Below are positions 1-57,588 of a stretch of DNA of 57,588 bases, one piece after another. Origin of the DNA: Prevotella sp. (GTDB taxonomy: Bacteria; Bacteroidota; Bacteroidia; Bacteroidales; Bacteroidaceae); assembly GCA_017447515.1 (NCBI GenBank), contig JAFSNG010000004.1, positions 1 through 57,588 of the forward strand, given 5' to 3'. The translations under genes were made by a program, and so were the position numbers. The notes beneath the pieces were generated by a model. The model did no database searches. It was not told the origin of the DNA and was given only the letters and a program-made list of their open reading frames with translations. Position 1 is the first letter of the stretch. The number at the start of each line of letters is the position of its first letter.

Positions 1-485
1 AGGCAGTTTGTTGTACAAGAAGCAGCGCTGATAACAGTGTCAGCAGGAGTCAGAGTCTTGTGGTTTACATTGTAAACGATAGTAGGCAGATCGTTACCAG
101 CAGGAGCTGAGATAACAACCTTCTTAGCACCAGCAGTCAGGTGAGCAGAAGCCTTCTCCTTAGATGTGTAGAAACCTGTGCACTCCAGAACAACGTCTAC
201 GTCCAGCTTACCCCAAGGCAGCTCAGCAGCGTTAGGAATAGCATAGATGGTGATCTTCTTGCCATCAACAACGATGTAGTCCTCACCTGCCTCAACAGTG
301 TGCTTGTTCTCACCGAACTTGCCACAGAAACCACCCTGAGCAGTGTCATACTTCAACAGATGAGCAAGCATCTTGGGGCTTGTCAAGTCGTTGATTGCTA
401 CTACTTCATAACCTTCAGCCTCGAACATCTGACGGAATGCGAGACGACCAATACGGCCAAAACCGTTAATTGCTACTTTTGTCAT
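1..485 (-). CDS. gap: Glyceraldehyde-3-phosphate dehydrogenase, type I (3' end outside window)
   Basis: Glycolytic enzyme that oxidises glyceraldehyde-3-phosphate to 1,3-bisphosphoglycerate with NAD+ in the cytoplasm. The minus-strand frame from the ATG at 485-483 begins [14 protein letters not shown], with the Rossmann dinucleotide motif GFGRIGR at residues 8-14. It runs open to the window edge and ends in the active-site motif SCTTNC, whose first Cys (about residue 157) is the catalytic thiol. About 161 residues of the usual 330-340 are visible. It is transcribed away from mscL. The leader is about 75 bases and carries a small hairpin (GCGTC at 533-537 with GACGC at 543-547). Truncation is only by the window boundary. 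Confidence 0.96.
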
Positions 486-566
486 TTTACTTAATTATTT
501 AAAAGGGTTATACTAAAAATTGCTCTATTTTCGCGTCTTTTTGACGCTTTTTTCTGATTTCGAGTG

Positions 567-574
567 CAAAGTTA
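567..574 (-). promoter_or_regulatory. -7 element for gap
   Basis: On the minus strand the bases read TAACTTTG, matching the Bacteroidetes -7 consensus TAnnTTTG. It lies 81 bases before the gap start codon. No clear TTTG -33 box is found at the expected distance, so the call rests on the -7 match and position. Confidence 0.5.
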
Positions 575-586
575 CAAAAAAATTCT

Positions 587-594
587 TATATTTG
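587..594 (+). promoter_or_regulatory. Possible -7 element for mscL
   Basis: TATATTTG matches TAnnTTTG on the plus strand in the divergent gap/mscL region. It would give a leader of roughly 140 bases that includes the heptamer array at 703-730. No -33 TTTG is visible at 19-20 bases upstream. Confidence 0.35.
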
Positions 595-702
595 CACGAG
601 ATTTCAGTCTTAATTAAAGTGAAAAGTAATGACTGAGTGTGAAAAATGAGTTATAACAAGGCTGAAAAGCCAAGATTGTAAAACGCAGATAGCAATTTTA
701 AT

Positions 703-730
703 ATTAAACATTATACATTAAACATTAAAT
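703..730 (+). repeat. Heptamer array, unit ATTAAAC, 4 copies
   Basis: Four consecutive 7-base units (703-709, 710-716, 717-723, 724-730) match ATTAAAC with at most one change each. The array ends 9 bases before the mscL ATG. It is one of a series of different-word, same-period arrays across this window. Confidence 0.85.
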
Positions 731-739
731 TTTAGTATT

Positions 740-1159
740 ATGGGATTTATTAAAGAATTCAAGGAGTTTGCCATGAAGGGCAACGTGATGGACATGGCCG
801 TTGGTGTAATCATCGGTGGTGCTTTTGGTAAAATAGTGTCGAGCTTGGTCGACGATGTACTCATGCCACTCATTGGCAAGATGACGGGTGGTGTCAGCTT
901 TACCGACCTGTTTGTCAATCTGGGCGAGGGCGAATACGAGACGCTGGCTGCTGCCAAGGAGGCTGGTGCCGCCGTTCTAGCTTACGGACAGTTTATCCAG
1001 AATATCATTGACTTCCTTATTATCGCGTTCTGTATCTTCCTGATGATCAAGGCTATGAACAAGATGAAGAAGGAAGAGCCCGCTGCTCCCGAGGCTCCTG
1101 CCGGACCGACGCAGGAAGAGTTGTTGACTGAGATTCGCGACCTGCTGAAATCAAAGTAG
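740..1159 (+). CDS. mscL: Large-conductance mechanosensitive channel MscL
   Basis: Homopentameric inner-membrane channel that opens under membrane tension and releases osmolytes on hypo-osmotic shock. The 139-residue product has the family N-terminus ([20 protein letters not shown]), a first membrane helix at about residues 14-42, a periplasmic loop, a second helix at about 78-100 and a charged cytoplasmic C-terminal helix. Its length is typical (about 135-150). It follows the heptamer array at 703-730 and is closed by the perfect hairpin at 1211-1236, so it is probably monocistronic. Confidence 0.97.
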
Positions 1160-1210
1160 TTCAAGGATCGAAGGCGAAGTAAATCAAGAAAACGCCCTAT
1201 ATTATAATGT

Positions 1211-1245
1211 AAGGTGGCAAAAAAGTTTGCCACCTTATATTTTTT
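1211..1245 (+). terminator. Terminator of mscL, overlapping the sulP promoter
   Basis: An 11-bp perfect stem (1211-1221 with 1226-1236) has an AAAG loop and is followed by ATATTTTTT. The 3' arm contains the TTTG that serves as the -33 box of the next promoter. Confidence 0.85.
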
Positions 1246-1256
1246 GCATATCTTTG
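1226..1256 (+). promoter_or_regulatory. Promoter of the SulP transporter gene
   Basis: TTTG at 1226-1229, a spacer of exactly 19 bases, then TATCTTTG at 1249-1256 match the Bacteroidetes -33/-7 pattern. The start codon follows at 1282. The -33 box lies within the 3' arm of the mscL terminator. Confidence 0.8.
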
Positions 1257-1281
1257 CAGTCGAAAATCGTTTTTTAGGATA

Positions 1282-2994
1282 ATGAAGACTTTAGATTTCA
1301 AGCCGAAGATGTTTTCGGCCATTAAGAATTACAACAAGAAGACGTTCGTTTCCGACCTTATGGCGGGCATCATCGTCGGTATCGTGGCACTGCCGCTGGC
1401 CATAGCCTTCGGTATTGCTAGCGGTGTGTCGCCTGAGAAGGGTATCATCACCGCCATCGTGGCCGGACTGGCCGTATCGCTCTTCGGAGGTTCAAAGGTT
1501 CAGATTGGCGGTCCTACGGGTGCTTTTATCATCATTGTCTACGGCATCATCCAGCAGTACGGCATGCAGGGATTAACCATCGCCACGCTGATGGCGGGTG
1601 TATTCCTCATCCTGTTAGGCGTACTGCGTCTGGGTACCATCATCAAGTACATCCCTTACCCCATTGTGGTGGGATTCACGAGCGGTATCGCTGTCACTAT
1701 CTTCACAACGCAGGTGAAAGACCTGCTGGGATTGACGATGGACAAAGTACCGAGTGATTTCATAGAGAAGTGGGGTGCCTATATATATAATATAGGTACG
1801 ATAGACTGGTGGAGTGCTATGGTGGGCATTGTCTCCGTCGCGCTCATCGCTTCGTGGCCCATGCTGGCGCGTAAGTTCCACCTGTCGCCACTGCGCGCAC
1901 TGCCCGGTTCGCTGGTGGCTATCGTAGTGATGACTGTCGCTGCACTTTTGTTGAAGCAGTATGCTGGCGTGACCAGCATCGAGACCATTGGCGACCGTTT
2001 CAGTATCTCGTCGCAACTGCCGGGTGCTGTCGTGCCGGAGCTGACGTGGGAGACAATCAAGGGGCTTGTTGGTCCCGCAGTGACCATTGCCGTGCTAGGC
2101 GCTATCGAATCACTCCTTTCGGCTACTGTAGCTGACGGTGTCATTGGCAATCATCACAACTCGAATACCGAGCTCATCGGACAGGGCATCGCCAATATCG
2201 CATCGCCCATCTTTGGTGGTATTCCTGCTACGGGAGCCATTGCTCGAACGATGACAAACATCAACAATGGCGGTCGCACGCCTGTTGCCGGCATCGTCCA
2301 CGCCGTCGTGCTGCTCATTATCTTCCTGTTCCTCATGCCTCTGGCGCAGTACATCCCGATGGCTTGTCTGGCCGGTGTGCTGGTCGTTGTGGCTTACGGC
2401 ATGAGCGGCTGGCGTTCGTTCTTGGCCATGACGAAGCGCAATCCGAAGAGCGACGTCACCGTATTGCTGATGACATTCTTCCTGACCATCATCTTCGACC
2501 TCACCGTTGCCATCGAGTTTGGACTCATCTGTGCTTGTCTGCTCTTTATGCGACGTATGGCTGAGACCACCGAGGTACACGCTATTCTCGACGAGATCAA
2601 TCTGAATGAGGATGCCGAGATGAAGGCGGGCAATCTGGAGCACCTGACCATTCCCGAGGATGTTGAGGTGTACGAAATCAATGGTCCGTACTTCTTCGGG
2701 GCCGGCACGCGCTTCGAGGACTTCATGGCACGCTGGGGTCATCACCCGAAGGTGCGTATTATCCGTATGCGCAAAGTGCCATTCATCGACTCGACGGGCC
2801 TGCACAACCTCGAGAACATGTGCCGCATGTGCCAGAAGGAGGGTACGACTATCGTGCTGTCGGGTGTCACGCCGAAGGTAGACGCCGTGCTGCGACGCAA
2901 TAACTTCGACAAGCTGTTGGGCGAGGCGAATATCACAAGCCACATCGATCTCGCACTTGCTCGTGCCAGGGAAATTACCGGCGCAGAGCGATAG
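1282..2994 (+). CDS. SulP family anion transporter with C-terminal STAS domain
   Basis: Inner-membrane transporter of the SulP/SLC26 family, which moves sulfate, bicarbonate or dicarboxylates. Substrate cannot be decided from sequence. The 570 residues begin with a short cytoplasmic segment, then a hydrophobic core of about 10-14 membrane spans (residues about 25-430) with the family stretch VALPLAIAFGIASGVSPEKG and the glycine-rich GGSKVQIGGPTGAF. The C-terminal STAS domain (about 455-570) has the DSTG motif at 503-506. Its own promoter precedes it. The 3' end overlaps the convergent P-loop/CYTH gene by 20 bases, so both coding ends are shared. Confidence 0.92.
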   Translation: MKTLDFKPKMFSAIKNYNKKTFVSDLMAGIIVGIVALPLAIAFGIASGVSPEKGIITAIVAGLAVSLFGGSKVQIGGPTGAFIIIVYGIIQQYGMQGLTIATLMAGVFLILLGVLRLGTIIKYIPYPIVVGFTSGIAVTIFTTQVKDLLGLTMDKVPSDFIEKWGAYIYNIGTIDWWSAMVGIVSVALIASWPMLARKFHLSPLRALPGSLVAIVVMTVAALLLKQYAGVTSIETIGDRFSISSQLPGAVVPELTWETIKGLVGPAVTIAVLGAIESLLSATVADGVIGNHHNSNTELIGQGIANIASPIFGGIPATGAIARTMTNINNGGRTPVAGIVHAVVLLIIFLFLMPLAQYIPMACLAGVLVVVAYGMSGWRSFLAMTKRNPKSDVTVLLMTFFLTIIFDLTVAIEFGLICACLLFMRRMAETTEVHAILDEINLNEDAEMKAGNLEHLTIPEDVEVYEINGPYFFGAGTRFEDFMARWGHHPKVRIIRMRKVPFIDSTGLHNLENMCRMCQKEGTTIVLSGVTPKVDAVLRRNNFDKLLGEANITSHIDLALARAREITGAER

Positions 2995-4072
2995 TACAAT
3001 TATGATACTGCGGATTTCCCGTCACATCCTCGACAACACGGAGGAACGGTGGGAAATTCACGCTTTCCTGCTCAGCCACGCCCTTTGTCTCAAGCAACAC
3101 GAGGTTGTCGACGGGCTCATGGAACGCATCGATTTGGAAGTACTGCCCACGCCAAATGAAGCTGCGACGCGTCTTGCGGATGGTGGCACGATAGGGATCG
3201 GCCTGCTGCAATAGCGACTCGTATAGCGCGTTCGTCACCTGTCGCTCCGTCTCCAGCACTTCAGTGGACGAGATGCGCTTCCTTGTTTTATGGACGTTTA
3301 CCACTTCGCCGCCCCAGTCGCGTCGACGCAGGCGGATTTCGCAGTCAGGGTCGGCCACGAGGTAGGTCTGCGTAATTTCACTCTCGATGCACTCAGGCAG
3401 CTCGCCAACCACCTCGACGATGTATGTACGCTCGTCCTCAATGGGCTGTGGAATCTCGAGTACGTTCGAGATTTCCTTCAGTACGCGCCCGATCTTTGTG
3501 TCAAAGTTGTTGTGGTTGTTGATAACGCGCAGATGGGGATGACCAATCCATGCACGGTTCACTTTCTTGTCCAGGTCGCGGGCCAGTCGCAGCCCTTCCT
3601 CGTTGGCTTGCTCGTAGCGCGTCGAGTTCGTTGCCGTCGTGTAGTACTCCTCAGCACCGTCGGCAGCACTCACCAGATGCAGCACCGCATCGTAGCGCTT
3701 GCGCAATTCGTTGGGTGATGTGCCGCACTTCGCGCACAACTCTGCCCACATCTCTGGCTCGATGTACGCCGAAATGTCCATCGTACCGCGGTCGCACACC
3801 ACGAACGTCGGTTTCGTACACGTTTCGGCCAACCGCAAAAAGGAATCCTCTAGTGCCAGTTGCGACCGCAGGATGGCCAGCTCGCCCTCGTAGTACAGCT
3901 CGCGGTTCGGCGTTAGATAGCTCCAACCGCCCTGGCTATACAGTGTCGGCACCTCGGGCACCGTGAATACCTTGAACCCGAGGTTCGAAAAATGTTCAAC
4001 TATTCTCACTAGCGCCGTGGTCTTCCCCGCACACGGACCGCCCGTCAATACTATTCGCTTGATATCTTTCAT
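2975..4072 (-). CDS. P-loop NTPase with C-terminal CYTH-like domain (AAA_28 type)
   Basis: Nucleotide-binding protein of unknown substrate. Residues 11-18 are a Walker A loop (GGPCAGKT), followed by an NTPase region with VCDRGTMD. From about residue 216 comes a second domain (EVVGELPECIESEITQTYL, then charged strands such as EIRLRRRD) that resembles the CYTH/triphosphate-tunnel fold. This NTPase-CYTH order is that of eukaryotic TTD14 and its bacterial relatives; the comparison is from memory of the architecture. The gene lies 31 bases downstream of the M6 protease gene on the same strand and converges on sulP with a 20-base overlap. Confidence is good for the P-loop and moderate for CYTH. Confidence 0.75.
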   Translation of the reverse strand: MKDIKRIVLTGGPCAGKTTALVRIVEHFSNLGFKVFTVPEVPTLYSQGGWSYLTPNRELYYEGELAILRSQLALEDSFLRLAETCTKPTFVVCDRGTMDISAYIEPEMWAELCAKCGTSPNELRKRYDAVLHLVSAADGAEEYYTTATNSTRYEQANEEGLRLARDLDKKVNRAWIGHPHLRVINNHNNFDTKIGRVLKEISNVLEIPQPIEDERTYIVEVVGELPECIESEITQTYLVADPDCEIRLRRRDWGGEVVNVHKTRKRISSTEVLETERQVTNALYESLLQQADPYRATIRKTRRSFIWRGQYFQIDAFHEPVDNLVLLETKGVAEQESVNFPPFLRVVEDVTGNPQYHNCTIALRR

Positions 4073-4103
4073 CGTTGTCTCAGGTTTAATTATACTTCTT
4101 TTT

Positions 4104-5567
4104 TTACTGCGTGATGATTTTGTGGACAGTACCCGACTCGTCGCGGACGATGGTAACGGGGCCGAAGCGGTAAAGCTGTTCGACGCTGGAGGCGAGCGTT
4201 GACGCGTTGACGGCCGTCGGGTCCATCATGACCTCAAACGAGGCCAGAGCGCCAGTGACAGCCATGTTGGTGATGGGTTTCGACATTAACTTGGTACCAT
4301 CAAGATTAGGGTTGTTCAGCGTGGCGGCCGGCGTTGACGTGTTGGTCAGTTCGTTGTTATCGCAGTAGGGATAGCCCCAACCGGCTTCGTCGCCTTTGTT
4401 GTTGGCGCGGAAAATAGTGTAGCGTTTGTTGCTGCCGGCATTGGGCCATTGCGTCACGCTGGTCCATACTGAGGGGTCGAAGTCGACGTGGAATATGACG
4501 ATGCCGCTGCCTGGTAACAACTCGTCCCAGCCGTGTTGCTGGCGATTTTCAATAATGTAGTATTCGTTTTTGCACCCATCGTTACATAACAAATAGGCCC
4601 GCCCCTCGTCCGACAGCGACGGCAGGTCTGTGACGGTCGCGGCCTCAGTGAGTTCCTCAGGTGTCAACCAGTCCATCAGCCATCGCTCGTGGGCGGAATA
4701 GCCACAGGGACGGAAGCCGTTGCCATTGTAGTTACCGTAATCCATGAGATCCCAGTAGCCGACAATCTTCGTACTGCCGTAGTAGAAATCGGGGAATCCG
4801 AAGCAGTGGCTGTACTCGTGGCATAACGTGCCGAAAGTACTCCATGTCTCGTGGCTAGCAAGTTCCTGTACAGCACAGTAACAGTCCACGAGATACGTGT
4901 GTCCCTCGCTGTCAGTAACGACACGGGGCTGGCAGTATTGCTGTGCCACGGGGTCAACATGTTCACTTAGCCACCACTGGTGTGGCCAAATGGCATCATA
5001 GCCCCCACCAAAACCGCCATAGCTACTGCCCTTGCCAGCATAGATGATAATCATTTGGTTGACGTAACCATCGCCGTTCCAGTCATAAAGACCCCACGCG
5101 ATATCTCGTTTCAGCAGGGAATCGACGATGTCCTCCACAAGGAATTGCGAGTTCTCGTCGTCCGTTACCGTGCTGCGATACTTCACAAGACTGTCAACGA
5201 CGACGTATTGCAGGTCGAAGACGGGGCGGAACGCGTCGTAGCTTTGCGCAACAAAATAGTCGCGAACGGAGCCGAAATAGGGTGCCTCGCTGAGATTCTC
5301 CGTATTGAAAATCATGTCCCAATCTTCCATGGTCTGCACCTCGTCGCCCACGAATGACCTGTCGGCAAAGGCGGCAAGCACCACCAACTGATGGAGGTCG
5401 CCCTTGTAGAAATCACCACCCGGCGTCCGTTCTGCAACAGCCCCGCGAGTAAATGCCCTCGGCGTTCCCCGTCGACAGCCCTGCCGCAAAACAGGTTCTT
5501 CTGCCATTGCCGTCAGCGTGACGAGCAACAGCAGAAGAATAGAGAATTTATAACGGTATTCCGACAT
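4104..5567 (-). CDS. Secreted M6-family metalloprotease
   Basis: Exported zinc protease of the immune-inhibitor-A (M6) type. From the ATG at 5567-5565 the product has 487 residues: a hydrophobic signal (YKFSILLLLLVTLTAMA), the M6 signature SVRDYFVAQSYDAF near residue 100, DWNGDG at 162-167 (possible metal site) and the zinc motif HEYSH at 250-254 followed by FGFPD. The frame stays open upstream into the fumarase gene, but only this start gives a signal peptide. The start codon and first seven codons lie inside the octamer array at 5550-5597, so the array supplies both the initiation region and the N-terminal residues. Probable role: extracellular or periplasmic proteolysis. Confidence 0.88.
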   Translation of the reverse strand: MSEYRYKFSILLLLLVTLTAMAEEPVLRQGCRRGTPRAFTRGAVAERTPGGDFYKGDLHQLVVLAAFADRSFVGDEVQTMEDWDMIFNTENLSEAPYFGSVRDYFVAQSYDAFRPVFDLQYVVVDSLVKYRSTVTDDENSQFLVEDIVDSLLKRDIAWGLYDWNGDGYVNQMIIIYAGKGSSYGGFGGGYDAIWPHQWWLSEHVDPVAQQYCQPRVVTDSEGHTYLVDCYCAVQELASHETWSTFGTLCHEYSHCFGFPDFYYGSTKIVGYWDLMDYGNYNGNGFRPCGYSAHERWLMDWLTPEELTEAATVTDLPSLSDEGRAYLLCNDGCKNEYYIIENRQQHGWDELLPGSGIVIFHVDFDPSVWTSVTQWPNAGSNKRYTIFRANNKGDEAGWGYPYCDNNELTNTSTPAATLNNPNLDGTKLMSKPITNMAVTGALASFEVMMDPTAVNASTLASSVEQLYRFGPVTIVRDESGTVHKIITQ

Positions 5568-5597
5568 ATCGGTATTTCGTAATAACGATATTCCGAC
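5550..5597 (+). repeat. Octamer array, skeleton ATNNCGNN, 6 copies
   Basis: Six successive 8-base units (5550, 5558, 5566, 5574, 5582, 5590) each have AT at positions 1-2 and CG at 5-6, while the other positions vary. The array fills the gap between fumarase and the M6 protease and runs over the protease start codon. The array at 18823-18854 has the same skeleton. Confidence 0.8.
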
Positions 5598-5598
5598 A

Positions 5599-7245
5599 TT
5601 ACTTCTTGGGACACCAGGGCTTGAGCGTCTTGAAGAAGTCATTACCCTTGTCATCGACGAGAATGAAGGCGGGGAAGTCCTCGACATCGATCTTCCACAC
5701 GGCTTCCATGCCCAGTTCGGGATACTCGACGCACTCGATGCTCTTGATACTGCTCTGGGAGAGAACGGCAGCCACACCGCCGATACTTCCGAGATAGAAA
5801 CCACCATACTTCTTACATGCCTCGGTGACCACGTCGCTACGGTTACCCTTGGCTATCATCACAAGCGAAGCACCGTTAGCTTGGAACTCATCGACGTAAG
5901 GATCCATACGATTGGCAGTAGTGGGTCCCATCGAGCCACAAGGATAGCCCTCTGGTGTCTTGGCAGGACCGGCATAGAGTACGGGATACTTTTTGAAGTA
6001 GTCAGGCAATCCCTCGCCTGCATCAAGACGGGCCTTCAGTTTGGCATGGGCGATATCACGAGCCACAATAATCGTACCCTTCAAGTTCACACGAGTAGAA
6101 ACTGGATACTTCGACAGTTCCTTGCGAACAGCGTCGATACCCCCGTTCAGGTCGATGGTAATGGTATTGGCACCCTCACCGGCCTTGGCATATTCAGCGG
6201 GAATGAGCTCAGATGGGTTCGAATCCATCTTCTCCAACCAAATACCGTCGGCATTGATCTTCGCCTTGATGTTTCTGTCGGCAGAGCAACTTACGCCCAT
6301 TCCAATCGGGCAGCTGGCACCGTGACGCGGCAGACGAATGACACGGATGTCGTGAGCCAAATACTTACCACCGAACTGGGCACCCAGTCCAATCTTGTGG
6401 GCCTCCTTGAGGAGTTTCTCCTCGAGGTCAACATCACGGAAGGCACGACCCGTTTCATCACCTGTTGTGGGCAGACCATCATAGAACTTGATAGAAGCCA
6501 ACTTCACGGTGAGCAGGTTCTTCTCAGCAGAAGTACCGCCAATCACAAAGGCAATGTGGTAAGGCGGACAAGCGGCTGTACCCAGCGACTTCATTTTTTC
6601 CACGAGGAACGGAATAAGCGTACCCTCATTCTGGATAGTAGCCTTGGTCATCGGATAGAAATAAGTTTTGTTGGCCGAGCCGCCACCCTTGGCCACCATC
6701 ACGAACTTATACTCAGCACCCTCAGTGGCCTCGATGTCAATCTGGGCTGGAAGATTGCAACGGGTATTCACCTCGTCGTACATATTCAGCGGTGCATTCT
6801 GCGAATAGCGCAGATTGTCCTGCGTGAAGGTATTGAAAACACCAAGGCTCAGCGCCTCTTCATCCTCAAAACCTGTCCAGATCTGCTGTCCCTTCTCACC
6901 GTGGATAATAGCAGTACCTGTGTCCTGACAGAACGGTAGGATGCCACGTGCAGCCACCTCGGCATTGCGCAGGAACTGCAGGGCGACGTACTTGTCGTTC
7001 TCTGATGCCTCGGGGTCATTGAGAATCCTTGCCACTTGTAGGTTATGTTCGCGACGCAACATGAACTCCACATCGTGGAAAGCCTGCTGTGCCAAGAGCG
7101 TCAAGGCCTCTTTTGAGACCTTTACGATCTGCTTTCCTTCAAACTCGGCGGTAGTCACGCCTTCCTTACTCAACAGACGATACTCTGTCTTGTCCTTGCC
7201 CACTTGAAACATCGGGGCGTACTTGAATTCAACTGTCTTTGCCAT
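5599..7245 (-). CDS. Class I (iron-sulfur) fumarate hydratase
   Basis: Interconverts fumarate and malate. In these anaerobes it works in the reductive branch that makes succinate. The 548-residue, single-chain form is the FumA/FumB type, with an oxygen-sensitive 4Fe-4S cluster. Conserved cysteine contexts are [10 protein letters not shown] (about residue 127), [15 protein letters not shown] and [13 protein letters not shown]. The C-terminal swivel domain includes [14 protein letters not shown]. The start at MAKTVEF is the only sensible one. It lies between two protease genes, separated from the M16 gene by a heptamer array. Confidence 0.95.
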
Positions 7246-7269
7246 AAATACATTTGTTTAATTATTGGT

Positions 7270-7305
7270 ACTTTTACCCTTTTACTTTTTAACCTTTACC
7301 CTTTA
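7270..7305 (-). repeat. Heptamer array, sense unit TAAAGGG/TAAAAGK, 5 copies
   Basis: Read on the coding (minus) strand, five units of 7-8 bases each begin TAAA and end in purines plus T/G (boundaries 7299, 7292, 7285, 7277, 7270 on the plus strand; the 7277 unit has 8 bases). The array fills most of the 61-base gap between the M16 protease stop and the fumarase start. Confidence 0.75.
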
Positions 7306-7306
7306 A

Positions 7307-10234
7307 TCAGTATCCAAAGATTTCTTTTGTCGTCAGGCGCTTGATGGGGCCGAGCTGCTCCAAGGCCTTCACGTCGAGTTCCTTCTCATCACCGAGGATA
7401 ATGTAACGGTATTGCTTATTGGACATCATTTGTTTCTCGAAGTCAACGATGTCCTGAAGCTTCAGACCGGGCAGCGCGTTGTAAACCTTCTCGCTGATGT
7501 CGTAGTCGATACCCCTGCGCTTGGCAATGAGATAGTCGCTAATGACGCCGAATTTCGTGACGCGCTGACTGGCAAGCTGTTTCGTAACAGCATCCTTCGC
7601 AATCTGGAAGGCTGTCTCGCTGGCAGGCATCTCGTTCAGGATGACATTGAACTGACTGACAGCATCCACCATCTTGTCGTTCTGGGTGATGATGTAAGTC
7701 TGGTAGAACTCCTTTTCGCCCTTCTTGGACGGCGTGATGTAATAGGCTGCAGCACTGTAGGCCAGACCACGGGCCTCACGCATTTCCTGGAAGACGATAC
7801 CATTCATGCCGCCGCCGTAATACTCGTTGAAGAGGTCTACAACAGCCTCCTGCACAGGATTCCAGTCACGGCCCTCGTTGTGATACATGGCCAAATAGAT
7901 GTTCTTGGCATCATAGGGTGCAATCAGCACTTCGTTCGTCGTTGCCTGCTCACGGACATAAGGTTTACCCTTCGGCACGTCAGCCAGTTTCTTGGCAGTT
8001 TTATGGGTATTGCCTAACATTTTCGAGAGTTCGTCGGGAGTCAGCTTGCCATAATAAAGAACGGTATGCTTCATGTTCGACAGATTGGCCAACAAGTCCA
8101 GCAGTTGCTGGGGATTAGCCTGACGGAGCTGGTCGGCGGTCATCACGTCGCGATTGGAATTATGAGGACCATAAGTAGCGTAGTTTATCAGATAGCTGAA
8201 ATTGGTACGTTGGTCTTTCTTGGCGTCGTCGCGGGCTTTCAGCACCAAATCCACATACTGTTCGTACGATGCTTTGTCAGCCTTTGCATGATGCAACACT
8301 TCCTCCAACAGTTTCAGCGCCTTGGGCATCTGCGACTGAAGGCCGGAAAGCGAGATGTTCAGATTATCGGGATTGACGTTCACCGAATAACTGCAAGCCA
8401 TCTTGTAGAACTGCTGTTTGATCTGCGCTAAAGTGTATTTGTCAGTTCCCACATAGTCGAGATAGTCGGCAGCAATATCGTAACGGTTATCGTCCTGTTG
8501 CCCGAACTCATAGCGGAATACGAGATGGAAGAGATCGTTATCGGTATTCTGTTTATAGACAAGGGGCAAACCCTTATTCACAGCGCCGAGGGTAAGGTCC
8601 TTGCTATAATCAACGAACTTCGGCAGGATGGGCTCCACCTTGCTATTCTGGATGTCCTTCACAAACTGACTCATCAGATCGCGATTGGCAGGGATGGGCG
8701 TGATGGCAGGTTTGTCAATCTTCTTTTGAAGGGTATCAGTACCCTGCTTCTTAAAGACGGTGGCATAGCCGTCGGTGAAGAAACGGTTGGCAAAGGCCAC
8801 AATCTCCGCCTTGGTCATCTTCGCAATACGGTCCATACGATGCGTTTGCTGCTCCCATGTTGTACCGTCGATGAACGAATTCATCATCTGACGCACACGC
8901 CACATGTTATTGTCGAGGGAACGCTGACGCTGCAGTTCCATGTTGTTCACGATACTCGGTAATAGGTCATCAGAGAAACGTCCCTTCTTCAGATTCTCCA
9001 CCTCGCCCAACATCAAGGCACGAACTTCCTCCAACGACTGCTCGGGTTTCGGCATGCCGATGAGCAGGAAAGAGGAATAGTCCTGCAGATCCTGCAGATA
9101 GGCCTGCGCACTCTGAATCTTCATCTGCTGGTTCAGGTTGATATCAATCAGTCCAGCCTTGCCGTTCATAAGCATCGAACTGATGACGCTCAACGTATCG
9201 CACTGGGCATCGGAAGCCTTCTTGCCAAGCCAACCTACAATGACCTCCTCGGCCTGCTGTCCTATAACGGAGGTATCCTTCGGTGCCGTCAACGGCTTCT
9301 GCTCTGGGAATACTGGCTGCGGTACCGTTGCTAGCTGTTTTCCGCTGGCATCTGTTGCCGGTTTCCATAGTCCAAAGTAGCGGTCTATGATGACAATGAC
9401 CTTCTCGGGATCGAAATCGCCAGCCATACAGATAGCCACATTGTTAGGCACATACCACTTATTGAAATAATTCTTGATATTGGTTATCGAGGGGTTCTTC
9501 AAGTGCTCCTGCGTGCCGATAGTGGTCTGAGTGCCATAAGGGTGAGTGGGCGTCAGCAATTTGCCCAGCGCACTCCATACCTTGTCGCCGTCATCGGTCA
9601 GATAGAGGTTATACTCCTCGTAGACGGCCTCCAGTTCAGTATGGAAACCGCGAATCACCATGTGCTGGAAACGGTCACTCTGAATCTTTGCCCAGTTCTC
9701 AACCTCGTTCGACGGGATATCCTCCGTATAGCACGTCACATCGTTCGACGTGAAGGCGTTGGTACCTTCTGCACCGATGGCAGCCATCAGCTTGTCATAC
9801 TCATTGGGAATGAAGTACTGGGCAGCAATCTGCGACACGGAGTCAATCTCGTGATAGGCCTGCTTGCGCGCTTCGGGATCTGTCAGTTTGCGGTAGGCCT
9901 CGTAACGCTGCTCTATTTCGTCGAGCAATGGAGCCTCAGCAGTAGGATTGATGGTGCCAAACTGCTTGGTACCTTTAAACATCAGGTGCTCCAAATAGTG
10001 AGCCAGACCCGTTGTCTCTGCAGGGTCATTTTTCGAACCCGTCCGCACTGCAATATAGGTTTGAATCCTCGGTTTCTCTGCATTCACCGAGAGATACACT
10101 TTCAATCCGTTATCTAACGTGTAGATACGGGTTTTTGTCAAATCCCCATCTACTGTTTCATACTTGTAGTCCTTGGCCTGTGCGTTCATCCCGAGCGCAA
10201 TGAGGCATCCTGTCAGAATGAGTTTGAGTTTCAT
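7307..10234 (-). CDS. Exported M16 (insulinase/pitrilysin) zinc metalloprotease
   Basis: Periplasmic or surface peptidase of the M16 family. The 975 residues begin with a signal peptide (LILTGCLIALGMNAQA). The N-terminal M16 unit carries the inverted zinc motif HYLEH (residues 79-83, HxxEH). Inactive-type M16 repeats follow, including the closing half with GGGMNGIVFQEMREARGLAY. The length fits two-domain pitrilysin-type enzymes. It is 35 bases downstream of the DUF4954 gene and 61 bases upstream of fumarase, both on the same strand. It probably degrades imported or misfolded peptides; the substrate is unknown. Confidence 0.92.
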   Translation of the reverse strand: MKLKLILTGCLIALGMNAQAKDYKYETVDGDLTKTRIYTLDNGLKVYLSVNAEKPRIQTYIAVRTGSKNDPAETTGLAHYLEHLMFKGTKQFGTINPTAEAPLLDEIEQRYEAYRKLTDPEARKQAYHEIDSVSQIAAQYFIPNEYDKLMAAIGAEGTNAFTSNDVTCYTEDIPSNEVENWAKIQSDRFQHMVIRGFHTELEAVYEEYNLYLTDDGDKVWSALGKLLTPTHPYGTQTTIGTQEHLKNPSITNIKNYFNKWYVPNNVAICMAGDFDPEKVIVIIDRYFGLWKPATDASGKQLATVPQPVFPEQKPLTAPKDTSVIGQQAEEVIVGWLGKKASDAQCDTLSVISSMLMNGKAGLIDINLNQQMKIQSAQAYLQDLQDYSSFLLIGMPKPEQSLEEVRALMLGEVENLKKGRFSDDLLPSIVNNMELQRQRSLDNNMWRVRQMMNSFIDGTTWEQQTHRMDRIAKMTKAEIVAFANRFFTDGYATVFKKQGTDTLQKKIDKPAITPIPANRDLMSQFVKDIQNSKVEPILPKFVDYSKDLTLGAVNKGLPLVYKQNTDNDLFHLVFRYEFGQQDDNRYDIAADYLDYVGTDKYTLAQIKQQFYKMACSYSVNVNPDNLNISLSGLQSQMPKALKLLEEVLHHAKADKASYEQYVDLVLKARDDAKKDQRTNFSYLINYATYGPHNSNRDVMTADQLRQANPQQLLDLLANLSNMKHTVLYYGKLTPDELSKMLGNTHKTAKKLADVPKGKPYVREQATTNEVLIAPYDAKNIYLAMYHNEGRDWNPVQEAVVDLFNEYYGGGMNGIVFQEMREARGLAYSAAAYYITPSKKGEKEFYQTYIITQNDKMVDAVSQFNVILNEMPASETAFQIAKDAVTKQLASQRVTKFGVISDYLIAKRRGIDYDISEKVYNALPGLKLQDIVDFEKQMMSNKQYRYIILGDEKELDVKALEQLGPIKRLTTKEIFGY

Positions 10235-10235
10235 A

Positions 10236-10262
10236 AATTCGTGTAATTCGTATAATTCGTTG
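10236..10262 (-). repeat. Nonamer array, unit AATTCGTNN, 3 copies
   Basis: Three 9-base units (10236-10244, 10245-10253, 10254-10262) share AATTCGT. They fill the gap between the DUF4954 gene and the start codon of the M16 protease gene. The AT/CG-centred composition resembles the octamer arrays, but the period is 9. Confidence 0.65.
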
Positions 10263-10269
10263 TTAAAAA

Positions 10270-12129
10270 TCAGTCTTCGTAGTCAATTTCGTGGTCGAGC
10301 TTCGAGATGAAATCATCGTAGACTTCCTGTTCCACATCACCCATGTCGAATTCCTTTTGGGCATCCTTGCGGATTTCGGCAATCCACGCACGGCGAGCCT
10401 TCACGTAGTCCTCGCGAATACGCTGCATCGTCGGCTCTGTCAGCTCGTCGACACCGTAGTAGTCGAGGATGAGTTTGTACGTCCACACCCACTGGTATTT
10501 ACGGTAGTTCGCGTCGATATCGTAGAAGCGCTGCAACACGTCCTGAATACTCTCAATGCTGCCACTCTTGATATCATCAATGAGTCGCTGTTCCTCACTG
10601 GCGGGCAACAGCAGACCGCTGAGGTCTATCCATTCACCCTCTCCCACAGTACTTTCTGGCTTACCCAAGAAGCCGCCCTTGACGGCACGTTTCAACACTG
10701 CACCCATATAGATGCGTAGGGCGATGTCGTAATACTTGATACCCTTCTTTAGCGACGAGGCATTGATGATATACTCTTGGAAGTTGTAGCTCGACACATT
10801 CTTACCACCGGCCTGGCGCAGGTTCTCCAATATCTTCTTACCCTGCACGATTTCGCCTACGGTAAACGGCGACAGCCAGTCGAAGTTGATGACACTCTTG
10901 CGGCACGAGGCAGCACGCTTGTCGCGCTTCGGCCACTTTTTGATATCACGATACAGACCGACAGTGGTGATATTACGTCCAGGTACGATATACATCGTCT
11001 CACCGTATGCCAACAGGTAGGCAAACGGCAGGCACCGCATGTCGGGGTGGTTCATCAACTTACCGAAACAGACACTGAAGGCACCGATTTTTGCAGGCAT
11101 CAGCACGTAGGCTCCCGAGGCTGTCTTCGTACCGCGCTCCAACGTTCCGTAGTGCAACGGTCCCATCTTGTAGGCGTGGTTCGAGAAGTTGGTGTTCGAA
11201 CCGGCATTATAGAACGAGAACTCACCGCCAATCAACAGTGAACTCTTATGGTGAGACGCCGAGAACGGTCCGCAGAAGGCGGCACACGCCTCACCGTTGG
11301 CCATAAACGAATTGGCGAAGAACACGCTGGCCTCGGCCGTAAATCCATTAGTAATCTGGCAGGCTTCACCTACGAAGCAGTCCTGCATCTTCACGGAGTT
11401 GGTAATCGAACAGCCGTTCGAGATAATCGAGTTCTCGCAAATCACGCCTGTGCCGATATATACCGATGCGTCAGCCGACGACAGGATGGTACAGTCCGAA
11501 AGACGTGCGGCACCGTTGATTTCGCAGTCGTCCTTTACCACCGTATTTGTAATCTCTTTCGAATTGATAATCTTCACACCGTTGCCCAGTGTACCGCGTT
11601 CAGGCCGCGAGAAGCGTATCTCCTCGTTGATGAGTCGGATGATGCTGTCCTTCAACTGCTTGTCGTTGAAGTGCTTCACCATGAATGCAGCCAACTGTGA
11701 GTTCAGGTCGTGGAACAGCATTACATTGCCGTCACCCATCTCGTTCAACACACTCACCAAATGGCCTTCGCCGAACGTTGCGCCCTCGGTAGTTTCCATT
11801 GTCGAAACGTTCGATATGTAGCAGTCGTCACCGATGTTGTAGTTGTTGATGAAGTTGCCGATTTTCTCTATCAGACAGTTGTCGCCCACAGTGACGTTTC
11901 GCAACGTGGCGTCGTTGATACCTGCATGTTTCGTAAAACCCTTGGTCACCTCCACCTGCTTCTCGAACACACCCAGACGGATGTCGCCGTAAAATATCAC
12001 TCGGTGGAAGCCGTATGGTGAAAAGTCCTCAGCGACCTTCACGTTGTCCCAACTCTCAGCCCAACAGCTGTTATTCTCTAAGACGTTAATCTCGTCCTGT
12101 GTCAAGTTTCTGTAATCTCTCATAATCAT
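10270..12129 (-). CDS. DUF4954 family protein with left-handed beta-helix repeats
   Basis: Function unknown. The 619 residues contain long runs of hexapeptide-type repeats (for example TNTVVKDDCEINGAARLSDC, later VICENSIISNGCSITNSVK), as in left-handed beta-helix acyl- or nucleotidyl-transferase folds. A mixed C-terminal region follows and ends in an acidic tail (DHEIDYED). No signal peptide, so cytoplasmic. The first ATG (12129) overlaps the hflX stop by one base (TAATG); a second ATG at 12123 is also possible. The overlap suggests translational coupling to hflX. Conserved in Bacteroidales by my recollection of the family. Confidence 0.8.
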   Translation of the reverse strand: MIMRDYRNLTQDEINVLENNSCWAESWDNVKVAEDFSPYGFHRVIFYGDIRLGVFEKQVEVTKGFTKHAGINDATLRNVTVGDNCLIEKIGNFINNYNIGDDCYISNVSTMETTEGATFGEGHLVSVLNEMGDGNVMLFHDLNSQLAAFMVKHFNDKQLKDSIIRLINEEIRFSRPERGTLGNGVKIINSKEITNTVVKDDCEINGAARLSDCTILSSADASVYIGTGVICENSIISNGCSITNSVKMQDCFVGEACQITNGFTAEASVFFANSFMANGEACAAFCGPFSASHHKSSLLIGGEFSFYNAGSNTNFSNHAYKMGPLHYGTLERGTKTASGAYVLMPAKIGAFSVCFGKLMNHPDMRCLPFAYLLAYGETMYIVPGRNITTVGLYRDIKKWPKRDKRAASCRKSVINFDWLSPFTVGEIVQGKKILENLRQAGGKNVSSYNFQEYIINASSLKKGIKYYDIALRIYMGAVLKRAVKGGFLGKPESTVGEGEWIDLSGLLLPASEEQRLIDDIKSGSIESIQDVLQRFYDIDANYRKYQWVWTYKLILDYYGVDELTEPTMQRIREDYVKARRAWIAEIRKDAQKEFDMGDVEQEVYDDFISKLDHEIDYED

Positions 12130-13484
12130 TATTGTATTGGTTCAAAATTATCTTCAATATTATAGAAGAAATCGTTATAAGGATATTTCTGCACGTGCAA
12201 CTCGCGTACCTTTTTATATAGTACCTCGCGCAACTCGTCAATATTCTCTTTGTTCTTCGCTGAAATAAACAGCGGTTCAACAACATACCTCTCACCGCTC
12301 ACCTCTGAGCTCTCACCTCTGGTTTTCGCCATCCAAGTCTTCTTTAACTCCTCCAGTGAGATGTTTTCTCGCGTCGGCTCTGTCAGGTCGTCCTCGTCCT
12401 GCGGCGTCCATGTATAGGCGTCTATCTTGTTGAACACCAGCATCGACGGTTTTTCCGCACAGCCTAAGTCGGCCAACGTCTTTTCCACCACGTTGATTTG
12501 TTCCTCGAAGTCGGGGTGTGAGATATCCACCACGTGCACCAAAAGGTCAGCCTCGCGCACCTCGTCCAGCGTCGACTTAAACGAGTCTACAAGGTCGGTG
12601 GGCAGCTTGCGGATAAATCCTACGGTGTCGGCCAGCAAAAACGGCAGATTGTCTATTACCATCTTCCTCACCGTCGTGTCCAGCGTCGCAAACAGCTTGT
12701 TCTCGGCAAACACGTCGCTCTTCGCCAGCAGGTTCATCATCGTCGATTTACCCACGTTCGTATAGCCCACCAATGCTACGCGAATCAGTCGTCCGCGATT
12801 CTTCCTTTGCGTGGTCTTCTGCTTGTCAATTTCCACTAGACGCTCCTTCAATAGCGAGATACGCTGACGGATGATGCGCTGGTCCATCTCCAACTGCGTC
12901 TCACCAGGGCCGCGAAGACCTACGGAACCCTTGCCGCCACCAGAACCGGAACCGCCGCCCTGTCGTTCCAAGTGTGTCCATAGACGTTGCAGACGGGGCA
13001 ACATATAACGGTACTGCGCCAGCTCCACCTGCGTCTTAGCCTCGGCAGTCTGAGCGCGCATGGCAAAGATGTCGAGAATCAACGACGTTCTGTCCAGTAT
13101 CTTCACCTTTAGTTCATTCTCAATATTACGAATCTGCTTGGCGCTCAGCTCGTCGTCGAAGATAACCATTCCCACGGGCTGTGGTGCCGTACTGCCATCC
13201 TCGGTTTCAGGCTGTCCGGCATCCATCCAGTCGTAATAGGCATCCTCCTGCTGTTTGATATATTGCTTAATTTCTTCGAGCTTACCCTTGCCGACATACG
13301 TCACCTGACTGGGTCCCTGCACCTTCTGCGTAAAGCGCTTCACGGTGACAGCCCCAGCGGTATCGGCCAGAAATTCCAGCTCGTCCAGATATTCTTTCGT
13401 CTTAGCCTCGTCCTGCTGTTGCGTAATAAGTCCCACCAGCACGGCAGTCTCAGCCTTCGCCTCCGAAATGACAAATTCCTTCAT
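12129..13484 (-). CDS. hflX: GTPase HflX
   Basis: Ribosome-associated GTPase that splits stalled or hibernating 70S ribosomes. The 451 residues contain the HflX N-terminal domain, the glycine-rich linker (GGGSGSGGGKGSVGLRGPGE) and a G domain with GYTNVGKS (G1), DTVGF (G3) and NKID (G4). Residues 387-401 are encoded by a heptamer array (12283-12324, sense word GGTGAGA), inserting a low-complexity stretch late in the G domain just before VVEPLFISAKN. The start ATG overlaps the stop of the DUF4923 gene (ATGA), and the 3' end overlaps the DUF4954 start, so the three are one operon. Confidence 0.95.
   Translation of the reverse strand: MKEFVISEAKAETAVLVGLITQQQDEAKTKEYLDELEFLADTAGAVTVKRFTQKVQGPSQVTYVGKGKLEEIKQYIKQQEDAYYDWMDAGQPETEDGSTAPQPVGMVIFDDELSAKQIRNIENELKVKILDRTSLILDIFAMRAQTAEAKTQVELAQYRYMLPRLQRLWTHLERQGGGSGSGGGKGSVGLRGPGETQLEMDQRIIRQRISLLKERLVEIDKQKTTQRKNRGRLIRVALVGYTNVGKSTMMNLLAKSDVFAENKLFATLDTTVRKMVIDNLPFLLADTVGFIRKLPTDLVDSFKSTLDEVREADLLVHVVDISHPDFEEQINVVEKTLADLGCAEKPSMLVFNKIDAYTWTPQDEDDLTEPTRENISLEELKKTWMAKTRGESSEVSGERYVVEPLFISAKNKENIDELREVLYKKVRELHVQKYPYNDFFYNIEDNFEPIQ
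12283..12324 (-). repeat. Heptamer array inside hflX, sense unit GGTGAGA, about 6 copies
   Basis: Plus-strand units starting at 12283, 12290, 12297, 12304, 12311 and 12318 are variants of TCTCACC. The first and last are the weakest. Six units make 42 bases, 14 codons, which keeps the hflX frame. Confidence 0.75.
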
Positions 13485-14179
13485 CTATTATTTTTCTCTT
13501 GCTTCTTGTCTTTTGCTCCACGTTCCTTGCTCCTCGCCCCTTGCTCTTTGTCTCCACTCTTTCTGACCAAGACGAAACCAGCACCGACGCCCTTCAAGGT
13601 CTTCGTCAGCTTGAGCAGCGCATGGTTGGTCTTGCTGTCAGACATGGCTCCCACCGTCTGCAACAGACCCAATACGCGCGAAACATCGACGACTGCCGTC
13701 AGCGTATCGTTCACCATGTGTGTAGTCATGTCGGCTGTCTGCACGTTGTCGATACCCAACAACAGCTTGTCGCCGCCAACCATCCACACACCCTGCTTCT
13801 TTCTGCCTGCCAGCGAACGGACGAACGTGCCGTCCTTACAGAAGGTGAAGATGGTATTCTCCGCTGTCACATTCGCGCGCTCAAAATACTCTTCGAGCAT
13901 CCGTTCCAACTTGTCGTCAACCATGTTGCCGGCAGCTTTCGCCAGGAAATTCCCGCTGGTTATCATCACGGCAGGCTCCAAAAACGTCCACGTGCCAATC
14001 ATCTGCGCTGCCTCGGCCGACTTCTTGGCGAAGGCACCCTTCACGGTGTTGATAGCCTCCTTCACGCTACTGGAATGTAACCCGGCCTTTACGCTGTCAG
14101 TAATTTCCCCGACAGTCTGCGCCCCGGCAGTCATTCCGCCCACCAGCGCCATCAATATCAACACTATTTTCTTCATCAT
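13481..14179 (-). CDS. DUF4923-type exported lipocalin-like protein
   Basis: Function unknown. The 232-residue product starts with a signal peptide (KKIVLILMALVGGMTAGA). It then has a region with IGTWTF and later a beta-rich segment ending near GAGFVLVRKS, in the style of DUF4923. Residues 209-232 are a lysine/glutamate-rich tail encoded almost wholly by a nine-unit heptamer array, so the last 24 residues look acquired. Its stop overlaps the hflX start (ATGA), and a good promoter lies at 14229-14260. It is the first gene of the hflX operon. Confidence 0.7.
   Translation of the reverse strand: MMKKIVLILMALVGGMTAGAQTVGEITDSVKAGLHSSSVKEAINTVKGAFAKKSAEAAQMIGTWTFLEPAVMITSGNFLAKAAGNMVDDKLERMLEEYFERANVTAENTIFTFCKDGTFVRSLAGRKKQGVWMVGGDKLLLGIDNVQTADMTTHMVNDTLTAVVDVSRVLGLLQTVGAMSDSKTNHALLKLTKTLKGVGAGFVLVRKSGDKEQGARSKERGAKDKKQEKNNR
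13492..13554 (-). repeat. Heptamer array in the DUF4923 tail, sense unit AGGAGCA, 9 copies
   Basis: Nine consecutive 7-base units begin at 13492, 13499, 13506, 13513, 13520, 13527, 13534, 13541 and 13548; the plus-strand consensus is TTGCTCC. Total length is 63 bases. Because 3 x 7 = 21, the encoded peptide has a 7-residue period (KEQGARS then KERGAKD then KKQEKNN). Confidence 0.85.
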
Positions 14180-14228
14180 TTCATCATATTATTTTTCAAC
14201 AATTCTACATTTTTTCAACTTAACGCTG

Positions 14229-14260
14229 CGAAGTTACGAAAAAAAGAGCAAAAAAACAAA
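14229..14260 (-). promoter_or_regulatory. Promoter of the DUF4923-hflX-DUF4954 operon
   Basis: On the minus strand TTTG lies at 14257-14260 and TAACTTCG at 14229-14236, with a 20-base spacer. The -7 box has one deviation from TAnnTTTG. It is about 50 bases before the DUF4923 start and divergent from the next promoter. Confidence 0.55.
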
Positions 14261-14398
14261 AGAAAACGCGTATTTCTTTAAAATTTCCTGCAACTGTCAT
14301 TCCTCGGCCAAAAGAGTCTGCTTCTATATGACGGCTGACAGGGCGTTTGCCCGAGAGTTTCTGTTCTTTATGGTCTAATGACAAAATGTGGCAAAAAA

Positions 14399-14430
14399 TT
14401 TGCGTGTTTGCTGAGAATTTGCTATCTTTG
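14399..14430 (+). promoter_or_regulatory. Promoter of the diacylglycerol-kinase-like gene
   Basis: TTTG at 14399-14402, a 20-base spacer, then TATCTTTG at 14423-14430 match the Bacteroidetes pattern. The ATG is at 14452. The 100 bases before it (14262-14398) contain no recognisable gene. Confidence 0.7.
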
Positions 14431-14451
14431 CAACGACTATTCAATTAGACT

Positions 14452-15375
14452 ATGACCAACGAGGGAAGGTGGGGCATCTTGTATTGCCCCAAGGGACGCG
14501 GTTCGAAGCAGCGCGAGAAGCTCCAGCGAGTGCTGGACGAACGGCAGGTGCAGTACGACTTTGTGCAGAGCGAGTCGGCTGACAGTGTGGAGCGTCTGAT
14601 GACGATGCTCATCCATAACGGCTATAAAACGATTGTCATCGTGGGTGGCGACTCGGCACTGAACGATGCCGTGAACTGCCTGATGCAGGAGGAGCAGCAG
14701 GTGCGCAGCGAGATTGCGCTGGGCGTGATTCCGAACGGTGTGATGAACGACTTTGCGCGCTACTGGGGCTTCAGCGAGGGTAACGTGGAACAGACGGTGG
14801 ACTGGCTGAAGGCACACCGCGTGAGGACGATAGACCTGGGGTGTGTGCGTTACGAGAACAAAAAGGGCGAACGGTGTCACCGCTACTTTCTGAACTGCGT
14901 GAACGTGGGACTGATAGCCGACGTGATGAACCTGCGCAGGCAGACGCGCTCGCTGCTGGGTTCGCGGATGCTGGCGTTCGTCGTGTCGATATTCCTGATG
15001 ATATTCCACCGCATGGAGTATAAGATGCGTGTGAGGGTTAATTCGGACGTGGTCGACCGCAAGGTGATGACGATGTGCGTGGGTAGCGGACCAGGTTACG
15101 GCCAGACGCCGAGTGCGGTGCCGTATAACGGTATGCTCGATGTGTCGTTGGTCTATCATACTGAGTTGCTGCAAGTGTTTGCCGGTCTGTGGTTGTTGAT
15201 TACGAATCGTTTCCTGAATCACAAGAGTGTGCACCCCTACCGCACGCGAGAAGTGAAGGTTGAGGAGGCGAAGCACGCGCTGGTGGGTGTGGACGGAAGA
15301 CTGCTGGGCGTGCCGATAGGTGCGTACATGATAACGATAGAACAGGAGGTCATCAACTTCCTGATTCCCGACTAA
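14452..15375 (+). CDS. Diacylglycerol kinase / lipid kinase family protein
   Basis: Member of the DAGK catalytic family (DgkB/YegS-like), which phosphorylates diacylglycerol or a related lipid at the membrane with ATP. The 307 residues have the expected N-terminal fold ending in IVIVGGDSALNDAVN (GGD at 65-67), then VIPNGVMNDFARYWG (usual GTxNDFAR), and a C-terminal beta-rich half with GGxxDVSLV-like GMLDVSLVYH. The nucleotide motif is usually GGDGTxNE; here it reads GGDSALND, three changes at key sites, so activity is not certain. The gene stands alone between two promoters. Confidence 0.82.
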   Translation: MTNEGRWGILYCPKGRGSKQREKLQRVLDERQVQYDFVQSESADSVERLMTMLIHNGYKTIVIVGGDSALNDAVNCLMQEEQQVRSEIALGVIPNGVMNDFARYWGFSEGNVEQTVDWLKAHRVRTIDLGCVRYENKKGERCHRYFLNCVNVGLIADVMNLRRQTRSLLGSRMLAFVVSIFLMIFHRMEYKMRVRVNSDVVDRKVMTMCVGSGPGYGQTPSAVPYNGMLDVSLVYHTELLQVFAGLWLLITNRFLNHKSVHPYRTREVKVEEAKHALVGVDGRLLGVPIGAYMITIEQEVINFLIPD

Positions 15376-15436
15376 AGAAAGCACGGATTTTCGGATTATT
15401 CGACGTGATTAAGTCATCTACGTGTTAACAAATCAT

Positions 15437-15471
15437 AAAGTTCAAACTTCAAAGTTCAAAGTTCAAAGAAA
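15437..15471 (+). repeat. Heptamer array, unit AAAGTTC, 4-5 copies
   Basis: Units start at 15437, 15444, 15451 and 15458, with a decayed fifth at 15465. The second has one change (AAACTTC). The array lies just upstream of the -7 element of the glycogen operon, where the -33 box would be expected. Confidence 0.85.
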
Positions 15472-15477
15472 AATTCG

Positions 15478-15485
15478 TAACTTTG
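15478..15485 (+). promoter_or_regulatory. -7 element of the glycogen operon
   Basis: TAACTTTG matches TAnnTTTG, 57 bases before the debranching enzyme ATG. The region 19-20 bases upstream is occupied by the AAAGTTC array and shows no TTTG. Confidence 0.5.
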
Positions 15486-15542
15486 GAGAAATTTAGAGAT
15501 TCCTAAAACAAAGCAGAATAAAAAACAAACAAAAAGGGACCT

Positions 15543-17522
15543 ATGAGTTATTTACGATTCGAAAAAGCGGTAATGACCAACTTGGAGGAGTCGCTCCGTC
15601 GTGAATTGCTTCGGACAAACCGTTCAGGCGCCTACAGTGCATCGACGCTGGTGGACTGTAACACGCGCAAATATCACGGTTTGCTCGTTGTTCCTGTACC
15701 CCAGCTTGACGACGACAACCATGTGTTGCTCTCGTCGCTTGACTGTACAGTCATTCAGCACGGTGCCGAGTTTAACCTCGGACTCCACAAGTATTCGGGC
15801 AACAACTTCAGCCCCAAGGGTCATAAGTACATCCGCGAGTTTAGTTGTGATGTAGTGCCTACCACGATTTACCGCGTGGGTGGTGTAGTATTGAAGAAGG
15901 AAGTGGTGTTCCAGCATTATGAGGACAGAATCCTCATACGTTATACGCTGGAGGATGCTCATTCGGCCACCACGCTGCGGTTCCGTCCGTTCCTCGCCTT
16001 CCGCTCGGTGCGTCAGTTCACGCATGAGAACGCAACGGCTTCGCGCGAATACCATCCTGTGGAAAATGGCATCAAGACGTGTATGTATGCCGGCTATCCC
16101 GACCTCTTCATGCAGTTCTCGAAGAAGAACGAATTTGTATTCATGCCCGACTGGTATCGCGGCGTGGAATATCCGAAGGAGCAGGAGCGCGGCTATGCGT
16201 CGAACGAGGACCTGTATGTGCCTGGCTACTTCGAGATGAGCATCAAGAAGGGCGAGAGCATCGTGTTTGCCGGGTCTACGTCGGCAGCGAAGCCTTCTAC
16301 GCTGAAAAAGATGTTTGACGAGGAAGTGGACGACCGTGTACCTCGCGACAATTTCTATCACTGTCTGGTGACGGCTGCCCATCAGTTCCACTTCCGCGAT
16401 CGCCGCAGTGGCACTATGGAGAAGATTGACAAGAAGGACGAGCGTTACCTGCTGGCAGGCTATCCTTGGTTTAAGGCTCGTGCGCGTGATACGTTTATCG
16501 CTTTGCCTGGTCTGACGCTTGCCATCGGTGAGGTAGACTATTTCGAGATGGTGATGAAGACCTCGGAGAAGGCCCTTCGCGAGTTTATGGCCGACAAGCC
16601 CATCTCCGGCAAGATATACGAGATTGAGCATCCCGACGTGCCGCTGTGGGCCATCTGGGCTATCCAGCAGTATGTCAAGGAAGTCGGCAAGGAACTTGGC
16701 TACAAGATGTACGCCAAACTGGTGAAGGACATTGTGAAATATATTCTCGCTAGCGGTCATCCGAATCTACGACTGGACGACAACGGGCTGCTGTATGCCA
16801 ACGGACGCGACAAGGCCATCACGTGGATGAACTCTACGGCCAATGGCCGTCCCGTCGTTCCGCGCTCGGGATATATCGTCGAATTCAACGCCCTGTGGTA
16901 TAACGCGCTGAAGTTCTGCGCATCGCTGGAGGCAGAGTTCGGTGACAAGAAGTTTGCCGACAAGTTGGAGAAGCAGGCCGAAGTGTGCAAGACGTCGTTT
17001 ATCGACACCTTCATGAACGAGTACGGCTATCTGCTCGACTATGTGGATGGTCCGATGATGGACTGGAGTGTTCGCCCGAACATGATATTCCCCGTGGCCT
17101 TCGACTATTCGCCACTCAGTCAGGATCAGAAGAAGAGTGTATTAGATATATGTACGCGCGAGCTGTTAACACCGAAGGGTCTGCGCTCGCTGTCACCCAA
17201 GAGCGGCGGCTACAATCCGATGTATGTCGGTCCACAGACGCAGCGCGACTATGCCTACCATCAGGGTACGGCATGGCCTTGGTTGGGCGGTTTCTACATG
17301 GAAGCCAGCCTGAAACTCTATAAGCGCACCCGCCTCTCGTTCATCGAGCGCCAGATGGTGGGCTATGAGGAAGAGATGGACTACCACGCACTGGGAACCA
17401 TCAGCGAACTGTTCGACGGCAACCCGCCTTTCCACGGCCGCGGTGCAATGGCTTTCGCCATGAACGTCGCTGAAATCCTGCGTGCGCTGAAGTTGCTCGA
17501 GAAGTATACATATCAAAAATAA
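15543..17522 (+). CDS. Glycogen debranching enzyme (amylo-alpha-1,6-glucosidase type)
   Basis: Hydrolyses alpha-1,6 branches of glycogen or limit dextrins in the cytoplasm. The 659 residues have an N-terminal beta-sandwich GDE domain (about 15-240, with SGAYSASTLVDCNTRKYHGLLV) and a C-terminal (alpha/alpha)6 barrel (about 290-655) with YPWFKARARDTFIALPGLT and GPQTQRDYAYHQGTAWPW. There is no signal peptide. It is first of three genes, 16 bases before the GT4 gene. The same trio recurs in Bacteroidales glycogen loci. Confidence 0.92.
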   Translation: MSYLRFEKAVMTNLEESLRRELLRTNRSGAYSASTLVDCNTRKYHGLLVVPVPQLDDDNHVLLSSLDCTVIQHGAEFNLGLHKYSGNNFSPKGHKYIREFSCDVVPTTIYRVGGVVLKKEVVFQHYEDRILIRYTLEDAHSATTLRFRPFLAFRSVRQFTHENATASREYHPVENGIKTCMYAGYPDLFMQFSKKNEFVFMPDWYRGVEYPKEQERGYASNEDLYVPGYFEMSIKKGESIVFAGSTSAAKPSTLKKMFDEEVDDRVPRDNFYHCLVTAAHQFHFRDRRSGTMEKIDKKDERYLLAGYPWFKARARDTFIALPGLTLAIGEVDYFEMVMKTSEKALREFMADKPISGKIYEIEHPDVPLWAIWAIQQYVKEVGKELGYKMYAKLVKDIVKYILASGHPNLRLDDNGLLYANGRDKAITWMNSTANGRPVVPRSGYIVEFNALWYNALKFCASLEAEFGDKKFADKLEKQAEVCKTSFIDTFMNEYGYLLDYVDGPMMDWSVRPNMIFPVAFDYSPLSQDQKKSVLDICTRELLTPKGLRSLSPKSGGYNPMYVGPQTQRDYAYHQGTAWPWLGGFYMEASLKLYKRTRLSFIERQMVGYEEEMDYHALGTISELFDGNPPFHGRGAMAFAMNVAEILRALKLLEKYTYQK

Positions 17523-17538
17523 ATAAGGAGGACACGAT

Positions 17539-18810
17539 ATGAAAGTACTAATGTTTGGATGGGAGTATCCTCCTCACGTATTCGGTGGATTAGCCACCGC
17601 CAACTATGGTATTTCACAGGGTCTGCACGCCCAAGGCGATATGGACATCACGCTGTGTCTGCCGCATCCCTTCGGTGATGAAGACCGTTCGGCCTGTAAC
17701 CTTGTGGCCATGAATGCTGTACCGATTGCCTGGCGCGACGTGTCGCCCGACTACGTTCGCGAGCGTGTGGGCAACATCATGGATCCCGACCTCTATTTCC
17801 GTCTGCGCGACCACCTGTATGCCGACTTCAACTACATGCACGTCAACGACTTGGGTGCGATGGAGTTTGCGGGCGGCTATCCGGGCAATCTGCATGAGGA
17901 AATCAACAACTACTCGATTATTGCCGGCGTCGTGGCCCGCACATTGGAGTATGACATCATCCATGCCCACGACTGGCTGACCTATCCTGCTGGCATCCAT
18001 GCCAAGCAGGTGAGCGGCAAGCCCCTGTGCATCCACGTCCACGCTACTGACTTTGACCGCTCGCGTGGTAAGGTGAACCCCACGGTTTACTCTATCGAGA
18101 AGAACGGTATGGACAATGCCGACTGCATCATGTGTGTATCGGAACTGACGCGCCAGACGGTCATCAACCAGTATCATCAGGATCCGCGCAAGTGTTACAC
18201 CGTGCATAATGCCGTGTATCCGCTACCTGACGAGTATCAGGCCATTCCGCGTCCCGACCATACTGGCAAGGACAAGGTGGTGACGTTCCTCGGACGTATC
18301 ACCATGCAGAAGGGGCCCGAATACTTCGTCGAGGCTGCTAACATGGTCATTCGCCGTACTCGCAACGTGCGTTTCTGTATGGCTGGTTCGGGCGACATGA
18401 TGGACGCCATGATACATCTCGCTGCCGAGCGTGGCATTGCCGACAGGTTCCACTTCCCGGGATTTATGCGCGGCAAGCAGGTGTACGAATGCCTGAAGGA
18501 TTCTGACGTTTACGTGATGCCTTCCGTCTCGGAGCCGTTCGGTATCTCTCCGTTGGAGGCTATGCAGTGCGGTACGCCGTCCATCATCTCCAAGCAGTCT
18601 GGATGTGCTGAGATTCTGACCAACTGTATCAAGGTGGACTATTGGGACATTCACGCGCTGGCTGATGCCATCTACTCCATCTGCGCCAACGAGTCGCTCT
18701 TCAACTACCTCAAGGAGGAGGGTAAGAACGAGGTTGACCAGATTACTTGGGAGAAGGTCGGTGCCTGGATTGCAACACTCTACAAGAGAACTCTTGGTTG
18801 GGAGGCTTAA
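17539..18810 (+). CDS. GT4 glycosyltransferase, probable glycogen synthase
   Basis: GT-B fold transferase likely to extend alpha-glucan from a nucleotide sugar. The 423 residues begin MKVLMFGWEYPPHVFGGL, the glycine-rich glycogen-synthase-like N-terminus. The C-terminal half has VTFLGRITMQKGPEYFVEA and the EX7E motif in EPFGISPLE. An AAGGAGG-like ribosome-binding sequence (17524-17530) precedes the start. Its position between a debranching enzyme and a GH57 amylase supports glycogen synthesis rather than envelope work, but the acceptor is inferred. Confidence 0.88.
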   Translation: MKVLMFGWEYPPHVFGGLATANYGISQGLHAQGDMDITLCLPHPFGDEDRSACNLVAMNAVPIAWRDVSPDYVRERVGNIMDPDLYFRLRDHLYADFNYMHVNDLGAMEFAGGYPGNLHEEINNYSIIAGVVARTLEYDIIHAHDWLTYPAGIHAKQVSGKPLCIHVHATDFDRSRGKVNPTVYSIEKNGMDNADCIMCVSELTRQTVINQYHQDPRKCYTVHNAVYPLPDEYQAIPRPDHTGKDKVVTFLGRITMQKGPEYFVEAANMVIRRTRNVRFCMAGSGDMMDAMIHLAAERGIADRFHFPGFMRGKQVYECLKDSDVYVMPSVSEPFGISPLEAMQCGTPSIISKQSGCAEILTNCIKVDYWDIHALADAIYSICANESLFNYLKEEGKNEVDQITWEKVGAWIATLYKRTLGWEA

Positions 18811-18818
18811 CCCCCATC

Positions 18819-18858
18819 CGTAATAACGTAATAACGAAATAACGTAATAACGATAAAA
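18819..18858 (+). repeat. Octamer array, skeleton ATNNCGNN (CGTAATAA), 4-5 copies
   Basis: CGTAATAA units start at 18819, 18827, 18835 (one change), 18843 and a decayed one at 18851. In the other phase they read ATAACGNN, the same skeleton as the 5550-5597 array. It fills the gap before the GH57 gene. Confidence 0.85.
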
Positions 18859-18862
18859 AATT

Positions 18863-20290
18863 ATGAAAACAATTTGTTTATATTTCGAGATACATCAGAT
18901 TATTCATCTGAAGCGCTACCGTTTCTTCGATATCGGTACCGATCATTATTACTATGATGACTACGAGAACGAGCGTAGCATCACCGATATTGCCAACCGA
19001 AGCTACATGCCTGCCCTGACCGCTATCGGCGATATGATTAAGGAGCATGGCGACTACTTCAAAGTGGCATTCTCGCTGTCGGGAACAGGTATTGAACAAA
19101 TGGAGTTCCATGCTCCGCAGGTTATTGCCAAGTTGCAGGAGCTGAATCAGACCGGTTGCATAGAGTTCCTAGCTGAACCTTACTCTCACGGCCTGAGTTC
19201 ACTGGCCAACGAGGAGACCTTTGCCCTCGACGTGAAGAAGCAGTGTGCCAAGATTGAGGAACTGTTTGGCAAGAAGCCTACCGTAGCCCGCAACTCATCG
19301 CTCATCTACTCTGACGACATCGGCGGACAGATTGCCGCTATGGGGTTCAAGGGTATGTTGACCGAGGGTGCCAAGCACGTGCTCGGCTGGAAGTCGCCCC
19401 ACTATGTCTACAACTGTAACATCGCTCCGAACCTGAAGCTATTGCTGCGCGACGTAGAGTTGTCAGACGATGTCTCGCTGCGTTTCAACAATGCCGACTG
19501 GGAGGGTTATCCCTTGTTTGCCGATGCCTATATCGACCGTATTGCCCGCTTCCCCGAAGAGGAACAGATTATCAACATCTTCATGGAACTCTCGGCTCTT
19601 GGTATCGCACAGCCGCTGAGCTCAAATATCCTCGAATTCCTGAAGGCACTGCCCGCATGTGCCAAAGAGAAGGGTATCACCTTTGCTACGCCTACCGAGA
19701 TATGCATGAAGACGAAGAGCGTGGGTGCTATCGACGTGCCCGACACGCTGTCGTGGGTCGACGAAGAGCGCGACTGTTCATGCTGGCTGGGTAACGCCAT
19801 GCAGCGCGAGGCCTTCCAGAAACTCTACTCTGTGGCTGACCGCCTGCGCATTGCCGACGATCCGCGCATCAATCAGGACTGGGACTATCTGCAGGCTTCC
19901 AACAACTTCCGCTTCATGACCACGAAGCCCTCGAACGTAGGACTAGACCGTGGAATCTACAGCGGACCGTTTGACGCCTTCACCAACTACATGAACATCC
20001 TCGGCGACTTCATCAACAGAGTGAACGCCCTGTATCCGCAGGAGATTGAGAACGACGAGCTGAACGCCCTGCTCACCACCATCCGCAATCAGGGTGACGA
20101 GATTGAGATGAAGGACAAGGAGATTACGCGCCTGAAGGCACGTCTGGAGAAGTTGGAACCCAAGGAGGCTAAGAAGCCTGCTGCCAAGAAACCGGCAGCC
20201 AAGAAGGCTCCCGCCAAGAAGCCCTCTGCTCCTAAGGCCGCTCCCGCTCCTGCCCCCGCTCCCGCTCCTGAAGCAGAGGAAAAGAAGTAA
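18863..20290 (+). CDS. GH57 family alpha-amylase-like enzyme with basic Ala/Lys/Pro tail
   Basis: Cytoplasmic retaining alpha-glucan hydrolase or transferase. The 475 residues start with TICLYFEIHQIIHLKRYRFF, the GH57 N-terminal strand with its conserved His. They include EFLAEPYSHGLSSL and the ARNSSLIYSDDIG region. The catalytic domain ends near residue 395. A short coiled coil follows (LTTIRNQGDEIEMKDKEITR), then from about residue 430 a histone-H1-like tail of KKPAAKKPAAKK type that turns into proline-alanine repeats and ends EAEEKK. Third gene of the glycogen operon. The tail is unusual for GH57 and could bind polyanions or act as a flexible tether. Confidence 0.88.
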   Translation: MKTICLYFEIHQIIHLKRYRFFDIGTDHYYYDDYENERSITDIANRSYMPALTAIGDMIKEHGDYFKVAFSLSGTGIEQMEFHAPQVIAKLQELNQTGCIEFLAEPYSHGLSSLANEETFALDVKKQCAKIEELFGKKPTVARNSSLIYSDDIGGQIAAMGFKGMLTEGAKHVLGWKSPHYVYNCNIAPNLKLLLRDVELSDDVSLRFNNADWEGYPLFADAYIDRIARFPEEEQIINIFMELSALGIAQPLSSNILEFLKALPACAKEKGITFATPTEICMKTKSVGAIDVPDTLSWVDEERDCSCWLGNAMQREAFQKLYSVADRLRIADDPRINQDWDYLQASNNFRFMTTKPSNVGLDRGIYSGPFDAFTNYMNILGDFINRVNALYPQEIENDELNALLTTIRNQGDEIEMKDKEITRLKARLEKLEPKEAKKPAAKKPAAKKAPAKKPSAPKAAPAPAPAPAPEAEEKK

Positions 20291-20311
20291 AATTCCGCAA
20301 TGATTCGATAA

Positions 20312-20347
20312 AAACCCCCGTTCTGAGCGTTCAGAGCGGGAGTTTTC
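20312..20347 (+). terminator. Terminator of the glycogen operon
   Basis: A 16-pair hairpin (arms 20312-20327 and 20332-20347, loop GCGT) with one C-A mismatch and one G-U pair has A-run and T-run ends, so it could work in both directions. Confidence 0.85.
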
Positions 20348-20413
20348 ATTTCTATGTAACATAGCCTATATTTTTTGTTACATCTGATGGAAGGATAGGT
20401 GAAGAATATTTTG

Positions 20414-20421
20414 TACCTTTG
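20414..20421 (+). promoter_or_regulatory. -7 element before the first GH3 gene
   Basis: TACCTTTG matches TAnnTTTG, 24 bases before the ATG at 20446. No -33 TTTG lies 19-20 bases upstream, which suggests dependence on an activator. This is the only promoter-like element I see at the head of the hemicellulose locus. Confidence 0.55.
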
Positions 20422-20445
20422 CACGCGGTATATAATGTAAAGTTT

Positions 20446-22830
20446 ATGAAAATAAAGACTATGATGATGATGGGAGCTACGGCACTGATGACTGCATGTC
20501 AGACAACGGTCAGTGACCTGGAATTGGAACAGATGGTCGATGAACTGTACCAGCGCATGCCGCAGGAGGAGCGTATCGCCCAGTTGCAAAGTATGTATAT
20601 GGACGAGCTGTTCGACGAACAGGGACAGCTGGACACCGTCAAGTGTAAAGAACTGATACCCTACGGCATCGGACATTTCTCGCAGTTCTGTATGCAGAAG
20701 CCTCGCGATCCCAATGAGTTGCGTGACCGTGTGGCTGTCGTGCAGGAATGGCTGATGACGAAGACGCCGAACAAGATTCCGGCGTTGTTCCATGAGGAAG
20801 TGCTGTCGGGTGTCAATACCCGTGGCGCTACCATTTATCCCCAGCAGATTGGTCAGGCGTGTTCGTTTAATCCCGAATTGGCTGAGGTGAAGACGCGCCA
20901 GACGAGTACGGCCATGAGAAAGATGGGTGGTGTGCTGTCGCTTTCACCAATGGTGGACGTGTGCCGCACGCCGAGTTTTAACCGCCTGGAAGAGTCGTAC
21001 GGTGAGGATGGATATCTGTCGGCGGTGATGGGTGTAGCTTTCGTGCGTGGTTTGCAGCAGGGCGACCTGCGGAAAGGCGTAGGAGCCTGCTCGAAACATT
21101 ATCTCGGCTATGGCGGAGGCGGTGATGCCGAGGAGAAGGTGCTGATGGAGGAAATTCTGATGCCGCACGAGGCTATGATCCGACTGGCAGGTAGCAAAGC
21201 CGTGATGCCAGGCTATCATGCAATGGCTGGACAGCAGCAACAGTGTGTGGCTGACAGTATGATACTGAAAAACATCCTGCGCGGCTATCTGGGCTTCGAC
21301 GGTATGGTGGTCAGCGACTATACGGCTATCGACCAGTTGGTTAAGCCCTCGGCTTTCCCTGAGGGTAAAGAATGGTCGCCCATCGAGAAGGCTGCTGCTG
21401 CCATCAATGGCGGTTGTGACGTCGACTTCCCCACAGGAGCTAACTACCGTTTCCTGCAAGAAGCTATCGATAGCGGTCTTGTGGCCCAAGAAACGCTGGA
21501 ACGTGCTGTGAAGGACGTGCTGCGCTATAAGTTCCGTGCCGGACTGTTCGATAGCAACCCCAACCTTTATGCCAAGAGCGACATCCAACTCGATACGCCC
21601 GAGGAGCGTCAGACGTCATACGAGATAGCCACCCAGAGCATTGTGCTATTGCAGAATGACAGCAGCATCCTGCCGCTGAAGGGCGAGTCGCTGCGCATCC
21701 TGCTGACGGGTCCCAATGCGAATACGATGTGGGCTATGTGTGGCGACTATTCGTTCCCGGCCATGACCTATTTCTGGAAGCGTGTAGAAGAGGACTTGGA
21801 TCATCCTCACGTGATAACGCTGTTGGAGGGGATGCGTGACAAACTGCCTGAAGGCGATACGCTGTTGTACAGTCGCGGTTGTGACTGGACGGAGGAGATA
21901 GAGACGAAGTTCTCACATGCCGGTGACGAACGAGCTTGGGAATATCCCATCTTGCACCGAAAGGTTGATGCAGGAGAGGAAGCCAATAAAGAAGAGGCAC
22001 TGGCGATGGCTGATTCTGCGGACGTCATCATAGCCGCTGTGGGTGAAAACGTAATGCTGTGTGGCGAGAATCGCGACCGTCAGGGATTGCGACTGCCAGG
22101 CAAGCAGGAGGAATATGTAGAAGCGCTATTGGCTACCGGCAAACCCGTCGTGTTGGTGGTGTTCGGAGGTCGCGCACAGGTCATTGCCGGACTTGCCGAA
22201 CGTTGTGCTGCCGTTATCCAAGCCTGGTACCCTGGTGAGGAAGGCGGTCATGCCGTGGCAGATATCCTCTATGGTAATGTGTCACCCTCAGCAAAGCTTG
22301 CCGTCAGCTATCCTAACAAAGAAATCTACACCCCCATTTGCTACAACGATGCTATTGAACCCGACTCGTGCATTCAGTGGCCTTTCGGCTACGGTTTGAG
22401 TTACACCACCTTCGAGTATAAGCACATGGCACTGGACGAAGAGGCAAAGACCACCGACGAGTATATCGACCTGTCGTTCGAGGTGAAGAATACGGGTAAG
22501 GTTAGCGCTACGGAAATCGCACAATTGTATATCTCGCCAGCTGATAGCACCCAGTCGCTGCGCCCGATTCAGTTGCAGGGCTTTGCCCGTGTGGAGCTCG
22601 AACCCCGTCATAGCAAGACCATCAAGGTAAGGCTGTATACCGAGCAGCTAGGATTTTACAGCCATGAGGGTGGCGAACGTTCGTGGAACATCCTGCCTGG
22701 CAAGTATGTTGTGAAGATTGGTGCTTCGTCGGCTGACATTCGCTTGGAAGAGACGCTGACGCTAGTTGGTGAGTCTGTCCGTAAACCTTTGAGAGAACAC
22801 TATTTCTCGGGCATCGAAGTGGTAGACTGA
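20446..22830 (+). CDS. GH3 beta-glycosidase lipoprotein
   Basis: Retaining exo-beta-glucosidase or xylosidase. The 794-residue product starts with a lipoprotein signal whose lipobox LMTAC puts the lipidated Cys at residue 18. The GH3 TIM-barrel contains GEDGYL, the KHYLGYG segment (KH about 218-219) and MVVSDYTAID, where Asp 291 is the expected nucleophile. The alpha/beta sandwich and fibronectin-III-like domains follow (FGYGLSYTTFEY). A TTG upstream overlaps the promoter -7 box, so the ATG at 20446 was chosen. It opens the hemicellulose gene run. Confidence 0.92.
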   Translation: MKIKTMMMMGATALMTACQTTVSDLELEQMVDELYQRMPQEERIAQLQSMYMDELFDEQGQLDTVKCKELIPYGIGHFSQFCMQKPRDPNELRDRVAVVQEWLMTKTPNKIPALFHEEVLSGVNTRGATIYPQQIGQACSFNPELAEVKTRQTSTAMRKMGGVLSLSPMVDVCRTPSFNRLEESYGEDGYLSAVMGVAFVRGLQQGDLRKGVGACSKHYLGYGGGGDAEEKVLMEEILMPHEAMIRLAGSKAVMPGYHAMAGQQQQCVADSMILKNILRGYLGFDGMVVSDYTAIDQLVKPSAFPEGKEWSPIEKAAAAINGGCDVDFPTGANYRFLQEAIDSGLVAQETLERAVKDVLRYKFRAGLFDSNPNLYAKSDIQLDTPEERQTSYEIATQSIVLLQNDSSILPLKGESLRILLTGPNANTMWAMCGDYSFPAMTYFWKRVEEDLDHPHVITLLEGMRDKLPEGDTLLYSRGCDWTEEIETKFSHAGDERAWEYPILHRKVDAGEEANKEEALAMADSADVIIAAVGENVMLCGENRDRQGLRLPGKQEEYVEALLATGKPVVLVVFGGRAQVIAGLAERCAAVIQAWYPGEEGGHAVADILYGNVSPSAKLAVSYPNKEIYTPICYNDAIEPDSCIQWPFGYGLSYTTFEYKHMALDEEAKTTDEYIDLSFEVKNTGKVSATEIAQLYISPADSTQSLRPIQLQGFARVELEPRHSKTIKVRLYTEQLGFYSHEGGERSWNILPGKYVVKIGASSADIRLEETLTLVGESVRKPLREHYFSGIEVVD

Positions 22831-22833
22831 AAA

Positions 22834-22864
22834 GTTGAGTAGTTAAGGAGTTAAGAAGTGATGA
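22834..22864 (+). repeat. Octamer array, unit GTTAAGGA, 3-4 copies
   Basis: Units start at 22834, 22842, 22850 and, decayed, 22858. The array fills the 30-base gap between GH3 and GH31 and runs into the GH31 start. It incidentally creates AAGGAG at 22845-22850. Confidence 0.65.
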
Positions 22865-25044
22865 AACAAATATTGAGTGTCATATCCCTATGCTTCTGTG
22901 CGGTCACCATGATGGCGCAGACACCCTTTGGCGACGGACAGTTGGCCATACAACCCGTGGCTGATAATGCCGTCCGTATTCAGTATACAGAAGGCACTGT
23001 GCAGACAAGCGACCTGCCCGATTGGCTATATGTAAAACACGAAACCGTTGCCGACTGCGATGTGAAGGTAAAGGTCGACGAGAAGAAGCAGCTGCTAACC
23101 ATCAAGGACCGCAAGGGCAAGACCGTTTTCACGGCTACCCGTCACCAGCTAACGAATGGTGAGGCCACGCTGACGTTTGCTTCTCCCAAGGACGAATGCC
23201 TTTTCGGTTTGGGGCAGTTTCAGGACGGCTATGGCAATGTGCGAGGCCTTTCGCGCCGACTGACGCAGGTCAATACGCAGATTTCCATTCCCATGCTTCT
23301 TTCAAGCAAGGGTTACGGCATCCTGTGGAATAACTACGGCATGACGGAATACAACCCTTGCGGCCAGAGCGTGTGTCTGACGGTTCGCCCGTCAGCGACC
23401 TCCGCTTCCGATGTCGTCGACGTCACCACCACCGAGGGAAACAAGCGTGAGGTGCGCCAGCGTCACATCTTCGAAGCGACCATCGATATTCCTGAAACAG
23501 GCGATTATGCCCTGTTATTGGACGTTGGGCAGAAGATGGCCCGTCGCCACAATCTTGCTATTGACGGCCAGAACGTTATCGAGATGCAGAACCTGTGGCT
23601 GCCTCCTACGGCCTCGAAGATAGTCCATTTGGAACAAGGCCGGCATACGCTGACAGCCGAACTGACGAAAGACGATAAGCCCGTGCTGTATTACGACCGT
23701 GTGCAGGATCAGACAACCTTCCGCTCGCCTGTCGCTACTGCTGTTGATTACACAGTGTTCGTCGGTTCTCCTGACGAAATCATCGCTACCTACCGCGAAT
23801 TAACAGGCGAATGCCCAGAGATGCCCGGCTGGGCGTTGGGTTATATCCACTGTCGCGAGCGTTTCCATAGTTCACAGGAAATTCTCGAGACTGCCAACCG
23901 CTTCCGCAAGGAGAATATGCCGTTGAGCCTGATTGTTCAGGACTGGCAGTATTGGGGAAAATACGGCTGGAATTCTATGAAATTCGACGAGGAATTTTAT
24001 CCTGACCCCAAGGCGCTTACCGACAGTCTTCACCAGATGGGCATCCGTCTGATGGTTAGTGTGTGGTCGAAGATTGACAAGAACTCTGAGGTTGGTCGTC
24101 AGATGGAGCGCGACCAGTATTACATCCCTGGCACCGACTGGATTGATTTCTTCAATCCTCAGGCCGCTGCGTCGTATTGGAAGAACTTCCGCGAACGGTT
24201 GGTGCCTCTGGGAATTGATGCATGGTGGCAGGATGCTACCGAGCCCGAGAATGATGACCTTGTAGGTCGTCGTGTCAACAAAGGACGATGGAGTGGGGAA
24301 CAGGTGCGTAACGTCTATCCCCTGCTTGTCAACAAAACCGTTTACGAAGGTCTTCGCGAGGCTGGTCACGACCCGATGATTCTCACCCGTTGCGGTTTCC
24401 CGGGTATTCAGCGTTACGGCTCAGCGCTGTGGAGTGGCGATGTGGGTAACGACTGGGAGACGTTCCGTCGTCAGATTACTGCAGGTTTGGGTGTTCAGGC
24501 TGCTGGCATCCCTTGGTGGACCTACGACGCTGGCGGCTTCTTCCGCCCAGGCGACCAGTACACCAATCAGGACTATATCGACCGTATGCTGCGCTGGATA
24601 GAACTCAGCGTCTATCTGCCCCTGATGCGCGTTCACGGTTATATGGGCAATACGGAACCTTGGAACTATGGCGCCGAGGCGCAGCAGATTATCACTGAAT
24701 GTCTGAAGGAGCGCGAACAGCTCCGTCCTTATATCGAGCAGTGTGCCGAGCGTATCGCCAAGGAGGGTTATACGCTGATGCGTCCCTTGGTGTTCGACTT
24801 TGCCGACGACGCTGAGGCCTTGCAACAGAAGTACGAATACATGTTCGGTCCTTCGCTGCTCATCAGTCCCGTGACGGAGCCCAATGTCACCGAGTGGCGC
24901 ACCTATCTGCCTAAGAACAAGGACGGCTGGACCGACTATCGCACGGGTCTTCATTATCGTGGCGGGCAGTATATTACTACCCCCGTCGACAAGGCTCATA
25001 TCCCCGTCTTCGTCCGCGGTAACGTTCAAACGATAACTCAATAG
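22861..25044 (+). CDS. GH31 alpha-xylosidase/alpha-glucosidase, exported
   Basis: Retaining exo-alpha-glycosidase, most likely alpha-xylosidase given the neighbours. The 727 residues (ATG at 22861; an in-frame GTG lies just before) begin with a signal peptide ending near AVTMMAQ. They include the N-terminal GH31 beta-sandwich and a PA14-like segment at about residues 205-300 (GDYALLLDVGQKMARRHNL). The barrel contains WWQDATEPE, where Asp 458 is the predicted nucleophile, and RCGFPGIQRYGSALWSGDV. It is followed within 28 bases by a GH10 gene. Confidence 0.92.
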   Translation: MKQILSVISLCFCAVTMMAQTPFGDGQLAIQPVADNAVRIQYTEGTVQTSDLPDWLYVKHETVADCDVKVKVDEKKQLLTIKDRKGKTVFTATRHQLTNGEATLTFASPKDECLFGLGQFQDGYGNVRGLSRRLTQVNTQISIPMLLSSKGYGILWNNYGMTEYNPCGQSVCLTVRPSATSASDVVDVTTTEGNKREVRQRHIFEATIDIPETGDYALLLDVGQKMARRHNLAIDGQNVIEMQNLWLPPTASKIVHLEQGRHTLTAELTKDDKPVLYYDRVQDQTTFRSPVATAVDYTVFVGSPDEIIATYRELTGECPEMPGWALGYIHCRERFHSSQEILETANRFRKENMPLSLIVQDWQYWGKYGWNSMKFDEEFYPDPKALTDSLHQMGIRLMVSVWSKIDKNSEVGRQMERDQYYIPGTDWIDFFNPQAAASYWKNFRERLVPLGIDAWWQDATEPENDDLVGRRVNKGRWSGEQVRNVYPLLVNKTVYEGLREAGHDPMILTRCGFPGIQRYGSALWSGDVGNDWETFRRQITAGLGVQAAGIPWWTYDAGGFFRPGDQYTNQDYIDRMLRWIELSVYLPLMRVHGYMGNTEPWNYGAEAQQIITECLKEREQLRPYIEQCAERIAKEGYTLMRPLVFDFADDAEALQQKYEYMFGPSLLISPVTEPNVTEWRTYLPKNKDGWTDYRTGLHYRGGQYITTPVDKAHIPVFVRGNVQTITQ

Positions 25045-25072
25045 AAATATCAATAAAATAAAAATCAAGACA

Positions 25073-27301
25073 ATGAAAAAAACGCTAATTACAGCCTGTG
25101 CGCTGTTTCTGACTTCTGCGGCGACATTCGCACAGTTGTCAACAAACCCAGACAAGTTCCTGGGTAACATCACCACGAGTTATAATAACGATGTGGATAC
25201 TCATGGATTTATCTTTTCCGACTATTGGAATCAGATAACTCCCGAGAATTGCACCAAATGGGATGCCATCGAGCCTTCACGCGGCAATTTCACCTTTGGC
25301 AATGCTGACAAATCGGCCAACTATGCCGAAAAGCACAACTTCCCGTTTAAGTATCACACGCTCATCTGGGGCGGTCAGTATCCCGGTTGGATGGACAATC
25401 TTTCGATACCGGAGCAATACAACGCCATTGTCGAGTATTTCGATGCTGTGAAGGAACACTATCCTGATCTGGAGATAGTCGACGTAGTGAACGAGGCTAT
25501 TAATGAGCCTAATGCTGTTCATGCCCCTGCGCCATACAGGGCAGCACTGGGTGGCGAAGGACGTACAGGCTACGACTGGATTATCAAAGCCTTCGAATTG
25601 GCACACGAACGCTGGCCAAACACCATCCTTATCTATAACGACTACAATACTTTCCAATATAATACCGATCAGTATATCCGACTTGTACAGGCATTGCGCG
25701 ACGCTGGTGCTCCCGTCGATGCCTACGGTTGTCAAAGTCACGACCTGGGCGGTGTTGACCGTAGCACCTTCGAGGCCGCTATGGCGAAGCTTCAGAACGC
25801 GCTGAAGATGCCTATGTACATTACCGAATATGACATTGGCGATTCCAACGACAGCAATCAGAAGTGGAACTATATGCAGCACTTCCCCGTTATGTGGGAA
25901 GCCGACTACTGCGCTGGTGTCACCATCTGGGGTTGGATTTACGGAAATACGTGGACTACCGACGGCAATTCCGGCCTGATTCGTGATGGTAAGGAGCGTT
26001 CTGCTCTGAAGTGGCTGCGCGAATACATGCAGACCGAGCCTGCCGAGACTGCCAAGAGTCCTTACCCTGAATTCAAGAAGGAGGCCTCCATCTATGTACA
26101 CCCTGCTGCCATGAAGGTGGCCAAGAAGGACGTGCTGCCCATCAAGGTGCGTGCTACGATGGCAACGAAGACCATTGAGAAGATAGACCTCTATGTCGGT
26201 GACGAACTGGTTGCCACTATGACCGAGGAACCCTATATCGCTGAATATGAAGTGGGCTCTTCGACGGGTACAAAGACCGTGAAGGCTGTTGTTACCACTA
26301 CCGACGGCTCCACTTACGAACGTCTGGCGCGCTTCAACGTTGCGAATGGTTCAAAGCGTGAACCTTATGGCGAGACGGTGCCCGTCCTTCCCGGTGTTGT
26401 TCAGGCCGAAGAATACGACAAGGGCATGTCGGGCGTGTCCTACAATAAGGTGCTTCGCGACAACTTCACCACCACCTCACTCAAGGACGGTGCGTGGATG
26501 GAATACACGGTGGATGTGGCCGAGGATGGATTCTATATCATGGAAGCCGAGGTGGCCTCCAAGAAGTCTGACGGTTTGCTTCACCTCTCAGAATACGGTT
26601 TCGACGACCTTACCTTCTTCACCAATTTCACTGAGGTGCCCAATACCGGCAGCACGACTGAGTTCAAGACCATGCGCTGTCCGCTGATAAAGCCGCTGAG
26701 TGCCGGACGTCACATCCTTTGTCTGAATATCGACAAGGGGGGCTTCTACGTCAAGAGCATGAACTTCAAGCTCGCGACGACCTTCGACGTACCGGGTACT
26801 GTCGAGGCCGAGGACTACTTCAACGGCAATGCTGACATCGTTCAGACTGCTGACGGCTATGCCTTGGGCAATGTTACTGCTGACACTTGGGCTGAATATC
26901 TCGTCGACGTCACCCAGGCAGGCAAGTACTCTTACGAGGCCACTGTCTCGTCGGCTGTTGACGGTTCGAAGTTCTCCATTGTGCTGATAGAGAGCGACGG
27001 TACTGAGAAGTCGTTGGCCACCGTCACCGTACCGAATACCGGCAGCAACGACACCTATCAGGTGAAGTCGGGCAAGATTCGCAATACGATTCCGGAAGGT
27101 CAGCAACGCCTGCGTGTCAAAGTCACCGCTGGCAATTGCAACATCGACAAACTGAAGCTCATCTGCACCGAGACGGGTATCGACGAGGTAACGCGCGACG
27201 ACATGGCTGCTGGCGCATCCTACAATCTTGCTGGTCAGCAGGTGGATGCCGGCTACAAGGGTATCATTATCCGCAACGGAAAGAAGATAATTAATAGATA
27301 A
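25073..27301 (+). CDS. GH10 endo-xylanase with Ig-like and two CBM6/35-like domains
   Basis: Secreted endo-beta-1,4-xylanase. The 742 residues have a signal peptide (ITACALFLTSAATFA) and a GH10 barrel (about 25-325) with acid/base Glu 141 in DVVNEAIN and nucleophile Glu 252 in ITEYDIG. An Ig-like domain (about 340-430) is followed by two beta-sandwich modules beginning VVQAEEYDKG (about 443) and TVEAEDYFNG (about 578), typical of CBM6/CBM35. The last 40 residues (TGIDEV, then YNLAGQQV, KGIIIRNGKK) match the tail of the 55830 protein and look like a T9SS-type or related sorting tail. The spacing loop of the barrel is short compared with the second GH10 here. Confidence 0.92.
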   Translation: MKKTLITACALFLTSAATFAQLSTNPDKFLGNITTSYNNDVDTHGFIFSDYWNQITPENCTKWDAIEPSRGNFTFGNADKSANYAEKHNFPFKYHTLIWGGQYPGWMDNLSIPEQYNAIVEYFDAVKEHYPDLEIVDVVNEAINEPNAVHAPAPYRAALGGEGRTGYDWIIKAFELAHERWPNTILIYNDYNTFQYNTDQYIRLVQALRDAGAPVDAYGCQSHDLGGVDRSTFEAAMAKLQNALKMPMYITEYDIGDSNDSNQKWNYMQHFPVMWEADYCAGVTIWGWIYGNTWTTDGNSGLIRDGKERSALKWLREYMQTEPAETAKSPYPEFKKEASIYVHPAAMKVAKKDVLPIKVRATMATKTIEKIDLYVGDELVATMTEEPYIAEYEVGSSTGTKTVKAVVTTTDGSTYERLARFNVANGSKREPYGETVPVLPGVVQAEEYDKGMSGVSYNKVLRDNFTTTSLKDGAWMEYTVDVAEDGFYIMEAEVASKKSDGLLHLSEYGFDDLTFFTNFTEVPNTGSTTEFKTMRCPLIKPLSAGRHILCLNIDKGGFYVKSMNFKLATTFDVPGTVEAEDYFNGNADIVQTADGYALGNVTADTWAEYLVDVTQAGKYSYEATVSSAVDGSKFSIVLIESDGTEKSLATVTVPNTGSNDTYQVKSGKIRNTIPEGQQRLRVKVTAGNCNIDKLKLICTETGIDEVTRDDMAAGASYNLAGQQVDAGYKGIIIRNGKKIINR

Positions 27302-27314
27302 GTTAATAAGCACT

Positions 27315-29177
27315 ATGAAGAAGATTTTATGTGTTGTCTGTGCGCTGTGCTGTCAGTTGATGGCGCAGGCACAGCCCGCCGGAGGCTTTGGCGGCTTCCA
27401 GGCTCCGAAAGTAGACCTTCCCACCTCTCAGGAGTGGAAGGATGTTAATTATGCTGGCGATGACCAGGTCTATCACACCTGCGACATCTACCTGCCCAAG
27501 AAGGAGGCAGCCAGCTATCCCGTCGTTATCCACATCTACGGCAGTGCGTGGTTTAACAATAATGGCAAGGGCATGGCCGACCTTGGCACTATCGGCCGTT
27601 CGCTGCTCGAAGCCGGCTATGCCGTCGTTTGCCCTAACCACCGCTCCAGTATGGATGCCAAGTGGCCTGCACAGATTCACGACATCCGTGCCGTCATCCG
27701 TTTCGTGCGTGGTGAGGCTGCGAAGTATAAGTTCGATACGTCGTTCATCGCCACCAGCGGCTTCTCCAGCGGTGGCCATCTGGCCTCTATCGCCGCTACC
27801 ACCACTGGCCTGAAGCAGACGAAAGTAGGTACCTACGATATTGACCTCGAAGGCACCATTGGCAATTTCCTCGGCGAGAGCAGCAGTGTCAATGCTGCCT
27901 GCGACTGGTCTGGCCCCGTCGACCTCACCAATATGGACTGCGGCGAGGGTATGAAGATGGGCGAAAACAGCCCTGAGGACGTACTGCTCAATTCGAAGCT
28001 GGCCAAAGAGCCCGACAAGTATCGCAGTCTCAGTGCCACCTACTATGTCAATAAGAACAATCCTCCCATCATCATCTTCCACGGCGATAAAGACAATGTC
28101 GTACCCAACTGTCAGGGCAAAGAGTTCTACGAGCTGCTGAAGGCTGCCGGTGTCAAGACCGAGGCCACTTTCCCTGCTGAGGGCGGCCACGGCGGTCCCC
28201 AGATGTACACCGACCAGAACCTCAAGAAGATGGTCTGTTTCCTCGACTGCGTGCGTAAGGGCGAAGGATGCTGTAAGGACAGCATAAAGAAAGACGGTTG
28301 CTGCAACAAGGAGGAAGGCTGTTGTGGCAAGCATGATGCCAAGACGCGCATCCTCGAGGACGGCGGTACAGGTGCCTACAAGGCCATTATGAAGGAAGAG
28401 CCCACACTGCCCGAGCACACCGTTTTCGTGCCTCAGAACCTCTCTGCCTTCGGTCCCGCCAAGCTGCTGCCCGTGCTCGTCTGGGGCAATGGTGCCTGCG
28501 CCAACTCACCCTTTGAGCACATGAATTTCCTTAACGAGATAGCCTCCAACGGCTTCATCGTTCTCGCCACGGGTAACATCCCCATGACCGACGAGTGGTA
28601 CAAGGGCCCCATGTCGCGTTCTGAGCAGCAGATAGAGTCCATCGACTGGATCATTGCCCAGAATGCCGACCCCAAGTCGCCGTACTATCAGAAGATTGAT
28701 ACCAAGGCTATTTGTGTTGCCGGCATGTCGTGCGGCGGCTTGCAGACGCTCTTCAACTGTGCCGACCCTCGCATAAAAGCGCTCATGATTTGCAATAGCG
28801 GACTCTTCAATCAGGAAAACGCCGGACAGGCTGTCGGCGGCATGCCTATGCCCAAGAAGGAGAAGCTCAATGAGATTCATACACCTATTATGTATATGCT
28901 CGGCGGTCCTGAGGACATCGCCTATGGCAACGGCATGGACGACTTCAAGCGCATCCAGCACGTTCCCTGTTGCGCCATCAATTTCCCCGTAGGACACGGC
29001 GGCACTTACCGCCAACCTCACGGTGGCGAGTTCACCATTCCCGCCCTTGCCTGGCTCCAGTGGCAGCTGCAGGGCAACAAGGATGCCGCTAAGATGTTCA
29101 TCGGCAAGAACCCTGGGCTCCTCCAGCGCAAGGACTGGACCCTCGAGAGTAACAAACTCTTCCAAAAGCTGAAGTAA
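27315..29177 (+). CDS. Secreted two-domain alpha/beta-hydrolase (probable xylan esterase) with Cys-rich linker
   Basis: Two esterase-type domains in one chain. After a signal peptide, domain 1 (about 35-315) has the elbow GFSSGG with Ser 151, HGDKD (Asp 260) and GGHGG (His 292). Domain 2 (about 345-600) has GMSCGG with Ser 472 and a GHGG (His 561). The linker at 317-340 holds three adjacent Cys-Cys pairs (319-320, 329-330, 336-337), which might form disulfides or bind metal. Co-location with xylanases suggests removal of acetyl or aromatic esters from xylan; specificity is inferred. It lies 13 bases after GH10 and one base before the next gene. Confidence 0.82.
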   Translation: MKKILCVVCALCCQLMAQAQPAGGFGGFQAPKVDLPTSQEWKDVNYAGDDQVYHTCDIYLPKKEAASYPVVIHIYGSAWFNNNGKGMADLGTIGRSLLEAGYAVVCPNHRSSMDAKWPAQIHDIRAVIRFVRGEAAKYKFDTSFIATSGFSSGGHLASIAATTTGLKQTKVGTYDIDLEGTIGNFLGESSSVNAACDWSGPVDLTNMDCGEGMKMGENSPEDVLLNSKLAKEPDKYRSLSATYYVNKNNPPIIIFHGDKDNVVPNCQGKEFYELLKAAGVKTEATFPAEGGHGGPQMYTDQNLKKMVCFLDCVRKGEGCCKDSIKKDGCCNKEEGCCGKHDAKTRILEDGGTGAYKAIMKEEPTLPEHTVFVPQNLSAFGPAKLLPVLVWGNGACANSPFEHMNFLNEIASNGFIVLATGNIPMTDEWYKGPMSRSEQQIESIDWIIAQNADPKSPYYQKIDTKAICVAGMSCGGLQTLFNCADPRIKALMICNSGLFNQENAGQAVGGMPMPKKEKLNEIHTPIMYMLGGPEDIAYGNGMDDFKRIQHVPCCAINFPVGHGGTYRQPHGGEFTIPALAWLQWQLQGNKDAAKMFIGKNPGLLQRKDWTLESNKLFQKLK

Positions 29178-29178
29178 T

Positions 29179-29868
29179 ATGAAGACCAATACCTTTTTCC
29201 TGAGAATGGCAGTTGCCGCTCTGTTGCTGGTAGCTGCTCAGAGTGAAGCACAGGCACAGTTCAATAGTTTGCTGAATCGTGCCAAGTCGAAAGTCACACA
29301 GAAGGCCGAGCAGGTAGTGCAGCAAACGGCCGACGAAGTGTTGAACGGCAACGACCAGCCCACGCAGACTACTCCCCAACAGACGCAGCAGACCGAGGTA
29401 GACCAGACCACATCTGCCACTGTCAAGGCCGCGCCGGAAGCCACCACCCAGCCTGCAACCACGACGACCACTACCCGTCCGAAAGTGTCTACCGCCCGTC
29501 CCGCCCAGCAGGCCAGCCGCAACACGAAGCAGAACCTGTGGTGGGGCGGCAGCATCTTCGGCGAGCTGCGCCCCGACGGCAACGTCATTATCAACGGCTC
29601 GTCGCAGGGTAAGATTCAGAATGGCAACATCTGGGTCGGCGGCAGTATAGAAGGCAAGATAGAGAACAATGGCGATATCCGCAAGGGTGGCAGCATTGTT
29701 GGCAAAGTCGAGGCCAACGGCAACGTACGCCTCGGTGGTTCCGTCATTGGCAAGATAGAGGACAACGGCAATGTCTGGCGGGGCGGCAGCGTCGTAGGCA
29801 AGGTCAACAATATGACTGATAAGCGCAAAATCGCCGTCATCTATTTCTTCGGATTTTACCGCTTCTGA
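29179..29868 (+). CDS. Exported protein with six 16-residue GGSIxGKIExNG repeats
   Basis: Function not recognised. The 229 residues have a signal peptide (AVAALLLVAAQSEAQA), a short helical segment, a Thr/Gln/Pro-rich linker (about 58-115) and from about 121 to 211 six repeats of roughly 16 residues with the core GGSI-GKIE-NG. Such short repeats usually build a beta-helix, as in bactofilins, which makes a surface or periplasmic scaffold plausible. The start follows the esterase stop by one base, so it is co-transcribed and perhaps coupled. The C-terminus is short and aromatic (VIYFFGFYRF). Confidence 0.65.
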   Translation: MKTNTFFLRMAVAALLLVAAQSEAQAQFNSLLNRAKSKVTQKAEQVVQQTADEVLNGNDQPTQTTPQQTQQTEVDQTTSATVKAAPEATTQPATTTTTTRPKVSTARPAQQASRNTKQNLWWGGSIFGELRPDGNVIINGSSQGKIQNGNIWVGGSIEGKIENNGDIRKGGSIVGKVEANGNVRLGGSVIGKIEDNGNVWRGGSVVGKVNNMTDKRKIAVIYFFGFYRF

Positions 29869-29897
29869 ACTAGAAGATTTCAGATATTAGAAGATAT

Positions 29898-31781
29898 ATG
29901 CAAAAAGAAAACAATGCTCAGGCCAAGGGGCGGGGCATAATGGGAATGGTGAGACGACACCCCGCCACGGTGGCGTGGGTGGCGGCACTGGTGGTAACAG
30001 CCGCGGTGCTGCTCGTATGTGAGCGCCACGTCTTGTGGAAAATTCAGGAGCAGAGTCTGTGGCTGGATACGCCGGCATTCTTCAGGGAGATGATGGTGGT
30101 GCCGGGCGGCCTGCTGATGTATGTGGGCTGCTTCCTGACGCAATTGCTGTACTGGCCGTGGCTGGGTGTTGCGGTTTTGTGCGTGTGGTGGTTCGGGCTG
30201 ATGTGTCTGATGCGTCGGACGTTCCGCGTTGGCGAGCCGTGGGCTGCGCTACTGCTGGTGCCGGTGGCGCTGCTGTTGGTGGCGAACACTGACATGGGCT
30301 ACTGGATATACCCCATCAAGTTGCGGGGCTGGTACTTCGATGCGACGGTGGGCGTGACGGCGACGGTGGCGCTGTTGTGGGCTTTCCGCAGTTTGTCAGA
30401 GTCGAGGCTGTGGCGTAGGGTGCTGATGGTGGCTGTGGCGGCGTTGGGCTATCCGCTGCTAGGCAGCTATGCGCTGGCGGCCGTGGTGCTGATGGCGCTG
30501 TGGTGCTGGCGGTTGGACGGCGAGAAGTGGCAGTCTGTGGCTGACAGCGTCGTTGCGCTGGTGCTGGTGGCTGCGGTGCCGCTGTTGTGCTATCGTTTTG
30601 TGTATTACCAGACGAACATGGTGAACCTGTGGTGGACGGCTCTGCCCACGTTTAAGATACTGGAGGAATATCCCGTGTACTATGTGCCGTATGCATTGCT
30701 GGGTGTATGCTTGGTGGCGTTGACGGTCAAAGGTCAAAGGTCAAAGGCTGGAGGTCAAAGGTCGGAGGTCGAAGGTCAAAGGTCATACATCATACCTCTT
30801 GCATCAACCGCAGTGGTGCTGCTGCTGACGGTGTATGGCGTGTGGTATGGGTGGATGAAGGACGAGAACTTCCACCGCGAGGTGGCCATGGAGCACTATG
30901 TGGAGCAGACGCGCTGGGAGGACGTGCTGGAGGAAGCTGCCAAACAGCAGGATGTTCCGACGCGGGCGGTGGTGGTGATGCGGAATCTGGCACTGTCGCG
31001 ACTGGGTCGCCAGAGCACGGAGATGTACCGCTACACCAACGGTTCGAAGCAGCCTGCGTCACCGTTCCCCCTGCAGATGTCGATGATAGCGGGCGCCCCG
31101 ATGTACTACCACTACGGTATGTTGAACGACTGTCACCACATGTGCGTCGAGGCTGGTGTGGAATACGGCTGGCGGGCGCAGCACCTGAAATACATGGCGC
31201 GCTGTGGGCTGATGGGCAACGAGGTGAGCGTGATGTACAAATACACGGGGCTGTTGAAGCATACGCTGTTTCACGGCTCGTGGGCTGAACACTTAGAGAC
31301 GTTGCAGCAGCCCGACAAGAAGGCTGAGGACAAGGAGACGGGGCCCGTTACGCACATGTTGCATTACCCCGACGTGGTGGGTACCGACCATGGCTATGCG
31401 GAGAAATACGTGATGAACCACCTGGCCGCGCTGGACGACGCAGATCGGTACTTCCAGGAGCAGTGCCTGTTGGCAACGTTATGGACAAAGAACAGCGACC
31501 AGTTCTGGCACCGCTTTGTGAAATACCTGAGTCAGCATCGCGGCGAGACGATTCCCCGCTACTATCAGGAGGCCGCCTATCTGTACATCATGACGCAGGA
31601 GGATGCGCCGCTTGACGTGCCTATCGACGAAAGCATCAAGCGGACGTATAAGGAGTTTACCGACCTGTTGCCGCGATACAACGGCATGGATGTGAAGGAG
31701 GTGCGCAAGAAGTTGTATCCGCTGTATGGCGATACGTATTTTTTCGAGTATTACATGTTTGACGACATCGTGTACCTGTAA
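29898..31781 (+). CDS. DUF6057-like multi-pass membrane protein
   Basis: Function unknown. The 627 residues have about seven to nine hydrophobic spans in the first 320 residues (for example WVAALVVTAAVLLVC, then LLLVPVALLLVA) and a large soluble C-terminal half rich in aromatic and charged residues (MEHYVEQTRWEDVLEEAAKQ, typical of TPR-like helices). Residues 276-297 (QRS repeated every seven residues) are coded by the heptamer array 30725-30787 and fall in the loop before the last membrane span. I recognise the overall form as Bacteroidales DUF6057 from memory. The next gene is a CxxCH lipoprotein and the two are probably a unit. Confidence 0.65.
   Translation: MQKENNAQAKGRGIMGMVRRHPATVAWVAALVVTAAVLLVCERHVLWKIQEQSLWLDTPAFFREMMVVPGGLLMYVGCFLTQLLYWPWLGVAVLCVWWFGLMCLMRRTFRVGEPWAALLLVPVALLLVANTDMGYWIYPIKLRGWYFDATVGVTATVALLWAFRSLSESRLWRRVLMVAVAALGYPLLGSYALAAVVLMALWCWRLDGEKWQSVADSVVALVLVAAVPLLCYRFVYYQTNMVNLWWTALPTFKILEEYPVYYVPYALLGVCLVALTVKGQRSKAGGQRSEVEGQRSYIIPLASTAVVLLLTVYGVWYGWMKDENFHREVAMEHYVEQTRWEDVLEEAAKQQDVPTRAVVVMRNLALSRLGRQSTEMYRYTNGSKQPASPFPLQMSMIAGAPMYYHYGMLNDCHHMCVEAGVEYGWRAQHLKYMARCGLMGNEVSVMYKYTGLLKHTLFHGSWAEHLETLQQPDKKAEDKETGPVTHMLHYPDVVGTDHGYAEKYVMNHLAALDDADRYFQEQCLLATLWTKNSDQFWHRFVKYLSQHRGETIPRYYQEAAYLYIMTQEDAPLDVPIDESIKRTYKEFTDLLPRYNGMDVKEVRKKLYPLYGDTYFFEYYMFDDIVYL
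30725..30787 (+). repeat. Heptamer array inside the DUF6057-like gene, unit GGTCAAA, 9 copies
   Basis: Units start at 30725, 30732, 30739, 30746, 30753, 30760, 30767, 30774 and 30781; a tenth at 30788 is decayed. Five of the nine are exact GGTCAAA. Total 63 bases, 21 codons, so the frame is kept and the peptide has a 7-residue period. Confidence 0.9.
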
Positions 31782-31784
31782 GAT

Positions 31785-31798
31785 GTTTGAAGTTTGAA
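31785..31798 (+). repeat. Two copies of GTTTGAA before the CxxCH lipoprotein gene
   Basis: GTTTGAA occurs at 31785-31791 and 31792-31798. Only two units, listed because it sits in the same position (just before a start codon) as longer arrays in the window. Confidence 0.4.
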
Positions 31799-31802
31799 TT
31801 TT

Positions 31803-33311
31803 ATGAAAAGACATATATTATTGATGATGGTGGCGGTGGTGATGACCGCCTGTGGAGTGAAGGCTCCGGAGGAATATACGGCGTCGCGCGACATGCCCGA
31901 CATTTACCCCGACTACAAGGGCGTGACGGTGCCGGTGAACATGGCGCCGCTGACGTTTGAGATGAACAACAGGGCCGACAACATGGTGGCGCGGTTCACC
32001 GTGGACGACGAAGAGCTGTTGTTGGAGGGCGCGAAGATAGAACCCAGCGAGGACGAATGGCAGCGGCTGGTGGAGAAAGCCCTGGACAAGAGCATCGCTG
32101 TGGAGGTGTACGCCCGCTACGACGGTGAGTGGACGAAGTACAAGCCGTTCGACATCCACGTGTCGAAGGACAGCATCGACCCTTACCTGAGCTACCGCCT
32201 GATCTATCCGTCGTACGTCAGCTATGAGGAACTGACCATCAGCCAGCGTTGTCTGGAGAACTACGACGAGAGCGTCATCTACGACAACATCCTGTGTAGC
32301 ACGGAGGGCGAGAAGGGTGGTCAGTGCATCAACTGCCACAACTACCAGCAGTTTAACCCTGAGCGCATGCAGTTCCACGCTCGTCAGAACATGGGCGGAA
32401 CGGTCATCGCCTACGACGGCAAGATGCGGAAAATCAATATGCGCAACGACTCCATCCTGTCGGCAGGTGTGTATCCCGCCTGGCACCCGTGGCTGAAACT
32501 CATCGTTTATTCCACGAACCTGACGAGTCAGACGTTCCAGGTGACAGACCCGAACAAGATTGAGGTGTTCGACGCCGAGAGCGACATGATAGCCTACGAC
32601 GTGGAGCGCAATGAGGTGACGAACATCGAGAACGACCCCAACGAGCTGGAGGTATTCCCCTGCTGGGCGCCCGACGGCAAGTCGCTGTATTATTGCAGTG
32701 CGCACTTCGAATACGCCGACTCGGCGGATCGCGGAGGGCAAATCATCAGTCGGCGCAGGGAGGTGAAATACAATATCTATAAGAAGTCGTTCGACCCCGA
32801 GACGATGACTTTCGGTGAGCGGCGACTGGTGTTTGACGCTGCAGGACTGGGCATGAGTGCCACATTGCCCCGCGTATCGCCCGACGGCCGGTGGCTGGTG
32901 TTCACGATGGGAAAATATGGTGTATTCCACATTTGGCACCGCGATGGTGACCTGTGGCTGATGGACCTGAGGACGGGTACGCCGCGCCCGTTGCACGAAA
33001 TCAATTCGAAGGACACGGAGAGCTACCATTCATGGTCGAGCAACAGCCATTGGCTGGTGTTCAGCAGCCGTCGCTATGACGGTGAGTATACGCGTCCGTT
33101 CTTTGCCCATGTTGACGAGAAAGGCAATTGGTCGAAGCCCTTTGAGTTGCCGTGTGCCGACCCGGACTTCCACCGCCAGTTCATGAAGTGCTACAATGTA
33201 CCGGAATTCATGAAAAATGCGGTGACGATTAAACCTCAGGAGTTTGCTGACGTCTTAAAAGGAGAGGCTGAAGCTGTGAAGTATGTGTCCAGACTGAACC
33301 GACACAAGTAA
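31803..33311 (+). CDS. Lipoprotein with CxxCH motif and beta-propeller (PD40/TolB-like)
   Basis: Function unknown. From ATG 31803 the 502-residue product has a lipobox (VVMTAC, Cys 17), an N-terminal region of about 130 residues, then GGQCINCHN with a single CxxCH at 175-179, the pattern for covalent heme c. From about residue 215 come propeller-type blades (YPAWHPWLKLIVYSTN, CWAPDGKSLYYCS, RVSPDGRWLVFTM). Such proteins are often labelled cytochrome c biogenesis proteins in Bacteroidales. One heme motif in an anaerobe's surface protein is odd; the Cys residues might instead form a disulfide. It is coupled to the DUF6057-like gene. Confidence 0.72.
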   Translation: MKRHILLMMVAVVMTACGVKAPEEYTASRDMPDIYPDYKGVTVPVNMAPLTFEMNNRADNMVARFTVDDEELLLEGAKIEPSEDEWQRLVEKALDKSIAVEVYARYDGEWTKYKPFDIHVSKDSIDPYLSYRLIYPSYVSYEELTISQRCLENYDESVIYDNILCSTEGEKGGQCINCHNYQQFNPERMQFHARQNMGGTVIAYDGKMRKINMRNDSILSAGVYPAWHPWLKLIVYSTNLTSQTFQVTDPNKIEVFDAESDMIAYDVERNEVTNIENDPNELEVFPCWAPDGKSLYYCSAHFEYADSADRGGQIISRRREVKYNIYKKSFDPETMTFGERRLVFDAAGLGMSATLPRVSPDGRWLVFTMGKYGVFHIWHRDGDLWLMDLRTGTPRPLHEINSKDTESYHSWSSNSHWLVFSSRRYDGEYTRPFFAHVDEKGNWSKPFELPCADPDFHRQFMKCYNVPEFMKNAVTIKPQEFADVLKGEAEAVKYVSRLNRHK

Positions 33312-33315
33312 GAAG

Positions 33316-35163
33316 ATGAAAAGATTCGTTGCAATATGTGCACTGATGGTGGGTGGTATGACGATGGTCGTCACTGCCCAAACGGTGCAGTCGCCCAATG
33401 GCAAACTGACCGCAAAGATACAGGATAATCAGTTGACTATCAGCTACAACGGCCAGCAGGCACTGCAGATGACCGTGCAGGGTGTCAGCGGACAACCCGT
33501 CAAAAGCACGGGAACGGTAAAGGCCGACTACCAGATGCTGACGGGAAAGCGCCGCCATTGTACGAACGTGGCCAACGAATACCAGTTGGGCAACGTGACG
33601 CTGCGCATGTACAACGACGGAATAGCTCTCCGCATATCAGTCCTCAGCCCTCAGCCCTCTGACATCGCCTACTGCATTCCTGAGGGAACACGGCGCTGGA
33701 TGCAGCAGTGGTGTGACTCGTACGAGGGCTTCTTCCCCTGTGACACGACGTATAAAGTGACGCCTGTGCCGTCGTATAGCGGCATCTCGAAATCGGCGGA
33801 AGGATGGAACAACCGCTGGGGCTATCCCGCGCTGATAGAGCCTGCCGACGGTGTGTTCGTGCTGATTACGGAGGCGAACATCGAAAAAGGTCATAGCGCG
33901 TCGTGCCTCTATAACGATGGCGAAACGTATCGCGTGGTGGAGGCGGAACGCACGGATGTCGCTGGGGAAACCAGCGACCACGCGGCGGCCGGCGGAAATA
34001 CTCCCAGCGGAACGACCCCCTGGCGCGTAGCCATCATCGGCACGCTGGCTGACGTGGTGGAATCGACGCTGGTGACCGACGTCTCGGAGCCTTGCAAGAT
34101 TGCCGATACGAGCTGGATTCAGCCCGGCACCGTGTCGTGGATCTATTGGGCCTACAACCACGGCTCGAACGACTATAACATCATCAAGCAATATGTCGAC
34201 ATGGCCGTCACGCTGGGACTGCCCTACGTGCTGATAGATGCCGAGTGGGATCAGATGATGGACGGCAAAACCATCGAGGATGCCCTGAACTATGCCAAGG
34301 CGCAGGGCGTGAAGCCGCTCATCTGGTATAATTCCAGCGTGGGGTGGGTCGATGGTGCACCGACGCCCAAGTTCCGTCTGAACAAGCCCGAAGACCGCGA
34401 GCGCGAGTTCGCGTGGTGCGAGAAGATGGGTGTTGCTGGTGTGAAGATTGACTTCTTCTCGGGCGACAATCAGAAGAATATGGACTACTGTCAGGACTTG
34501 CTGGAGTGTGCCGCACGCCACCATCTGTTGGTCAATTTCCACGGGGCTACCATTCCTCGCGGATGGCAGCGCACGTGGCCGAACCTGATGTCGACGGAGG
34601 GTGTCTACGGTGCCGAGTGGTATAACAATGTGCCGACCTTCACCGACAAGGCCGCACGCCACAATGCCACACTGCCGTTTACGCGCAATGTCATTGGTCC
34701 GATGGACTATACCCCCTGCACGTTCAGCGATTCGCAGCATCCGCACATCACCACCAACGGTCATGAACTGGCGTTGACGGTGCTCTATGAGAGTGCACTG
34801 CAACACTTGGCCGACCGCCCTGAGAGCTACTTGGCACAACCGCAGGCCGTGCAGGACTTCTTCGGCTATCTGCCCACGACGTGGGATGAGACACGACTGG
34901 TTTGCGGCTATCCTGGCGAATATGTGGTGATGGCCCGCCGCAGTGGCACGACGTGGTATGTGGCAGGCATCAACGGCAGCGACAAACCGCAGACGTTGAA
35001 GTTCTCGCTGGACTTCATCAAAGGCAACCTCGGCGAGATGACGCTGTTTGGCGATAGTGGCAACAAGAAGAATCCGTGGATCATTGTTCCGATGTTCGCG
35101 CTGCCTTCGAGTCTTGACCTTGCTCCCCGCGGCGGATTCGTTCTTTGCATAGAGACAACTTAA
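33316..35163 (+). CDS. GH97 alpha-glycosidase, exported
   Basis: Alpha-glucosidase or alpha-galactosidase. The 615 residues start with a signal peptide (FVAICALMVGGMTMVVTA), then an N-terminal beta-sandwich, a TIM barrel with WIYWAYNHGSNDY, VLIDAEWD and GVKIDFFSGDNQ, and a C-terminal sandwich. Asp 379 in VKIDF occupies the place used as nucleophile in retaining GH97 enzymes, so retaining chemistry is more likely than the inverting SusB type. Residues 108-115 come from three heptamers (33638-33658). The gene is 4 bases after the lipoprotein gene and directly abuts the next GH3 gene. Confidence 0.88.
   Translation: MKRFVAICALMVGGMTMVVTAQTVQSPNGKLTAKIQDNQLTISYNGQQALQMTVQGVSGQPVKSTGTVKADYQMLTGKRRHCTNVANEYQLGNVTLRMYNDGIALRISVLSPQPSDIAYCIPEGTRRWMQQWCDSYEGFFPCDTTYKVTPVPSYSGISKSAEGWNNRWGYPALIEPADGVFVLITEANIEKGHSASCLYNDGETYRVVEAERTDVAGETSDHAAAGGNTPSGTTPWRVAIIGTLADVVESTLVTDVSEPCKIADTSWIQPGTVSWIYWAYNHGSNDYNIIKQYVDMAVTLGLPYVLIDAEWDQMMDGKTIEDALNYAKAQGVKPLIWYNSSVGWVDGAPTPKFRLNKPEDREREFAWCEKMGVAGVKIDFFSGDNQKNMDYCQDLLECAARHHLLVNFHGATIPRGWQRTWPNLMSTEGVYGAEWYNNVPTFTDKAARHNATLPFTRNVIGPMDYTPCTFSDSQHPHITTNGHELALTVLYESALQHLADRPESYLAQPQAVQDFFGYLPTTWDETRLVCGYPGEYVVMARRSGTTWYVAGINGSDKPQTLKFSLDFIKGNLGEMTLFGDSGNKKNPWIIVPMFALPSSLDLAPRGGFVLCIETT
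33638..33658 (+). repeat. Heptamer array inside the GH97 gene, unit CAGCCCT, 3 copies
   Basis: Units at 33638, 33645 and 33652; the first has one change (CAGTCCT). The total of 21 bases equals seven codons and keeps the frame. Confidence 0.65.
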
Positions 35164-37758
35164 ATGAATAACGATATGAAACGTAACTTATTATCAATGA
35201 TCATGCTGTGCTGCGTCGGCCTGCAGGTGTCGGCCCAGCAATTACCTTATCAGAATCCCAACCTGAGTGCTAAAGAACGTGCCAAGGACCTATGCAGCCG
35301 ACTGACGCTGGAGGAAAAGGCCATGCTGATGTTGGACGAGAGTCCGGCCATTCCACGTTTGGGCATCAAGAAATTCTTCTGGTGGAGCGAGGCGCTGCAC
35401 GGCGCTGCCAATCAGGGCAACGTGACGGTATTCCCGGAGCCTATCGCGATGGCGTCGTCGTTCAATCCCGACCTGCTCTACAAGTGTTTCGACGTAGCTT
35501 CGACAGAGTTCCGTGCGCAGTACAACGAGCGTATGCAGCGCGGTTCTGGTGAGGACGAAAAGTTCCACAGCCTCTCGGTGTGGACGCCCAACGTAAACAT
35601 CTTCCGCGACCCGCGATGGGGCAGGGGACAGGAGACTTACGGCGAGGACCCCTATCTGACGAGTGTCATGGGTGTGCAGGTGGTAAAAGGCTTGCAGGGT
35701 CCTGAGACGTCCAAATACCGCAAGCTGTGGGCCTGCGCCAAACACTATGCCGTGCACAGCGGTCCGGAATATACGCGCCACTCGGCTAACTTGACCAATG
35801 TGTCGCCGCGCGATATGTGGGAGACCTATATGCCTGCCTTCAAGACCTTGGTGCAGGATGCGAAGGTGCGCGAGGTGATGTGTGCCTATCAGCGTCTGGA
35901 CGACGACCCCTGCTGTGGCAGTCAGCGGCTGTTGCAGACCATCCTTCGCGACGAGTGGGGCTTCCAGTATTTGGTGGTAAGCGACTGCGGTGCCGTCAGC
36001 GATTTCTATGAGTCCCACAAGTCTTCGTCAGACCCTGTTCACGCATCGGCAAAAGCTACCATTGCGGGAACGGACGTGGAATGTGGCTACGGCTATGCCT
36101 ACAGGAGTATTCCAGAGGCCGTACGGCGCGGTTTTATGACTGAGGCTGAGGTCGATAAGCACGTCATTCGCCTGTTGGAAGGCCGCTTCGACCTGGGCGA
36201 AATGGACGATCCTTCATTGGTGGAGTGGTCGAAGATTCCCTATTCGGCCATGTCGACCAAGGAGTCTGCCAACATCTCCCTCAACATGGCACGTCAGAGC
36301 ATAGTGCTCCTCCAGAATAAGGGCGGCATCCTGCCCCTTAATAAGAATAAGGAGAAGATTGCCGTCATTGGTCCTAATGCTGACAATACGCCCATGATGT
36401 GGGGAAACTATAACGGACAGCCCAACCATACCATTACCATCCTTGACGGCATCAAGGCCAAGCAGAAGAAGCTGTTCTATGCTGCCGGCTGCGACCTGAC
36501 CTACGACAAGGTGATGGAGTGTCTGATGGCCTCGCAGTGCAGCTTCGAGGGCAAGAAAGGTATGAAGGGCACGTTCTGGAACAACCGCAAGATGGAGGGC
36601 AAGCCCGTCACGACGCAGTATTACACATCACCGTTGGCTGTCACTACCTTTGGCATGCACAACTTTGCCCCTGGCGTACAGCTTGAGGACTTCTCTGCGA
36701 AGTACGAGACCGTCTTCACCCCCAACGAGTCTGGCGAATACGTGGTGAATGTGGATGGTTGCGGCCATTTCGAACTCTATATCGATGGCGTGCAGAAGTT
36801 CCGTCACCACATCTGGCGCACCACGCCCAACCGCGTGGCTATCCAGGCTGAAAAGGGAAAGAGCTACAACATCGAGGTACGCTTTGCACACATCCATACC
36901 TATAATGCCAATCTGGCCATCAACATCGCTAAGGAACATCCCATTGACTATCAGAAGACCATCGTCCAGCTGAAGGGTATCGACAAAGTCATCTTCGTGG
37001 GTGGTATCGCTCCCAGTTTGGAGGGCGAGGAGATGCCGGTGGATATTGACGGTTTCAAGGGTGGCGACCGTACGCACATCGAACTGCCCAAGGTGCAGCG
37101 CGAATTCCTGAAGGCGCTGAAGGCTGCTGGCAAGCAGGTCATCTTCGTCAACTGTTCAGGTTCGTGTATCGCCCTGCAGCCAGAGACCGAGACCTGTGAG
37201 GCTATCGTACAGGCTTGGTATCCGGGTCAGGAGGGTGGTACGGCTGTTGCCGATGTGCTTTTCGGCGACTATAACCCGTCAGGCAAGCTGCCCATCACGT
37301 TCTATAAGAGTTCGTCCCAGTTGCCGGACTATGAGGACTATTCCATGAAGGGCCGCACGTACCGTTACTTCAATGATGCCCTGTATCCCTTCGGCTACGG
37401 CCTGTCGTACACCACCTTCGAGGTAGGCGCAGCCAGCAGTACTATTGATGGCGATTTGGTCGCCGTCAACGTTCCCGTCACGAATACTGGTGCGAAGAAT
37501 GGCACAGAGGTTTTGCAGCTCTATGTCCGCAACCTGCAGGATCCCGATGGGCCGTTGAAGTCGCTCCGTGCTTTCGAGCGTGTCGATGTCAAGGCCGGAC
37601 AGACTGTCAATGCCAAGCTGACGCTCGACCGCAAAAGTTTTGAGTTCTGGGATGCTGAGACCAACACCATGCGCGTAAAGCCTGGCAAGTACGAGATTCT
37701 TGTGGGCACCAGTTCGGCAGACAAAGACCTCAAGCGACTCACTATCGATATCAAGTAA
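35164..37758 (+). CDS. GH3 beta-xylosidase with PA14 insert, exported
   Basis: Retaining exo-acting enzyme on xylo-oligosaccharides. The 864 residues (start M1 or M5) have a signal peptide ending near LQVSAQ and a GH3 barrel with WWSEALHG, KHYAVHSG and VVSDCGAVSD (nucleophile Asp 274). A PA14-type insert is visible at about 460-600 (GTFWNNRKMEG, later FELYIDG), then the rest of the alpha/beta sandwich and a fibronectin-III domain. A GH3 with a PA14-like insert near a xylanase-esterase gene is the arrangement reported for Xyl3A of Prevotella ruminicola 23, which favours xylosidase activity. There is no gap after GH97 (its stop is followed at once by ATG). Confidence 0.92.
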   Translation: MNNDMKRNLLSMIMLCCVGLQVSAQQLPYQNPNLSAKERAKDLCSRLTLEEKAMLMLDESPAIPRLGIKKFFWWSEALHGAANQGNVTVFPEPIAMASSFNPDLLYKCFDVASTEFRAQYNERMQRGSGEDEKFHSLSVWTPNVNIFRDPRWGRGQETYGEDPYLTSVMGVQVVKGLQGPETSKYRKLWACAKHYAVHSGPEYTRHSANLTNVSPRDMWETYMPAFKTLVQDAKVREVMCAYQRLDDDPCCGSQRLLQTILRDEWGFQYLVVSDCGAVSDFYESHKSSSDPVHASAKATIAGTDVECGYGYAYRSIPEAVRRGFMTEAEVDKHVIRLLEGRFDLGEMDDPSLVEWSKIPYSAMSTKESANISLNMARQSIVLLQNKGGILPLNKNKEKIAVIGPNADNTPMMWGNYNGQPNHTITILDGIKAKQKKLFYAAGCDLTYDKVMECLMASQCSFEGKKGMKGTFWNNRKMEGKPVTTQYYTSPLAVTTFGMHNFAPGVQLEDFSAKYETVFTPNESGEYVVNVDGCGHFELYIDGVQKFRHHIWRTTPNRVAIQAEKGKSYNIEVRFAHIHTYNANLAINIAKEHPIDYQKTIVQLKGIDKVIFVGGIAPSLEGEEMPVDIDGFKGGDRTHIELPKVQREFLKALKAAGKQVIFVNCSGSCIALQPETETCEAIVQAWYPGQEGGTAVADVLFGDYNPSGKLPITFYKSSSQLPDYEDYSMKGRTYRYFNDALYPFGYGLSYTTFEVGAASSTIDGDLVAVNVPVTNTGAKNGTEVLQLYVRNLQDPDGPLKSLRAFERVDVKAGQTVNAKLTLDRKSFEFWDAETNTMRVKPGKYEILVGTSSADKDLKRLTIDIK

Positions 37759-37789
37759 ACATTATTTATAAATCCTAAAAATCAACGCA

Positions 37790-40009
37790 ATGAAACAAAC
37801 ATTAAAAACCGCCCTTACCCTCGTGCTGGCAATGACCGCTACGAGTCTGTGGGCACAGTGGGGACAACCCCAAGACCCCAATCCGACAGTGAAACTGAAG
37901 GACGCTTACAAGGACTATTTCCTGATTGGTGTAGCCCTCAACCAGCGTAACGTGAGTGACCAAGACCAGATTAACCTGGTAAAGGTTGAATTCAACAGCA
38001 TTACTGCCGAGAACGACATGAAGCCCGGTGAACTGCATCCCAAGGAGGGTGTATGGAACTTCGAGAAAGCCGACAAGATTGCCAATTTCTGTCGTCAGAA
38101 CGGCATCAAGCTGCGTGGCCACTGCCTCTGCTGGCATTCACAGTTTGCCGACTGGATGTTCACCGACAAGAAAGGCAAGGAAGTGAAGAAGGAAGTGTTC
38201 TACGAGCGTCTGCGCGACCACATCCACACAGTCGTAAACCGCTATAAGGATGTCGTTTACGCATGGGATGTCGTGAACGAAGCTATGGCTGACGACGGCG
38301 GTTTTCGTTGGGGACCTAACGGCCCTCAGACACCGAGCCCCTACCGTCAGAGCCGCCACTTCAAGCTCTGCGGCGACGAGTTCATTGCCAAGGCTTTCCA
38401 GTTTGCCCGCGAGGCCGATCCTAACGCCCTGTTGTTCTACAACGACTACAGCTGTGTGGACGAAGGCAAGCGCGAGCGTATATATAATATGGTAAAGAAG
38501 ATGAAGGATGCTGGCGTGCCCATCGATGGTATCGGCATGCAGGGCCACTACAACATCTACTTCCCCACTGAGGAACAGTTCGAAAAGGCCATTCTGCGTT
38601 TCAAGGAATTGGTGAACCACATTCACATTACCGAGCTCGACATTCGTATGAATGAAGAGATGGGTGGTCAGCTGCGCTTCTCGCGTGGTGAGAACAAACC
38701 TGTACCAACCTATAAGAACACCATGCTCACCGACCAGTACAGCCGCATCTTCAAGATGCTTCGCAAGCATAAGGATGTCATCGACTGTGTGACGTTCTGG
38801 AATCTTGGCGACCGCGACTCATGGCTCGGCGTCAACAACCACCCGCTGCCCTTCGACGAGAACTACAAGCCCAAGCAGGCTTACTATGCCATCAAGAACT
38901 TCGACCCTGCTCTTGACAAGGCTGTACCCAAGGAAGATTTCGTTCCCAACCCCATGAACCAGCCCGGACAGGAGTATCCTCAGGTCAACAGCGAGGGTTA
39001 TGCCCGCTTCCGTGTTGAGGCTCCCGATGCTAAGTCGGTCATTGTCAGTCTCGGTCTTGGTGGCCGTGGCGGCACGGTGCTGCGCAAGGACAAGGACGGT
39101 GTGTGGGTCGGCACTACCGAGGGTCCGATGGATCCCGGTTTCCACTACTATCACCTGACTATCGATGGTGGTGTGTTCAACGATCCCGGCACCCACAACT
39201 ACTTCGGCTCCTGCCGTTGGGAGAGTGGTATCGAGATTCCCGCTCCCGATCAGGACTTCTACGCTTGGCGCAAGGACATTCCTCATGGCAACATCCAGCA
39301 GGTGAACTTCTGGTCTGAGAGCACCGGCAAGATGCAGACCGCCAACGTCTATCTGCCTCCCACGTATGGTAAGCTCGTCGACAAGAAAGGCCAGCCTGTC
39401 AAGGAAGGCAAAGCAGGATTGCTGGAGCGTTATCCTGTTCTGTACCTGCAGCATGGCTGGGGCGAGAATGAGACCAGCTGGCCTGTACAGGGTAAGGCAG
39501 GCATCATCATGGACAACCTGATTGCCGAGGGCAAGATCAAGCCCTTCATCGTTGTGATGGCCTATGGTCTGACTAACGACTTCAAGTTCGGCACCATCGG
39601 TCAGTTCACCGCCAAGGAGTTCGAGACACTGCTTATTGACGAGCTTATCCCCGTCATCGAAAAGCAGTTCCTGACAAAGGAAGGCAAGTGGAACCGTGCC
39701 CTGGCCGGACTCTCCATGGGTGGTATGGAGACGAAGCTCATCACCCTGCGCCGTCCTGAGGTCTTCGGCTACTGGGGACTGCTCAGCGGTGGACAGTATG
39801 CTCCAGATGAGATCAAGGATCCGACCGTCGTGAAGTACATCTTCGAGGGCTGTGGTGACAAGGAGAATCCTGCTGGTATCAACAGTAGCGTCGAGTCGCT
39901 GAAGGCTGCCGGCTATAATGCCGAGGGTCTCATCTCCGAGGGCACCGCCCACGAGTTCCTTACCTGGCGCCGTTGCCTCCGCCAGATGGCCCAGAGCCTG
40001 TTCAAGTAA
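37790..40009 (+). CDS. xyn10D-fae1A: Bifunctional GH10 xylanase-CE1 feruloyl esterase
   Basis: Cuts the xylan backbone and removes ferulate side groups in one protein. The 739 residues have a signal peptide (ALTLVLAMTATSLWA) and a GH10 barrel (about 30-375) with acid/base Glu 164 (DVVNEAM) and nucleophile Glu 282 (ITELD). A CBM48-like beta-sandwich (about 390-490) follows, then a CE1 alpha/beta-hydrolase (about 505-739) with GLSMGG (Ser 642) and a terminal His in GTAHEF. The order and length match the characterised Xyn10D-Fae1A of P. ruminicola 23. Last gene of the locus, followed by a terminator. Confidence 0.94.
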   Translation: MKQTLKTALTLVLAMTATSLWAQWGQPQDPNPTVKLKDAYKDYFLIGVALNQRNVSDQDQINLVKVEFNSITAENDMKPGELHPKEGVWNFEKADKIANFCRQNGIKLRGHCLCWHSQFADWMFTDKKGKEVKKEVFYERLRDHIHTVVNRYKDVVYAWDVVNEAMADDGGFRWGPNGPQTPSPYRQSRHFKLCGDEFIAKAFQFAREADPNALLFYNDYSCVDEGKRERIYNMVKKMKDAGVPIDGIGMQGHYNIYFPTEEQFEKAILRFKELVNHIHITELDIRMNEEMGGQLRFSRGENKPVPTYKNTMLTDQYSRIFKMLRKHKDVIDCVTFWNLGDRDSWLGVNNHPLPFDENYKPKQAYYAIKNFDPALDKAVPKEDFVPNPMNQPGQEYPQVNSEGYARFRVEAPDAKSVIVSLGLGGRGGTVLRKDKDGVWVGTTEGPMDPGFHYYHLTIDGGVFNDPGTHNYFGSCRWESGIEIPAPDQDFYAWRKDIPHGNIQQVNFWSESTGKMQTANVYLPPTYGKLVDKKGQPVKEGKAGLLERYPVLYLQHGWGENETSWPVQGKAGIIMDNLIAEGKIKPFIVVMAYGLTNDFKFGTIGQFTAKEFETLLIDELIPVIEKQFLTKEGKWNRALAGLSMGGMETKLITLRRPEVFGYWGLLSGGQYAPDEIKDPTVVKYIFEGCGDKENPAGINSSVESLKAAGYNAEGLISEGTAHEFLTWRRCLRQMAQSLFK

Positions 40010-40071
40010 TATCACTTACCTTGTGGGTGTGATATACAATTAGTATAAGGCTTTTCCCATTATACAAAAAT

Positions 40072-40101
40072 TGAGCCCATCGTTTGGTGGGCTCATTTAT
40101 T
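40072..40101 (+). terminator. Terminator of the hemicellulose locus
   Basis: TGAGCCCA at 40072-40079 pairs with TGGGCTCA at 40088-40095 over an 8-base loop, followed by TTTATT. Another inverted repeat (ATATCAC with GTGATAT, about 40010-40034) lies between the stop codon and this hairpin. Confidence 0.75.
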
Positions 40102-40194
40102 CGTACCTTTTTTCTTTGGAGAAGGCACTTTCGCTCGAAAATGAAAAGAAAAACGAGTTTTCCTTTTGCATTTTGCTCGCTTATTCGTACCTTT
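40097..40194 (+). repeat. 14-base direct repeat around the HPr-kinase-like promoter
   Basis: TTATTCGTACCTTT occurs exactly at 40097-40110 and 40181-40194. The second copy carries the active-looking -7 box (TACCTTTG); the first reads TACCTTTT. This suggests a duplicated or tandem promoter. Confidence 0.7.
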
Positions 40195-40195
40195 G
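40165..40195 (+). promoter_or_regulatory. Promoter of the HPr-kinase-like/peptidase/ABC cassette
   Basis: TTTG at 40165-40168, exactly 19 bases, then TACCTTTG at 40188-40195, 19 bases before the ATG at 40215. A full match to the Bacteroidetes pattern. Confidence 0.8.
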
Positions 40196-40214
40196 CACGA
40201 GTTGGAGAATTAAG

Positions 40215-41066
40215 ATGAACGAGACCAGATATTACAAGGTGGCTGGACATGTGTTCGGCGTGACAGGCGAGGCAGAGTGTTTCGCGCTGATGGCTAATTA
40301 CGAACCGTTTGCGACGCAAGGGGATGGCTCTTTTGTGGCGATGCTGACACTGGAAAGGAAAGCATCGTCCTCCGATGTGGCTTTCTCGGAAGAACTCAGG
40401 CAGGAAGACGAGGGTCAGGAGATTATCTGCGGACGGACAGCTGACGGGGAACATGTGTTTGAGTTCCGGTGGCTGAACGAGACGGCAGGGTGGCTGGTGT
40501 GCTCGGAGGACTATCGTGAGGGAAGGCTCGTCATGACGGGGAAGTATGAGAAAATGGCCATTGACAACGCGCTGATGGTGCTGTATGCGCTGGCAACGGC
40601 GGACAAAGGGACGGTGCTGTTTCATGCGGCGGTGGTCAGCTATGAGGGACGTGGGTATATGTTCCTGGGACGAAGTGGTACGGGCAAGAGTACACACGCC
40701 AGGCTGTGGCTGAAATATATCGAAGGGACGGCGCTGGTGAACGACGATAATCCCGTGGTGAGAGACGGGGTGGTGTATGGTTCGCCGTGGAGTGGCAAGA
40801 CACCCTGTTATCGCAACGTGAGTTATCCGTTGGGTGCTATCGTTTTGCTCAGCCAGGCACCATACAATGAGATACGGCGTCTGATTGGTATCCATGCGTA
40901 TGTGGCTCTGATAGAAAGCATCAGCGGCAAACGCTGGGATGAGCGTATCGCTGACGGACTGCACCAGACGGAGGATGCGCTGGTCGCGCAGGTGCCTGTG
41001 TGGCATCTGGAATGTCTGCCCGACGAGGAGGCCGCAAGACTTTGTCAGTTAAATATTAAGAGGTAA
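40215..41066 (+). CDS. HPr-kinase-like P-loop protein
   Basis: Resembles the C-terminal kinase part of HPr kinase, as found beside peptide-maturation genes, rather than true HprK of carbon regulation. The 283 residues have an N-terminal beta-rich half of unknown role, a P-loop GRSGTGKST at 152-160 preceded by FHAAVVSYEGRGYMFLG, then NDDNPVV at about 176 and GSPWSGKTP. The ATG at 40215 follows a perfect promoter; the open frame upstream crosses the terminator and was not used. It is 33 bases before the S26-like gene. Function is inferred from context. Confidence 0.75.
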   Translation: MNETRYYKVAGHVFGVTGEAECFALMANYEPFATQGDGSFVAMLTLERKASSSDVAFSEELRQEDEGQEIICGRTADGEHVFEFRWLNETAGWLVCSEDYREGRLVMTGKYEKMAIDNALMVLYALATADKGTVLFHAAVVSYEGRGYMFLGRSGTGKSTHARLWLKYIEGTALVNDDNPVVRDGVVYGSPWSGKTPCYRNVSYPLGAIVLLSQAPYNEIRRLIGIHAYVALIESISGKRWDERIADGLHQTEDALVAQVPVWHLECLPDEEAARLCQLNIKR

Positions 41067-41102
41067 GAATTAAGAGGTGAGAGGTAAGAATTAAGAGTTA
41101 TG
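41061..41102 (+). repeat. Heptamer array, unit AGGTAAG/AATTAAG, 6 copies
   Basis: Units start at 41061, 41068, 41075, 41082, 41089 and 41096, all of the form ANNTNAG except the last, which ends in the ATG of the next gene (41100-41102). It covers the stop of the previous gene, the whole gap and the start codon. Confidence 0.85.
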
Positions 41103-41528
41103 ATTACCGATGAGCTGATCATAGAGGAAGCTGTCAGGCTGGTGAAGGAGGGCGTGAGCGTGACGCTGCCAGTGAATGGAAACAGTATGTTGCCGTTTAT
41201 CATTGGTGGCAAGGAGAGTGTCATCTTGCAGCCGCCAGGATTGGTAACCGTCGGCGATGTGGTGCTGGCGTGGGTAGAAAACCGCCGCTACGTGGTGCAT
41301 CGGATTATCCGTATCGATGGGGAGAATATCACATTGATGGGTGACGGCAATATAGCGGGTACAGAACATTGTCCCCTCAGCGGCATCAGGGCTAAAGCGA
41401 CGCATGTGGTGGATGACAAAGGGCGTCGCCGTTATCTCTACACCAAGTGGCGTATGCGAGCTTCGCGACTCTGGCGGATTTTGTGTCCTTTCCGGCGTTA
41501 TATATTGGCCATTTATAAAAGGGTTTAG
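41100..41528 (+). CDS. S24/S26-like serine peptidase, signal-peptidase type with Ser-His pair
   Basis: Small 142-residue peptidase-fold protein. Motifs are GNSMLP with Ser 29, a RYVVHRI segment with His 67 and GDGN at 81-84. The order Ser, His, GDxN matches the ER/SipW-type signal peptidases, in which His replaces the catalytic Lys. No membrane span is evident, only a basic amphipathic C-terminus (RASRLWRILCPFRRYI). It lies between an HPr-kinase-like gene and an ABC exporter, so a job in trimming an exported peptide is plausible but no precursor gene is seen. Confidence 0.75.
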   Translation: MITDELIIEEAVRLVKEGVSVTLPVNGNSMLPFIIGGKESVILQPPGLVTVGDVVLAWVENRRYVVHRIIRIDGENITLMGDGNIAGTEHCPLSGIRAKATHVVDDKGRRRYLYTKWRMRASRLWRILCPFRRYILAIYKRV

Positions 41529-41544
41529 AGGTTAGAGAATAGTT
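41524..41544 (+). repeat. Weak heptamer array, unit GTTAGAG, 2-3 copies
   Basis: Units at 41524 (TTTAGAG), 41531 (GTTAGAG) and, decayed, 41538. It overlaps the stop of the S26-like gene and precedes the ABC exporter start. Confidence 0.4.
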
Positions 41545-41566
41545 GGATAAAAGCAGGGAAAAGGAA

Positions 41567-43147
41567 ATGAATTATGTAGTCTGGCTGTGGCGAAACTCCG
41601 TCGGCATCCGTTGGAATACGGCTGTCCGCATTGTTACTGGTGTTGGGCAGGTGGCGCTTGGCTTGCTGATGATATGGATCAGCAAAAGGTTCATTGACGA
41701 GACTATCCGCACAGGATCGGCTGACGATGTGCTGACGATGGTACTATGGTTGGTGCTGACCGTCGTGGGCGGTGTGATTCTAAGACAGGTAGGCTTCTGG
41801 CTGACGACCTCTGCGAGTGTCAGGCAGATGAACGCCCTGCGTCTGCGTATCTTCAGCAGCCTGTTTCGCAGACAACTTTATAATGGCGAGGAGCTCCATT
41901 CGGGTGATGTGACCTCACGACTGGCAAAGGATATTGATCAAGTGAGCAATGTGTGTACTGACACGTTGCCTCAAATGGTCATCACGATGATACAACTCTG
42001 TGGCGCATTTTTGTTGATGCAGTGGTTTGATGCACGGTTGGCATGGGCATTGTTGTTGCTGACACCTCTGGCTATCGTCTTCGGCAAACTCGTGGCCAGG
42101 CGTCTCCGTCAGATGACCCTCGACATCCGACAGGACGAAAGCCGCATTCAGATGCAGGTGCAGGAGGGTATGGAGCATAATGCCGTATTGCGCTCGTTAG
42201 GTTCAGAACAATGGGTGACTGGCAGGCTTGACACCATGCAGCAACGGCTTCACGGGAATATGATGCGACGCATGAGGTTTACCGTCGTCACGCGACTTAT
42301 CATGGGTTGTGCCTTTGGACTCGGCTATTTGCTGGCATTCGTTTGGGGCGGCATCGGACTGCGCAATGGTACGATTACCTTTGGTGTGATGACCTCCTTC
42401 CTGCAACTCGTCGGTATGATACAACACCCCATTCTCCAATTATTGAACATGGTACCTAGCGTGATACACGCCACCGCAAGTATTGACAGGCTCAGTGAAT
42501 TGGAACAGACAACGAAAGCCACCACTGTTGCACGCAATGGTAATACAAATACTCAAGGCATCAGCTTCAAAGATGTGACTTTCCGCTATGCCAAGGGTGA
42601 CAGGGTGATACTTTCGCATTTTACGTACGACTTCTCCCCAGGTTCTAAGACCGCCATCATGGGTGAAACGGGTGTTGGTAAAACAACGCTGTTCCGGCTG
42701 ATTCTCGGTTTCATCGAGCCGACAGAGGGCAAGGTGGAAGTTGGCGGTGAATTGTGTTTCGTGCCCCAGGGAAATACCCTGATGAGCGGCACCATCCGCT
42801 ATAACCTGCAACTGGCTAAACCCGATGCTACTGAAGACGAAATGCGACAGGTACTGCATACCGCCTGTGCTGATTTTGTCTTTAACCTGTCTGATGGCCT
42901 CGATACCGAACTAGGAGAGCGAGCCAGCGGACTCAGCGAAGGACAGGCCCAGCGTATTGCCATTGCTCGCGGGCTGCTCCATAGCGGTGACATCCTCCTG
43001 TTAGATGAAATCAGCAGTTCGTTGGACGAACCCACTGAGCAGGAGTTATATCACCGTCTCTTTACAAACTATCCCTCTAAGACTATGATATTCATTACTC
43101 ATCGTTCCACCGTCAGTGAGTTATGTGACAAGGTGATCAGATTGTAA
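41567..43147 (+). CDS. ABC transporter, fused membrane and ATPase domains (exporter type)
   Basis: Half-transporter likely to act as a homodimer in the inner membrane. The 526 residues have an N-terminal region of about six membrane spans (about 20-300) and an ATPase domain with Walker A GETGVGKTT (from residue 366), signature LSEGQAQR and Walker B ILLLDEISSS. There is no C39 peptidase domain. The ATG at 41567, preceded by GGGAAAAGGAA, was preferred to a TTG at 41543. It is third in the cassette with the HPr-kinase-like and S26-like genes and converges on alaS with 18 bases between. Substrate is unknown; a peptide is plausible from context. Confidence 0.88.
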   Translation: MNYVVWLWRNSVGIRWNTAVRIVTGVGQVALGLLMIWISKRFIDETIRTGSADDVLTMVLWLVLTVVGGVILRQVGFWLTTSASVRQMNALRLRIFSSLFRRQLYNGEELHSGDVTSRLAKDIDQVSNVCTDTLPQMVITMIQLCGAFLLMQWFDARLAWALLLLTPLAIVFGKLVARRLRQMTLDIRQDESRIQMQVQEGMEHNAVLRSLGSEQWVTGRLDTMQQRLHGNMMRRMRFTVVTRLIMGCAFGLGYLLAFVWGGIGLRNGTITFGVMTSFLQLVGMIQHPILQLLNMVPSVIHATASIDRLSELEQTTKATTVARNGNTNTQGISFKDVTFRYAKGDRVILSHFTYDFSPGSKTAIMGETGVGKTTLFRLILGFIEPTEGKVEVGGELCFVPQGNTLMSGTIRYNLQLAKPDATEDEMRQVLHTACADFVFNLSDGLDTELGERASGLSEGQAQRIAIARGLLHSGDILLLDEISSSLDEPTEQELYHRLFTNYPSKTMIFITHRSTVSELCDKVIRL

Positions 43148-43165
43148 TGATGATATCCCGTGGAT

Positions 43166-45835
43166 TTACAGCTTGGCCAGTTCGAGGACTTTGTCGACTG
43201 CGGCACTAAGACCATCGACGCTCTTACCACCAGCTTGGGCGAAATGGGGCTGACCGCCACCGCCACCCTGGATGAGTTTGGCAGCTTCGCGCACCATCTG
43301 GCCTGCGTTGAGGTTGTGGTCGCTGACCATGTCGTCGCTCATCATGATAGAGAGCTGGGGCTTGTCGCTGTCGTGAGAACCAATGACGCAGAGCAGTGAG
43401 CCATTGACAGCGGCACGAATCTTGAAGGCAAGGTCCTTGGCAGCAGCAGGTTTCATGGGCAACACCGACGTGATGACGGTGACGCCATTGACGGTGCGCG
43501 CCTTCTCCAGCAGACGCTTGGCAACCTGCTCGATGGCCTGAGCCTGGAAACCTTCAATCTCCTTCTTCATCGAGTCGTGTTCCTCGATATATTTCTGGAT
43601 AACGCCCTGGAGGTCCTTGGCGTTGTTGAAGAACGACTTGATGGTCTTCAACATATTCTCCATATCGTAGATCAGATTCTCGCAGTCGCGACCCGTGGTG
43701 GCCTCGATACGGCGGATACCAGCGGCAACGCTGCTCTCAGAGAGAATCTTGAAGAAACCGATGCGACCTGTTGATGAGGCGTGGATACCACCACAGAACT
43801 CGCACGACGGTCCGAAGCGAACCACACGAACCTTGTCGCCATATTTTTCGCCGAAGAGGGCGATGGCACCGAGCTTCTTGGCCTCGTCGAAGGGAACGTC
43901 GCGATGTTCGTCGATGTGGATGTCCTGACGAATCATGTCGTTCACCATGCGCTCTACCTCGCGCAGCTGCTCGTCGCTGACCTTCTCGAAGTGAGAGAAG
44001 TCGAAGCGCAGTGTGTCGGGCGAAACGAACGAACCCTTCTGCTCTACGTGGTCGCCCAGCACCTGCTTCAGGGCATAGTCCAGCAGGTGGGTAGCGGTAT
44101 GATTGGCTGCCGAGGCGTTGCGCTTGTCGGTATCGACGCAGGCCATGAATTCGGCCGTGGGATCCTTCGGCAGTTGCTTGACGATATGTACGCTCTGGTT
44201 GTTCTCGCGCTTGGTATCGATGATCTCGACGGTCTCGTTTTCGTTGACGAGCACACCGCAATCGCCAACCTGACCGCCCATCTCGCCATAGAATGGTGTA
44301 GCGTCGAGGACAAGCTCGTAGAACTCGTTCTTCTTCTGGGTGACCTTGCGGTAACGCAGGATGTGACAGTTGTATTCGGTGTAGTCGTAGCCAACGAACT
44401 GCTGTTCACCAGCCTGAAGCTCCGTCCAGTCGCTGTTTTCGACGGCAGCGGCATTGCGGGCACGCTCCTTCTGCTTCTGCATTTCGACGTTGAACTGCTC
44501 CTCGTCAACCGTAAAGCCGTTCTCACGACAGATGAGTTCCGTCAGGTCGAGGGGGAAACCGTAGGTGTCGAACAGGCGGAAAGCCTGAACGCCATCCAAC
44601 TGGTTCTTGCTCTGAGCCTTGAGGTCTGCCATAGCCTTATCGAGCAGGGAGATACCCTTGTCGAGGGTGCGCAGGAAGCTATCCTCTTCCTCCTTAATCA
44701 CCTTGGTAATCAATTGCTGCTGAGCCTTCAGCTCGGGGAAGGCATCACCCATTTCATGAACAAGGGTGGGAACGAGCTTATAGAGGAATCCGTCCTTCTG
44801 GCCGAGGAACGTGTAGGCATAGCGTACGGCACGACGCAGGATACGACGGATGACGTAACCAGCCTTGGCGTTGCTGGGCAATTGACCGTCAGCAATGGAG
44901 AACGAGACGGCACGCAGGTGGTCGGCGCAGACGCGCATAGCGACGTTGATGTCTTCTTGGTTTTTGGCTATTGGCTCTTGGCTGTTAGCTTCTTCCTCGA
45001 AGGTGGTATACTTCAGTCCCGTGATGTCCTGCTCGGCCTTGATGATGGGCTGGAACACGTCGGTGTCGTAGTTCGAGTGCTTGCCTTGCATCATGCGAAC
45101 GAGACGCTCGAATCCCATACCGGTATCGATGACGTTCATCGACAGCTTTTCGAGTGAGCCGTCAGCTTTGCGGTTGAACTGCATGAACACGAGGTTCCAA
45201 ATCTCGATGACCTGTGGGTCGTCCTGATTGACGAGCTCACGGCCAGTCTTGCCTGAGGCAGCTTTCTGCTCAGGGGTACGAGAGTCAACGTGAATCTCAG
45301 AGCAAGGACCACAGGGACCCGTATCGCCCATTTCCCAGAAATTGTCGTGCTTGTTACCATTGATGATATGATCCTCGGGAACGTGCTTGGCCCAATATTT
45401 GGCGGCTTCGTCGTCGCGAGGAATGTTTTCTTCGGGCGAACCCTCGAAAACAGTGACGTAGAGGTCAGCGGGATTCAGCTTCAGGACATCCACCAGATAC
45501 TCCCAAGCCATGTCGATGGCGCCCTCCTTGAAGTAGTCGCCAAACGACCAGTTGCCGAGCATCTCGAACATGGTGTGGTGATAGGTGTCGTGACCGACCT
45601 CTTCCAAGTCGTTGTGCTTGCCGCTGACGCGCAGACATTTCTGTGTATCCGCTCGACGGCGCGGTTCAGGGTCGCGCGTACCTAATATTATATCTTTCCA
45701 CTGGTTCATGCCCGCGTTGGTAAACATCAGCGTGGGGTCGTCCTTGATAACCATCGGTGCAGAAGGCACGATGGCGTGTTGCTTTGACTCGAAAAACTTT
45801 TTGAATGAGTCGCGAATCTCGTTGGCTGTCATCAT
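43166..45835 (-). CDS. alaS: Alanyl-tRNA synthetase
   Basis: Charges tRNA-Ala with alanine. The 889 residues cover the class II catalytic core ([12 protein letters not shown], then [22 protein letters not shown]), the editing domain with zinc-binding CEFCGGIH, and the oligomerisation C-Ala domain with the glycine-rich [14 protein letters not shown]. Residues 281-294 (between LKYTTFE and DINVAMR) are encoded by a heptamer array and have no counterpart I know of in other AlaRS. The start is MMTANEI at 45835 or the second Met at 45832. tRNA-Lys lies upstream on the same strand. Confidence 0.96.
44954..44995 (-). repeat. Heptamer array inside alaS, sense unit CCAAGAG, about 6 copies
   Basis: Plus-strand units start at 44954, 44961, 44968, 44975, 44982 and 44989; the consensus is CTNTTGG. 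The last is the weakest. Forty-two bases equal 14 codons, so the frame is kept. Confidence 0.8.
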
Positions 45836-45858
45836 AGATCTATCTTGTATTTACTTTG

Positions 45859-45884
45859 AAAGCCACCGATTGCTCAGTGGCTTT
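45859..45884 (-). terminator. Hairpin after tRNA-Lys, possible terminator
   Basis: AAAGCCAC at 45859-45866 pairs with GTGGCTTT at 45877-45884 across a 10-base loop. On the minus strand the 3' arm ends in TTT, but no longer T-run follows, so termination before alaS may be partial. Confidence 0.4.
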
Positions 45885-45894
45885 TCATACCTTG

Positions 45895-45967
45895 TGATCC
45901 GTTTGGGGCTCGAACCCAAGACCCCAACATTAAAAGTGTTGTGCTCTACCAGCTGAGCTAACGGATC
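45895..45967 (-). tRNA. tRNA-Lys (anticodon UUU)
   Basis: On the minus strand the 73 bases fold as a cloverleaf. The acceptor stem is GATCCGT with ACGGATC, the D arm GCTCAGCTGGTAGAGC, the anticodon stem CAACA/TGTTG around loop CTTTTAA (anticodon TTT), and the T arm TTGGG-TTCGAGC-CCCAA. The discriminator is A and CCA is not encoded. Confidence 0.97.
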
Positions 45968-45993
45968 TACCTCAATTTGCTTAAAAGCGGCTG

Positions 45994-46025
45994 CAAAGGT
46001 ACAACATTTTGTTGAAACAGCCAAA
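45994..46025 (-). promoter_or_regulatory. Promoter of tRNA-Lys
   Basis: On the minus strand TTTG at 46022-46025, a 20-base spacer, and TACCTTTG at 45994-46001, about 27 bases before the tRNA 5' end. The -33 box begins immediately after the tdk stop codon. Confidence 0.7.
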
Positions 46026-46026
46026 T

Positions 46027-46620
46027 TTATTGAGAGGATTTTTCGTTTTCGAGTGCTTTTTGGTAACAATCGCGGCAAAGTGGCTCGTATTCCTGCGTCT
46101 CACCTAAGAGTACACGCTTGTCATTTTTGACTGTACGGTGGCTGACGTAAGCCAGCGAACCGCACTTGACACAGATGGCGTGAACCTTGGTGACGTCGTC
46201 GGCAATGGCACACAGGGCAGGCATAGGGCCAAAAGGAACCCCTCGGAAGTCCATGTCGAGTCCTGCAATGATGACGCGAATGCCGCGATTGGCCAGTTGG
46301 TTGCAGACGTCAACGAGCCCTTCGTCGAAGAACTGAGCTTCATCGATACCCACAACGTCGATGTCGCTGGAGAGCAGCAGGATGCTTGCAGACGAGTCGA
46401 GTGGGGTAGAGGGAATGGTATTGTGGTCGTGACTCACCACCTCTTCGTCGCTATAGCGCGTGTCGATGGCCGGTTTGAATATTTCCACCTTCTGTTTGGC
46501 AAACTGCGCACGACGCAAACGACGGATGAGCTCTTCCGTCTTGCCTGAGAACATGGAACCGCACACTACTTCTATTCTGCCTGGGCGGCGTGCTTCACCC
46601 GATGTAGGATAAGTAATCAT
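46027..46620 (-). CDS. tdk: Thymidine kinase (type II)
   Basis: Phosphorylates thymidine for nucleotide salvage. From ATG 46620 the product is 197 residues, typical for the tetrameric TK1-like class. It has the P-loop [10 protein letters not shown] (about 21-30), DEAQFF (Walker B region), and a zinc-binding lasso with CVKCG and CRDC. The frame stays open upstream into rsmI antisense, but the -7 box lies only 4 bases before this ATG, so the transcript has almost no leader. Confidence 0.95.
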
Positions 46621-46624
46621 GGTG

Positions 46625-46632
46625 CAAAGATA
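46625..46632 (-). promoter_or_regulatory. -7 element of tdk, almost touching the start codon
   Basis: On the minus strand TATCTTTG lies with its 3' end 4 bases from the ATG at 46620. With a start site about 5-7 bases after the -7 box, transcription would begin at or inside the start codon. No -33 TTTG at the usual spacing. Confidence 0.6.
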
Positions 46633-46674
46633 ATAAAAATTAGGCAAATTAGAAATAAAAACAAAAATATTTTG

Positions 46675-46682
46675 TACCTTTG
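46675..46682 (+). promoter_or_regulatory. -7 element of rsmI, almost touching the start codon
   Basis: TACCTTTG ends 8 bases before the ATG at 46691, implying a leader of about 0-3 bases. No -33 TTTG at the usual spacing. Confidence 0.6.
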
Positions 46683-46690
46683 CAGCCGAA

Positions 46691-47365
46691 ATGGGCATAT
46701 TGTATGTTGTACCCACGCCTGTGGGCAATATGGAAGATATGACGCTACGTGCCATTCGCGTGCTGAAAGAAGCCGATGTGGTGCTGGCAGAGGATACGCG
46801 GACATCGGGTATTCTACTGAACCATTTTGGTATCAAGCAGCATCTGCTCTCCCACCATAAGTTCAACGAACACGGAACGAGTGCCTCGGTGGTAGAGCGC
46901 CTGCAGGCAGGACAGACGGTAGCCCTGGTGAGTGATGCGGGAACTCCAGGCATATCCGACCCGGGTTTCTTTCTGGTACGAGAGGCTGTCCGAGCAGGCA
47001 TCGAGGTACAGACGTTGCCAGGCGCTACGGCATTTGTCCCAGCACTGGTGTCGAGTGGTCTGCCTTGCGACCGTTTCTGTTTCGAGGGCTTCCTGCCTCA
47101 GAAGAAAGGCCGTCAGACGAAGATTCAGAGTCTGGCCGACGAGGAGCGGACAATGGTGTTCTACGAGTCGCCCTATCGTGTGCTGAAGACCTTGCAGCAG
47201 TTTGCCGAGGTGTTTGGTGCTGAACGTCAGGTCAGTGTCTGCCGTGAAATCTCGAAGGTTCACGAGGAGAGCGTCCGAGGCACGCTGGCTGAGGCCATTG
47301 CGCATTTTACGGAACACGAGCCTCGCGGTGAGTTTGTCATTGTGTTGGCAGGAAAAGAAAAGTGA
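46691..47365 (+). CDS. rsmI: 16S rRNA (cytidine-2'-O-)-methyltransferase RsmI
   Basis: Methylates the 2'-OH of C1402 in 16S rRNA using S-adenosylmethionine. The 224 residues begin with the tetrapyrrole-methylase fold signature [19 protein letters not shown], and include [15 protein letters not shown] (SAM binding) and [10 protein letters not shown]. It is shorter than the E. coli protein (about 286) because the C-terminal extension is absent, as is common in Bacteroidetes. It is divergent from tdk and likely leaderless. Confidence 0.94.
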
Positions 47366-47395
47366 GAAGTGATCAATTTAATAAAATATTGCAAT

Positions 47396-48244
47396 ATGAA
47401 AAAAGTATTATTGTTTGTGGTAGGCGTGTTGTCATTGACAGCCTGCAACCAGAAGGGTGGAAATAGCGAATTGATGCTTGCCCAGCAGGCAGACTCGCTG
47501 AATCGTATCATTGCCCAGAAGGACAACGAGATTAACGACATGCTGGGTACGATGAACGACATTGAGGAAGGCTTCCGTGCCATCAATGCCGCAGAGGAGC
47601 GTGTCAGCGTGGCGCGTCAGGGTGAAGGAGCCAGTGCCAAGGAGCGCATCCAGGAGAATATGACCTTTATCCAGCAGACCATGCAGCAGAACCGTGAGTT
47701 GATCAGCAAACTACGCAATCAGTTGCGTCAGAGTTCGGTGAAGGGCGACCAGTTGCGTCGTACACTGGAGAGCCTGACCCAGCAGCTGGAGGAAAAGGAT
47801 GCTCAGTTGAAGGCTTTGCAGGCAGAGTTGCAGGCTAAGAATATCCAGATTGAGGAACTGACGGAGCAGGTGACAGGCCTGTCGGAGAATGTCAGCAACC
47901 TGAAGGAAGAGACCCACGAGAAGTCGCAGACCATTTCTGCACAGGACAAGCAGTTGCATACGGCTTGGTTTGTGTTCGGTACGAAGAAAGAGCTGAAGGA
48001 ACAGCGCATCATCGAGGACGGTGAGGTGCTCCGCTCGAACTTCAACGAGGACTACTTTACCAAGATTGACATCCGCGTGGACAAGGAAATCAAACTGTAC
48101 TCACGCTCTGCCAAGCTGTTGACGGACCATCCTGCATCAAGCTACAGGCTGGAACAGGATGCCAACAAGCAGTATGTGCTGCGCATTGAGAACCCCTCGA
48201 AGTTCTGGTCGACCAGCAAGTATCTTGTCATCTTGGTGAAGTAA
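47396..48244 (+). CDS. Coiled-coil lipoprotein
   Basis: Function unknown. From ATG 47396 the 282-residue product has a lipobox (VLSLTAC, Cys at about 17) and a long helical region (about 25-195) with heptad-rich stretches such as LESLTQQLEEKDAQLKALQA. A small globular C-terminus follows (TAWFVFGTKKELKEQRII, later SKYLVILVK). It resembles envelope proteins that bridge membranes or measure periplasmic distance, but no name can be given. It follows rsmI by 30 bases. Confidence 0.75.
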   Translation: MKKVLLFVVGVLSLTACNQKGGNSELMLAQQADSLNRIIAQKDNEINDMLGTMNDIEEGFRAINAAEERVSVARQGEGASAKERIQENMTFIQQTMQQNRELISKLRNQLRQSSVKGDQLRRTLESLTQQLEEKDAQLKALQAELQAKNIQIEELTEQVTGLSENVSNLKEETHEKSQTISAQDKQLHTAWFVFGTKKELKEQRIIEDGEVLRSNFNEDYFTKIDIRVDKEIKLYSRSAKLLTDHPASSYRLEQDANKQYVLRIENPSKFWSTSKYLVILVK

Positions 48245-48280
48245 TTCCCAAGTCACTAAAAACTGCAAATAAATTTAGTT

Positions 48281-48294
48281 AAAAGCGCGCTTTT
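48281..48294. other. Palindrome AAAAGCGCGCTTTT
   Basis: A perfect 14-base inverted repeat 37 bases after the coiled-coil lipoprotein stop, followed by one more T. It might end that transcript or act as a site upstream of susC. The AT-rich 212-base gap otherwise holds only the promoter below. Confidence 0.35.
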
Positions 48295-48358
48295 TGTTGC
48301 AAAAGTGACAAGAAGAATTGATTTTTTTTCTAAAAAGATGCGTTTTTAATTAAATTTA

Positions 48359-48389
48359 TTTGTTTTTTCGTATTTTTGTATTACCTTTG
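48359..48389 (+). promoter_or_regulatory. Promoter of the SusC/SusD operon
   Basis: TTTG at 48359-48362, exactly 19 bases, and TACCTTTG at 48382-48389 match the consensus fully. The leader is about 62 bases. Confidence 0.85.
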
Positions 48390-48456
48390 CACGTTGATTG
48401 CTGCATGTTCGCGTGCGCGCATTATTAAATAATGGTGAATCATTAAAAAATTAAAT

Positions 48457-51400
48457 ATGTTTATGGGAAAAAAGATTACGCTGATTTTGTTCGGTCTGTT
48501 CCTCTATGTAGGTCTGACCTTTGCTCAGAACAAGATTACGGGTACTGTCTTTGAAGACAATGGTGAGCCGTGTATTGGTGCCACTGTGATGATCCAGGGA
48601 ACCAAACAAGGTACAAAGACCGATTTGGATGGTAACTTTACCATCGCCGTACCTGCTGGCAAGAAGCTTGTGATAAGCTATGTAGGTATGGTTACAGAGA
48701 CAGTGAAAGCCCAAGATGGAATGAAAATTACTCTTCGCCCCGATGCGCAAACACTGGGCGAGGTTGTTGCCGTGGGTATGATGAAGCAGGATAAGCGCCT
48801 GTTTACAGGTGCTACCACGAAAGTGGATGCCGAGAAAGCCAAGCTGGACGGTATTGCTGATATCTCCCGCTCACTGGAAGGCCGTGCTGCCGGTGTGAGT
48901 GTGCAGAACGTGTCTGGTACCTTTGGTACTGCACCGAAGATCCGTGTGCGTGGTGCTACGTCTATCTATGGTAGTTCGAAGCCCCTGTGGGTGGTTGACG
49001 GTGTGATTATGGAAGATGTGACGGAGGTTGATGCCGATGCTTTGTCGTCAGGTGATGCCGCCACGCTGATTTCCAGTGCCATTGCCGGTTTGAATGCTGA
49101 CGATATCGAGTCGTTCCAGATTCTGAAGGACGGTTCCGCCACCTCTATCTATGGTGCCCGTGCTATGGCTGGTGTGATTGTCGTTACCACCAAGCGCGGT
49201 CATGCGGGTTCTTCGAAGATTAGCTATACCGGTGAGTACACCATGCGTCTGCGCCCCAGCTATTCGCAGTTCAATATCATGAACTCGCAGGAGCAGATGT
49301 CTGTCTACCGTGAAATGCAGAACAGCGGTTTCCTGTCGTTCATGAGCAGCTATCGCGCCAGCTCAAGCGGTGTGTTTGGTAAGATGTATCACCTCATCAA
49401 CGACTACGATCCTGCCACTGGTACTTTCAGGTTGGCTAATACGCAGGAGGCCATGAACGACTACCTGCGTGGGGCTGAGTACTGTAACACCAACTGGTTT
49501 GATGAGTTGTTCTCGAACTCTATCCAGCACAACCACTCCATCTCCATGAGTTCTGGTACCGACAAGGCTCAGTATTACACCTCGTTCTCTATCATGAGCG
49601 ACCCGGGATGGTATGAGCGTGGCAAGGTGTCGCGTTACACCGCCAACATCAACGCCAACTACAACCTGAACAAGCGGGTGTCGTTGAACCTGATTGGTAA
49701 TGCCAGCTATCGTAAGCAGGAGGCTCCTGGTACGACAGGTCAGGAAACCGACGTTGTGTCTGGTGAGGTAAAGCGCGACTTCGATATCAACCCCTATTCG
49801 TATGCGCTGAATACCTCGCGTACGCTGGATCCCGACGAGTTCTACATCCGTAACAACGCTCCGTTCAATATCCACCACGAGTTGGCCACCAACTACATGC
49901 AGCTGGATGTTGTCGACATGAAGTTCCAGGGCGAGCTGAAGTACAAGCCCGTGCGTACCGTCGAGTTGAGCGCCATCGGTGCTTACAAGTATTCGACCAC
50001 CACACAGCAGCACTTCATCAAGGAGACTAGTAACCAGGCTATGGCCTTCCGTATGATGGAGGATGCCACCATGCGTGACTCCAACCCCTGGCTGTATACC
50101 GACCCCGATGTCATCAATTCACTGCCTGTCTCCGTACTGCCCGAGGGAGGTTTCCATCGTGAGACCGTCTATAAGATGAACTCTTGGGACTTCCGTGCTA
50201 CGGCAAGCTACAACGACGTGTTCAACGAAGACCATATCGTCAATGCCTATGGTGGTATGGAAATCAACAGCATCGACCGTGTCGCTACGTCGAACACCAA
50301 GGTTGGTGTGCTCTACGACATGGGTCAGTTAGGCAATTATGACTACAAATACTTCAAGCAGGCCAGTGAGGAGAACAATATGTACTACTCGCTGAACAAC
50401 GGTTACAGCCGCGAGGTATCGTTCTTCGGTACGGCTACCTATTCTTGGAAGCGCCGTTATATCATCAACGGTACTGTCCGCTATGAGGGTAGTAACCGTC
50501 TGGGACGTTCTACCAGTGCTCGCTGGCTGCCCACATGGAATGTTTCTGGTGCATGGAATGCTCACGAGGAGCCTTGGTTCTATCGCACCTTCAAGAATAC
50601 GTTGACGCACGCCACCCTGAAGGCCAGCTACTCGCTGACGGGTGACAAGCCTGCCGTCACCAACTCCATGGTGATTATCCGCGCCTATAACCCCTGGCGC
50701 CCCTATTCTAACGACAAGGAGTCTGGACTGGAAATCGGAGACTTCGCCAATCCTGAGTTGACCTACGAGAAGAAGCATGAGTTCAACGTCGGACTGAGCC
50801 TCGGTTTCCTTAACAACCGCATCAACTTCGACTTCGACTGGTACACCCGTAACAACTACGACCTGATTGGTCCGAAGCGTACCACAGGTGTCGGTGGTGA
50901 AATCGTGAAGTATGCCAACGTAGCCTCGATGAAGTCGCACGGTGAGGAGTTCACCCTCTCAACGCGTAACATCATCACCAAGGACTTTGAATGGACCACC
51001 GACTTCATCTATTCTCACACACACTGTGAGGTGACCGACTTCGATTCACGCAACCGCGTCATCGACCTCATCACAGGTAACGGCTTCACCGAGAAGGGCT
51101 ATCCCTACCGTTCGTTGTTCTCGATGGATTTCCAGGGACTGAACGAGTATGGTCTGCCCACGTTCATCAACGAGAATGGCGAAAAGACCGTGAGCGACAT
51201 CGATTTCCAGTCCTATGTCACCGATTATCTGAAGTATGAAGGTCCTACCGATCCTACCGTCACTGGTTCGCTCGGCAACGTGTTCCGTTACAAGAACTGG
51301 CACCTGAACGTCTTCGTTACCTATGCTTTCGGTAATGTGGTACGTCTCGACCCCTGCTTCGCCGTTTCTTATTCTGACCTGACCGCTATGCCGCGTGAGT

Positions 51401-51768
51401 TTGCCAACCGCTGGGTTGTTCCCGGTGATGAGGCTCGCACCACGATTCCCGCTATTGCCGACCTGCGCTCAATTCAGAACGATTCGCGCTTAAGCTATGC
51501 CTACAATGCCTACAACTACTCTACCGACCGTATTGCCAAGGGTGACTTCATCCGCATGAAGGAAATCTCGTTGGCTTACGACTTCCCCACCAACTGGGTA
51601 GGTCACCTCGGTCTGAGCAATATGAGCATGAAGCTGCAGGCTACCAACCTCTTCCTGATCTATGCCGACAAGAAGTTGAACGGTCAGGATCCTGAATTCT
51701 TCAACTCTGGTGGTGTGGCAGTGCCTATGGCCCGTCAGTTTACGTTCACCCTGCGCTTGGGAATATAA
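48457..51768 (+). CDS. SusC/RagA family TonB-dependent outer-membrane receptor
   Basis: Outer-membrane beta-barrel that imports a SusD-bound ligand with TonB energy. The 1103 residues have a signal peptide (ITLILFGLFLYVGLTFA), a carboxypeptidase-regulatory-like domain (about 26-105, with GATVMIQGTKQGTKTDLDGN), a plug domain (about 115-235, with KIRVRGATSIYGSSKPLWVV and SATSIYGARAMAGVI) and a C-terminal barrel ending in FTFTLRLGI. The start is MFMGKK at 48457 or the second Met at 48463. It heads a four- or five-gene operon. Ligand unknown; the partner metallohydrolase suggests a peptide or glycopeptide rather than a simple glycan. Confidence 0.95.
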   Translation: MFMGKKITLILFGLFLYVGLTFAQNKITGTVFEDNGEPCIGATVMIQGTKQGTKTDLDGNFTIAVPAGKKLVISYVGMVTETVKAQDGMKITLRPDAQTLGEVVAVGMMKQDKRLFTGATTKVDAEKAKLDGIADISRSLEGRAAGVSVQNVSGTFGTAPKIRVRGATSIYGSSKPLWVVDGVIMEDVTEVDADALSSGDAATLISSAIAGLNADDIESFQILKDGSATSIYGARAMAGVIVVTTKRGHAGSSKISYTGEYTMRLRPSYSQFNIMNSQEQMSVYREMQNSGFLSFMSSYRASSSGVFGKMYHLINDYDPATGTFRLANTQEAMNDYLRGAEYCNTNWFDELFSNSIQHNHSISMSSGTDKAQYYTSFSIMSDPGWYERGKVSRYTANINANYNLNKRVSLNLIGNASYRKQEAPGTTGQETDVVSGEVKRDFDINPYSYALNTSRTLDPDEFYIRNNAPFNIHHELATNYMQLDVVDMKFQGELKYKPVRTVELSAIGAYKYSTTTQQHFIKETSNQAMAFRMMEDATMRDSNPWLYTDPDVINSLPVSVLPEGGFHRETVYKMNSWDFRATASYNDVFNEDHIVNAYGGMEINSIDRVATSNTKVGVLYDMGQLGNYDYKYFKQASEENNMYYSLNNGYSREVSFFGTATYSWKRRYIINGTVRYEGSNRLGRSTSARWLPTWNVSGAWNAHEEPWFYRTFKNTLTHATLKASYSLTGDKPAVTNSMVIIRAYNPWRPYSNDKESGLEIGDFANPELTYEKKHEFNVGLSLGFLNNRINFDFDWYTRNNYDLIGPKRTTGVGGEIVKYANVASMKSHGEEFTLSTRNIITKDFEWTTDFIYSHTHCEVTDFDSRNRVIDLITGNGFTEKGYPYRSLFSMDFQGLNEYGLPTFINENGEKTVSDIDFQSYVTDYLKYEGPTDPTVTGSLGNVFRYKNWHLNVFVTYAFGNVVRLDPCFAVSYSDLTAMPREFANRWVVPGDEARTTIPAIADLRSIQNDSRLSYAYNAYNYSTDRIAKGDFIRMKEISLAYDFPTNWVGHLGLSNMSMKLQATNLFLIYADKKLNGQDPEFFNSGGVAVPMARQFTFTLRLGI

Positions 51769-51771
51769 TTC

Positions 51772-51806
51772 ATTGACAGTTGACAATAGATAATTGATAA
51801 TTATGA
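51772..51806 (+). repeat. Heptamer array, unit ATTGACA/ATTGATA, 5 copies
   Basis: Units start at 51772, 51779, 51786, 51793 and 51800. The last unit contains the SusD start codon at 51803. It fills the SusC-SusD gap. Confidence 0.8.
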
Positions 51807-53458
51807 TGAAGAATAAGATATATCAGATGTTTGCAATGGGATTGGGAGTGTTGGCGCTCTCGTCCTGCAACGACTACCTTGACAAGTTGCCTGATGAGCG
51901 TGCTGAGCTCGACTCCGATTTGAAGATTACTCAGCTGCTGGTCTCGGCTTATCCTACGGTAAACAACGTCTTGGTTACCGAGGTACTGTCAGACAATATG
52001 GATGACAACGGCCGCCAGTACTCTGCCCCAGTCATCATGGAAGATATTTACCGCTTCGAGGATACCAGTGAGGAAGGAAACGATACACCATATTATATAT
52101 GGGGTGGCTACTATGAGTCAGTGGCAACCGTCAACGAGGCTATCCAGGGTATCAACAACCTCGGAAATCCTGCTTCACTGCAGGGTACTCTGGCTGAGGC
52201 TAAGCTCATCCGTGCCTATAGCATGTTCATGCTGGCCCAGACCTTCTGCATGGCATGGAATCCTGAGAAGGCTGACGAGTATCCCGGTCTGCCTTATCCG
52301 CTCGTTCCCGAGCAGGACATCAATACCACCTACGAGCGCGGAACCCTGCGTCAGCTCTATGAGGCTATCGACAAGGATATCGAGGAGGCACTGCCCCACA
52401 TTGCTGAGGCTGCTGCCGACTACACGATTCCCAAGTACCACTTCAACGTGAAGGCTGCCTATGCCTTTGCCGCACGCTTCAACCTCTACTACATGAAGTA
52501 CGACAAGGTCATCAAGTACGCTTCCGAGGCGCTGGGCACCGACCCCACCACGGTGATGCGCGACTACGAGCCCTACCGTGCGCTGGGATTCGCCGACTTT
52601 GCCAATCGCTGGATTCGCAGTGAGGAACAAGCCAATATCATGATTCAGGCTTCTTACTCTATTGCCCCACGTTACCTGAACAGCTCCTACCGTTTTGCCC
52701 ACAACTACGATATCACGGCCTACGAGACCTATTGGGTTGACATGCCGTGGGGTAGCGGTTCAAGCAACAATACCATCATCTATGCCAACAAGCTCTATGG
52801 CACTAACCAGTGTGTACGCTATCCGAGCTATTACGAGCAGTTCGAATACACCGACAAGGTTGCCGGCATTGGATATGTCCACGCCGTCGACCCTGTATTC
52901 ACGGGCGACCTGACCATTCTGGAACGTGCCGAGGCATACTGTCTGAGCGGTGACCTCGAGAGTGCCGTCAAGGACATCAACACCTGGATTTTCACCCACT
53001 GTAAGGAGGAGGAAGGAAATACCAAGCGTCCGGTGATGACCATCAAGAGCATTACCGCCTACGTCATTGGTACCGACTATGCCAAGCGTACGCCCGACGG
53101 CAATCGCGACCGCTCCTTCCGCAAGCACATGCATCCCCAGGGCTTCACGATTGGTGCCGAGGGCAGCGACCAGGAGTGCATGCTTCAGTTCCTGCTCCAC
53201 ATGAAGCGCATCGAGACCGTGTTCCACGGCATCCGTATGCAGGACGTGAAGCGCTATGGCATTGAGTACACACACCCCGTTTCTGGTGAAGACCCGCTGG
53301 TATTCATCCGTGGCGACCTGCGTGGTGCTATTCAGATTCCCAACACGGTTATCGCTGCCGGTTTGGAGGGCAATCCCCGTCAGACTCCTGAGGAAATCAA
53401 GTCGTTTGTACTGGCTACTGAGGACGAGTATAAGAATCCTGATGAAGATGAAGAATAA
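51803..53458 (+). CDS. SusD/RagB family ligand-binding lipoprotein
   Basis: Surface lid protein that delivers ligand to the SusC barrel. The 551 residues (ATG at 51803; another at 51806) have a lipobox (LALSSC). Helical TPR-like N-terminal segments follow, with the family stretches LAEAKLIRAYSMFMLAQTF and YPLVPEQD. The C-terminal part has RIETVFHGIRMQDVKRYGI and ends in an acidic tail. It lies 34 bases after SusC. Confidence 0.94.
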   Translation: MMKNKIYQMFAMGLGVLALSSCNDYLDKLPDERAELDSDLKITQLLVSAYPTVNNVLVTEVLSDNMDDNGRQYSAPVIMEDIYRFEDTSEEGNDTPYYIWGGYYESVATVNEAIQGINNLGNPASLQGTLAEAKLIRAYSMFMLAQTFCMAWNPEKADEYPGLPYPLVPEQDINTTYERGTLRQLYEAIDKDIEEALPHIAEAAADYTIPKYHFNVKAAYAFAARFNLYYMKYDKVIKYASEALGTDPTTVMRDYEPYRALGFADFANRWIRSEEQANIMIQASYSIAPRYLNSSYRFAHNYDITAYETYWVDMPWGSGSSNNTIIYANKLYGTNQCVRYPSYYEQFEYTDKVAGIGYVHAVDPVFTGDLTILERAEAYCLSGDLESAVKDINTWIFTHCKEEEGNTKRPVMTIKSITAYVIGTDYAKRTPDGNRDRSFRKHMHPQGFTIGAEGSDQECMLQFLLHMKRIETVFHGIRMQDVKRYGIEYTHPVSGEDPLVFIRGDLRGAIQIPNTVIAAGLEGNPRQTPEEIKSFVLATEDEYKNPDEDEE

Positions 53459-53495
53459 TACCGAGTGTCAAACCCTATAATGAAGTAAAAGAACT

Positions 53496-54419
53496 ATGAA
53501 GATAAAGAGTATTAGTTTATTGTTGCTGTTGGCCGGCCTGATAGCCTTCAGTAGCTGCGACAACGAAGAACTCAACACCACGAGTGTGTTTGACTCTGCG
53601 GTCATTCCTACCAAGAACGAGTTTGACGTATGGTTGGACAAGAACTACCGTGAGGTTTACAACATCGACTTCAAGTATCGCTATAGCGACAAGGAAGCCG
53701 ACCTCAACTACAACGTCGTTCCGGCTGAATACGATAAGTCGAAGGCTTTGGCCATCTTGGTCAAGCACATCTGGCTCGAAGCCTATTCAGAGGCTGTCAG
53801 CCCTGAATTCATGAAGACCTACGTGCCACGTATCATCCAGCTGACAGGTTCCTACAAGTGGAACGACAACGGTTCGCAGGTGCTGGGTACGGCCGAAGGT
53901 GGTCTGAAGATCATGCTGTACGGTGTCAACGAACTCGACATCGACAATCCGCGTATCAACACCACCAACCCCTATGAGTCCCATGATGTCAAGCCTATCG
54001 ACATGAACTACTGGTTCTTCCATACCATGCACCACGAGTTCTGCCACATCCTGACGCAGAAGAAGGACTACGACACGTCGTTCCGCACCATCAGTGCTGA
54101 AAACTACCACGCTACCGACTGGATCAACCAGGACGATAAGGAAGTGGCCAAGGAAGGTTTCGTAACGGCATACGCTTCCAGTGAGTACAACGAGGACTTT
54201 GCCGAAATCTATGCCACCTACGTCACCAATACCCCTGAGGGTTGGGGAAAGATCATCAAGCAGGCAGGCGAAGAGGGTAGTGCTATCATCAACCAGAAAC
54301 TCGACCTGATGAAGACCTACTTCCTCAACAGCTGGGGCATCGACCTCGACCATCTGCGCGATATTGTGTTGCGCCGCTCTGCCGAGTCTGTTACACTTGA
54401 TTTACGTACACTTAATTAA
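53496..54419 (+). CDS. Substrate import-associated zinc metallohydrolase lipoprotein
   Basis: Surface lipoprotein of 307 residues found next to SusC/D pairs. Lipobox AFSSC (Cys 21). The zinc motif HEFCH is at 180-184 (HExxH) and a likely third ligand Glu is in NEDFAEIYA (about 232-240). This matches the family named for its association with TonB-dependent import, so it may process the substrate at the surface. It is 37 bases after SusD. The true substrate is unknown. Confidence 0.85.
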   Translation: MKIKSISLLLLLAGLIAFSSCDNEELNTTSVFDSAVIPTKNEFDVWLDKNYREVYNIDFKYRYSDKEADLNYNVVPAEYDKSKALAILVKHIWLEAYSEAVSPEFMKTYVPRIIQLTGSYKWNDNGSQVLGTAEGGLKIMLYGVNELDIDNPRINTTNPYESHDVKPIDMNYWFFHTMHHEFCHILTQKKDYDTSFRTISAENYHATDWINQDDKEVAKEGFVTAYASSEYNEDFAEIYATYVTNTPEGWGKIIKQAGEEGSAIINQKLDLMKTYFLNSWGIDLDHLRDIVLRRSAESVTLDLRTLN

Positions 54420-54436
54420 ATAAGGAGGAATAGAGC

Positions 54437-55792
54437 ATGAAGAAAATATATGTTATCTTAGCAGCCTGCATGGTCGTCTTGGCCTTCAGTGCATGTTCTA
54501 TGAAAGAGGGTGACACCTTCGACAAGACGGCTTCCGAGCGTTCCGGCGAGGATGTCGCTAACGTCGACAAAGTCATCCGCAGTGCGCCCAATGGTTGGTT
54601 GATAGACTATTATGGCGACCTGAACTTTGGCGGTTACAACGTCATGGTGAAGTTCGACGGTGAATTTGCCACCTTCGCCAGCGAGAAGTGGGGTCCCAGC
54701 CATGTAGCTGGTATCGGTGCCGACGGCAAGTGTGTTACCACCACCAGCCACTTCAAGATTGAGCAGTCCATGGGTACCGTCATCTCGTTTGATGACTTCA
54801 ACGAGACCTTCCACTACTACTCCATGCCCGCCAACCCCGACTATACCTACGATATGGACGACGGCTTGTATGGCGACTTCGAGTTCCGTGTGATGAAGGC
54901 CACCAACGACTCCATCATCCTGCGTGGTAAGAAGCACAACAACAAGATTGTCATGACCCCCATCCCTGCCGACAAGTCGTGGGAGAGCTACATTACCGAG
55001 GCCGACGAGACCGAGAACTACATGATGTCGCGTTCGTACACCCTGGCAGGTCCTGGCTATACCAGCGATACTGAGGTCACCGTCACCAGCAATGGCGGCT
55101 ACCGTCGCTTCGTCTTCACCTATAAGGACGAGAAGGGCGAGAAGCAGACCGTCACCGCTCCCTATATCGTCAAGGCCGACGGTTACTATTTCTACCGCCC
55201 TGTCGAGGTCAACGGTTACGAACTTGACGGTTTGGTGAAAGGCGACACTCAGGAGTACTTCAAGTTCCGCAACAATCCCGACCTCCAGCTCGATACCTAT
55301 CTGCCCACGCTTGCAGAGAGTATCGTCACTGGCAACTGGTATATGCGTTACGGCAGTGTCGGCGATTATGCCAAGCCCAAGTGGGATGCCATGCTTGAAA
55401 TCCTGAAGACTGCCGGTAAGGGCGGACAGGAAATCAAGATCTATACCGCCACCATCGGTCTCTCAGGCGACAAACTGTGCAGTAGCATGTCGACCTCTTC
55501 CGATGCACCCTACTATGGCTTCAACTACGAGGCAAATGAAGACGGTACGCAGATTAAATTCACCCAGCTGAGCACCGTCAGCAACAAGGCTGGTAAGGAT
55601 TATTACAAAAAGTACGGTTGGAATGCTGTGCTAGGTTGTGTCTATGGCCACACCTTCACGCTGACTTGCGACAACCAGCGTCGTCCTGTTTGGATCAAGA
55701 TGACCGATGTCAACGAGCCCACCAACGTCATTACCGTCTATTCCACTCCGTCTTACTTCATGGAGGACCAGAGCTATTATAATGACAATTAA
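54437..55792 (+). CDS. DUF4302 domain lipoprotein
   Basis: Function unknown. The 451 residues have a lipobox (LAFSAC) and an N-terminal region with PNGWLIDYYGDLNFGGYNVM, typical of DUF4302. Beta-rich segments follow, with GDFEFRVMKATNDSIILRGK. The family is regularly next to SusC/D and the zinc metallohydrolase, so it is probably a surface substrate-binding component. It starts 17 bases after the metallohydrolase stop, preceded by AAGGAGG. Confidence 0.8.
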   Translation: MKKIYVILAACMVVLAFSACSMKEGDTFDKTASERSGEDVANVDKVIRSAPNGWLIDYYGDLNFGGYNVMVKFDGEFATFASEKWGPSHVAGIGADGKCVTTTSHFKIEQSMGTVISFDDFNETFHYYSMPANPDYTYDMDDGLYGDFEFRVMKATNDSIILRGKKHNNKIVMTPIPADKSWESYITEADETENYMMSRSYTLAGPGYTSDTEVTVTSNGGYRRFVFTYKDEKGEKQTVTAPYIVKADGYYFYRPVEVNGYELDGLVKGDTQEYFKFRNNPDLQLDTYLPTLAESIVTGNWYMRYGSVGDYAKPKWDAMLEILKTAGKGGQEIKIYTATIGLSGDKLCSSMSTSSDAPYYGFNYEANEDGTQIKFTQLSTVSNKAGKDYYKKYGWNAVLGCVYGHTFTLTCDNQRRPVWIKMTDVNEPTNVITVYSTPSYFMEDQSYYNDN

Positions 55793-55812
55793 TTTATTTT
55801 ATTCACTAATTC

Positions 55813-55828
55813 ATTAATACGTATTAAT
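55813..55828. promoter_or_regulatory. 16-base perfect palindrome before the 55830 gene
   Basis: ATTAATACGTATTAAT reads the same on both strands and ends one base before the ATG at 55830. Upstream bases 55801-55816 add two ATTCANTA octamers. It could be an operator or an RNA hairpin masking initiation; neither is shown. Confidence 0.45.
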
Positions 55829-55829
55829 T

Positions 55830-57188
55830 ATGAAAAAAACTTTACTTATTGCCGTTGCCGCCATGTTCGTGGCAATGGGCGCAAATGCACAGTTTAAGCG
55901 CGTTTCGCAGGCAACGAAGTTCGTTCCTCAGGCAACGAAGGTTGTTCCACAGGCCGCTCCCGTCATGATGAAGCAGGCTCCGATGGACCAGACTGAGCAA
56001 CTTGTTGCTACTCATGTGAAACCTGTCGCAAACCACAGAGCAGCTGCCGACCTCGAAGGCACTTACATCCTGGATTATGCCAACTGGGATGGCGATTTCA
56101 CCGCATCTTCTACCTTTACCATCACTGCAGAGACTGGTAAGGCTAAGACCTTTGGTGAAAACGAGGCTGAAGAGGAAATTGAGGTGGAGTTCGATTACAA
56201 CCTTCGTCTGGACGACTTTACTTATGAGGGTGCTAAGGTTTATGCTTTCTTCGATGAGGAAAACAACACCATCACTATCCCTGTTCAGGCTGCCGGTACC
56301 TATTCTCCTTCTTATCCCGACTACCGCACCTGTGGTCTTGTAACAGTAAACGGCGAGCCTTATAACTATGGTTTCGACATCGTTCTCGTAGTAGAGGAGG
56401 ATGGTACCCTTTACAACTACGATTTCGCTGAAGAGCTGGCTGAGGCTGGCTGGCCCGAGGGTTCTGCACTGACTGGCTTCTGGACCTACATTCCTGATGC
56501 TGGCTATCTCACCTATGGTACAACCATGGAATTCTATGTGCCCAATGCAACTATGCGTGACAACGAGGTTCACATCGAGAATGGTAGTTGGGGCAGCTGG
56601 ACATGGACCTCACGTCCTGTCTTTGTTGAGGACTTCGACACCGAGTATGTTGTCCACAACTTCTTCGGACTCTGCCCCATCAGCATTGCTGTTGATGGCA
56701 ACAAGGGCGGCATCGCTACTCCCGTACGCGTTGAAGATCACGACTATGCCGACGAGGGCGAGGATCCTAACTATATCCAGATTTGGCAGTGGAATGCAGA
56801 ACTTGACGACAGAGTTAATCCTGGTTTGATTACCGGTAACATCAGCGAAGAGGATGGCGTGAAGTACATCGAGTTCTACGATACCGAGTATAAGGAGGCA
56901 TGGACCGATCCCGACGGCACAGAGCACGAGGCTGGCAACTACTACATCGCCGATTACACCAAGTGGTTCATGGTTCACTCTACCTATGGCGACACTGGTG
57001 CTTACTGGTGGGGCGAGGCTCGCTATACGAGTATAGCTATTCCTCTCGAGACCACAGGCATCACTGAGCTGAAGAACGACGGCCGCCAGCTGACCACTTC
57101 CAAGACCTACAACCTGCTGGGTCAGGAGGTTACTCCCGCTACCAAGGGCCTCGTCATCAAGGATGGCCGTAAGGTTGTGGTTAAGTAA
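55830..57188 (+). CDS. Secreted protein with C-terminal sorting-type tail
   Basis: Not recognised by family. The 452 residues have a signal peptide (LLIAVAAMFVAMGANA), then a Gln/Val-rich stretch with repeated QATKxVPQA and a beta-rich body (LEGTYILDYANWDGDF, later VEDHDYADEGEDPNYIQIWQ) rich in Asp, Glu and aromatic residues. The end has TGITEL, then YNLLGQEV, KGLVIKDGRK, the same pattern as the GH10 protein at 25073. It follows the DUF4302 gene by 37 bases and is closed by the hairpin at 57198, so it may be a secreted partner of the import locus. Confidence 0.7.
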   Translation: MKKTLLIAVAAMFVAMGANAQFKRVSQATKFVPQATKVVPQAAPVMMKQAPMDQTEQLVATHVKPVANHRAAADLEGTYILDYANWDGDFTASSTFTITAETGKAKTFGENEAEEEIEVEFDYNLRLDDFTYEGAKVYAFFDEENNTITIPVQAAGTYSPSYPDYRTCGLVTVNGEPYNYGFDIVLVVEEDGTLYNYDFAEELAEAGWPEGSALTGFWTYIPDAGYLTYGTTMEFYVPNATMRDNEVHIENGSWGSWTWTSRPVFVEDFDTEYVVHNFFGLCPISIAVDGNKGGIATPVRVEDHDYADEGEDPNYIQIWQWNAELDDRVNPGLITGNISEEDGVKYIEFYDTEYKEAWTDPDGTEHEAGNYYIADYTKWFMVHSTYGDTGAYWWGEARYTSIAIPLETTGITELKNDGRQLTTSKTYNLLGQEVTPATKGLVIKDGRKVVVK

Positions 57189-57197
57189 GAATAAAAC

Positions 57198-57236
57198 AAT
57201 CCAGCTTGAGTTTATCTCAGGCTGGATTTGTTTTGT
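57198..57236. terminator. Bidirectional terminator
   Basis: Thirteen pairs (57198-57210 with 57216-57228, one G-U) and a 5-base loop, with TTGTTTTG after it on the plus strand and GTTTTATTC after it on the minus strand. It serves both convergent genes. Confidence 0.85.
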
Positions 57237-57299
57237 TACGGAATCAGTACCCTAAAACACTATCGGACCGTGGCCCATACACGACGTGGTCGTAATTAA

Positions 57300-57588
57300 T
57301 TAATTTCCGTCGCCGATGTCGCCGTAGTCCGGGTCGGTCGTGCCACCGTCGTTGTTGCCACCGCCCTGGTTGCCACCGTTCTCACCGTTCTGGGTGTTGC
57401 CACCCTCGTTCTCGGTGTCTTCGATGTCGCCGCTGTCGCCGGAGGTCACGCGCTTCAGCACGTTGCCGTCCTCGTCCAGACAGGTAATCTGGATGCTGGT
57501 GTTCTTCAGCTCGTCCTTCACGTCCGTGTTGGGGGTGAAGATGATGCGGCGCACGCTGATCAGGTTCGTCTTCACGTCCTCCAGCTCA
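57300..57588 (-). CDS. HU-related histone-like DNA-binding protein (C-terminal part, start outside window)
   Basis: The minus-strand frame is open from the window edge to the stop at 57302-57300. About 96 residues are visible. The segment LISVRRIIFTPNTDVKDELKN followed by IQITCLDEDGN resembles the end of the longer HU-like proteins of Bacteroidales. It is followed by a tail rich in Gly, Asn, Asp and Glu with no hydrophobic residues. Codon third positions are nearly all G or C, which suggests high expression. The N-terminal DNA-binding part is not visible, so the name is provisional. Confidence 0.55.
   Translation of the reverse strand, partial: ELEDVKTNLISVRRIIFTPNTDVKDELKNTSIQITCLDEDGNVLKRVTSGDSGDIEDTENEGGNTQNGENGGNQGGGNNDGGTTDPDYGDIGDGN

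Follow-up and report, generated by a model that had tools for sequence, protein, structure and literature searches.

The window analysed here, a stretch of 57,588 nucleotides from a rumen Prevotella genome (contig JAFSNG010000004.1 of assembly GCA_017447515.1), carries the following short repeat arrays within genes and in the gaps between them.

703..729, forward strand: ATTAAAC array of 3.9 units (score 14), 10 nt 5' of the mscL start (740)
4196..4212, no strand assigned: short 8-base repeat GCGTTGAC, two copies, within the ORF 4104..5807
7271..7306, reverse strand: weak GGTAAAG array (sense strand of both genes; score 8) filling the gap between ORFs 7307..10234 and 5599..7245
12287..12321, reverse strand: degenerate AGGTGAG array (score 9) within a GTP-bdg_N/M GTPase gene
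13497..13546, reverse strand: weak degenerate AGGAGCA-like array (period-7 score 5) in a DUF4923 gene, close to its 3' end
15437..15468, forward strand: AAAGTTC array (score 19) upstream of a glycogen debranching enzyme gene
18819..18852, forward strand: period-8 array CGTAATAA between an ORF end at 18810 and an ORF start at 18863
30725..30795, forward strand: GGTCAAA array (score 16), in frame within a DUF6057 gene
33637..33659, forward strand: CAGCCCT array (score 13) within a GH97 gene
41057..41100, forward strand: AAGAGGTAAGAATT-type array (score 10) immediately before a start at 41100
44957..44990, reverse strand: AGCCAAN array (score 12) in the part of the alanyl-tRNA synthetase gene that encodes a loop
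51773..51802, forward strand: ATTGACA / AATTGAT array (score 11) filling the gap between the ORF 48457..51768 and a SusD-like gene

The GTPase gene that carries the 12287 array presumably encodes HflX. Eight of the ten heptamer sites named in the first-pass annotation of this DNA contain a period-7 segment scoring at least 9; the two at 7270 and 13492 are weak (scores of 8 and 5), and the 13492 region scores better at period 14 (13513-13546). Across the window, nine period-7 segments reach a score of at least 9, compared with 0.275 on average, and never more than 3, when the sequence was dinucleotide-shuffled 200 times, and at this loose threshold periods 9 and 14 give seven segments each. A search of the window against Rfam returned one tRNA and nothing else.

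When 20 more stretches of this genome were added to the window (together 381,752 of 1,921,349 bp, from an incomplete metagenome assembly that is 61.1% complete), 7 was the commonest tandem period, with 33 arrays at a score of at least 12, against seven at period 8 and six at period 9; three shuffles of this sample gave no period-7 array, and identical code found none in 200 kb of E. coli. Six genomes, one per species (1,850,622 bp in total, 51-459 kb from each), yielded 157 period-7 arrays, and 7 was the top period both within genes (65 arrays) and between genes (89), with three further arrays at edges and 0-1 in each control. Although array density per base is higher between genes than within them, 65 of the 157 arrays are intragenic even though 7 is no multiple of 3, and synonymous shuffles gave 0-1. 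Four units is the modal length (80 of 179 arrays), and period 7 is present, with unlike words, across all the Bacteroidales groups sampled. The 7-base-step process that had been proposed from the window alone is supported as real across the genome and its relatives. Chance and base composition are refuted for the class as a whole by the shuffle and E. coli controls; the incomplete state of the metagenome assembly might invite suspicion of an artefact, but the arrays preserve the reading frame and turn up again in relatives whose genomes were assembled independently, and we attach a negligible likelihood to any such origin.

Comparison of orthologous sites revealed how the arrays differ between species. 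In 119 comparisons, non-independent and with both flanks matched, the relative had no array in 53 cases, the same word in 38, a word with two mismatches in six, a word different by at least three positions in 15 and another period in seven. Arrays are absent from the matching sites of 703 and 30725 in all four relatives, and no ortholog pair was found in the relatives for the 13497..13546 array. At 33637, period 7 and equal length are retained in all four relatives while the words drift. The 15437 array, flanked by GTTAACAAATCAT (15424-15436) and by the Bacteroidetes-type box TAACTTTG (15478-15485), is of equal length in relatives G293 (decayed), G258 and G395 and is missing from G249. Equal lengths in five species at the former site and in four at the latter point to stability, not turnover.

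Different words occupy the same place in different species at twelve sites, namely 4196, 5550, 7271, 12287 and 18819 in the window, the sampled loci L014/L198, L205/L272, L187/L251/L274, L008/L295 and L020/L188/L292 (words assigned by eye for the last two), the alanyl-tRNA synthetase loop and the junction L288. At the site of the 8-base repeat at 4196, four relatives carry heptamer arrays of 28-52 bp with three words in one register. The 7271 site holds ATGTTTC units in G293 and no array in three relatives; the 12287 site holds AGCCAAN in G293, the period-8 word CTCCYTGT in G395 and no array in G249 or G258; and at 18819 the relatives have AAAGTTG/T heptamers or an AGTGAAG inverted pair. At L288, the genes overlap at ATGA in two relatives and a second place in G249 has TAATG; in three relatives an AATTGAY or GTTGAAA array separates the stop from the start, and the host genome of the window has AGTGAAG units with the tail described below. 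Blocks with different words at matching spots in related species thus look gained and overwritten, not simply grown from local DNA.

Length was unchanged in 16 of 26 comparisons of same-word intergenic orthologs, and some such orthologs differ by 14 or 21 nt between species, each represented by one genome. For 31 arrays, the word was ranked against other words in array-less relatives and stood at a mean percentile of 0.705, a value owed in part to decayed arrays counted as absent; array-less coding orthologs match the array word at 7-9 of 14 positions. The earlier suggestion that expansion acts on whatever seed is present is weakly favoured at best by these figures. The somewhat high rank leaves room for local seeds.

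The arrays are not copies of one single word, as had been recognised from the window, but the further claim that each locus has its own word proved incorrect. Words recur within the genome, and 13.8% of array pairs have a word in common (at most one mismatch), a share that falls to 2.0% when random genomic 7-mers are paired instead and to 3.6% when the letters of each word are shuffled; the 57 distinct words give a weak common consensus, R-N-T-K-A-R-R. Sharing is 0.150 within and 0.136 between genomes, inside the permutation range, and the notion of strong genome 'dialects' is weakened, de novo words being barely more alike within than between genomes. The purine-rich sense strand noted earlier is seen between codirectional genes (44 of 61 arrays), where arrays lie near the downstream start, but not inside genes (28 of 65 in the six genomes), which rules it out as a general rule. 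Of the 65 coding arrays, 14 have a stop codon within the word when it is read on the coding strand and 41 when it is read on the opposite one (Fisher p 2.8e-6).

One subset of arrays constitutes a discrete and dispersed element in which two to four heptamers are joined to a tail of 13 bp, with about 100 matches in the richest genomes and sometimes with the form of a near-perfect hairpin. Outside the loci fetched by pattern, the tail AATTTGCT[AT]CCGC occurs 10 times in 3,617,265 bp, always preceded by heptamer-like units (one case with only two units, one degenerate); on the opposite strand it reads GCGGTAGCAAATT, which contains GTAG and has no adjoining palindrome. Among 31 adjacent period-7 pairs, 16 are matched in inverted orientation, four match directly and 11 are of other kinds, random pairs matching at about 5% each way. 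Both inverted arms bear the tail in four of eight regions, which were chosen partly for nearby inverted matches, and the DNA folds in four. Y1_Tnp matches are present in five of eight genomes and in none of the drafts G000, G395 and G205; none of six Y1 loci has the tail and one has a heptamer array, tying no transposase to the tail. Untailed arrays have a common unit order of at least 21 nt in 69 instances, against a mean of 103 in unit-shuffled controls, and of at least 32 nt in eight, against 5.1 (maximum 8); since unit order does not exceed the shuffles, long-block copying is without support for most arrays.

Taken together, we have demonstrated the period of 7, the modal size, gain and word replacement site by site, stop avoidance, matched inverted pairs and a dispersed family with a 13-bp tail. 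Our leading explanation, in which our confidence is evenly poised, is that blocks are gained from a vocabulary shared by the clade and later drift, are lost or are overwritten, the word being moved by short template copying together with slippage. The arrays would then form one class of heptamer block, short and dispersed through genomes of the Prevotella group, gained at about four units wherever extra DNA is tolerated: in stop-to-start gaps, 5' of promoter boxes and, in frame, within protein stretches able to absorb them, where the words retained would be mostly those free of stops on the coding strand. Once placed, a block would mostly keep its length and drift by substitution, until lost or overwritten by another word from the common vocabulary. 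A word may reach a new site by short template copying from arrays elsewhere, through template switching in repair or replication, with local slippage then extending it to about four units; inverted pairs could be made by foldback copying. Weighing against this explanation are the unit order of untailed arrays, no more alike than in shuffles, word sharing that is hardly greater within than between genomes, the room left for local seeds, the stable arrays at 33637 and 15437 and the failure to tie a transposase to the tail.

Local slippage in a 7-nt register, whereby a replicative or repair polymerase slips on any suitable short seed and selection picks the surviving words, was among the ideas of the first-pass annotation; we hold it as doubtful. 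It would accommodate the persistence of period 7 across unlike words and Bacteroidales groups, the differences of 14 or 21 nt, the percentile of array words in array-less orthologs and the lack of a shared unit order among unrelated untailed arrays. Against this stand the unchanged lengths in most same-word comparisons and the poor word matches in array-less coding orthologs; moreover, slippage needs an extra cause for different words at one site and for words shared between sites, and it does not make the tailed hairpin family. Rather unlikely, in our estimation, is that heptamer-armed hairpins are a distinct miniature mobile DNA whose arms are kept identical by foldback copying, most solo arrays being half-elements or leftover seeds. 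Such an element would consist of a variable spacer between two arms of about four heptamers, with a short fixed tail closing each arm; its word would be free to change while period and hairpin persist, and this would account at once for the reuse of sites, the turnover of words and the unvarying 7-base step.

That the arrays are selected sites, read by proteins or ribosomes near start codons and promoters, seems improbable. The purine-rich codirectional arrays near downstream starts, the 15437 array kept in place and length in three relatives, and TAnnTTTG, which lies no more than 30 nt from 15 of 89 intergenic arrays but occurs in 6.3% of intergenic windows taken at random, all favour this, but finding a TA-rich motif close to arrays that are AT-rich is not a stringent test, many arrays are intragenic and close relatives are empty or carry another word at array sites. 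Most far-fetched among these mechanisms is a telomerase-like, RNA-templated repeat-adding reverse transcriptase whose short products are captured at DNA breaks, the words being template words. It has a precedent in DRT10, described in part of one account (PMC12632851) as synthesising cDNA composed of tandem repeats, whose period is 9 nt in one system and whose motif length varies in others, and it would account for ready-made blocks with several periods (7, 8, 9) and no local seed. However, the available part of that account mentions neither Bacteroidetes nor chromosomal capture, and the multitude of words in each genome would call for a large number of templates.

If the gained-block explanation is right, a repeat class usually ascribed to polymerase stutter would be largely gained, overwritable filler, which adds in-frame peptides to genes such as the alanyl-tRNA synthetase loop, separates overlapping operon genes and supplies start codons. 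Because sites, words and empty versions can be aligned species by species, the long-open question of 'why seven' would then become testable.

An excess of heptamers in bacteria is already on record, and so is the proposal that 7-nt slippage of the polymerase causes it. Mrazek 2007, as cited in passages of PMC4679880 and PMC4692102, reported a heptanucleotide excess and proposed slippage in a 7-nt register of polymerase contact; those long simple sequence repeats resemble the Prevotella arrays in having a 7-nt unit, above-chance occurrence, many words and variation between species, but in Xanthomonas and Nostoc they are reported as mainly extragenic, whereas 65 of the 157 arrays here lie within genes. 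The first-pass annotation knew of no account for Bacteroidetes, yet one exists: MacGregor 2015 (PMC4679880) describes heptamer repeats, TAACTGA among them, from five Bacteroidetes and proposes that TAACTGA repeats are selected sites read by proteins or ribosomes. Like ours, those repeats, found also in Beggiatoaceae and cyanobacteria, often lie just before start codons, occur in Bacteroidetes beside other heptamers and are sometimes missing beside relatives' flanking genes. TAACTGA is, however, absent from the 57 Prevotella-group words, where many words coexist and replace one another. The GGGAATC / GGGGA(C/T)T heptamers found in Xanthomonas and Nostoc, with some 180 arrays in each Xanthomonas genome, are similar in that most Xanthomonas arrays occupy the same intergenic gap in two species while varying in length and sequence, as given in part of PMC4692102; they form one G-rich, quadruplex-capable word family, whereas the words in Prevotella are a mixture, rich in A and G and for the most part not of the G-run type. 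REPINs, or REP doublets with RAYT transposases, resemble a subset of the arrays: in both, short repeats stand in inverted pairs on either side of a spacer, hairpins are predicted, singlets occur as well as doublets and copy number differs strongly between genomes (excerpts of PMC3116915 and PMC3733652). By inspection, however, the Prevotella arms are heptamer arrays with a 13-bp end and not palindromic REP units, and REPINs have a RAYT (Y1 HUH) partner whereas no RAYT link was found for the Prevotella element in eight genomes, three of them drafts, with six Y1 loci. What is new here is that orthologous sites with conserved flanks often lack the array or carry another word; no description of word replacement at conserved sites or of heptamer hairpin elements was found in the literature searched.

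Individual patterns are unevenly spread over 30 genomes of the genus, with AGCCAAN in 18, CTAGTN4 in 25 and ARGTRAG in 28, and vary widely among them (chi-square 842, 58 d.f., a value inflated by overlapping matches). A search for a flank motif common to arrays in general yielded mostly one orthologous site, and GTTAACAAATCAT adjoins three unrelated arrays in the host genome.

The heptamer arrays that the first-pass annotation described in the window were recovered by TRF. A uniform score was applied, with +1 per match and -2 per mismatch at offset p: eight of its ten sites reached 9, those at 7270 (8) and 13492 (5) being weak. The window contains nine period-7 segments scoring at least 9, where 200 shuffles averaged 0.275 and never exceeded 3. 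The source genome (G000; assembly 1.92 Mb, 61.1% complete) has as its nearest named relatives by alanyl-tRNA synthetase (AlaRS) a rumen Prevotella MAG (91%) and Xylanibacter ruminicola (89%). The predicted excess of period 7, over other periods and over shuffled controls alike, was borne out in a 381,752-bp sample from G000, where 33 arrays compare with 7 of period 8, 6 of period 9 and 0 period-7 arrays in shuffles. Period 7 was also the top period in all four sets of relatives sampled around AlaRS, with the density highest in Prevotella/Segatella, at 58.7 per Mb (AlaRS identity 70-82%), and lowest in Bacteroidales with AlaRS at <=63%, at 20.9 per Mb; 200 kb of E. coli MG1655 gave zero.

Across 1,850,622 bp from six genomes, divided by a simple home-made gene caller, 89 period-7 arrays lay between genes, 65 within them and 3 at edges, while synonymous-codon shuffles of genes and dinucleotide shuffles of gaps each yielded 0 and 1. 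Period 8 gave 24 arrays between genes and 5 inside; period 9 gave 16 and 18, with 8-9 in the in-gene synonymous shuffles. A further excess was seen at period 22, with 28 between-gene arrays of unrelated words in 1.85 Mb; at a guess, these may be sites where a regulator binds in pairs, spaced by two turns of the helix. Examples from the six-genome sample are:
L025:752-826, period-22 array
L008:1620-1664, period-22 array

The modal array length is four units (80/179), followed by three (38) and five (21), in a distribution from which the detection threshold trims short arrays. In-gene arrays are scattered over gene length, with stop codons avoided in the words as read on the coding strand (present in 14/65, against 41/65 on the other strand). 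Arrays in codirectional gaps tend to span from upstream stop to downstream start; in 44 of 61 the sense strand is the purine-rich one (p 0.0007). TAnnTTTG occurs within 30 nt of 15/89 intergenic arrays versus 6.3% of random intergenic windows. Separately, GTTAACAAATCAT lies immediately 5' of arrays with differing words at three unrelated G000 promoters, one serving a tRNA gene:
window 15424-15436, GTTAACAAATCAT site
L018:10410, GTTAACAAATCAT site
L022, minus strand, GTTAACAAATCAT site

The 157 period-7 arrays comprise 57 distinct words. Sharing between array pairs (<=1 mismatch, any rotation, both strands) stands at 13.8%, versus 2.0% for random genomic 7-mers and 3.6% for letter-shuffled words, and is not clearly higher within than between genomes. 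The best common alignment of distinct words, R-N-T-K-A-R-R, holds 4.6 bits; genomic 7-mers reach 3.3-3.8 and shuffled words 3.9-4.2. Period-9 arrays with a fixed CTAGT core, reaching 85 pattern matches in one genome, carry a variable spacer in each unit, which does not fit plain slippage:
L034:5436-5476, CTAGT-core period-9 array
L033:10862-10915, CTAGT-core period-9 array
genome G205, CTAGT-core period-9 arrays

Orthologous sites reveal what becomes of individual arrays. The AlaRS loop measures 33 nt in 64 of 110 loci (window counted), and 11 of the 110 contain an array scoring at least 8. Six of these are heptameric, reading AGCCAAN in the window and in three relatives, ACACCCA in L049 and a TCAAAYC word in L158; the other five have period 9 and are mostly CTAGT-based. 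A second insertion lies in the L049 AlaRS gene and contains GAGGGGG/CCCCCTC palindromes. When the window was compared with four close relatives (G293, G249, G258, G395), site 33637 proved to maintain period and length in all five genomes; at 4196 the relatives carry three heptamer words in a single register at equal length; 12287 shows three words and two empties; and 18819 holds an 8-mer in the window, with AAAGTTG/T heptamers in three relatives and, in G249, AGTGAAG units as an inverted pair. Of these five genomes, the window genome alone has the arrays at 30725 and 703. Among 119 non-independent comparisons over all the sampled genomes with both flanks matched, 53 showed no array, 38 the same word, 6 two mismatches, 15 at least three and 7 another period. 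Length differences in array-less orthologs were multiples of 3 in 21/24 coding and 11/29 intergenic cases.

The clearest junction among those compared is that of locus L288 (G000, contig 9). The two genes overlap at ATGA in G293 and G395; G249 has stop-(GTTGAAA)2-ATG here and TAATG at a second place; AATTGAY arrays separate stop from start in G332 and G258; and G000 carries AGTGAAG-type units plus AATTTGCTACCGC, the array, on our reading of the sequence, now holding the downstream ORF's start.

The tail AATTTGCT[AT]CCGC occurs 10 times in 3,617,265 bp, leaving out loci fetched by its own pattern. Heptamer-like units of differing word (AGTGAAG, AGTGAAA, AAATGAG) precede it in all ten, always in one phase; one case has two units only and one is degenerate. 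At one mismatch it is present in 8/8 genomes tried (1 to 19 matches each), and at two mismatches plus GAAG in 285 of 398 genus genomes, a loose pattern whose controls give up to 3 matches per strand, so that low counts mean little; the top totals are 115 (G213), 110 (G296), 102 (G216), 99 (G290) and 93 (G041). Eight short regions were fetched, and in four of them an inverted pair carries the tail on each arm. The hairpins of L313 and L315 are near-perfect, each arm measuring ~40 bp; in L312, as in L313, the two arms show the same irregular unit in mirror image. In the data as a whole, neighbouring period-7 arrays no more than 200 bp apart make up matched inverted pairs in 16/31 cases and direct ones in 4/31, against ~5% matching in either orientation for random pairs.

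Our reading is that arrays are gained as blocks from a shared vocabulary; the first-pass annotation proposed a local process, such as slippage, that takes 7-nt steps on any seed present. Three results speak against our reading. Untailed unrelated arrays share exact sequence no more than unit-shuffled arrays do. The seed test, which places the array word at percentile 0.705 in array-less orthologs, is not clean and points mildly to local similarity. Of six Y1 transposase loci checked, none carries the tail and one has a heptamer array, and no Y1 transposase is present in three of the eight genomes, each of these three a draft. Dispersal by copying is thus shown for the tailed subset only. For untailed arrays, we infer that short words would be transferred and then grow locally. 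MacGregor 2015 (PMC4679880) describes TAACTGA and mixed heptamers with five Bacteroidetes among the hosts; PMC4692102 reports Xanthomonas and Nostoc heptamers, most of them in gaps that the same genes flank in two species and variable in sequence, and restates Mrazek's 2007 proposal of a 7-nt polymerase step. REPINs (PMC3116915, PMC3733652) and DRT10 (PMC12632851) are likewise described in the literature. A literature search, with subscription papers mostly outside its reach, found neither word replacement at conserved sites nor heptamer-armed hairpins in Prevotella.

Some further features were noted. A dispersed repeat of ~107 bp (window 40091-40197), ending in the promoter-like box TTCGTACCTTTGCAC, has no Rfam match and many matches in G258, G293 and G249. 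An identical 21-bp repeat containing TAAAACTGCG lies at L010:19132-19200 and L013:15218-15292 (G000), and the C-terminal 78 residues encoded at window 41543-43147 match the PADLOC model mad3 (E 2.1e-21).
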